30,419 nucleotides of DNA, taken from IMG/VR virus record IMGVR_UViG_3300042868_010192, positions 1 through 30,419 of that record; one strand, written 5' to 3'. This document shows, one piece after another, positions 1 through 30,419 of this stretch. The notes beneath the pieces are model-generated. The model saw nothing but the letters and a program-made list of their open reading frames with translations, did no database searches and was not told where the DNA came from. Made by a program: the position numbers and the translations under genes. Numbering within the stretch: position 1 is the stretch's first letter; every line of letters starts with the position of its first letter. The stretch comes from a virus.

Positions 1-1
1 C

Positions 2-160
2 TATGCAAAGATTGGATTTGAGCATATGTTTGAAGAAATATTTGAAGCAGTTGTTGATGCAGTTATTGAAATTGCAAAAGATAAGATTGAGGATATAACT
101 GAAAAGATAGTTGAAAGGAAACTTGTTGCGAGGGGAAAAAGAAAACCTTTAAAGAAATAG
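2..160 (+). CDS. Conserved small phage protein, 3' part only (left-end copy)
   Basis: The frame is open from the window edge to a TAG at 158-160 and gives the last 52 residues of a protein whose complete copy lies at 29520-29786. The first 117 bases are identical to 29630-29746. After that the two diverge slightly: this copy ends with ERKLVARGKRKPLKK and the other with ERRIVRGKRKPLKK. It has an acidic, amphipathic helix-like middle (EEIFEAVVDAVIEIAKDK) and a basic tail. It is truncated only because the window begins inside it. Function unknown; it lies just before the variable gene and the terminase large subunit in both versions of the locus. Confidence 0.75.
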   Translation, partial: YAKIGFEHMFEEIFEAVVDAVIEIAKDKIEDITEKIVERKLVARGKRKPLKK

Positions 161-204
161 AAACACCCCTCCAGAAAAATAAACAACAATAAAATAATAA
201 AGTT
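161..204 (+). promoter_or_regulatory. Intergenic CTCCAGAAAAA motif with A-rich leader
   Basis: Directly after the stop codon lies CACCCCTCCAGAAAAAT (164-180), followed by an A-rich stretch to the ATG at 205. It is a variant of the motif that recurs through the window (CCCAGAAAAA). The same position in the other haplotype (29791-29806) carries ACTCCCCCAGAAAAAA. Role unknown; it could be a leader element or a cassette boundary. Confidence 0.5.
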
Positions 205-996
205 ATGCCTATAAAAGAATGTCAAATAAATGGAGAGCAAGGATATAAATGGGGTGAACAAGGAAAATGTTACACTGGTCCAAATGCAAAAGAAAAAGCA
301 ATAGCACAAGGTATAGCAATTGGTGATTATAAATATGCAGAATCTTATAATGATTATCCAGAGGCAGTAAAGAATAATGCTAATAGAGCTTTAAAGTGGG
401 TAGAAGAAAATGGTTGGGGGAATTGTGGTGAAGCTACAGGTAAACAAAGAGCAAATCAATTAGCTAATGGTGAAAACATATCAAGAGATACAATAGCAAG
501 AATGGCATCATTTAAACGTCATCAACAATATAAAGATGTACCATATGATAAAGGTTGTGGTGGTTTGATGTGGGATGCCTGGGGAGGTGATGAAGGTATT
601 GAATGGGCACAAAGAAAATTAAAAGAAATAGATAAAATAAAAGAATTATCTAAATCAAATAAAATAAATAATAAAATAAAAAGTATTAAAGAAGTTTTAA
701 AAATTGTTAAAATAGGATTTGATTATGATGATACATTAACTCTTGTATCAACTCAAGATTTAGTTAAAAGATTAATTAGTTCTGGGGGGAATCAAATATT
801 TATTATATCAGCAAGAAACAATGCAGCATCACTTTATCCAATAGCTTCTAAATTAGGAATACCAATGACAAGAGTTTATGCAGTGGGTAGTAATGAAAAG
901 AAAGTTCAAAAGATTAAAGAACTAGGTCTTGATAAATTCTATGATAATAATCCTGATGTGATAAAAGAATTACCAGGGGTTGGAATTAAAGTATAA
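205..996 (+). CDS. Three-part phage protein with C-terminal HAD-like hydrolase domain
   Basis: The 263-residue protein has three recognisable parts. Residues 1-45 hold GYKWGEQGKCYTG followed by AKEKA, a short module I associate with phage head-maturation and portal-linked proteins. Residues 50-145 (YPEAVKNNA, WGNCG, ARMASFKRHQQ, CGGLMWDAWGG) form a conserved block seen in many phage proteins near capsid genes, with no assigned function. Residues 168-263 look like a small HAD-fold phosphatase: DYDDT with D173 and D175 as nucleophile and acid/base, S202 in IISAR, lysines near 232, and YDNN at 246-249. A Lys-rich linker (about 140-168) joins the parts. Substrate unknown. The gene sits directly before the terminase large subunit and is replaced by an HNH endonuclease gene at the other end of the window, so it behaves as an exchangeable accessory gene. 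Confidence 0.7.
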   Translation: MPIKECQINGEQGYKWGEQGKCYTGPNAKEKAIAQGIAIGDYKYAESYNDYPEAVKNNANRALKWVEENGWGNCGEATGKQRANQLANGENISRDTIARMASFKRHQQYKDVPYDKGCGGLMWDAWGGDEGIEWAQRKLKEIDKIKELSKSNKINNKIKSIKEVLKIVKIGFDYDDTLTLVSTQDLVKRLISSGGNQIFIISARNNAASLYPIASKLGIPMTRVYAVGSNEKKVQKIKELGLDKFYDNNPDVIKELPGVGIKV

Positions 997-1008
997 TACA
1001 ATCTATAA

Positions 1009-2202
1009 ATGGAACTAGAAATTAAGCATACTAACGTATTAACTAGAAATAATGTAGCCCTCAATAATAATGATATTCGTTTCATTGTTAATCAGGGGGG
1101 TTCACGTTCTTCTAAAACATATTCACTGTGTCAACTGATGATTATATACTGCCTCCAAAACAAAAATAAAACAGTATCTATTGTTCGTAAATCTTTCCCC
1201 TCTCTTAGGGCTACAATTTATAGAGATTTAATAGAGATTTTAAACACCCTTAATATTTATAATGAAAAGAATCACAACAAGACAGAGAATATTTATAAGT
1301 TCCCAAATGGAAGTAAGATAGAATTTTTTAGTTTAGATGATTCACAAAAGATTAGGGGACGTAAGAGGGATATACTTTTATGTAATGAGGCAAATGAATT
1401 AGAGTATGAGGAGTTTATGCAGTTGAATATGCGTACCACATCAAAGGTATTTGCAGATTTTAATCCATCTGATACAGAGCATTGGCTTTATGATTTGATT
1501 CAACGAGAGGACTCTACAATGATTCATTCAACTTACAAGGATAATACATTTTTGGAACAAAGTATTGTTAAAGAGATTGAAGAATTAATTAAAGTTGACC
1601 AGGATTTTTACAATATCTATGCTTTGGGTATACCCTCAAAAAATAATCACACAATATACAATCATCAACAATTCTTTTCTGAATATCCAAAAAACATTTC
1701 TTCAACTTTACTTTCTTTAGATTTTGGTTATGTTGACCCTAACGCTTTGGTTAGATTAGATTTTGTTGATAATAAAGTTTATGCAAAAGAATTATTGTAT
1801 GAAAGTTATATGACCACAACTGAATTAATTATAAGGGTAAAGAAAATATTGGAAGATGAACAACTACCCCTCTCAACTTTAATTGTCTGTGACTATGCAA
1901 GACCTGAGATTATATCTGAGATGAATCAGAATGGACTTAATTGTGTTAATGCGATAAAGAATATCAAAGAAGGAATTGATGCTGTTAAATCGAAAGAATT
2001 GTATATATATGATTATTCTTTAAATTTTAAAAAGGAGTTAAAGAATTATAAATGGAAAATGAGAGGTGAAGTATTATTAGATGAACCAGTAGATAAATGG
2101 AATCATATTTTAGATGGTTTACGTTATGGTATTCTTTATTACAAAAGAAATATTGGGGGGGTTAGTGCAGATAGTTGGGAATTTTTTACATTTACGATTT
2201 AA
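1009..2202 (+). CDS. terL: Terminase large subunit
   Basis: This is the DNA-packaging motor: an ATPase that drives DNA into the prohead plus a nuclease that cuts it. The 397-residue length is usual. The N-terminal ATPase shows Walker A GGSRSSKT (about 30-37), a Walker B-type DILLCNEANE with catalytic Glu near 127, and the coupling segment FADFNPS near 150. The RNase H-like nuclease shows LSLDFGYVDP (Asp near 238), IVCDYARPE (Asp near 297) and WNHILDGLRYG near 370. ATG 1009 follows an A-rich leader 12 bases after the upstream stop. From 1048 on, the DNA is identical to the partial second copy at 30343-30419, but the first 39 bases differ mainly at synonymous positions. It should bind the small subunit encoded at 29059 and dock on the portal encoded at 21404. 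Confidence 0.95.
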   Translation: MELEIKHTNVLTRNNVALNNNDIRFIVNQGGSRSSKTYSLCQLMIIYCLQNKNKTVSIVRKSFPSLRATIYRDLIEILNTLNIYNEKNHNKTENIYKFPNGSKIEFFSLDDSQKIRGRKRDILLCNEANELEYEEFMQLNMRTTSKVFADFNPSDTEHWLYDLIQREDSTMIHSTYKDNTFLEQSIVKEIEELIKVDQDFYNIYALGIPSKNNHTIYNHQQFFSEYPKNISSTLLSLDFGYVDPNALVRLDFVDNKVYAKELLYESYMTTTELIIRVKKILEDEQLPLSTLIVCDYARPEIISEMNQNGLNCVNAIKNIKEGIDAVKSKELYIYDYSLNFKKELKNYKWKMRGEVLLDEPVDKWNHILDGLRYGILYYKRNIGGVSADSWEFFTFTI

Positions 2203-2268
2203 AATCGGCTTCGCAATATCTAAATTTAAACAAGAAAACTTTTTTTCCGCATATTTATAGTTGGAAAT

Positions 2269-2302
2269 AAAAACAAACAACCTTCCCAGAAAAAAAAACA
2301 AA
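2269..2302 (+). promoter_or_regulatory. CCCAGAA motif that also decides the downstream start
   Basis: AACCTTCCCAGAAAAAAAAA lies at 2279-2298, immediately before ATG 2303. A TTG-initiated frame from 2261 would read through it, but every other intergenic copy of this motif is non-coding and the A-rich tract fits a Bacteroidota translation leader, so ATG 2303 is preferred. Confidence 0.5.
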
Positions 2303-2932
2303 ATGAGTTATAAAAAAACAATTGATAATTTTTTGATAAATAGATATAACTATCTAACTGAATGTTCAAAGAATATTTTAAAATTTAGAAAAGAATTAGA
2401 GCCAGGAGATTTAATTGCAGAATTAGCAATATATTTATATAATAATCAAGATAAGGTTACTGAGTATATTAAAATAGATAGGCTAGAAGCTTTCTGTGTT
2501 ACTTGGTTAAATGTTCAAGGTAAATATGCAACATCTCAAGTTAATAAAAAATATTCAAATAAGTTTGATGAAATTGATTCTTATTTAGAAAATATAACTG
2601 CTTCAAGTAATAGTTTAGAAAAAGAATTTGACATAGATAGAAATGAATACGAAAAAGATTTATTTGAAAATATGTTTACAGATGAACAAATAAGAAAAAT
2701 AATGGAAATAGATTCTATTATTGATTTATTAACTCCTACTGAATTGATATTATTCAAAGCATATTTCATTGAAAATTTATCTTACGATAAAATAACAAAT
2801 AAGTATACATTTTTTAGAGATAAAGATGGGAAAAAAATAACCTATAAATCAAAAAAGAGTATATATACTTTAATGCAACAATTAAAAGACAGAATATATT
2901 TTTTAATAAGAGAACAAAATGGAAATAATTAA
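2303..2932 (+). CDS. Sigma-factor-like phage protein
   Basis: From ATG 2303 the product is 209 residues, starting MSYKKTIDNF. The first half (DLIAELAIYLYNN, then FCVTWLNVQGKYATSQVNKKYS) resembles sigma-70 region 2. An acidic linker (NSLEKEFDIDRNEYEKD) follows. The C-terminal part (LLTPTELILFKAYFIENLSYDKIT ... SKKSIYTLMQQLKDRI) resembles a region 4 helix-turn-helix, with the usual glutamate and the 'sy.kI' pattern. An insert TFFRDKDGKK between the helices is atypical. If it works as a sigma factor it could direct late transcription, but this is inference. The gene overlaps the next one by 14 bases. It could instead be a DNA-binding packaging accessory protein. Confidence 0.45.
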   Translation: MSYKKTIDNFLINRYNYLTECSKNILKFRKELEPGDLIAELAIYLYNNQDKVTEYIKIDRLEAFCVTWLNVQGKYATSQVNKKYSNKFDEIDSYLENITASSNSLEKEFDIDRNEYEKDLFENMFTDEQIRKIMEIDSIIDLLTPTELILFKAYFIENLSYDKITNKYTFFRDKDGKKITYKSKKSIYTLMQQLKDRIYFLIREQNGNN

Positions 2933-3203
2933 TATAATATCAGTATCTTGTTTCACTTTTTTGGCTATTGAAAGTGAACCTGCAATTTTAATAAAAAGAT
3001 TTTTTGGATTTAAGGAAGAAAAATATGATGACTACGGTAAATTTAAAGCTTTCATATATAGGCTAATTACTTGCGCACTTTGTTTTGGGGTCTGGATAGG
3101 TTTGATTTTCAGTTTATTATTCCCCCAAACATTTCCATTATTGTCTATTCCAATAATATCAGTAATGTCAGAATTAATATATAAAATTTTCAGAAGGTTA
3201 TGA
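2919..3203 (+). CDS. Small membrane protein with CALC motif
   Basis: The 94-residue protein has a hydrophobic N-terminus (IINIISVSCFTFLAI) and a second hydrophobic stretch (LITCALCFGVWIGLIFSLLF), then a third near the C-terminus. The CxxC followed by GVW resembles a pattern in small membrane proteins encoded beside terminase genes of Bacteroidota phages, but I do not know its role. It starts inside the previous gene and its stop overlaps the next start (ATGA at 3200-3203), so the genes are translationally coupled. Confidence 0.65.
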   Translation: MEIINIISVSCFTFLAIESEPAILIKRFFGFKEEKYDDYGKFKAFIYRLITCALCFGVWIGLIFSLLFPQTFPLLSIPIISVMSELIYKIFRRL

Positions 3204-3433
3204 ATGATTGTGTAAAAGAATTTTTAAAAGATTTAAACGACAGTAATATTTATAAAAAGGTCGAACTACTTATTGGGGGAATCAAAGGTAATTATGCAGA
3301 TTCTAATCAAACAGAATTAATGTTTATTTTGCATAATAGATTATTTCCAAATAATCAAGAATATACAAAAGGTTGTACTGCTTGTAGAGAAAGAGTATAT
3401 AATCGGTTATTAAATTATTTGAAAAACAAATAG
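3200..3433 (+). CDS. Small protein with a GCTACRERV motif
   Basis: The product is a 77-residue soluble protein. The only striking feature is GCTACRERVYNRL near residues 59-71, a CxxC beside basic residues that could bind metal or nucleic acid. It overlaps the upstream gene by four bases and precedes the tail assembly chaperone. Function unknown. Confidence 0.6.
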   Translation: MNDCVKEFLKDLNDSNIYKKVELLIGGIKGNYADSNQTELMFILHNRLFPNNQEYTKGCTACRERVYNRLLNYLKNK

Positions 3434-3451
3434 GCAAAACAAAATATTTTA

Positions 3452-4150
3452 ATGTATATGTTCAAAAAGAAAAATAAAAATAAAGAAAAAAGTTGGGCTG
3501 ATATTAAATTATATCAGTTGCAAGAAATTAATGAACTTCCAGAATTTGATGAAGAGATTGATTATGTAATTGAAAAGCTTGCAATACTTTTAAATACAGA
3601 CCCTTCAAATATTGAACAAATGCCAATTAATGAATTGATGGAAGAATTTGGTAAATGGAATTTTTTAAACAAAGAACCAAAAGAAAAAAGTACTCCAACT
3701 ATTACAATTAATGGTAATAAATATGGTATGATTGAATTGTCAAAAATATCAATGGCACAACTTGTTGATATTGAGGAATATATAAATGATGGATTAATGA
3801 AAAATATTCATAAATTATTTTCAGTTATTTATTTACCAATCAAAAATAAAAAGTTTTTTTCAAAAAGTGGATATGAATTAGAGAAATATGAACCATCAAT
3901 TGAAAGGCAAGAAGATTTTAAGGTTGGAACATTAGATATTTTATATCCTCAGATGCTTTTTTTTTATCATATCGTAAAGGTTTATTTAACAGGTTCTCTA
4001 ACATATTCGGCTCAAAATCTGATGAAGATGATGGAGAAATTCGAGATGGAGATGAAGACGAAATTGTTAACAGAAAGCGAAGAAGTATTGCTGACTCAAA
4101 AGCTGAAAATTCTGAAAGAATTAAAAGAAAATGGAACTGGTATTCATTAA
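3452..4150 (+). CDS. Tail assembly chaperone, short (unshifted) form
   Basis: The zero frame encodes 232 residues. Up to about residue 171 its codons match the genome (TTA, GAA, AAT). It contains an ITINGNKYG turn and helical segments, as expected for a gpG-like tail chaperone that coats the tape measure before tube assembly. After the nine-T run (3957-3965) the zero frame stays open for about 60 codons, but it fills with CTG, ATG, AAG and GAG codons, unlike its neighbours. The -1 frame there uses normal codons. This suggests most of the downstream sequence is really read in the other frame. ATG 3452 is used; ATG 3458 is also possible. Confidence 0.75.
   Translation: MYMFKKKNKNKEKSWADIKLYQLQEINELPEFDEEIDYVIEKLAILLNTDPSNIEQMPINELMEEFGKWNFLNKEPKEKSTPTITINGNKYGMIELSKISMAQLVDIEEYINDGLMKNIHKLFSVIYLPIKNKKFFSKSGYELEKYEPSIERQEDFKVGTLDILYPQMLFFYHIVKVYLTGSLTYSAQNLMKMMEKFEMEMKTKLLTESEEVLLTQKLKILKELKENGTGIH
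3957..3965 (+). promoter_or_regulatory. Nine-T slippery run for -1 frameshift
   Basis: The zero frame reads CTT TTT TTT TAT across the run. Slipping back one base keeps Phe codons paired and continues into the frame ending at 4266. The run could also act by transcriptional slippage. Confidence 0.6.
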
Positions 4151-4266
4151 TTGACCAACTTTCAAATGGGGATATAACAAAAATGGAACAAGTTTTAGAG
4201 CTTTCTGCTATTCATTGTTTGATGCATTTAAGTTATAAAATGGAAATGAATGATATAAATAAATAA
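3964..4266 (+). CDS. Tail assembly chaperone frameshift extension (GT-like)
   Basis: A -1 slip on the T run would join the first 171 codons to 100 codons here, giving a product of about 271 residues. The extension is acidic then basic (SKSDEDDGEIRDGDEDE, then NRKRRS) and ends with KWNWYSLIDQLSNGDITKME, VLELSAIHCLMHLSYKM and a TAA at 4264. A Trp-rich 'W.WYS.id.L..gDi.k.e.V.eL' ending is what I expect from the T part of siphovirus G/GT chaperones. There is no independent start codon near the beginning of this frame. A sequencing error in the homopolymer is the main alternative, but a frameshift is known for this gene family. Confidence 0.7.
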   Translation, partial: LSYRKGLFNRFSNIFGSKSDEDDGEIRDGDEDEIVNRKRRSIADSKAENSERIKRKWNWYSLIDQLSNGDITKMEQVLELSAIHCLMHLSYKMEMNDINK

Positions 4267-4275
4267 TAAATAAAA

Positions 4276-4725
4276 ATGAGTGTAATAACATACAATAAAT
4301 TACTTAACATATTTGAACAAATAAAGAATGAACATATCCAGATAAAAAGATTTGGTTCAGGTGCGATTGAAGATGTAAATACGTTTGGTCCAAAAAGTTC
4401 TGAATTTCCAATTATGTGGATTATTCCTCAAGAAGCTAAATTTGGGGAAAATTCATTAATATATTCAATTAGATTATTAATATTTGATACAGATGAAAGT
4501 GATGATTCTATTACAGATGAAATTTATTCAGATACATTATTAATTGTTAATGATGTAATTCAAATGTTGAAACAAGGAAGTGAAGAATATTCAATTATAA
4601 ATGAAGTTAGAGCAGTTCCTTTTAATCAAAGATTTATTGATTATTGTGTTGGTTGGTATTGTGATATAGATATTGAAGTTGAAATGTTCAATGGAAAATA
4701 TACTTGTTTTGTTCCTTTAATTTAA
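4276..4725 (+). CDS. Putative tail terminator / tail completion protein
   Basis: This 149-residue protein has an N-terminal helix (YNKLLNIFEQIKNEHIQIKRFGSG) followed by alternating strands (IMWIIPQ, YSIRLLIFDT, WYCDIDIEVEMF). Size, content and place between the tail chaperone and an HK97 gp10-like gene fit a tail terminator, the ring that caps the tail tube. This is inference from context; no catalytic motif is visible. The leader AAATAAAAATG is typical of the window. Confidence 0.45.
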   Translation: MSVITYNKLLNIFEQIKNEHIQIKRFGSGAIEDVNTFGPKSSEFPIMWIIPQEAKFGENSLIYSIRLLIFDTDESDDSITDEIYSDTLLIVNDVIQMLKQGSEEYSIINEVRAVPFNQRFIDYCVGWYCDIDIEVEMFNGKYTCFVPLI

Positions 4726-4734
4726 TAATAAGAA

Positions 4735-5166
4735 ATGTCAAATAAAGATTTATTAGATAATTTAGAAAAATTAGCATCAAGAATTGAATTTGATATGAAA
4801 GAAATCATTCAAATTAATGGTGCTATTGCTACTGGATGGTTATACAAAGAAGTAAAAGCAAGAGTTTCTGAATTAAAAGATGATAAATATACTATTGAAA
4901 TAAGTTATCCTTTCTATGGGAAATTTATTGATGAGGGTCGTAGACCTGGAAAAATGCCCCCAATAAAAGATATAGCTGATTGGTGTAAAATTAAAGGAAT
5001 CCCACAAAGCGCTGCATTTCCAATAGCAAAAAGTATTGGAGAAAAAGGTTTTAAAGGAATACATTTTACCAGAGTTATATTTGGAAAAGAAGAAAAAGAT
5101 GCATTTGCAAAAAATTATGCAAATTATGCTTTGAAAGAAATTATTGATATAAATAAAAATAAATAA
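4735..5166 (+). CDS. HK97 gp10-like head-tail connector / tail completion protein
   Basis: This 143-residue protein contains YGKFIDEGRRPGKMPP at about residues 61-76, then DIADWCKIKGIP and a conserved-looking KGFKGIHFTR. 'Y..fvd.GR.PGK.PP ... W...KGI' is the signature I associate with gp10-like proteins that join the connector to the tail. It lies nine bases after the upstream gene and 11 before the next, inside one operon. Confidence 0.6.
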   Translation: MSNKDLLDNLEKLASRIEFDMKEIIQINGAIATGWLYKEVKARVSELKDDKYTIEISYPFYGKFIDEGRRPGKMPPIKDIADWCKIKGIPQSAAFPIAKSIGEKGFKGIHFTRVIFGKEEKDAFAKNYANYALKEIIDINKNK

Positions 5167-5177
5167 AATAAATAAAA

Positions 5178-6872
5178 ATGGCAATTACAATTTTAAATAC
5201 ACCAGCAAATTCATTAACGTATAAATTATACCCGGTGTATAATGGATTACCTTATGTTGTATCTAGTGAAAAAATAAATAGAACAAACTTTAAATATGTT
5301 GCTGATATTTATGTTGGTAGCACACTTGTTAGTACATTAAAACATAATAAAAATATAACTTATAATAATAAGGGTATTTTTGATTTTGGAAGAATTGTTG
5401 AAAACTTTTTAACTACTTCAAGAAATCAAATAACAAATGTTTCTGCTGTTTCAAATGAATTAGCTTCAATAGATTATCAAATTAAATTTGGTGAAGAATA
5501 TGAAAGATATTATAATTTTACTACTGTTTTAAATTCTGGGGGGAAAGCTAGATTTTATAATGCAACTGCAACAAATAATTTTAGAGTAGGTGATATGATA
5601 ACTATTCAAAATTCATCAGTTGCAGCTTACAATGGTTCTTGGACTGTAACTTCAGTTTCAAGTACTTCAGTTTTAACTAATTGTAATTTTGTTTCAACAG
5701 CAACTGGATTACTTATTGAATCAGAAAGGTTTTCAGATAATTATTGGAGTCCAAATCCAGGTGTTGGTGACTTTGTTGGGTTTGCAATACCTGTTTCTAG
5801 ACCAACAAGATTTAATATTGGTGATGCAATTGTTATTAAACAAGATGTTGGAGCTTTAAGATTAGGTTATGATGGTGAATGGACAGTAACAAATATAGTT
5901 TCTAAGACTATTTCTGGTGTTCAATACAATGTAATTGTAACAAATTGTCGTTGGTTTGGTACAAGTCCTGTTAATCCAGGGTGTATTTATGCATTGAGTA
6001 AATATAAATTTAAGAATTTAACTACTTCAACTACTGAATATACGTTTGATGGAGGGTTAGATTGGGATAAAATTGCTGGTTGGAACCCCCAAAACTACGC
6101 AATGAACACAACTTATGTTGGAGATTTCTTAACAAATGGACCAAAAGAGCAGTATATTTCATTAGATGAGTATGCAACTTTATCATTTTTTCATTCAACA
6201 ATTGTTGCATCTGATGCAAAAAAAGCTGTTTTTAAATCTTATTCTTCAAATGGAACATTATTAAATACATATTCATATACTATACCAACTGGTTTAGTTT
6301 CAAAATTAAGATTAGAGATTGGAACTGGTACAAGAAACTTACTTGGTAATTTATCTTTTGCTGGAGTTGATTATTATACAGTAGAATTACAAAATACTGC
6401 ATCAAATTTGGTTTCTGAGGTATTTAAATACAAGATTAATACAAAGTGTTATAGTTACACACAAAATCGTCTTAAATTCAAAAATAAATTAGGGGGTTGG
6501 GATTATTTTACATTTTCATTACGTTCAGATAAAAAAGTTACAATTGATAGAAATAATTATAATAAAAATTTAAAAACTCTTAACTCAAGTAATTTTTATG
6601 GTTATACTTTGGGTGAAAGGGGGAATACAACTTATTCAACAACTGCAATAGGAGAACAAATTTTAACTTCAGATTGGTTAAATAATGCTGAAGCTTCTTG
6701 GCTTGAAGAATTATTTACTTCACCAGATGTTTATTTATTAAATGAAACAAATGAGCTTCCAATTATAGTAACAAATACAGATTTTACAATTGGAAAAAAA
6801 GAAAATAAAGGATTAATTTCTTACAAAATAAATATTCAAGATTCATTTAACAAAGTAATTCAAAGAGCATAA
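5178..6872 (+). CDS. Tail tip / baseplate protein
   Basis: The product has 564 residues and is almost entirely strand-rich, with many Thr, Ser, Asn and aromatic residues and no signal peptide. NKGIFDFGRIVENF near residues 65-78 and the closing LISYKINIQDSFNKVIQRA resemble Bacteroidota phage tail-tip proteins. Two similar 'GDmI.I...  gsWTVT.v.s....l.NC.f' stretches (about residues 138-170 and 213-262) look like an internal repeat of a small beta domain. It is followed after two bases by the even larger tail gene, which suggests the two assemble together. The exact role (distal tail or hub) is not resolved. Confidence 0.55.
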   Translation: MAITILNTPANSLTYKLYPVYNGLPYVVSSEKINRTNFKYVADIYVGSTLVSTLKHNKNITYNNKGIFDFGRIVENFLTTSRNQITNVSAVSNELASIDYQIKFGEEYERYYNFTTVLNSGGKARFYNATATNNFRVGDMITIQNSSVAAYNGSWTVTSVSSTSVLTNCNFVSTATGLLIESERFSDNYWSPNPGVGDFVGFAIPVSRPTRFNIGDAIVIKQDVGALRLGYDGEWTVTNIVSKTISGVQYNVIVTNCRWFGTSPVNPGCIYALSKYKFKNLTTSTTEYTFDGGLDWDKIAGWNPQNYAMNTTYVGDFLTNGPKEQYISLDEYATLSFFHSTIVASDAKKAVFKSYSSNGTLLNTYSYTIPTGLVSKLRLEIGTGTRNLLGNLSFAGVDYYTVELQNTASNLVSEVFKYKINTKCYSYTQNRLKFKNKLGGWDYFTFSLRSDKKVTIDRNNYNKNLKTLNSSNFYGYTLGERGNTTYSTTAIGEQILTSDWLNNAEASWLEELFTSPDVYLLNETNELPIIVTNTDFTIGKKENKGLISYKINIQDSFNKVIQRA

Positions 6873-6874
6873 TT

Positions 6875-9748
6875 ATGGATTTCAAAATAATAGTAAAAAA
6901 ACAAAAGAACCAAACTTCCCAGACATTAGAAACATATGGAGATTTGGATATTAATATTATATATAATATAAGTGATATTCGTAATCCAGAATCCATAAAA
7001 TCTAATTACACAAAACAGTTTGATATTCCAGCAACAAAATTAAATAATAAATTTTTTGAAGGAATTTTATATAATGGATATTTTCCAAATGAATTTAATC
7101 CAAATTTAAAAGTTGATTGTCAATTGATGGTTGATGATTCAGAAATTATTGATGGTTATTTACAAGTAGTTGAAATTAAAAAAAATGCTGGAGTTGTTGA
7201 TTCATATTCAATTATTATTTATGGAGAAATTTCATCAATATTTTCAAAATTAAATGATTTATATTTAAGAGATTTAGATTTTTCAGAATATAATCACGTT
7301 TGGAATTATAAAAATATAACAAATAGTTGGGATACTTCTATTAAAAGAAATAATGTTGATGTATCTTTTTTAAAAGGTCGTGGCTATGTTTATCCATTTG
7401 AATATAGGGGTTCATCAAATGATTATTTACAAGTTGAAGATTTCTTTCCAGCAACATATGTAAAAGAAATTTTAGATAAGGCTTTCAAATATTCTGGGAA
7501 GAGGTATACGTCAGACTTTTTTGAATCTGACTTTTTCAAATCATTAATAATAAGTTATAATAAAGCTCATATTTATTTAACAGAAGACCAAATAGCATTA
7601 AGAGAATTTGAAGCAAAAAAATCAAGTAATGAATTATTAACTACAATGTCTCCTTTGGTTGCTACTACATCTAATGATTTTTTAGTTAAATTTGACCAAG
7701 AGATTAGTGATGTAAATAATTTGTGGCAAAGTAATGCATATTATATTCCTAAAAATAAAGTTAATAATAATCTTGGAATTGATTTAAATTTAAAAGTAAT
7801 TTATACAGCAGCAGTTTCCTCTTCTACTCCTTGGGTGATTGGTGGACCAAATATGACTGCTACTGCTGTATTGAAAAATATAACTACAGGTCAAGTATTG
7901 AAAACTGAAACAGTTGAAATAGTTAATCCATATGGTACAATTATTGGAGCTGCTTCTTCTACTTCTTCAGTTCAATTAACTTATGAAAATGTATTTGAAT
8001 TAAATAATCAATATGCTGTATATATTAATTTTACTGTTCCAGCTGGAAATGCATCTTCAAAATTTATAAATTCTTCAGGTCAAGCTGTTAATGGAAATAT
8101 AAATTGCTATGTTGAATCTAATTCTACAATATTATCAACTGTTACAAATGCTTATTTGTATGAAGGAGATACAATTGATATGACTCAAACATTGCCTGAT
8201 AAAGTAAAAATTTCTGATTTTATAACATCTTTAAATAAACTTTTTAATCTTTATTGGATTGCTGATGGTGATGGTAACTTTTTAATTGAGCCTAGAGATG
8301 ATTTTTATGCTAAATCTGATGCTAAAATATTAGATTGGACTGATAATATAGATAGAGATAATGAAATCACTATAACACCTTTAAAAGAGTTAAATAATAA
8401 AAAATATGATTTCTATTATACCGAAGACCAAGATTATTACAATACTGAGTATACAAATACTGAAAAAAATAAATATGGAGAAAGAAGTATTGAAATAATA
8501 AATGATTTTTTAACTGAAACATTAGAAATAGTTCCTTTATTTTCTCCTTCTCCGATTACTCAATATAAAGATACAGATATTGCTTGTAATTCATTTGTTG
8601 AATATATCGATGGATATTTTGAAACATATGAAGGTAATACAAGAATTTCCATTTATGGCGGATTACTTAATACCTCTTCAAAATGGAGATTTAAAGCTTC
8701 AGAGGATTCTTATAATGTAGTCTTAACTAAATATCCATATGCTGGTCATTTAAATCATCCAAATACACCGTCTATTGATATAATGTATGGAAAATGTAAG
8801 CATTATTTTTATAATTGGATAAATTTAACTACAAATAATTTATATAATAAATATTGGAAAAATACAATCAATGATATAATTGCAATTGATTCTCATTTAT
8901 TTAAAGCAAAAGCTCATTTGAGATATTATGAAATTTTAAGTTTAAAACTTTATGATACAATTCAAGTTGATGAAGTATATTATAAAATTAATTCAATTAA
9001 TTTCAATCCAATAACAGAAATTGCTGATATTGAATTATTTAAAACAACATATTTTAATTCTAAATCAAATTCATTAATTGTAAAACCTACATATTCAGTT
9101 CAAACAAATAGTACAGGAGTTATTACTGGTCAAGTTGGTGGATTTGGTTCTGTTTGGAAAGCGATTGATTCTGAAATGTTGGTTAGGTCAAATCTTGTAG
9201 ATATTTCTAATTTTTATTTTCATACAGAATCAACTGAATTAAGTGAATTTGGAAATCAAGAAGAATTTAATCAAATTGATTTACAAAATATTTCTTTTGG
9301 TTCTGGAAAGGCTACAAAAAGAAACGTTAATGGAAATACTTATCAAAAAGAAAATTTTATTGAATTAAATGGTGCAAATAATTATGTTTCCCCTGGAACA
9401 ATTGGTGTAAAAGTTTTAGGAAATAATAATCAAATTAGTTCTAATTCAAGAAATATAAATATTGTTGGTAATAATAATTATGTTGAAAATGGATTAGAAA
9501 ATATTACTATTATTGGTAATAATATTTATGCAACAAAATCAAACTCAACTTATATTGATGGAAAAATATTAAATAAAGATGGATTTGTTGATGAATATAA
9601 TTATATAAATGGAGGAGTAAATGAAGTTTTAAATCCATTTGGAAGTGCTCAAAAACCGAATTTAATTCGTGCTGGAATAAATGCTGTTTTAAATATTGGA
9701 GGGATGAGTCCTAGGAATTTAATAAAAGGAGGAATAGATAAATTATAA
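6875..9748 (+). CDS. Large tail tip / baseplate hub-like protein
   Basis: This 957-residue protein begins with a beta-rich domain containing SDIRNPESIKSNYTKQFDIPAT, a motif type I associate with Bacteroidota phage baseplate proteins. It has a middle section with LYWIADGDGNFLIEPRDDFY, and ends with a low-complexity turn-rich region (GNNNQIS, NINIVGNNNYV, NITIIGNNIY) that looks like rungs of a beta-helix. Near the C-terminus EVLNPFGSAQKPNLIRAG and AVLNIGGMSPRNLIKGG form an imperfect duplication. The length is in the range of tail-tip hub proteins that reach the cell surface. Fibre genes follow. Confidence 0.55.
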   Translation: MDFKIIVKKQKNQTSQTLETYGDLDINIIYNISDIRNPESIKSNYTKQFDIPATKLNNKFFEGILYNGYFPNEFNPNLKVDCQLMVDDSEIIDGYLQVVEIKKNAGVVDSYSIIIYGEISSIFSKLNDLYLRDLDFSEYNHVWNYKNITNSWDTSIKRNNVDVSFLKGRGYVYPFEYRGSSNDYLQVEDFFPATYVKEILDKAFKYSGKRYTSDFFESDFFKSLIISYNKAHIYLTEDQIALREFEAKKSSNELLTTMSPLVATTSNDFLVKFDQEISDVNNLWQSNAYYIPKNKVNNNLGIDLNLKVIYTAAVSSSTPWVIGGPNMTATAVLKNITTGQVLKTETVEIVNPYGTIIGAASSTSSVQLTYENVFELNNQYAVYINFTVPAGNASSKFINSSGQAVNGNINCYVESNSTILSTVTNAYLYEGDTIDMTQTLPDKVKISDFITSLNKLFNLYWIADGDGNFLIEPRDDFYAKSDAKILDWTDNIDRDNEITITPLKELNNKKYDFYYTEDQDYYNTEYTNTEKNKYGERSIEIINDFLTETLEIVPLFSPSPITQYKDTDIACNSFVEYIDGYFETYEGNTRISIYGGLLNTSSKWRFKASEDSYNVVLTKYPYAGHLNHPNTPSIDIMYGKCKHYFYNWINLTTNNLYNKYWKNTINDIIAIDSHLFKAKAHLRYYEILSLKLYDTIQVDEVYYKINSINFNPITEIADIELFKTTYFNSKSNSLIVKPTYSVQTNSTGVITGQVGGFGSVWKAIDSEMLVRSNLVDISNFYFHTESTELSEFGNQEEFNQIDLQNISFGSGKATKRNVNGNTYQKENFIELNGANNYVSPGTIGVKVLGNNNQISSNSRNINIVGNNNYVENGLENITIIGNNIYATKSNSTYIDGKILNKDGFVDEYNYINGGVNEVLNPFGSAQKPNLIRAGINAVLNIGGMSPRNLIKGGIDKL

Positions 9749-9803
9749 ACCCTTCCCAGAAAAAACAAAACAAACAACAAATATATTTTAAATAAAACAA
9801 AGA
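9747..9803 (+). promoter_or_regulatory. CCCAGAA motif and A-rich leader
   Basis: The motif ACCCTTCCCAGAAAAAAC starts one base after the stop codon and is followed by CAAAACAAACAACAA and an AT-rich leader to ATG 9804. It marks the border between the baseplate genes and the fibre genes. Confidence 0.5.
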
Positions 9804-11681
9804 ATGAGTGGATTAAATATAAATAATTCTAGACTTCAATTTAAATTTTCTACAATATCAGGTACAACTCCAACTATTGCTCCATCTACAGATTTTACAG
9901 ATGGAACTTGGATTGATACTGATTTATATGTTGGAGAATTCTTTTTGAATGCTGCAGATAATAATATGTGGGTAAGAACATTAACTGGAATTGTGCCAAT
10001 TACATCAGGAACAACTACAGTTGATATTTCAGCTTTTGTTAATAAAACAGGAGATACAATGAGCGGTAATTTATATTTACCAGCTTTATCAGCTTCAACA
10101 ATTTCAGGAAATACGATTTATTCTAATCATTTTGAGGGTAATTTTTACGGAGATGGAAGTAATTTAACTGGAATTACTGCTACAGTTTTTACTGGTGGTA
10201 CTATTTCAGGACCAGTTACGTTTACAGACACTGTTGATTTTTGTTCTGGGGATGTTACAATAGATTCTTTATCAAGTTGTGGAGATGCAATTGATATATT
10301 CACAAATTTAAATGTTGTTGGAGCTATTACAGCAACTACATATTATGGAGATGGAAGTAATTTAGCTGGTGTAGCTTCTCCACAAACACTTGAAGAAACA
10401 CTTGTATTAGGAAATGAAACTGGTAATAATAATATATTAATACCAAATTCTTATGGTATATTTAATTCAACTGGAGTTGATGCTAGTGCTGGTTTAACAT
10501 TTGATTCAGATGGAACTTATTTAGTAGCTAGTACTGGTGTAACAAATGATGTTGGTGCAAGAGCTATGCTAGGTGTTACTAAAATTGGAGATGCAACAAT
10601 TCAAGTTGAAAATAATGTTGAATTCAATATGAATCGTAATGGATTAGGAGCTGGTACTTTTAGTGTATTTGGCTATACTGGATTCAATGGTATTGAATAT
10701 GGAGCAGATTATTCTACTAATTTTACAAATCGTTCACTTGTTGATAAAGAATATGTTGATAATGCTATATCTGGTTTTACTGATTATACATATATTACAG
10801 AGGATACTATAGCTGAAACACTTGTATTTTCTGGTGCAAATTCTATAGTAACAACAGTTACTGGTATTGATAATACAGACACACTAAGGATTGATGGTGA
10901 TGAAATTAGATTAACTGCTTTAGGACCAGATGGAGAAACTAATTATTTAACTGTAAATAGAAATATTATAGCAAATTATGCATCACTTGAAAATGTTGCT
11001 AATAATTATGCATATGAAACATTATCACCAACTCAAAAAAATATAAATATATATGATGATACTAATGCTCAATCAACATATACATTAACACAAACATCAG
11101 AAATATCAAGAATTGAAGATGGAAGTGGTGGATTATCAGAATCTAATATAAACGCTAGTACTGCTTATTTATTAAATACTGGTGGTGAGGGTGTAGATAC
11201 TTCTGTTAGTGTTGACCAGAATTATGCTGAGATGAAACAAGTTGAAGGTTCATCAGTAACTAGATTACAAGTATCAAATGATGGTTTTTATAAATCTCAA
11301 TTTGGCTCAACTGGTATATCAAAAGGTGTTTCTAAAACAAACTTTACAAGTGCTGAAACAACTGGTGCTACACCAACTACTTTAATTTGGCCATTATCTG
11401 GTTTAGAAGTTGGAACAACTGCTGTTGGAATAAAAGCAACAGTTACTGGAATAAATTCAACTGATGATAAAGCATATTTATCTGAATTATATGCAGCAGT
11501 TAGAATGAATGCTTATGCAGTTACAATATTTGGAGGAGTTGATAAATTAGAAAAAAGTGAATATACAACAGCAACTTCAACTATTGATATTGATTCATTA
11601 AATGCAGCAATAATTGTTACTGGTGAAGTTGGTGAAACAATTAGATGGTCAGTTAAATACGAATTAATTTATAGCGCATAA
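9804..11681 (+). CDS. Tail fibre-like protein with GDGSNL repeats
   Basis: This 625-residue protein is rich in Thr, Ser, Gly and Asn, as expected for trimeric fibres. It opens with a tip-attachment type sequence (DGTWIDTDLYVGEFFLNAADNNMWVRT) and carries NKTGDTMSGNLYL, a motif common at the base of fibres. Two copies of FYGDGSNLTGI / YYGDGSNLAGV near residues 114-124 and 180-190 recur in the next gene. The C-terminal 100 residues (TGATPTTLIWPLSGLEVGTTAVGIKATVTG) form a separate beta domain. Probably a receptor-binding or adhesion protein. Confidence 0.65.
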   Translation: MSGLNINNSRLQFKFSTISGTTPTIAPSTDFTDGTWIDTDLYVGEFFLNAADNNMWVRTLTGIVPITSGTTTVDISAFVNKTGDTMSGNLYLPALSASTISGNTIYSNHFEGNFYGDGSNLTGITATVFTGGTISGPVTFTDTVDFCSGDVTIDSLSSCGDAIDIFTNLNVVGAITATTYYGDGSNLAGVASPQTLEETLVLGNETGNNNILIPNSYGIFNSTGVDASAGLTFDSDGTYLVASTGVTNDVGARAMLGVTKIGDATIQVENNVEFNMNRNGLGAGTFSVFGYTGFNGIEYGADYSTNFTNRSLVDKEYVDNAISGFTDYTYITEDTIAETLVFSGANSIVTTVTGIDNTDTLRIDGDEIRLTALGPDGETNYLTVNRNIIANYASLENVANNYAYETLSPTQKNINIYDDTNAQSTYTLTQTSEISRIEDGSGGLSESNINASTAYLLNTGGEGVDTSVSVDQNYAEMKQVEGSSVTRLQVSNDGFYKSQFGSTGISKGVSKTNFTSAETTGATPTTLIWPLSGLEVGTTAVGIKATVTGINSTDDKAYLSELYAAVRMNAYAVTIFGGVDKLEKSEYTTATSTIDIDSLNAAIIVTGEVGETIRWSVKYELIYSA

Positions 11682-11693
11682 AATATATAAAAA

Positions 11694-12809
11694 ATGATAA
11701 ATAAAAATAATAACATAAGTGATTTAGTAAGTATTTCAGCTACAACATATTATGGAGATGGTTCAAATTTGACTGGAATATCTGGTGGTGGAACATTTAC
11801 TGGTGGAACTGTTACTGGAGAAACTATTTTTTCTGGGGGATTGTCAGCAGAAACAATTACATTAGATACAACATATACTGGAACAACTGGAATTGGAACA
11901 ATATCTTGGAATAGTGATTTTGGTGTACCTCAAGTTGGAATGATTGGTGGTAATGTTGTTGGTAAGATTAATGAAAGTTTATATGCATATGTTAAAAATG
12001 TAGATTCAACAACACTTAATAAAGGTGAAGTTGTTTATATATTTGGTGCTAGTGGTGATAAAATGTCAGTTAAAAGAGCGTCTGCAACTGGTGACACAAC
12101 ATCATCAAAAACACTTGGTATTGTTGCTGAATCAATTAGTGTAAATGGGTTGGGATATATAATCACTCAAGGAACACTTGATGGTTTAAATACAGCTTCA
12201 TATGCAGCAGGTGATGTTTTATGGTTATCTGAAACACCAGGTCAATTTACAAATATTAAAAAATATGCTCCAGTACATTTAGTTTTTGTTGGAGTTGTTC
12301 AAAGAGCAAATGCAGGAAATGGACAAATATTTGTTCGTCCTCAAAATGGATATGAATTAGAAGAATTACATAATGTTGCAACAACTGGTGCAACTAATGG
12401 TAATATTATTGTTTATAATTCTGGAACAACTTTATGGGAAAATAGAGCTAATGTTGGAAGTTTTGGAATTACAATTGATGGTGGAGGTTCAGCAATTACA
12501 ACTGGGGTCAAAGGATATGTTGAAATACCTTATAATGGCGTAATTACAAGTTGGACTTTGACTTCTGATGTTTCTGGGAGTTGTGTGATTGATGTATGGA
12601 AAGATACATATGCAAATTATCCCCCAACAATTGCTGATACAATTGCTGGAAGTGAAAAACCTACTTTATCATCTTCTAATAAAAATCAAGATAATAGTTT
12701 ATCAACTTGGACAACAAATGTAAATGCTGGTGATATTATTGCATTCAATGTAGATTCAGCAAGTACTGTTACAAGACTTAATTTAAGCATAAAAATAAAT
12801 AAAATATAA
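11694..12809 (+). CDS. Tail fibre / structural protein with conserved C-terminal domain
   Basis: The product has 371 residues. Near the start ATTYYGDGSNLTGIS repeats the module of the preceding fibre gene. Residues about 90-230 (YAYVKNVDSTTLNKGEVVYIFGA, TLGIVAESI, GQIFVRPQNGYELEELHNV) match a capsule-like beta domain that I know from many phage fibre and virion proteins. The last 110 residues (FGITIDGGGSAITTGVKGYV, VIDVWKDTYANYP, WTTNVNAGDIIAFNV) form a second common phage domain, often at fibre tips. Inside the gene are two TTCTGGG motif copies (11831, 12572). The stop overlaps the next ATG by one base. Confidence 0.65.
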   Translation: MINKNNNISDLVSISATTYYGDGSNLTGISGGGTFTGGTVTGETIFSGGLSAETITLDTTYTGTTGIGTISWNSDFGVPQVGMIGGNVVGKINESLYAYVKNVDSTTLNKGEVVYIFGASGDKMSVKRASATGDTTSSKTLGIVAESISVNGLGYIITQGTLDGLNTASYAAGDVLWLSETPGQFTNIKKYAPVHLVFVGVVQRANAGNGQIFVRPQNGYELEELHNVATTGATNGNIIVYNSGTTLWENRANVGSFGITIDGGGSAITTGVKGYVEIPYNGVITSWTLTSDVSGSCVIDVWKDTYANYPPTIADTIAGSEKPTLSSSNKNQDNSLSTWTTNVNAGDIIAFNVDSASTVTRLNLSIKINKI

Positions 12810-13039
12810 TGGAATATATAATAAATCAATCCCAGGAAAATTTCAAAATAATTATGTTTGAATTTGATAATAGAAATTGGGAAATATGTTTTGAACCTAA
12901 TAAAACAGAAGAAGAAATACAACAATTAATACAACAAAGAATAAATGATTTGATGAATGATTATTTAGATGATTCAAATTATGAAAATTCAGATTTATTT
13001 GTTGATTATATTAACTATGAAAATAATAACGAAATTTAA
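12809..13039 (+). CDS. Small acidic protein of unknown function
   Basis: A 76-residue, strongly acidic protein (FEPNKTEEEIQQLIQQRINDLMNDYLDDSNYENSDLFVDYINYENNNEI). Its start shares one base with the preceding stop, and the next start is two bases after its own stop, so it is coupled between two fibre genes. It might be a fibre-assembly chaperone, but nothing in the sequence proves it. Confidence 0.55.
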   Translation: MEYIINQSQENFKIIMFEFDNRNWEICFEPNKTEEEIQQLIQQRINDLMNDYLDDSNYENSDLFVDYINYENNNEI

Positions 13040-13041
13040 TT

Positions 13042-14268
13042 ATGGCAACTAGAACGATATCAAATGCTGGAGGAAATTATAATGCAACTGGAACTTGGGT
13101 TGAAGGTGTTGTTCCAACATCTGCTGATGATGTTGTAGCTACAGCTACATCTGGTCAATTAACAATGAATATTTCAGGAGCAGCAAGAAGTTTTGATTTT
13201 ACAAATTATACAAATACACTTACAATGAATAATACTTGGACAGTAAGTGGTGTTGCATTACAAACTTTTGTATCTGCAATGACAATTGCTGGTACATTTA
13301 ATATTGCTATAACTGGTGCTGGTGCTTCAATAACATCAAATGGTAAAACTATACCAAATTTAAATTTAAGTGGTAATAAAACATTAAATGATACTTTAAA
13401 TGTTGTTAATTTTTCAGTTTCAACTACAAGTGTTTTTACTGGAAATGCAATAAATTGTTCTGGTAACTGGACAACTAGTACTACTTCTATTGGTGGTACA
13501 ACTGTTATTAATTTAACTGGTACTGGAACTGTATCTTTTGGTAATTTTGTTGGAAGTGGTGGTTTAAATATTAATTCAGCAGGTTCATTATCTGGAAATA
13601 CTATTGGTATTGGTTTAGGAGCAAATACAACATTGAATTATTCTGGAGGTACATTATCTCAAATGAAAATAAAATTAGCTGGTCAACCAGTTACAATAAA
13701 TGGAAATGGAGTTGAATTTGAAAGTTTTGATGATACTGGTGTAGCAGCAACACAATCAACAGTAAATTTATCTTCAGAATTTAAAGTTAAATATTTTAAT
13801 GGTGCTATTGGTACTGGTTCATTTAATCCAGGAACACATAATCAAATTATATTTGCAGGAACTGGAGCATTAAATGTTACTCAATCAATGAATTTAACAA
13901 ATCTTTTAGTTAATTCAGTTGGTGTTATTCAATATAAACCATATTCTATTGCTTTTCAAACTGGTGTTACACATACAATAAATATATTAAATATTAATGG
14001 ATTTCAAGGAATTACACCAAATACAACACTTTCTGGCACATATGCAAGATTAAGAAGTTCATCAGTTGGAAATAGAGCAAATATTAATTTACTTAATCCA
14101 ACTCAATCAATTATTGCAAATACTGATGTTACAGATATCAATTTTACTGGACCAGCTGTTTATACACTTTGTTCAGGTGGTACAATATCAAATTCATTAA
14201 ATGTTACAAATGGTGTAATAGGTGGCGGTTCTTCAATTTCTGGGGGTGCTTGGACATTTGTAAATTGA
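13042..14268 (+). CDS. Beta-helix-like adhesin / tail fibre protein
   Basis: The product has 408 residues. It starts ATRTISNAGGNYNATGTWVEGVVPT, a type of opening seen in phage surface proteins, and continues with short repeating strands rich in Gly, Asn, Thr and Ser (GNKTLNDTLNVVNFSV, GTTVINLTGTGTVSFGNF) typical of a right-handed beta-helix or beta-prism. No enzymatic motif is evident. It closes the fibre group before the tape measure gene, an unusual order. A TTCTGGG motif copy lies near its 3' end (14238). Confidence 0.6.
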   Translation: MATRTISNAGGNYNATGTWVEGVVPTSADDVVATATSGQLTMNISGAARSFDFTNYTNTLTMNNTWTVSGVALQTFVSAMTIAGTFNIAITGAGASITSNGKTIPNLNLSGNKTLNDTLNVVNFSVSTTSVFTGNAINCSGNWTTSTTSIGGTTVINLTGTGTVSFGNFVGSGGLNINSAGSLSGNTIGIGLGANTTLNYSGGTLSQMKIKLAGQPVTINGNGVEFESFDDTGVAATQSTVNLSSEFKVKYFNGAIGTGSFNPGTHNQIIFAGTGALNVTQSMNLTNLLVNSVGVIQYKPYSIAFQTGVTHTINILNINGFQGITPNTTLSGTYARLRSSSVGNRANINLLNPTQSIIANTDVTDINFTGPAVYTLCSGGTISNSLNVTNGVIGGGSSISGGAWTFVN

Positions 14269-14280
14269 TTATATAAAATA

Positions 14281-14343
14281 GAAACACCTCTCCAGAAAAA
14301 ACAAAAGTAATACTTCAAATATTTTAAAGTATAAATATAGACT
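14281..14343 (+). promoter_or_regulatory. CTCCAGAAAAAA motif and leader of the tape measure gene
   Basis: GAAACACCTCTCCAGAAAAA lies 13 bases after the fibre gene's stop and about 40 bases before ATG 14344. A short AT-rich inverted repeat, ATACTTcaaatattttAAAGTAT, follows (14311-14333). Confidence 0.45.
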
Positions 14344-17250
14344 ATGGCAAACGAAAAAATAAATATTGATTTATTAATTAACGCATCTGAATCAGCAAAA
14401 ACAGTAAAAGAAGTTAGACAATCATTAAAAGATTTAAAAACTGCTGCTCTTCAAGTTGAAGAAGGCTCTGAAGCATTTAGAAAAATAACTCAAGCTTCTG
14501 GTCAATTACAAGATAAAATTGGAGACTTACAAGCTACAACAAAATATTTTGCAAATGATTTAAGACAATTAGAAGGATTTACATCTGTTGCTGAAGGTAT
14601 TGCTGGTGGATTTGCTTTAGCTCAAGGAGCTGTTGCTTTATTTGGTGGTGAAAATAAAAAATTAGAAGAATCTCTTGTAAAATTGACATCAGTAATGAGT
14701 ATTTTGCAAGGTTTACAAGCAATTGGTAATGTTCTTCAAAAAGAATCTGCTGCTTCATTATTTATTACAAATACTTCAAGAAAAATTGCAATAACTTTAG
14801 CTGGAGAACAAGCTGCTGCTGAAGCTGCTGAAGCTGTTGCAGCTGGAACTGCTACTATTGCACAAAGAGCATTAAATGCTGCAATGAATGCTAATCCAAT
14901 TGCTATTTTAATTACATTAATTCTTGCTGGTGTTGCTGCATTAAGTTTATGGAGTGGAGAAAGTGAAGAGGCAACAAAACAAGAAAAAGAAAGAGCTGAT
15001 GCTATTAAAGCAACTGCGGAGGCTCAAAAAGAAAGAAATGAATATGTTGCTAAAGAAAGTTCTAATTTTACAACTCTTATCTATCAATTACAAACTACAA
15101 ATGCTGGTTCTAAAGAAAGATTAAGTTTAATGCAAGAAATTAATTCAAAATATGGAACTACATTAAAAAATCTTCAAGATGAAAAGATGTTTCAAGAACA
15201 GTTAAATGGAGCAGTTGAAGATTATATTACAATACAATATAATAAGTTTAAATTAGAAAAAAATCAAGAGTATATTGATAAACAAAATGAAAAAAGATTT
15301 AATGCTGAACAAGAGCAAAATAGATTATTGCAAGAATATACAAAAAACAGATTTAAGGCTGGTACTGTATTAACTCAATGGAATTCTGAACTTAGTGCTA
15401 ATGAATTAATTACTTTAAAATCTGCTCAAACATTAGCAGATTATCGTGATAGAAATGCAGATTTTGATAAACAACTTCTTAAAGTAGAACAAAGTTTAGT
15501 AGAAGTAGATGATGCAACTAAAAAACTTGGTTTAAGAAGAAATCAATTAATTGAAACAGATAATAAATTAACTAAAGGTGGTAAACAATATGTTGAACAA
15601 ACGAATAAAAGTACAAAAGCAATAAATGATAATACAAAAGCAATAGATGACAATGCTGAAGCTTATAAAGATATGATTGAAGGCAGAAAAGAAGGAATAG
15701 ATGAGATTGAAAAAATTTATTCTGGAAATAGTGAAGTTGCTAAATTAAAAGAAAATTATGATAAATTAAAAGCTAAAAGAAAAGAACAATATGATAAAGA
15801 TGTTGAAATAGCTAAAATTGCTGGAAAAGATTTATCTGAAGTAAATACATTATTTTATAAACAATCTGAACAAGATGAACAAAAATATAGAGATAATTTA
15901 GATGAAATATGGGGAAAATCAGCATCTGAACGTTCTGCTAAAAATAAACAAAATATAATTGAACAGAAAAAAGCAACATTAGATGTGATTCAACAAAGTA
16001 GAAAAATTGAATTAGATGCAATTGATGAAGAAAATATTACTGAAGAAAAAAGATTAGAATTAAAAGATGAAATAAATAAAAGATATTTTGCTCAAGAAAT
16101 AAAAGCAATTGAAGATTTAAAACTTGCTAAAGATAATATTGCAGAAAAAGATGCTAATAATCAAATTTCTAAAATAAAAACTGAAAACCAAACTTTAATT
16201 GCTAATATAGTAAAATCAAATAGAGAAATTGAAAAGTTAGAATCACAATTAAAAGATAATTTATCTGAAGAAGATAAATTTGCTATTCAAAATAAAATTT
16301 CATTATATCAAGAAGAAGGATTAATTTTTGGAGAACAAGTAAAAGCTAATAATCAAGAAATTGAAAAATTAAATAGAGAAAAAAATCAAAAACTTCTTGA
16401 AAATGATAAAGAATATAAAGAGGCATCAAAAGCTATTTTAACTGAACCAATTGTAATTCCGCCTCCTTCAACTGAAGATTGGATTAATTCAATTACTGAG
16501 ATTACGCAACAAATGATTACGTTATTTTCAGCTGCTTATAATAGGATTGCTGCTTCAAGAATTTCTGCTTTAGATGACCAAAAAAATGCTGAATTAGAAA
16601 AAATTGAAATTGAACAAAAAGCATATGAAGATTCAATTGATAAAAGAACAAAAGCTGAAAAATATAAAGCTTTAAAAGATGAAGAATATGCAAATAAGAA
16701 AAAAGCAATTGAAGTAAAATATGAAAGAGAAAAAACTTTAGCTCAATATAAAAATGAGGTTAGACAATGGGAAATGAGTTTAGCTCAAGCTTCTGTAAAT
16801 TTAGCAAATGCAATGATTAAAGCTCTTGGTAATCCATTTCTTATGGGAACAACTGCTGCGATTGGTGCTCTTCAAATTGGTGTAATTTATCAAAATAAAC
16901 CTACACCTCCAAAACTTGCTAAAGGTGGATTGTTACAAGGTCCATCTCACGCAAATGGTGGAATAATGATAGAAGCGGAAGGTGGTGAAGCAATAATTAA
17001 TAAACGTTCTACTCAAGCATATTTGCCAATTTTAAATGCAATAAATCAAGCTGGAGGCGGAACACCATTAATGAATACTTTTGCATCTGGTGGTGTTGCT
17101 TCTCAAACAAATGTTAACATTGATTCTTCACAAATGGTTGATGCAATGAAACAGTTTTTAAATCAGCCAATTAAAGCTTATGTAGTTTCAAATGAAATAA
17201 CAAGTGCACAAAAATCTGATAATGTTTTAAGGAATAGAACTACATTCTAA
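14344..17250 (+). CDS. Tape measure protein
   Basis: The 968-residue product has a long charged coiled-coil pattern with hydrophobic stretches near residues 75-110 and 180-200 (NPIAILITLILAGVAALSLW). The C-terminus carries LAKGGLLQGPSHANGGIMIEAEGGEAIIN, the classic ending of tape measure proteins. This protein sets tail length; using roughly 1.5 angstrom per residue the tail would be about 145 nm. It is far from the tail tube (20109) and chaperone (3452) genes, which normally sit beside it. Confidence 0.85.
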   Translation: MANEKINIDLLINASESAKTVKEVRQSLKDLKTAALQVEEGSEAFRKITQASGQLQDKIGDLQATTKYFANDLRQLEGFTSVAEGIAGGFALAQGAVALFGGENKKLEESLVKLTSVMSILQGLQAIGNVLQKESAASLFITNTSRKIAITLAGEQAAAEAAEAVAAGTATIAQRALNAAMNANPIAILITLILAGVAALSLWSGESEEATKQEKERADAIKATAEAQKERNEYVAKESSNFTTLIYQLQTTNAGSKERLSLMQEINSKYGTTLKNLQDEKMFQEQLNGAVEDYITIQYNKFKLEKNQEYIDKQNEKRFNAEQEQNRLLQEYTKNRFKAGTVLTQWNSELSANELITLKSAQTLADYRDRNADFDKQLLKVEQSLVEVDDATKKLGLRRNQLIETDNKLTKGGKQYVEQTNKSTKAINDNTKAIDDNAEAYKDMIEGRKEGIDEIEKIYSGNSEVAKLKENYDKLKAKRKEQYDKDVEIAKIAGKDLSEVNTLFYKQSEQDEQKYRDNLDEIWGKSASERSAKNKQNIIEQKKATLDVIQQSRKIELDAIDEENITEEKRLELKDEINKRYFAQEIKAIEDLKLAKDNIAEKDANNQISKIKTENQTLIANIVKSNREIEKLESQLKDNLSEEDKFAIQNKISLYQEEGLIFGEQVKANNQEIEKLNREKNQKLLENDKEYKEASKAILTEPIVIPPPSTEDWINSITEITQQMITLFSAAYNRIAASRISALDDQKNAELEKIEIEQKAYEDSIDKRTKAEKYKALKDEEYANKKKAIEVKYEREKTLAQYKNEVRQWEMSLAQASVNLANAMIKALGNPFLMGTTAAIGALQIGVIYQNKPTPPKLAKGGLLQGPSHANGGIMIEAEGGEAIINKRSTQAYLPILNAINQAGGGTPLMNTFASGGVASQTNVNIDSSQMVDAMKQFLNQPIKAYVVSNEITSAQKSDNVLRNRTTF

Positions 17251-17289
17251 TAAAAATAAACAAATTAAACTTTAAAAATATTTACAATT

Positions 17290-18414
17290 ATGACAAAAAA
17301 ATTACCAACTTATAAAATTGTAGTTAATGAAGGAGATGATTCTGGAGTTTACGCAGTAAGTTTAGTAGACCAACCAGCCATTGAAATTGATTGGATTAAA
17401 TTATCGAAAGAAATTGTTGAATTTGAGTTTGCTGCAAATAAAGATAAGCAATTATTATATGGTCCTTTATTAATTCCTGGGAAGTTGATTTTTAGAAGAG
17501 ATGATAAAGGTAATGAATATAATATCGTTTTTGATGCAGAAACTATTCAAATAATTGCTGATAAATTTAACAAAAATAAATTAAGTGATTCATTTAATTT
17601 TATGCATTCAGATAAAACTGTAGATGCTTATATTGTTGAAAATTGGTTAACTGGAACTATTGATAAATCTCAATCATTTGGATATAACCTCCCAGAAAAT
17701 ACTTGGTTCGCTTCAGTAAAAGTAGATAGTAATGACTTTTGGTTAAAAGAAGTTAAAACAGAAAAAGTAAAAGGATTTTCAGTTGAAATTAAAGCTGGAA
17801 TTGAACTAGTTGAAGAACTTAATAAAGTAAACCTGTCAGAAGATGACAAAACAATAAATACAAATCTTATGGAAATAAAAACAAAAGATGGTCTTTCATT
17901 ATTTACAGATGGAGATTTAGCTTTAAATGTAAAAATTTATGCTGATGATGCAATGCAAACTCCAATTGAAGATAATGATTACCAATTAGAAGATGGAACA
18001 GTAATTTCAGTTATGAATGGTGCTGTAGCGGAAATATCTGCTGCTGAAGAAGAAGCTGAAGATGTTGCTGAAGAAATGCAAGAAGAATTAGCAGTTGATG
18101 CTCAAGTTGAAGTTCCAGCTGAAGCTCCAGCTAAAGACGCAATTGACCCCCAAGCAATCTTGGACATCGTTGCACCTGAAATGGATTCATTAAAAAATGC
18201 ATTAGCTGAAATTATGGCTAAAATTGCTGAAATGGAATCTAAATTAGCGCAAGATTCTACATCTGAAAAAATGGAAGAATTAAAAGCTCAAGTAGAAAAA
18301 TTATCTGCTATGCCAGCTACAACTTCTATTGATTCTAAAAATGATTCAAAAATCAAACAAAATAAAGAAGATAAAGTTGTTGAGAGATTAAACTCAATCA
18401 AAAAATATATATAA
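17290..18414 (+). CDS. XkdF-like prohead protease with fused scaffold region
   Basis: The N-terminal 175 residues (YKIVVNEGDDSGVYAVSLVDQPAIEIDWI, LLYGPLLIPGKLIFRRDD, FNFMHSDKTVDAYIVENWLTG, VKGFSVEIKAG) match XkdF-type phage serine proteases; H in FMHSD and S in GFSVE are candidate catalytic residues. From about residue 255 the sequence becomes a long acidic coil (EEEAEDVAEEMQEELA ... LKNALAEIMAKIAEMESKLA), typical of a scaffold domain. So one chain probably scaffolds the capsid and then digests itself during maturation. A CCCAGAA motif copy lies inside the gene at 17691. The next gene starts immediately after the stop. Confidence 0.7.
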   Translation: MTKKLPTYKIVVNEGDDSGVYAVSLVDQPAIEIDWIKLSKEIVEFEFAANKDKQLLYGPLLIPGKLIFRRDDKGNEYNIVFDAETIQIIADKFNKNKLSDSFNFMHSDKTVDAYIVENWLTGTIDKSQSFGYNLPENTWFASVKVDSNDFWLKEVKTEKVKGFSVEIKAGIELVEELNKVNLSEDDKTINTNLMEIKTKDGLSLFTDGDLALNVKIYADDAMQTPIEDNDYQLEDGTVISVMNGAVAEISAAEEEAEDVAEEMQEELAVDAQVEVPAEAPAKDAIDPQAILDIVAPEMDSLKNALAEIMAKIAEMESKLAQDSTSEKMEELKAQVEKLSAMPATTSIDSKNDSKIKQNKEDKVVERLNSIKKYI

Positions 18415-18990
18415 ATGTGTATTAATTTTAAATTTGGTATCAATCTGGATTATTTAAGCAAAGATAAAAGTATCATTTCTGATGAAACTGAAGAAATTTT
18501 AATTTCTGTAATCGAAAATAACCAATTGTTTGTATCATTTGAAGAATTAGGAATTAATGAAGAGGATATTTATAATCCTGAATTTTTTTCTGATTTAAAT
18601 AATGATGATAAGATAGTTTTAAACGCAGATTTTACAAATTTAAAATTGATTAATCTTTATAGATATGTTTCGGATAAATATGGTTCTTCTAATTATAGTG
18701 ATAATTCAAGAAAATTTTGTATTGAACTTGCTAAAAGAAGTAATATTTCAATGTTGACATACGAATCAGTTGTAAAATTAAATGGTAGTAATCCTGGACA
18801 GGGACCATTAGGAACTGATAATTATTCAATATTCGATTGGAGAGGGGGGAAAAATTGTGTTCATAAATGGATTAAATACTATTATGATACTGAAACTAAA
18901 AATTTAGTAAAAGCACCAATTAATCAACAGCCAACCCAAAAAACAAACTCTAAAGGTGGAGTTCCTAAATATCCAAATAGTAAAAAATAA
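18415..18990 (+). CDS. Accessory head protein of unknown function
   Basis: The product has 191 residues and starts directly after the protease stop codon. The region about 105-165 (RKFCIELAKRSNISMLTYESVV, NPGQGPLGTDNYSIFDWRGGKNCVHKW) resembles a domain found with head-maturation proteins of Bacteroidota phages, where Cys and His residues (C..H.W) are conserved. The N-terminal half is acidic. Its place between protease and capsid suggests a role in prohead assembly; the reaction, if any, is unknown. Confidence 0.5.
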   Translation: MCINFKFGINLDYLSKDKSIISDETEEILISVIENNQLFVSFEELGINEEDIYNPEFFSDLNNDDKIVLNADFTNLKLINLYRYVSDKYGSSNYSDNSRKFCIELAKRSNISMLTYESVVKLNGSNPGQGPLGTDNYSIFDWRGGKNCVHKWIKYYYDTETKNLVKAPINQQPTQKTNSKGGVPKYPNSKK

Positions 18991-19038
18991 TGTCAATTAA
19001 TTGATATTCAAATACAAAAAAAATCAACAAAAAAAAGC

Positions 19039-19060
19039 TTGTTTATATTTAAATAAACAA
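19039..19060. promoter_or_regulatory. Inverted repeat upstream of the capsid gene
   Basis: TTGTTTAT (19039-19046) and ATAAACAA (19053-19060) form a perfect eight-base inverted repeat with a six-base loop, 34 bases before the capsid ATG. A second palindrome TCAATTAATTGA lies at 18993-19004. They could be an operator, a promoter element or an mRNA 5' stem; the sequence alone does not decide. Confidence 0.35.
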
Positions 19061-19094
19061 AGAAACAAAAAACAAAAATAAAAAAAAAAGAAAA

Positions 19095-20012
19095 ATGGAG
19101 AATTTTAAATTATCATTTACTGATTCAACTACTTTTGCTGGTAAAGACTTAGAAGGATTCTATGCTGCAGCGTTATTAAAAGGTACATCAAAAGAATCAT
19201 TCAAATTAATTCCAGATGTTAAATCTACTGCAAAATTAGGTTTATTAGACGTTGGAAACATCTTACAAGATGCAGATTGTACTTTTACATCTGGTGGAGA
19301 AGGAACTTTATCTCAAAAAACTGTAACAGCACATCCATTCAAAGTAAATTTGGAATATTGCCAAAGAACTTTCGAAAGAGACTATTTATCATTAGCTTTA
19401 AGAGCAGGTTCTAATTCAGATGCTTCTATTATGCCAGCTACTGTTGAAGAGTATTTATTGAATAGAGTTGCAAACAAAATAAACAACGATTTAGAGATTA
19501 TCGCTTGGCAAGGTTCAGGAGCTACGGTTTCTGCTAACTTTACAACAGAACCAGGATTAGTTTATAAATTAGCTAATGATGGAAATGTTATTAAACAAAC
19601 TGGTGTTACTTTATCTTCTTCAGTTATTGTTGCTGAAATAAACAAAGTATACGATAAAATTCCAGCTGTAGTAAAAGATAACGCTGATTTAGCTATCTAT
19701 ATGAATGCTAAAACTGCTGGTTTCTACAAACAAGCTCAAGCTGCTTCTTACACAGGTTTCTACTCTGAAGAGCAAAAATTAACTTTCTTAGGAGTTCCAA
19801 TTATTGTTGCTGGTGGTATGCCAGATAATAAAATGGTTGCTGCTGTAAAATCTAATTTGTTATTATTGACAGATTTAATGTCAGATTTCGAAGATATCTT
19901 AATCTTACCTCAAAAATCAGTTACTGGAGTTCCTGTAATTAGATTTGTTGCTGAAGGTAAAGTTGGATTTGATTATGTTATTTCTAATGAAATCGTATTA
20001 TACGCTATCTAA
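19095..20012 (+). CDS. Major capsid protein
   Basis: The product has 305 residues, the right size for an HK97-fold capsid subunit. Segments such as VEEYLLNRVANKINNDLEIIAWQGSG (the long spine-like helix and following loop), LAIYMNAKTAGFYKQ, TFLGVPIIVAGGMPDNKMVAA and LLLLTDL fit capsid proteins of Bacteroidota phages. Codons are shifted toward TTC, ATC and AAC compared with neighbours, a sign of high expression. It lies after protease and scaffold functions and is followed by a strong terminator. Its leader is extremely A-rich. Confidence 0.8.
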   Translation: MENFKLSFTDSTTFAGKDLEGFYAAALLKGTSKESFKLIPDVKSTAKLGLLDVGNILQDADCTFTSGGEGTLSQKTVTAHPFKVNLEYCQRTFERDYLSLALRAGSNSDASIMPATVEEYLLNRVANKINNDLEIIAWQGSGATVSANFTTEPGLVYKLANDGNVIKQTGVTLSSSVIVAEINKVYDKIPAVVKDNADLAIYMNAKTAGFYKQAQAASYTGFYSEEQKLTFLGVPIIVAGGMPDNKMVAAVKSNLLLLTDLMSDFEDILILPQKSVTGVPVIRFVAEGKVGFDYVISNEIVLYAI

Positions 20013-20041
20013 TAAATAATACAAACAAAAAATACATATTG

Positions 20042-20072
20042 AAGGAGAGATTATAAATTTCTCTCCTTTTTT
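20042..20072 (+). terminator. Rho-independent terminator after capsid gene
   Basis: AAGGAGAGA and TCTCTCCTT form a nine-base-pair stem with a nine-base loop followed by a T run. It lies 30 bases after the capsid stop and would limit transcription into the tail tube gene. Confidence 0.8.
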
Positions 20073-20108
20073 ATTGAAAATTAAATTTTTAAAAACAAAA
20101 AATATATT

Positions 20109-20630
20109 ATGGCACTTTGCGATTTATTAAATGGTGGGATTGAAAAATCTTGCGATAACAATACGGGAGGCGTATCCAAAATTTACATTTCGGATTTTCC
20201 GCTAGTTTCTGGTTATACAGAATCAAATGGTGAAATTACATCAATCATTATGTCTGGAACTGGACAATTTTATGAATACGAATTTAATAGAAATACTTCT
20301 ATGTTTAAAGAAGATATTACTATCGATTTAGCTAATGGAACAACTTATTTTGCTCAAGAAGTAAATTTAGTTATGGCTAGAAGAGAAAAAACAAAAAGAG
20401 AAGCAATTCAAAAATTAATTGCTGGACAAAAACAATTATTCATTATTGTTAAAGATTCAAATGGTTTGTATTGGGCTTTCGGTAAAGATGAAGGTTGTTA
20501 TGTTACAACATTAACTGGTGGTTCAGGAGTAAACAAAGGAGATGCTAATAACTATTCAGTTACATTTACAGCACAAGAACCTACATCAGCACCAGAAGTT
20601 GATGCAGCAATTATTGCAGGATTATTGTAA
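20109..20630 (+). CDS. Major tail (tube) protein
   Basis: The product has 173 residues. The start MALCDLLNGGIEKSCDNNTGGVSKIYISDF and the strand-rich body (SIIMSGTGQFYEYEFNR, TYFAQEVNLVMARREKTKREAIQKLIAGQKQLFIIVKDSNGLYWAFG, NYSVTFTAQEP) match tail tube proteins of Bacteroidota phages: a beta-sandwich with one helix. It should polymerise around the tape measure. It is flanked by terminators (20042 and 20715), so it probably forms its own transcription unit or depends on read-through. Confidence 0.75.
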   Translation: MALCDLLNGGIEKSCDNNTGGVSKIYISDFPLVSGYTESNGEITSIIMSGTGQFYEYEFNRNTSMFKEDITIDLANGTTYFAQEVNLVMARREKTKREAIQKLIAGQKQLFIIVKDSNGLYWAFGKDEGCYVTTLTGGSGVNKGDANNYSVTFTAQEPTSAPEVDAAIIAGLL

Positions 20631-20714
20631 GAATTTATTTTAGGACATAAGTTCAGTTACTTCTATATAAATGTGTTAATTTTTTACTGACTTAATTACC
20701 TATTATTATTGTTC

Positions 20715-20750
20715 AAAAAAACCCTTACTGATTATAGTGAGGGTTTTTTT
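20715..20750. terminator. Bidirectional terminator after tail tube gene
   Basis: AAAAAAACCCTTACT (20715-20729) pairs with AGTGAGGGTTTTTTT (20736-20750) with one G-U pair and a six-base loop; both strands end in a T run. A TTCTGGG motif copy (20753) follows directly. Confidence 0.85.
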
Positions 20751-20814
20751 ATTTCTGGGATGGGTGGTTATATTTTTTTTATAAACAATTTCAATATCAA
20801 ATATATTTCTAAAT

Positions 20815-21399
20815 ATGATACTAATAGAAAAAAATAGTTATAATATGGTTGCTTTGTCTTTAAAAGAGAAAAGTACATTACAAAATCCGTATTATTTATT
20901 TGTATTCAAAAATAATGCAAATGATATTCAAAAATTATTTACTTGCAGTTATTCTGCTTATACAATAAATAGTGAAAGATGTTATATATTTGAAATTCTA
21001 GAAACTTTATCAGAAGATTTATTAAATGGTATGGTTTATCTTTCTGGTAATTCAGCTCAAATGAATTATGAAATTTATGAAAGTGAAGTTCCATTCTATT
21101 CGAATGCTTTATATTCTTATAATTTATGCTTATTTGATGGAGATTCTGGTATATTTTCAAATACTGAATGTTATCAAGAAATTTGGGAAGGTAATGTTTT
21201 AAGATTAACTGATTTAGAAGGTGTTACAATTAACCCAACTGGCTCATATGGTTATTCAGTTATTGAACCAGATGTTCTTCCTATACCATTTATTCAAAGT
21301 AATTTAAATATTGAAACAACAACACAAGTAGTATTAGAAAAAGGAAGAGTTGTTACAGTAGGAATAGATGAGGCAAACATAAACGAAATTTATTTATAA
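20815..21399 (+). CDS. Unknown structural-region protein
   Basis: The product has 194 residues, rich in beta strands and aromatic residues (NPYYLFVFKNNAN, YSAYTINSERCYIFEILE, MNYEIYESEVPFYSNALYSYNLCLFDGD) and ends with EKGRVVTVGIDEANINEIYL. Similar small beta-rich genes occur beside tail and head genes of Bacteroidota phages, which suggests a minor virion protein; I do not recognise a family. It lies five bases before the portal gene. Confidence 0.55.
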   Translation: MILIEKNSYNMVALSLKEKSTLQNPYYLFVFKNNANDIQKLFTCSYSAYTINSERCYIFEILETLSEDLLNGMVYLSGNSAQMNYEIYESEVPFYSNALYSYNLCLFDGDSGIFSNTECYQEIWEGNVLRLTDLEGVTINPTGSYGYSVIEPDVLPIPFIQSNLNIETTTQVVLEKGRVVTVGIDEANINEIYL

Positions 21400-21403
21400 A
21401 AAA

Positions 21404-22606
21404 ATGGGAATTTTTAACTTTAGAAAAAATATAGAAAATACAAACACCTCTCCAGAAAAAAAGGAAGAAGGATTTGATTTAATTAATAGTGTAATAAAAC
21501 TAGGCGCAGAAAATATTGCACCAACAATTGCAGAAAAACATAATGAAGATTTTGTAGCATATGGAATAAACAATGATTTTCCAAACTATTTAGATGTATT
21601 ATATAAAAACGCACCTACACATCAAGCAATTATAGATTGTAAAAGCTTATTGGTTGCAGGAGATGGTTATGTTTTAAATGATACTTCATTAAATGATGTA
21701 CAAAAAAATTCATTAAATCAAATTCTTAAATTTATTGATGGAAAAAATTCTTTACAAAAGTTTTTAAATGAAACATCTAGAGATTTAGAAATGTATGGTG
21801 CAATATGTGTTGAAATTATTTGGTCAGTAGATAGAACTAAATGGGTAAAAGCAAAAAGAATTTCACCAAAAAATATTCGTTCTGGTAAATTTATTGATGG
21901 AGAAGTAAGAGATTATTTTTATTCAAGAGATTGGACAAATAGAAGAGAGAAATATACTAGAATTGCTGCATTTGATATTGATAATAAAGATGAAGCAAGA
22001 CAATTACTTTATGTTCCATTATCATTATTGACTCAAGAATATTACGGAGAGATAGATTATATGGCTTGCTTAAATTGGTGTGCTCTTGAATATCAAACAG
22101 GAAATTATTATAAATCTTTAATGGATAATAACTTCTCCCCAAGTATGATTGTTCAATTTTTCCGTAAACCAAATTCACAAGAAGAGCGCGACCAAGTAGT
22201 GAAAGGACTTAAACAAAGTTTTGGGGGAACTGGAAATGCTGGTAAAGTAATGGTTACATTCTCAAATGATAAAGATTCAGCACCTGAAATTAAACCAGTT
22301 GAAGTAAGTTCAGTAGATAAACAATTTACCGTATTGGCAGACCAGATTCAATCAAAAATTGTTACTGGACATCGTGTAACAACATCTGAATTATTCGGAA
22401 TTAACATTCCTGGAAAACTTGGTTCAGCTGATTTTCCAACTCAAGTAGAAGCATTTAATAAATTTGTAATACGTCCTTCTCAAATTATCGTTGAAGAAAT
22501 GATAAATAAACTTTTTTATATAAATGGTTTAAATCTTGATTTTAAAATTATTCCATTAGAATTAGATAGTATTAAATCAAATCAAACTCAAACTCCAAAT
22601 AATTAA
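21404..22606 (+). CDS. Portal protein
   Basis: The product has 400 residues. It contains portal hallmarks: GINNDFPNYLDVLYKNAPTHQAIIDCKSLLVAGDGY at the start of the fold, SRDLEMYGAICVEIIW, KRISPKNIRSG, LLYVPLSLLTQEYYGEIDYMACLNW, the C-terminal helix-like GTGNAGKVMVTFSND, and VTTSELFGINIPGKLGSADFPTQVEAFNKFVIRPSQ. It forms the dodecameric ring used for DNA entry and tail attachment. Portal genes normally directly follow terminase and precede the capsid gene; here it comes after capsid and tail tube. Codons 14-20 (NTSPEKK) encode one of the recurring CTCCAGAAAAAA motifs (21441-21462) in a linker that looks disordered. Confidence 0.8.
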   Translation: MGIFNFRKNIENTNTSPEKKEEGFDLINSVIKLGAENIAPTIAEKHNEDFVAYGINNDFPNYLDVLYKNAPTHQAIIDCKSLLVAGDGYVLNDTSLNDVQKNSLNQILKFIDGKNSLQKFLNETSRDLEMYGAICVEIIWSVDRTKWVKAKRISPKNIRSGKFIDGEVRDYFYSRDWTNRREKYTRIAAFDIDNKDEARQLLYVPLSLLTQEYYGEIDYMACLNWCALEYQTGNYYKSLMDNNFSPSMIVQFFRKPNSQEERDQVVKGLKQSFGGTGNAGKVMVTFSNDKDSAPEIKPVEVSSVDKQFTVLADQIQSKIVTGHRVTTSELFGINIPGKLGSADFPTQVEAFNKFVIRPSQIIVEEMINKLFYINGLNLDFKIIPLELDSIKSNQTQTPNN

Positions 22607-22610
22607 TAAA

Positions 22611-23171
22611 ATGGCATTTATATCTTTCGTTTCACAAAACTTTTTAAAAACTAATTCTCCAATTAACAAAAATGTTGATATTGATGAATTATTAAATCAT
22701 TTAGAATATTGCGAACTAATTAATACCAGAGAAGTAACTGGAAAACTTTTATATGATGATTTAAAATCTAAATTTTTAAATCAAACTTTATCTGCAATAG
22801 AAATAGAATTAGTTGAATTAATTAAACAACAAATAACTTATAGAGCTTCAAGTGCTTCTTTACCATTTTTAAATTATAAAATTTCAGCAAAAGGAGTTCA
22901 AACTTTAAATGGTGAAAATTCTCAACCAGTTGATACAAAATCTATTCAATTATTACAAAATACTCTTGATAATAGAGCAGAATATTTTGAGCAAAGAATG
23001 GCTGATTTTTTATGTCTAAATGCAAAAGATTTTCCTTTATATTTACAGGCAGATACAAAAACTGGAATTTACGTGACTAAAATGGATAAATTCGATTCTG
23101 ATGTTTATATAGATACTGATTATAACTTAAGAGTTAATAGATATTTATATGGACCAAATAACCCTTTATAA
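22611..23171 (+). CDS. Head-tail connector (adaptor) protein
   Basis: The product has 186 residues with mainly helical content (DIDELLNHLEYCELINTREVTGKLLYDDLKSK, AIEIELVELIKQQITYRASSASLPFLNYKIS) and a later helix (NTLDNRAEYFEQRMADFLCLNAKDFPLYLQ). Size, helicity and position four bases after the portal stop fit an adaptor ring bound under the portal. It resembles a family I remember as DUF6712 in Bacteroidota phages; that name needs checking. Confidence 0.55.
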   Translation: MAFISFVSQNFLKTNSPINKNVDIDELLNHLEYCELINTREVTGKLLYDDLKSKFLNQTLSAIEIELVELIKQQITYRASSASLPFLNYKISAKGVQTLNGENSQPVDTKSIQLLQNTLDNRAEYFEQRMADFLCLNAKDFPLYLQADTKTGIYVTKMDKFDSDVYIDTDYNLRVNRYLYGPNNPL

Positions 23172-23204
23172 TCAAAAACCTAAAACAAGAAAACAATAAC
23201 CTAA

Positions 23205-23633
23205 ATGAAATCATTTTTAACCTATATATTTTCCACTATATTAGCATTTTTTTTGCCTGTAACGCCATTACTTTTAACAATGATAGGATTTATCACACTA
23301 GATACTTTAACAGCGTTATATGTAACATATAAACTTAATGGAAGAAAATCAATTAGAAGTCATAAATTCTTTTCAATTGTACCTAAATCTTTTTTATATT
23401 GTGCATCAATTATTTTAGCATTTTGTTTAGATAAATTTATTATTGGTGATTCTGGATTAATGGGAATTCAAATGCCATTATCAAAATCGATGATGATTGT
23501 ATGGATATTAAATGAGATAAGTTCTCTAAATGAGAATTCAATGAAATTGGGTAATAGAAGTTTTTGGGTTATTGTTGGAGATGCTTTTAATAAATTGAAA
23601 ACTTTAAAAAAAGATTTAAACGAAGTTAAATAA
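23205..23633 (+). CDS. Putative holin
   Basis: The 142-residue membrane protein has hydrophobic segments at about residues 5-35 (TYIFSTILAFFLPVTPLLLTMIGFITLDTLTALYV) and 60-80 (FLYCASIILAFCLDKFII), a basic stretch KLNGRKSIRSHKF, and a C-terminal charged tail (KLKTLKKDLNEVK). The 'D.lTAl' pattern with a later 'lneissl.EN' segment is typical of phage holins of the Bacteroidota/Firmicutes type. It should make the inner membrane permeable at lysis time. It begins the lysis cassette. Confidence 0.65.
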   Translation: MKSFLTYIFSTILAFFLPVTPLLLTMIGFITLDTLTALYVTYKLNGRKSIRSHKFFSIVPKSFLYCASIILAFCLDKFIIGDSGLMGIQMPLSKSMMIVWILNEISSLNENSMKLGNRSFWVIVGDAFNKLKTLKKDLNEVK

Positions 23634-23674
23634 AATTGTTTTTTCTGGGGGTTGTTTTATTTTTTGAAAAGATT
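23634..23674 (-). promoter_or_regulatory. CCCAGAA motif in reverse orientation (TTCTGGG)
   Basis: TTTTTTCTGGGGGTTGTTTT lies at 23639-23658, between the holin stop and ATG 23675. A TTG start at 23636 would read through the motif, which argues for the downstream ATG. Confidence 0.45.
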
Positions 23675-24259
23675 ATGAAATATATATTAATAGCTTTTTT
23701 TTGCATTCTTTATTGTTTTAAGAGCTTTTCTCAACTTTGTGGAGTATCAGTATCAAAAGGAATAATAACTCCAACTGTAATGTCTCAATTGACCTCATTA
23801 ACTGGAAACGGACAAAGAATATATTATAAATTTTATGCACAGAAAAATTGTTCATATATTTTTCAAACTTGTAGTATTACTTCACAAGATACAGAACTTG
23901 AAATACTCAAAGATTCAAGTTTTATTCCTCAGATTTTTAATGATGATTGGTGTAGTTTTCAAAGTTATATTAATTGGATTGCTCCGAATAATGGATGGTT
24001 TATTATATACATTACAAGATATTCGGGAAGTACTTGCAAAACATTAAATTCAAATATTCAATTAAAATATCAAAAAGATTGTGGAATTGTAATGAGTTAT
24101 GAACCTGAAGAAGAAGTTCAAGCAATTATAATTAAAGAACAAGAAAATCCTATTGTAAAACTCTATGAATTGGATGGAAGAGAAGTGGCATTAGATTCAA
24201 AAGGAATTTTAATTGCTGAATATGAAAATGGAGATAAACGAATTACAAAAATTAAATAA
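23675..24259 (+). CDS. Secreted protein with a type IX sorting-like C-terminus
   Basis: From ATG 23675 the product has 194 residues. Residues 1-20 (MKYILIAFFCILYCFKSFSQ) form a signal peptide with the SFSQ-type end frequent in Bacteroidota. The middle has six or more cysteines and a beta-sandwich pattern (IYYKFYAQKNCSYIFQTC, DTELEILKDSSF, NDDWCSFQSYINW, GWFIIYITRYSGSTC) like pre-peptidase C-terminal (PPC) domains. The end (VKLYELDGREVALDSKGILI then AEYENGDKRITKIK) resembles type IX secretion sorting domains. So a phage gene may yield a cell-surface or secreted protein. Its place in the lysis cassette could mean a role in envelope disruption, or it may be a moron acting in superinfection exclusion or attachment. 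Neither is shown by sequence. Confidence 0.55.
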   Translation: MKYILIAFFCILYCFKSFSQLCGVSVSKGIITPTVMSQLTSLTGNGQRIYYKFYAQKNCSYIFQTCSITSQDTELEILKDSSFIPQIFNDDWCSFQSYINWIAPNNGWFIIYITRYSGSTCKTLNSNIQLKYQKDCGIVMSYEPEEEVQAIIIKEQENPIVKLYELDGREVALDSKGILIAEYENGDKRITKIK

Positions 24260-24269
24260 TATATTAAAT

Positions 24270-24497
24270 ATGAAAACAAAAACACAAATCGATTTAATAA
24301 CTAGAATCAAAACACCACCTGCGAAATTCTTTGTTAAAATAAGAAATGCAGCAATCGCTGTTGGAATTATATCTGGAGCTATTTTAACTTTGCCAGTTTC
24401 ACTTCCTGCAGGATTAATTGCAATTGCTGGTTATGGAGTAGCTGTTGGAACAATTGCTGGAAGTATTGCGCATTTAACTGTTGATGATAAAAAATAA
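24270..24497 (+). CDS. Small two-helix membrane protein in lysis cassette
   Basis: ATG 24270 is preferred over 24213, which lies inside the previous gene and gives an unlikely extension. The 75-residue product has a basic N-terminus (KTKTQIDLITRIKTPPAKFFVKIRN) and two hydrophobic segments (AAIAVGIISGAILTLPVSLPAGLIAIAGYGVAVGTIAGSIAHL) rich in Gly and Ala. It could be a second holin, an antiholin or a pinholin-like protein. It ends six bases before the endolysin start. Confidence 0.6.
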   Translation: MKTKTQIDLITRIKTPPAKFFVKIRNAAIAVGIISGAILTLPVSLPAGLIAIAGYGVAVGTIAGSIAHLTVDDKK

Positions 24498-24502
24498 GCA
24501 TT

Positions 24503-24970
24503 ATGATTACTACAAAAGAATTAATAGCAAAATATGGTAAACCAACGCAAACAGGAGCTGGATATTTAGTACAGATAACTTTACCATATAAGATGCGTTT
24601 GTCGTGGGATAAAATGACTTATGTAAATAAAATAAGCTGCCATAAATTAGTTGCAGATAGATTAAAATTAGTATTTGAAGATATTCTTGATGAATACGGA
24701 TATGAAAAAATTGTTGAGTTAGGAATTGATTTATTAGGTGGTTGTTTTAATTTTAGAAAAATGAGAGGTGGCACTGAATGGAGTCGCCATTCTTGGGGAG
24801 TTGCAATTGACCTTGACCCTGAAAGAAATCTATTGAAAGAAACATCTAGAACTGCAAGATTCGCTCGTTCTGAATACAAACCAATGATTGATATATTTTA
24901 CAAACACGGTTTTATAAGTTTGGGAAGAGAAAAGAATTATGATTGGATGCATTTCGAGATTAAAGAATAA
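24503..24970 (+). CDS. Endolysin, M15 family peptidase
   Basis: The 155-residue protein is a compact M15-type zinc peptidase that cuts peptidoglycan peptides. Zinc ligands are H96 and D103 in SRHSWGVAIDLDP and H150 in DWMHFE; the spacing (HxxxxxxD ... WMHFE) is the family signature. There is no signal peptide, so it should depend on the upstream holin for release. It ends the structural/lysis gene block and is followed by a terminator. Confidence 0.85.
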   Translation: MITTKELIAKYGKPTQTGAGYLVQITLPYKMRLSWDKMTYVNKISCHKLVADRLKLVFEDILDEYGYEKIVELGIDLLGGCFNFRKMRGGTEWSRHSWGVAIDLDPERNLLKETSRTARFARSEYKPMIDIFYKHGFISLGREKNYDWMHFEIKE

Positions 24971-25031
24971 CCAATGTTAGGACCGTTGGCGTTGAGAGAA
25001 GTCTGGTGATTAAGTTCATCAGGCTTTTTTT
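24971..25031 (+). terminator. Hairpin and rho-independent terminator after endolysin
   Basis: A six-pair hairpin (CCAATG 24971-24976 with CGTTGG 24984-24989) is followed by CTGGTGA (25003-25009) pairing TCATCAG (25016-25022), then GC and a run of seven T. This should end late transcription. Confidence 0.7.
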
Positions 25032-25117
25032 GTCTCTGGGAGGTTGGGTTGATATGTTGGTTGATTTGGAATAAGTAAAACAAAAAGAAAAAAGAAACAA
25101 CCTTCCCAGAAAAAAAG
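25032..25117. repeat. Facing pair of CCCAGAA-type motifs
   Basis: CTCTGGGAGGTTG (25036-25048) and CAACCTTCCCAG (25099-25110) are inverted copies of the recurrent motif about 50 bases apart, pairing perfectly except one bulged T. The region carries no gene. Confidence 0.5.
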
Positions 25118-25202
25118 AAATAAGTTCGCTAAGTAAATCAGAAAGTTCAAAGCTAAGAATAGAAAGTAATACTCATAAAAAAATAGTCTTAATATTGTAA
25201 TG

Positions 25203-25380
25203 CACCCAAAAATGGGGTTAAAACACCCCCAAAAATGGGTGTCTTTTAATTACAGATATATAAAACACCCCCAAAAATAGGTGTCTTTTAACTTTATATA
25301 TAAAATAAAAACACCCCCAAAAATGGGTGTCTTTGCCCTCTCTAGGAAAGTTAAAACACCCCCAAAAATGGGTGTCTTTT
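25203..25380. repeat. Array of four 28-bp inverted repeats plus a truncated one
   Basis: Four units, each beginning AAAACACCCCCAAAAA and ending GGGTGTCTTTT or a one-base variant, start at 25220, 25262, 25308 and 25353. Starts are 42, 46 and 45 bases apart, close to four DNA turns. Each unit is a hairpin (ACACCC / GGGTGT). Spacers are 14, 18 and 17 bases, all different. A truncated unit (CACCCAAAAATGGGG) lies at 25203-25217, its CACCC 21 bases before that of the first full unit. The array stands 215 bases upstream of a replication-type protein gene, so it may be an origin with iterons or an operator cluster. A row of bidirectional terminators is the alternative. Confidence 0.7.
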
Positions 25381-25451
25381 TCATAATAATTATCTGTGTA
25401 GAATTACGTATATTATAATCTTTTTTAAAAATATTTTGATTATTCATATCA

Positions 25452-25482
25452 TTTTTTTATTTTTGCTATATATTTATATTTG
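25452..25482 (+). promoter_or_regulatory. Early promoter (T7, 16-base gap, TATATTTG)
   Basis: A T7 run (25452-25458) ends exactly 16 bases before TATATTTG (25475-25482), the Bacteroidota -7 consensus TAnnTTTG. Two other places share the same layout. Transcription should start near 25489, at the folded leader. Confidence 0.6.
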
Positions 25483-25488
25483 TAATCA

Positions 25489-25594
25489 GAAATGATTTCT
25501 CAGGGTCCAGGAACAATCCAACGGTTAGCTGCCGCGTTCCTGGTTCTTGCACCTGATAAAAAAGCAAGATTTTTAATGCAAGTATAAAATAAAA
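25489..25594 (+). ncRNA. Folded leader RNA, riboswitch-like, before replication-type gene
   Basis: This GC-rich island begins just after the promoter. CCAGGAAC (25507-25514) pairs perfectly with GTTCCTGG (25536-25543) around a 21-base loop containing CGG/CCG. CAGG (25501-25504) can pair with CCTG (25552-25555) outside it. CTTGCA (25546-25551), left in the internal loop, can pair with TGCAAG (25577-25582) beside the start codon, or its first five bases with GCAAG (25564-25568). That gives a nested, pseudoknot-capable leader with alternative pairings close to ATG 25595. I do not recognise a known riboswitch class. Confidence 0.5.
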
Positions 25595-26248
25595 ATGAGT
25601 TACAAAAAAACAAAAGAAAACTCTTTAAAAGAGTTCGATGATTCAATAATGACTATTGGATTTACAAAAGCACCTAATGAAATCTTATTTGACAAAAAAG
25701 TAAAACCAATGTCTTTAAGAGTTTATTTAGCAATTGCTAGTTTAGATAAAGAAGATAAATTAGATTTTCAACCAGTAAAAATTCAAAATAAATTAGGAAT
25801 TAAATGGGAAGTTTATATGAAAGCAATGAAAAATTTATCTGATTGTGGATATGTAAATATAGAAACTAAAGCCGCAGTTACTGGATACAATTATCATTAT
25901 TATTCAGTTTCAACTTATAAAAAATATAATAATAAAAAAGAAGTTAAACAACCAATTGAAAAACAGGAAGAACAAACTCCTGTTCAAATAGATTATTCTA
26001 AAGCATTAGAAACTGAAATAGTAAAATATATTGATGAACAAACTAAATACCATTCAGAAGACAAAATAGATACTCAAAATGCGGTTTTAACTTATATTGA
26101 AAAAATAAGAAAAAATATTGAGCATTTTGAAAAAGAAGGATTAATAGAAAAAAAATTCAAAGAAGAAGAAAAAATTAAACTAATTACATTAGAACATTTT
26201 TGTATTGAGAGATTAGAAAGATTAAACAATTTAAATTTACAACTATGA
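25595..26248 (+). CDS. Helix-turn-helix replication-type protein
   Basis: The product has 217 residues. Residues 20-95 (FTKAPNEILFDKKVKPMSLRVYLAIASLDK, VKIQNKLGIKWEVYMKAMKNLSDCGYVNIET) form a winged-helix pattern like that of replication initiators and DnaD-type loaders: a short helix after a conserved NE.L, then the recognition helix and wing. The remainder is charged and helical (EEQTPVQIDYSKALETEIVKYIDEQ). As the first early gene, placed after an inverted-repeat array and with no other replication gene in the window, it is the best candidate for origin recognition. It overlaps the next gene by four bases (ATGA). Confidence 0.5.
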   Translation: MSYKKTKENSLKEFDDSIMTIGFTKAPNEILFDKKVKPMSLRVYLAIASLDKEDKLDFQPVKIQNKLGIKWEVYMKAMKNLSDCGYVNIETKAAVTGYNYHYYSVSTYKKYNNKKEVKQPIEKQEEQTPVQIDYSKALETEIVKYIDEQTKYHSEDKIDTQNAVLTYIEKIRKNIEHFEKEGLIEKKFKEEEKIKLITLEHFCIERLERLNNLNLQL

Positions 26249-26445
26249 CAAATGAAGATAAATACAATATCCTAATCAAAAAAGGATTTAAATATGATGA
26301 ACTATCAGATAAAGTAATAGGCTCAAAAGGAAAGCCAATTACAAGATTGTATTGTGGTAATATAAGAATTAATTTTAAACACGATAATAAATTTTATAAT
26401 TTTTATGAAATTCAGTTTAAAAGATTTTGGAATTCTAAAAAATAA
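26245..26445 (+). CDS. Small basic protein of unknown function
   Basis: A 66-residue basic protein (IKKGFKYDELSDKVIGSKGKPITRLYCGNIRINFKHDNKFYNFYEIQFKRFWNSKK) that starts inside the previous stop (ATGA). The pattern with GSKGKPIT and later aromatic residues looks like a small nucleic-acid binding fold or part of one, but no family is recognised. Confidence 0.5.
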   Translation: MTNEDKYNILIKKGFKYDELSDKVIGSKGKPITRLYCGNIRINFKHDNKFYNFYEIQFKRFWNSKK

Positions 26446-26576
26446 TTCATAAATTTGAATTGAATATGTTAATTCTTAATTTAATACTGCTTAAGAGAAA
26501 AAGCAGGATAAAATAAACGCACTGTAATGCACTGGTTGTTAATAATTTACTTAGCCAGTGCATTTTTTTTTAATAA
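26446..26576 (+). terminator. Hairpin and terminator after early operon
   Basis: CTGCTT (26487-26492) and AAGCAG (26501-26506) form a first hairpin. ATGCACTGG (26527-26535) pairs perfectly with CCAGTGCAT (26555-26563), followed by a T run. A second copy of GCACTG upstream (26519-26524) could compete for the same partner, so a small regulatory RNA is also possible. Confidence 0.75.
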
Positions 26577-26579
26577 ATA

Positions 26580-26611
26580 TTTTTTTTATTTAAAAAAGTT
26601 TATTATATTTG
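26580..26611 (+). promoter_or_regulatory. Early promoter (T8, 16-base gap, TATATTTG)
   Basis: The T run ends at 26587 and TATATTTG is at 26604-26611, with the same 16-base gap as at 25452. No protein gene starts just downstream; instead a short hairpin-rich segment with a terminator follows. Confidence 0.6.
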
Positions 26612-26617
26612 TTATAT

Positions 26618-26711
26618 AATCCTAACGGATTTCAATATACTCTTCTTGCTTTAGGTTAAGCCGCTCATATAAATTTATTCTGCCGAATTGTTAAATGTGA
26701 GCGGTTTTTTG
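26618..26711 (+). ncRNA. Putative small phage RNA
   Basis: It runs from the predicted start of the promoter at 26604 to a terminator: CCGCTCATAT (26661-26670) with ATGTGAGCGG (26695-26704), then TTTTTT. A second helix, CCTAA (26621-26625) with TTAGG (26651-26655), precedes it. No open frame of useful length is present. About 90 bases long; function unknown. Confidence 0.5.
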
Positions 26712-26743
26712 TTTTTTTAAAACTATTTATATAAAGAATGGAG

Positions 26744-26771
26744 ATAACCCCCCAGAAAAAAGAAAAACATT
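26744..26771 (+). promoter_or_regulatory. CCCAGAA motif upstream of 26772
   Basis: ATAACCCCCCAGAAAAAAG lies at 26744-26762, about ten bases before the ATG. CTATTTATA (26723 onward) precedes it; the same string occurs before 27234 and 28337. Confidence 0.45.
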
Positions 26772-27161
26772 ATGAATTACTACAACCAACAATTACACGA
26801 TTGCATTTATAATAATAAACCAAAGGCAATTAAATACACTAGAACCCTATTAGTAGAAAAAGATTTAAAAATAGAACATAAAACATTCAATGATTATTAT
26901 AGAGAGGCAGAACATAATTTCTATAATAAACAATATAATAGAAATATAAGAGATTGTAGACCATTTACAGCAACTAAATTAGTTTTAAGTATACATCTAT
27001 ATAGAATGATGATAAGTGAATTCAATTCCTGTTATTTTATTGAACATTGTACAGCAGATTCTCAATATGATACTATATATGATAGACCTAAAATGAAATA
27101 TAGGGGATTGGAAGTTGAAATCAACTACAGAAATGATGATTTTGAAATAAATGTGTATTAA
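26772..27161 (+). CDS. Unknown early protein
   Basis: The product has 129 residues, many Tyr, Asn and Arg (NYYNQQLHDCIYNNKPKAIKYTRTLLVEKD, YREAEHNFYNKQYNRNIRDCRPFTATKLVLSIHLYRMMISEFNS). No motif is recognised. It stands alone between a small RNA and another short gene, typical of an early phage gene acting on the host. Confidence 0.55.
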   Translation: MNYYNQQLHDCIYNNKPKAIKYTRTLLVEKDLKIEHKTFNDYYREAEHNFYNKQYNRNIRDCRPFTATKLVLSIHLYRMMISEFNSCYFIEHCTADSQYDTIYDRPKMKYRGLEVEINYRNDDFEINVY

Positions 27162-27233
27162 TTTTAATAAAAAATACGATTTTACTTTTTTTATAACTAT
27201 TTATAAATAACAAACAAACAAAAACAAAATATT

Positions 27234-27458
27234 ATGGCTAATTTAAGAATAAACGAAACACCAGAACAAGAAATACAAAGCTGGAGCAAGTTGGAAGCGC
27301 TTTTGGTGTGCTCAGACATCATCAATAAGAATTTAGATGATAAACAATGCATAGAATTTAAAAAGCAATTAGAGAGCATTAATGGAATGAAGCAAACTGA
27401 TTGGCAAGAGATAGCTTTACATCTATTATTAAGACAGTTTTCGGGGGAATTGAAATAA
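27234..27458 (+). CDS. Unknown small early protein
   Basis: A 74-residue protein, mainly helical (EIQSWSKLEALLVCSDIINKNLDDKQCIEFKKQLESINGMKQTDWQEIALHLLLRQFSGELK). The helical, mildly acidic character is common for small phage proteins that bind host enzymes; no family recognised. The leader is A- and C-rich (CAAACAAACAAAAAC). Confidence 0.55.
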   Translation: MANLRINETPEQEIQSWSKLEALLVCSDIINKNLDDKQCIEFKKQLESINGMKQTDWQEIALHLLLRQFSGELK

Positions 27459-27459
27459 T

Positions 27460-27492
27460 TTTTTTTTAATTAGAATAAATTTATATATTTGA
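27460..27492 (+). promoter_or_regulatory. Early promoter (T9, 16-base gap, TATATTTG)
   Basis: The T run ends at 27468, TATATTTG is at 27485-27492, again with a 16-base gap. A start near 27499 would leave a leader of about 15 bases before ATG 27514. Confidence 0.6.
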
Positions 27493-27513
27493 AATAATAA
27501 ATAAAACAAGAAT

Positions 27514-27714
27514 ATGAGTAAATTTAAATTAGAAGATTTATTGGTTGCATATAAAGGCCAATATTTAAAAATAGATAGAATTCAAGGTGCGATTGCATTT
27601 TGTGTATCTCAAAAAGGTATGTATGGATTAAACATTGATAAAGCAAGAAGTTTAATTGTAAAGAAAGCAATACCAGTATCATTGAATATTAAATTAGAAC
27701 AGATTATGAAATAA
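27514..27714 (+). CDS. Unknown small early protein
   Basis: A 66-residue protein (KFKLEDLLVAYKGQYLKIDRIQGAIAFCVSQKGMYGLNIDKARSLIVKKAIPVSLNIKLEQIMK) combining short strands and helices, with slight basic excess. Preceded by its own promoter and followed by a hairpin-rich segment ending in a terminator. Function unknown. Confidence 0.55.
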   Translation: MSKFKLEDLLVAYKGQYLKIDRIQGAIAFCVSQKGMYGLNIDKARSLIVKKAIPVSLNIKLEQIMK

Positions 27715-27718
27715 AGAT

Positions 27719-27833
27719 TTTTTTTTTAAGTTCGTCACAAAAGTGACAAGTTCGCTTGCCAAGGCGGTTAATCGTTTGACATCGATTATTTATTTTAGAA
27801 GTCCTCTCAATTAATTTTGGGGGGATTTTTTTT
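27719..27833 (+). terminator. Three small hairpins ending in a terminator
   Basis: GTCAC/GTGAC (27734-27747), CGCTT/AAGCG-type (27753-27766) and AATCG/CGATT (27770-27787) hairpins precede a terminator stem TCCTCTCAA / TTTGGGGGGA (27802-27825, several G-U pairs) and a T run. AAGTTCG is directly repeated (27728, 27748). Possibly a 3' untranslated region with processing sites, or a small RNA. Confidence 0.5.
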
Positions 27834-27864
27834 ATTTTTCATTTCCCAAATCTATACAAAGTTC

Positions 27865-27886
27865 CAACATCCTCCCCAGAAAAAAG
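27865..27886 (+). promoter_or_regulatory. CCCAGAA motif upstream of 27932
   Basis: CATCCTCCCCAGAAAAAAG lies 46 bases before the ATG. An exact inverted 15-mer, TTTCTGGGGAGGATG, occurs inside the following gene at 28161-28175. Confidence 0.45.
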
Positions 27887-27931
27887 AAAAAATATATTTA
27901 CATATAAATAACTATTAAAATATAAATCACT

Positions 27932-28285
27932 ATGAAAAAGAAAATAAACAGTATAGAATATTACATAGATAATAAAATAAATAATGAACAAGAAAGATTA
28001 GATATAATAGATAAGCTATCAGAAATAAGTATAGAAGAAATAATAGAAAAGAATATATTATTAAAACACTATATAGAAAAAGAAGATTACAATAAATGTA
28101 AAGCAGTAAAAGATGCTATCAATAAACATATAAAAATAAGTTCTAAACTATTGTCAAAAGTTTCTGGGGAGGATGAGGAAGATATATTTAATTTCCTGAT
28201 AATGCAGAACGATAATTTATTTAAGTTCATTGTGCTTGGTGATGAGATTGATTGGAATGAAAAGTTAAGAGATTATATTGGATAA
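27932..28285 (+). CDS. Unknown helical early protein
   Basis: The product has 117 residues and looks fully helical and highly charged (NEQERLDIIDKLSEISIEEIIEKNILLKHYIEKEDYNKCKAVKDAINKHIK). The codons around 28161-28175 (VSGED) include an inverted copy of the motif before the gene. No family recognised. Confidence 0.55.
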   Translation: MKKKINSIEYYIDNKINNEQERLDIIDKLSEISIEEIIEKNILLKHYIEKEDYNKCKAVKDAINKHIKISSKLLSKVSGEDEEDIFNFLIMQNDNLFKFIVLGDEIDWNEKLRDYIG

Positions 28286-28318
28286 TTTTTTTTTATCATT
28301 TAGGCGATTTTATAAAAT
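28286..28318 (+). promoter_or_regulatory. Possible weak early promoter
   Basis: A T9 run (28286-28294) ends 16 bases before TATAAAAT (28311-28318), matching the spacing of the three stronger promoters but not the TTTG end. It would serve the gene at 28337. Confidence 0.35.
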
Positions 28319-28336
28319 TTCTTACTATTTATAATT

Positions 28337-28819
28337 ATGACAGACAAAGAAAAAGCATTTGAACAAAAAAAGAAAGCTGAACAGAAAGCAATAGCATATT
28401 ATTGTAGAAATAAAACTGCTAACCAAATTGAAATACAAAATTTTGTTATGCAAGGTGAATTCTTCAGTTATGATAACTTTATTATATCAGCGAACACAGA
28501 ATACGTTGTAGAGATTAAAGTGCGTGAGAATTATTCTTACAATGCTATAAAATCATTCGGTGGGCAAATTTTAGAGAAGAAAAAAATTGAGGGGATAATA
28601 AATCAACTAAAAATAGATAAAACAAATTCTGATATACTTTACTTTATATTTTTTAAAGACCGTTTATGTATTTTTAAATTGAATACAGATTTAAATCATT
28701 ATATGTGGCAATCAAAATTATTACCTAAAGATAATTATGATAAAAGATTAATCTGGAAAGAGGTGACTATGTTAAGTGAAAATGATATAATTGAGACAAT
28801 TAAATATATCAAAGATTAG
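28337..28819 (+). CDS. PD-(D/E)XK-like nuclease
   Basis: The product has 160 residues. D46 in SYDNFIIS and E59-I60-K61 in EYVVEIKVR form a PD-(D/E)XK-type active site between core strands, followed by the helix GGQILEKKKIEGIINQ and a strand (ILYFIFFKDRLCIFKLN). Size and order fit the endonuclease-like or resolvase-like core. It may act in recombination, resolution before packaging, or host DNA degradation. It lies upstream of the terminase small subunit, separated by a non-coding segment with a strong hairpin. Confidence 0.5.
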   Translation: MTDKEKAFEQKKKAEQKAIAYYCRNKTANQIEIQNFVMQGEFFSYDNFIISANTEYVVEIKVRENYSYNAIKSFGGQILEKKKIEGIINQLKIDKTNSDILYFIFFKDRLCIFKLNTDLNHYMWQSKLLPKDNYDKRLIWKEVTMLSENDIIETIKYIKD

Positions 28820-28888
28820 ATAAAAATGAAAAATTCCATTGCGAAGCTTACCAACTTGTGAAAAGTTGGGCTACGCAATCAAAGATTA
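28808..28888. repeat. Three-helix hairpin flanked by 11-bp direct repeats
   Basis: ATTGCG/CGCAAT (28838-28843, 28874-28879), AGC/GCT and CCAACTT/AAGTTGG (28851-28857, 28863-28869) form one long imperfect hairpin. It is flanked by ATCAAAGATTA at 28808-28818 and 28878-28888. The first copy covers the nuclease stop codon. No T run follows. The segment before the terminase genes is where packaging (cos or pac) sites usually lie. The rest of 28889-29058 is AT-rich with no gene. Confidence 0.55.
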
Positions 28889-29058
28889 ATACAATTATTC
28901 GAAGCAAAAAGCAAGTTTTGGGGGGTCAATATCAATTCTATTAATCTACTAACTTAATAGACTATTTAACTAATTAATAATCAACTACTTATAAATCAAT
29001 AAACACAACATCAATAAAAAATATTTTCATATAACATCATAAAACAATAAAATTAAGA

Positions 29059-29499
29059 ATGAGAAAGGTCAACCCCACATACAAAAAACAAGATTTAATC
29101 AATATGATTATTGATTGGACAGCAACGGGAATCCCCCAACAACAGATAATTAAGAATTTAGTTGAACTAGAATATTCGGTGGTTTACAGTTATCAATTAA
29201 TTGCAGAAGCTAAACCTTTAGTTAATGAAGCTTTAATAGATATTACGAGGGATAGGTTAGCAGCAACAATTGCTAAAATGGAAAAAATGTATATGGATAC
29301 TAATGATAAAAAATTAAGGTTAGAAATCCAAAGAGAAATAAATAGAATATCAGGTTTGCATTATCAAAAGATTGATGTAACAACAAATGGAAAAGATATT
29401 AACAATATTGAGGTAATTAAATTAATTGAGATAATGCCCTCAAACACTGACAATCAGGAAGTTATGAAATTACCTGAAGAAATAAAAAAGTTAAAATAA
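29059..29499 (+). CDS. terS: Putative terminase small subunit
   Basis: The product has 146 residues. The N-terminal part (QDLINMIIDWTATGIPQQQIIKNLVELEYSVVYSYQLIAEAKPLV) is a helix-turn-helix pattern with the 'g....i...l' spacing of small terminases. A helical middle (LAATIAKMEKMYMDTNDKKLRLEIQREINRISGLHYQKIDVT) matches the oligomerisation region, and the ending I..IEVIKLIEI is also common in this family. It should recognise the packaging site and load the large subunit. The gene is one small and one variable gene upstream of terL. Confidence 0.65.
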   Translation: MRKVNPTYKKQDLINMIIDWTATGIPQQQIIKNLVELEYSVVYSYQLIAEAKPLVNEALIDITRDRLAATIAKMEKMYMDTNDKKLRLEIQREINRISGLHYQKIDVTTNGKDINNIEVIKLIEIMPSNTDNQEVMKLPEEIKKLK

Positions 29500-29519
29500 A
29501 TTTAAAACAATTTAAAATT

Positions 29520-29786
29520 ATGTTAAAATTAAAAAAAGAATATGAGGGGTTAATCGTGAGTAGAGTTAATCCAATGTTAGGTAATGTTACTTTTGATACA
29601 AATAAAGTTGACCCTTCAAAATATGAGAACTATGCAAAGATTGGATTTGAGCATATGTTTGAAGAAATATTTGAAGCAGTTGTTGATGCAGTTATTGAAA
29701 TTGCAAAAGATAAGATTGAGGATATAACTGAAAAGATAGTTGAAAGAAGAATTGTTAGGGGGAAAAGAAAACCTTTAAAGAAATAG
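29520..29786 (+). CDS. Conserved small phage protein (complete copy)
   Basis: The product has 88 residues. Its middle (SKYENYAKIGFEHMFEEIFEAVVDAVIEIAKDKIEDITEKIVE) is a continuous amphipathic acidic helix and its tail is basic (RRIVRGKRKPLKK). The 'Y..Y...GF..mFEE' pattern resembles short proteins found near terminase genes of Bacteroidota phages. Function unknown. The last part is duplicated at 2-160 in a variant form. Confidence 0.65.
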   Translation: MLKLKKEYEGLIVSRVNPMLGNVTFDTNKVDPSKYENYAKIGFEHMFEEIFEAVVDAVIEIAKDKIEDITEKIVERRIVRGKRKPLKK

Positions 29787-29833
29787 GAATACTCCCCCAG
29801 AAAAAATAAAACAAACAAATAAATAATAAAACT
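29787..29833 (+). promoter_or_regulatory. CCCAGAA motif at the haplotype switch point
   Basis: ACTCCCCCAGAAAAAATAAA (29791-29810) lies directly after the stop of the small gene and 24 bases before the HNH gene. In the left-end version the same place has CACCCCTCCAGAAAAAT, after which the genes are unrelated. Confidence 0.5.
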
Positions 29834-30307
29834 ATGGAACAATGGAAAACAATTGAAGGTTTCGATAACTATAAAATAAGTACATTAGGTAATGTTAAAA
29901 ATAAAGTTAATAAGAAACTATCAATTAGACTAACAAAAGAAGGATATAACAGAGTTAGACTTTATGGTAATGTAATACAAAACAAATGTGTACATAGATT
30001 AGTAGCAGAAGCTTTTATTTCAAATGAAGATAAAACAAAGAATTATATAAACCATATAGATGGTAATAAATTAAATAATAATATAGATAATTTAGAATGG
30101 GTAAATCATAGTGAGAATATGATTCATTGTCGTCAAATATTAAATAAAGGAGTATGTAATATTAAATTAATAAAGGATAATAAAATATTTGAATTCAATT
30201 CAATTAGAAGTGCAGCAGATGAATTAAATCTTGATAGGGGAAATTTATCTAGATTATTCAATAACAAGATTAACCATTGTAAGGGGTATAAATTATTTCA
30301 GGAATGA
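29834..30307 (+). CDS. HNH homing-type endonuclease with NUMOD domains
   Basis: The product has 157 residues. Order: NUMOD4 (about 2-50, WKTIEGFDNYKISTLGNVKN), an HNH core (HRLVAEAFI ... YINHIDGNKLNNNIDNLEWV), and a C-terminal NUMOD1-like DNA-binding helix-turn-helix (SIRSAADELNLDRGNLSRLFNN). This is the free-standing homing endonuclease layout. It ends overlapping the start of terL (ATGA at 30304-30307). Such genes spread by cutting a version of the locus that lacks them; here the other version carries an HAD-fusion gene. Confidence 0.85.
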   Translation: MEQWKTIEGFDNYKISTLGNVKNKVNKKLSIRLTKEGYNRVRLYGNVIQNKCVHRLVAEAFISNEDKTKNYINHIDGNKLNNNIDNLEWVNHSENMIHCRQILNKGVCNIKLIKDNKIFEFNSIRSAADELNLDRGNLSRLFNNKINHCKGYKLFQE

Positions 30308-30419
30308 ATCTAGAGATACGCCATACCAACGTTCTTACACGTAATAATGTAGCCCTCAATAATAATGATATTCGTTTCATTGTTAATCAGGGGGGTTCAC
30401 GTTCTTCTAAAACATATTC
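30304..30419 (+). CDS. terL: Terminase large subunit, 5' part only (right-end copy)
   Basis: The frame runs to the window edge and encodes MNLEIRHTNVLTRNNVALNN and onward, matching the complete protein at 1009 with two substitutions in the first six residues. The DNA is identical to 1048-1124 from 30343 to the end (77 bases). The 39 bases before that differ at many synonymous positions. It is truncated by the window edge, not by mutation. Confidence 0.85.
   Translation, partial: MNLEIRHTNVLTRNNVALNNNDIRFIVNQGGSRSSKTY

Follow-up and report, generated by a model that had tools for sequence, protein, structure and literature searches.

CCCAGAA/TTCTGGG, a word dispersed through the gene leaders and gene interiors of a predicted phage of Bacteroidota

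The window analyzed here, the whole of a 30,419-base IMG/VR contig with 27% GC and every recognized gene on the + strand, contains the word CCCAGAA/TTCTGGG at about 20 places, in gene leaders as well as gene interiors, and far beyond what coding or base composition provides. The word is in excess independently of codon choice, has a longer form in the leaders, is present in both orientations, and is absent from relatives. In our view the word very likely serves as a recognition site under selection, whether for a protein or for an RNA. A first-pass annotation had remarked that it looks selected, and this is supported by the codon-shuffle and intergenic tests, the extended leader consensus, and the finding that relatives lack the word at the corresponding positions.

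Phage identity and gene content

Scans against PHROGs and Pfam recognized terminase, portal, capsid and tape-measure-like genes in the window, and these predicted functions place the phage among the phages of Bacteroidota. The best terminase matches in the annotated phage collection are to Parabacteroides and Bacteroides phages, at 34% identity. A search of INPHARED for related phage genomes gave no near DNA match, the portal protein as query retrieved no relative, and the 957-aa protein only two distant ones. Several to many ORFs match no family in the PHROG/Pfam scans. These scans identified no DNA-binding regulator, whether repressor, integrase or other, with the exception of a probable sigma-like protein; nor did they identify a recombinase, and we note that recombination inhibitors are small and divergent. 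Rfam and tRNA scans gave no match. The sigma-like gene (2303–2932) has a weak Pfam Sigma70_r4_2 match in three of nine family members, and nearly all of the top fold matches of its product are sigma factors, with E values of 0.08 or worse. The promoter box of this protein appears to be TATTTATA rather than the CCCAGAA word.

Abundance of the word

A position check finds all 17 of the 7-mer positions reported in the first-pass annotation to be exact, with seven copies of CCCAGAA (2285, 9755, 17691, 25105, 26751, 27875 and 29796) and ten of TTCTGGG (780, 5534, 7492, 10244, 11831, 12572, 14238, 20753, 23643 and 28162). The CTCCAGAAAAA variants listed with them are also present, at 169, 14290 and 21450 rather than 170, 14289 and 21449, a displacement of at most one base. 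Exact copies, variants and profile matches amount to 21 sites, with the asymmetric core in the + orientation at 10 and in the − orientation at 11. The excess over composition claimed earlier also holds, with 17 copies observed on both strands and 1.97 expected under a dinucleotide model (z 10.7). This model is a weak test alone, and several other G/C-rich words also score high under it; genes and intergenic DNA were therefore tested separately, and thus independently indicate the same word.

Leader and other intergenic copies

The intergenic DNA, 2.9 kb in all, contains CCCAGAA six times (0.28 expected) and CCAGAAAAA eight times (0.12 expected; order-2 model). Eight intergenic copies have in common a longer form, AAACAYCYYCCAGAAAAAA, with 36.5 bits over 26 columns, and seven of these are leader copies with a start codon 17–56 nt downstream, even where the intergenic stretch is 100–326 nt long. 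The first of the seven, GAAACACCCCTCCAGAAAAATAAACA (159..184, +; profile score 34.1), has its ATG at 205, 34 nt on when counted from CCAG. Its strain variant GGAATACTCCCCCAGAAAAAATAAAA (29785..29810, +), with an ATG at 29834, 37 nt on, is at the other end of the contig; the two ends overlap as two strain variants (1–140 with 29630–29769), both of which retain the leader site, and the differences in the pyrimidine tract are C/T only. Two copies are close to the start codon and downstream of a TATTTATA box: AAACAACCTTCCCAGAAAAAAAAACA (2274..2299, +) is 17 nt before the ATG of the sigma-like gene at 2303, with the box at 2252, and GAGATAACCCCCCAGAAAAAAGAAAA (26740..26765, +) is 20 nt before the ATG at 26772, with the box at 26724. 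The remaining leader copies are ATAAACCCTTCCCAGAAAAAACAAAA (9744..9769, +), which directly follows the preceding gene's stop codon and has an ATG at 9804, 48 nt on; GAAACACCTCTCCAGAAAAAACAAAA (14280..14305, +; ATG 14344, 52 nt on), which is able to pair with TTCTGGGGG at 14238; and CAACATCCTCCCCAGAAAAAAGAAAA (27864..27889, +; ATG 27932, 56 nt on). The eighth copy of the longer form, AAACAACCTTCCCAGAAAAAAAGAAA (25094..25119, +), is in a 624-bp ORF-free stretch and has an inverted partner at 25033. A terminator role for the leader copies was considered and rejected, as the C run is followed by an A run and not a T run.

A 26-position profile built from these eight copies recovers a ninth strong copy, AAACACCTCTCCAGAAAAAAAGGAAG, that was left out of the building; it lies 46 nt into the portal ORF (21440..21465, +; profile score 28.4). 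The profile also recovers a few weaker sites on the − strand. One of these (20753..20759; profile score 21.6) is intergenic and just past a terminator-like hairpin and T-run, and a near copy, TCTCTGGGAGGTTG (25033..25039; profile score 19.2), similarly follows a terminator-like hairpin and T-run. The third, TTTTTTCTGGGGG (23643..23649), lies between the ORF at 23205–23633 and a likely ATG at 23675; it is probably intergenic rather than in-gene, because the listed start, a TTG at 23636, is questionable and a signal-peptide-like sequence begins at the ATG at 23675. In all, 11 sites score 16 or more compared with 0.1 in controls, although eight of the 11 built the profile.

Copies within genes

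Eight TTCTGGG copies within genes are in the − orientation. Four of these, at 780..786 (read as TCT GGG GGG), 5534..5540, 7492..7498 and 10244..10250, can be aligned with relatives; the others are at 11831..11837 (TTTTTTCTGGGGG, seen with the leader profile as well), 12572..12578, 14238..14244 (TTCTGGGGG, near the end of the ORF at 13042–14268) and 28162..28168. Six of the eight coding-strand copies read TTCTGGGG. Besides the portal copy, a single CCCAGAA (17691..17697) is within a gene in the + orientation; the first-pass annotation is thus corrected for 17691 and 21450, both of which are in genes. Intergenic and in-gene sites differ in orientation, with 8 of the 11 intergenic sites being + and 8 of the 10 in-gene sites − (8:3 vs 2:8, Fisher P 0.03). 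A plain DNA-binding site does not predict this split.

When synonymous codons were permuted within each gene, TTCTGGG was observed nine times and expected about 0.55 times with the gene start at 23636 kept. Using the likely ATG at 23675 instead gives eight against a mean of 0.51 over 2000 shuffles, in which the maximum was four (Poisson P 8e-8). By the same test TTCTGGG ranks first of the 7-mers in genes, and TTCTGGGG first of the 8-mers. A codon-pair habit (TCT-GGG) was considered and is rejected, because every in-gene TCTGGG (8 of 8) is preceded by a T that belongs to the previous codon, and the word therefore extends into the neighboring codon. GGG follows TCT only where that T is present (8 of 23, vs 0 of 8).

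The word in related phages

Terminase searches gave about 90 related contigs, with terminases 23–73% identical to that of the window phage. The word is enriched in none of them, and jointly they contain 36 copies compared with 106 expected; a search for a shared word in the relatives gave none. At every in-gene site that can be aligned the word is missing from the relatives, in which the glycine is often conserved and the codon and its neighbor are different. One example is the site at 780, where relatives with an aligned glycine mostly have GCT GGT (e.g. GCT GGT GGT, compared with TCT GGG GGG in the window). Next to the terminase, the nearest relatives keep the TATTTATA box and the following sigma-like gene, with a leader that does not contain the C-rich word. 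From its absence in the relatives, both overall and at the alignable sites, we infer that the word was gained in this phage lineage by substitution. In IMG/VR the exact pattern AACCTTCCCAGAAAAAA is present in only two unrelated contigs, as a single copy in each. The first-pass annotation had proposed that a lack of conservation in related phages would count against the word. The sites are indeed not conserved; since the word is non-random in the window genome, we read this absence as a recent gain and not as a lack of function.

L064 and L100, which are more distant relatives, have another dispersed word, AAA[CG]ACGAA, at 28 and 26 places respectively. Almost every copy is on the coding strand; the copies occupy all three frames, with z of about 6–7 after codon shuffling, and the word is also present in the leader after the terminase. 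Similar z values are attained by other words in these two relatives, which makes the case weaker than that in the window. It suggests that having a word particular to the lineage is habitual in this phage group.

Candidate explanations

A transcription or RNA-processing signal, a Chi-like sequence and a protein-binding site had all been proposed initially; the last is the most likely of the set. We consider it unlikely that the word is a Chi-like site of a host RecBCD or AddAB, kept by a phage with no recombinase of its own as a means of protecting its DNA ends and recruiting recombination. G-rich TTCTGGGG is similar in flavor to known Chi words, synonymous positions show selection for the in-gene copies, and the scans recognized no recombinase in the phage. 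An over-represented G-rich word with no recognized recombination genes is also what is seen in E. coli phages without recombinases, which over-represent Chi; in E. coli, however, Chi density is equal in Rec− phages and their host (PMC3784561). The density of TTTCTGGGG or TTCTGGGGG is 230 per Mb in our phage and no more than about 60 per Mb in up to 395 Bacteroidia, and none of the 295–395 sampled Bacteroidia genomes reaches the phage density, although the true host may be absent from the sample. In this screen G186 has an excess of CCCCCAGAAAAAA, yet just 5–18 copies per Mb. Neither the clustering in leaders nor the long A-rich leader consensus is expected of Chi. An RNA element is similarly improbable; here CCYYCCCAGAAAAAA in the mRNA 5′ leader would pair with G-rich RNA, either upstream or in the transcript itself, or bind an RNA-binding protein, and the UUCUGGGG copies in genes may be pairing partners or decoys. 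Every leader copy has the sense orientation, and complementary G-rich stretches within 150 nt upstream are commoner than at random places (combined P 4e-4), example pairs being 14238/14289, 25036/25105, 132/168 and 29758/29794. Pairing would also agree with the opposite orientation of most gene copies. However, fold z-scores are not strong (−2.2 to +1.1), some of the upstream G runs are part of terminator-like hairpins (27797–27830), three intergenic copies are antisense, and Rfam offers no match. The gene copies have neither local partners nor local hairpins and are nearly all in the other orientation, so that an RNA-processing or leader signal explains the leader copies only.

Two further explanations carry much less weight with us. 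That the word simply rides on G and C runs generally favored in an AT-rich genome is very improbable. Such runs are in excess in genes after codon shuffling (GGGGG 21 vs 5.9, CCCCC 6 vs 0.5), unlike in L006, and this excess is wider but weaker than that of the word. Yet TTTGGGG (3 vs 1.8) and ACTGGG (1 vs 1.7) are not in clear excess when TTCTGGG is (9 vs 0.6), a T invariably precedes in-gene TCTGGG, and the leader copies conserve far more than a C run. There is also little likelihood that the phage's own transcription machinery uses the word as a promoter element, a reading for which the leader position and the likely sigma-like protein, with its weak Sigma70_r4_2 and fold matches, could be cited. 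The copies at 2285 and 26751 end 10–15 nt before the start codon, too close to be the promoter of that gene, and both are downstream of the TATTTATA box, which relatives keep without the word.

We tentatively favor binding sites like stoperators or start-associated sequences, recognized by a sequence-specific factor that is probably a phage regulator. The reasons are that the sites are in leaders and in genes, in both orientations, and that the specificity changes between lineages as it does in stoperators. A recognition core, YCCCAGAA, would have arisen repeatedly in this phage lineage, with nucleotide-level selection maintaining it, and the putative factor, most likely phage-encoded, would bind the sites as double-stranded DNA. 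The strong, long leader sites would mark the starts of transcription units, with the weaker sites within genes occupied too. As with operators or stoperators, a factor bound close to the start and at points along the transcribed genes may tune or block transcription, or organize the genome. The PHROG/Pfam scans recognized no candidate for such a regulator, and, for the closest relatives to lack the word, specificity or host would have to have changed recently.

Comparison with known systems

Stoperators of cluster A mycobacteriophages such as L5 and Bxb1 number 20–30 per genome, and each phage group has its own version of the sequence (PMC6550527). The 21 short asymmetric sites across the window resemble these, including in being lineage-specific. 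Stoperators are mostly oriented with transcription, whereas the window genes are all on the + strand and the sites are divided between the strands; stoperators are also bound by a known repressor, whereas none was recognized here with PHROGs or Pfam, and several ORFs have no match at all. The SAS and ESAS of cluster K mycobacteriophages are an asymmetric repeated word upstream of many starts, with a function that is not known (PMC3203893). The window word is similarly asymmetric, upstream of start codons and mostly in one orientation in leaders. The SAS is immediately upstream of the start, whereas the leader copies here, although on the + strand, are 17–56 nt away; the SAS is shared within cluster K, whereas the word is not shared with relatives (36 vs 106 expected); and, unlike the SAS, about half of the copies are inside genes. 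For phages of Bacteroidota, the literature searched contained no account of dispersed sites, whether regulatory or Chi-like.

A broader and rather doubtful proposal is that this holds family-wide, each phage having its own dispersed word, which point substitutions carry into leaders and synonymous positions of genes, and a phage factor that reads it and changes specificity from lineage to lineage; this would be a genome-wide addressing system outside the actinobacteriophages. The codon-shuffle test on relatives does suggest that such words differ between lineages. If the interpretation as recognition sites is true, the gene sequences of this phage would be shaped at synonymous positions by a second, non-protein code, a directly testable case, and the word would be a point of entry to studying how phages of Bacteroidota regulate their genes or protect their DNA.

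Sequences related to one another are present at both ends of the window, as diverged copies (1-140 and 991-1124 versus 29630-30419; identities 94% and 84%). The end copy includes a NUMOD4-HNH endonuclease gene (29834-30307), the place of which is taken in the start copy by the gene at 205-996, and in each copy the terminase is reached next. This overlap of the ends probably reflects the assembly of a circular or redundant genome from two strains, with a homing-type endonuclease gene as the difference between them. Elsewhere, a 624 bp stretch without ORFs contains an array of four AAACACCCCCAAAAATGGGTGTCTTT hairpins (25219-25393) spaced 42-46 nt apart, for which there are no matches in Rfam.

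Repeated words other than CCCAGAA/TTCTGGG occur in loci of related phage contigs. AAA[CG]ACGAA is dispersed in L064 and L100, from more distant relatives, and also in L058, L063 and L078, with copies on the coding strand in all frames as well as in leaders. The 8.7 kb of L053 (the whole locus) contain ~40 to 54 copies of a CCTGATGTTCC-type word, which are probably repeats within a structural gene.

The gene 3′ of the terminase (2303-2932) codes for a 209-residue protein that is kept in relatives (50-56%) and resembles small sigma factors of the ECF type. There are weak matches to Sigma70_r4_2 in three of nine family members, and the top fold matches are mostly sigma factors, none significant alone. 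A TATTTATA box, located upstream of genes, is present at window positions 2252, 26724, 27198 and 28326 and also in the related loci L030 and L034, where a AACTTTTTCAAAT-like sequence lies 5′ of it; the box possibly serves as this phage group's promoter.
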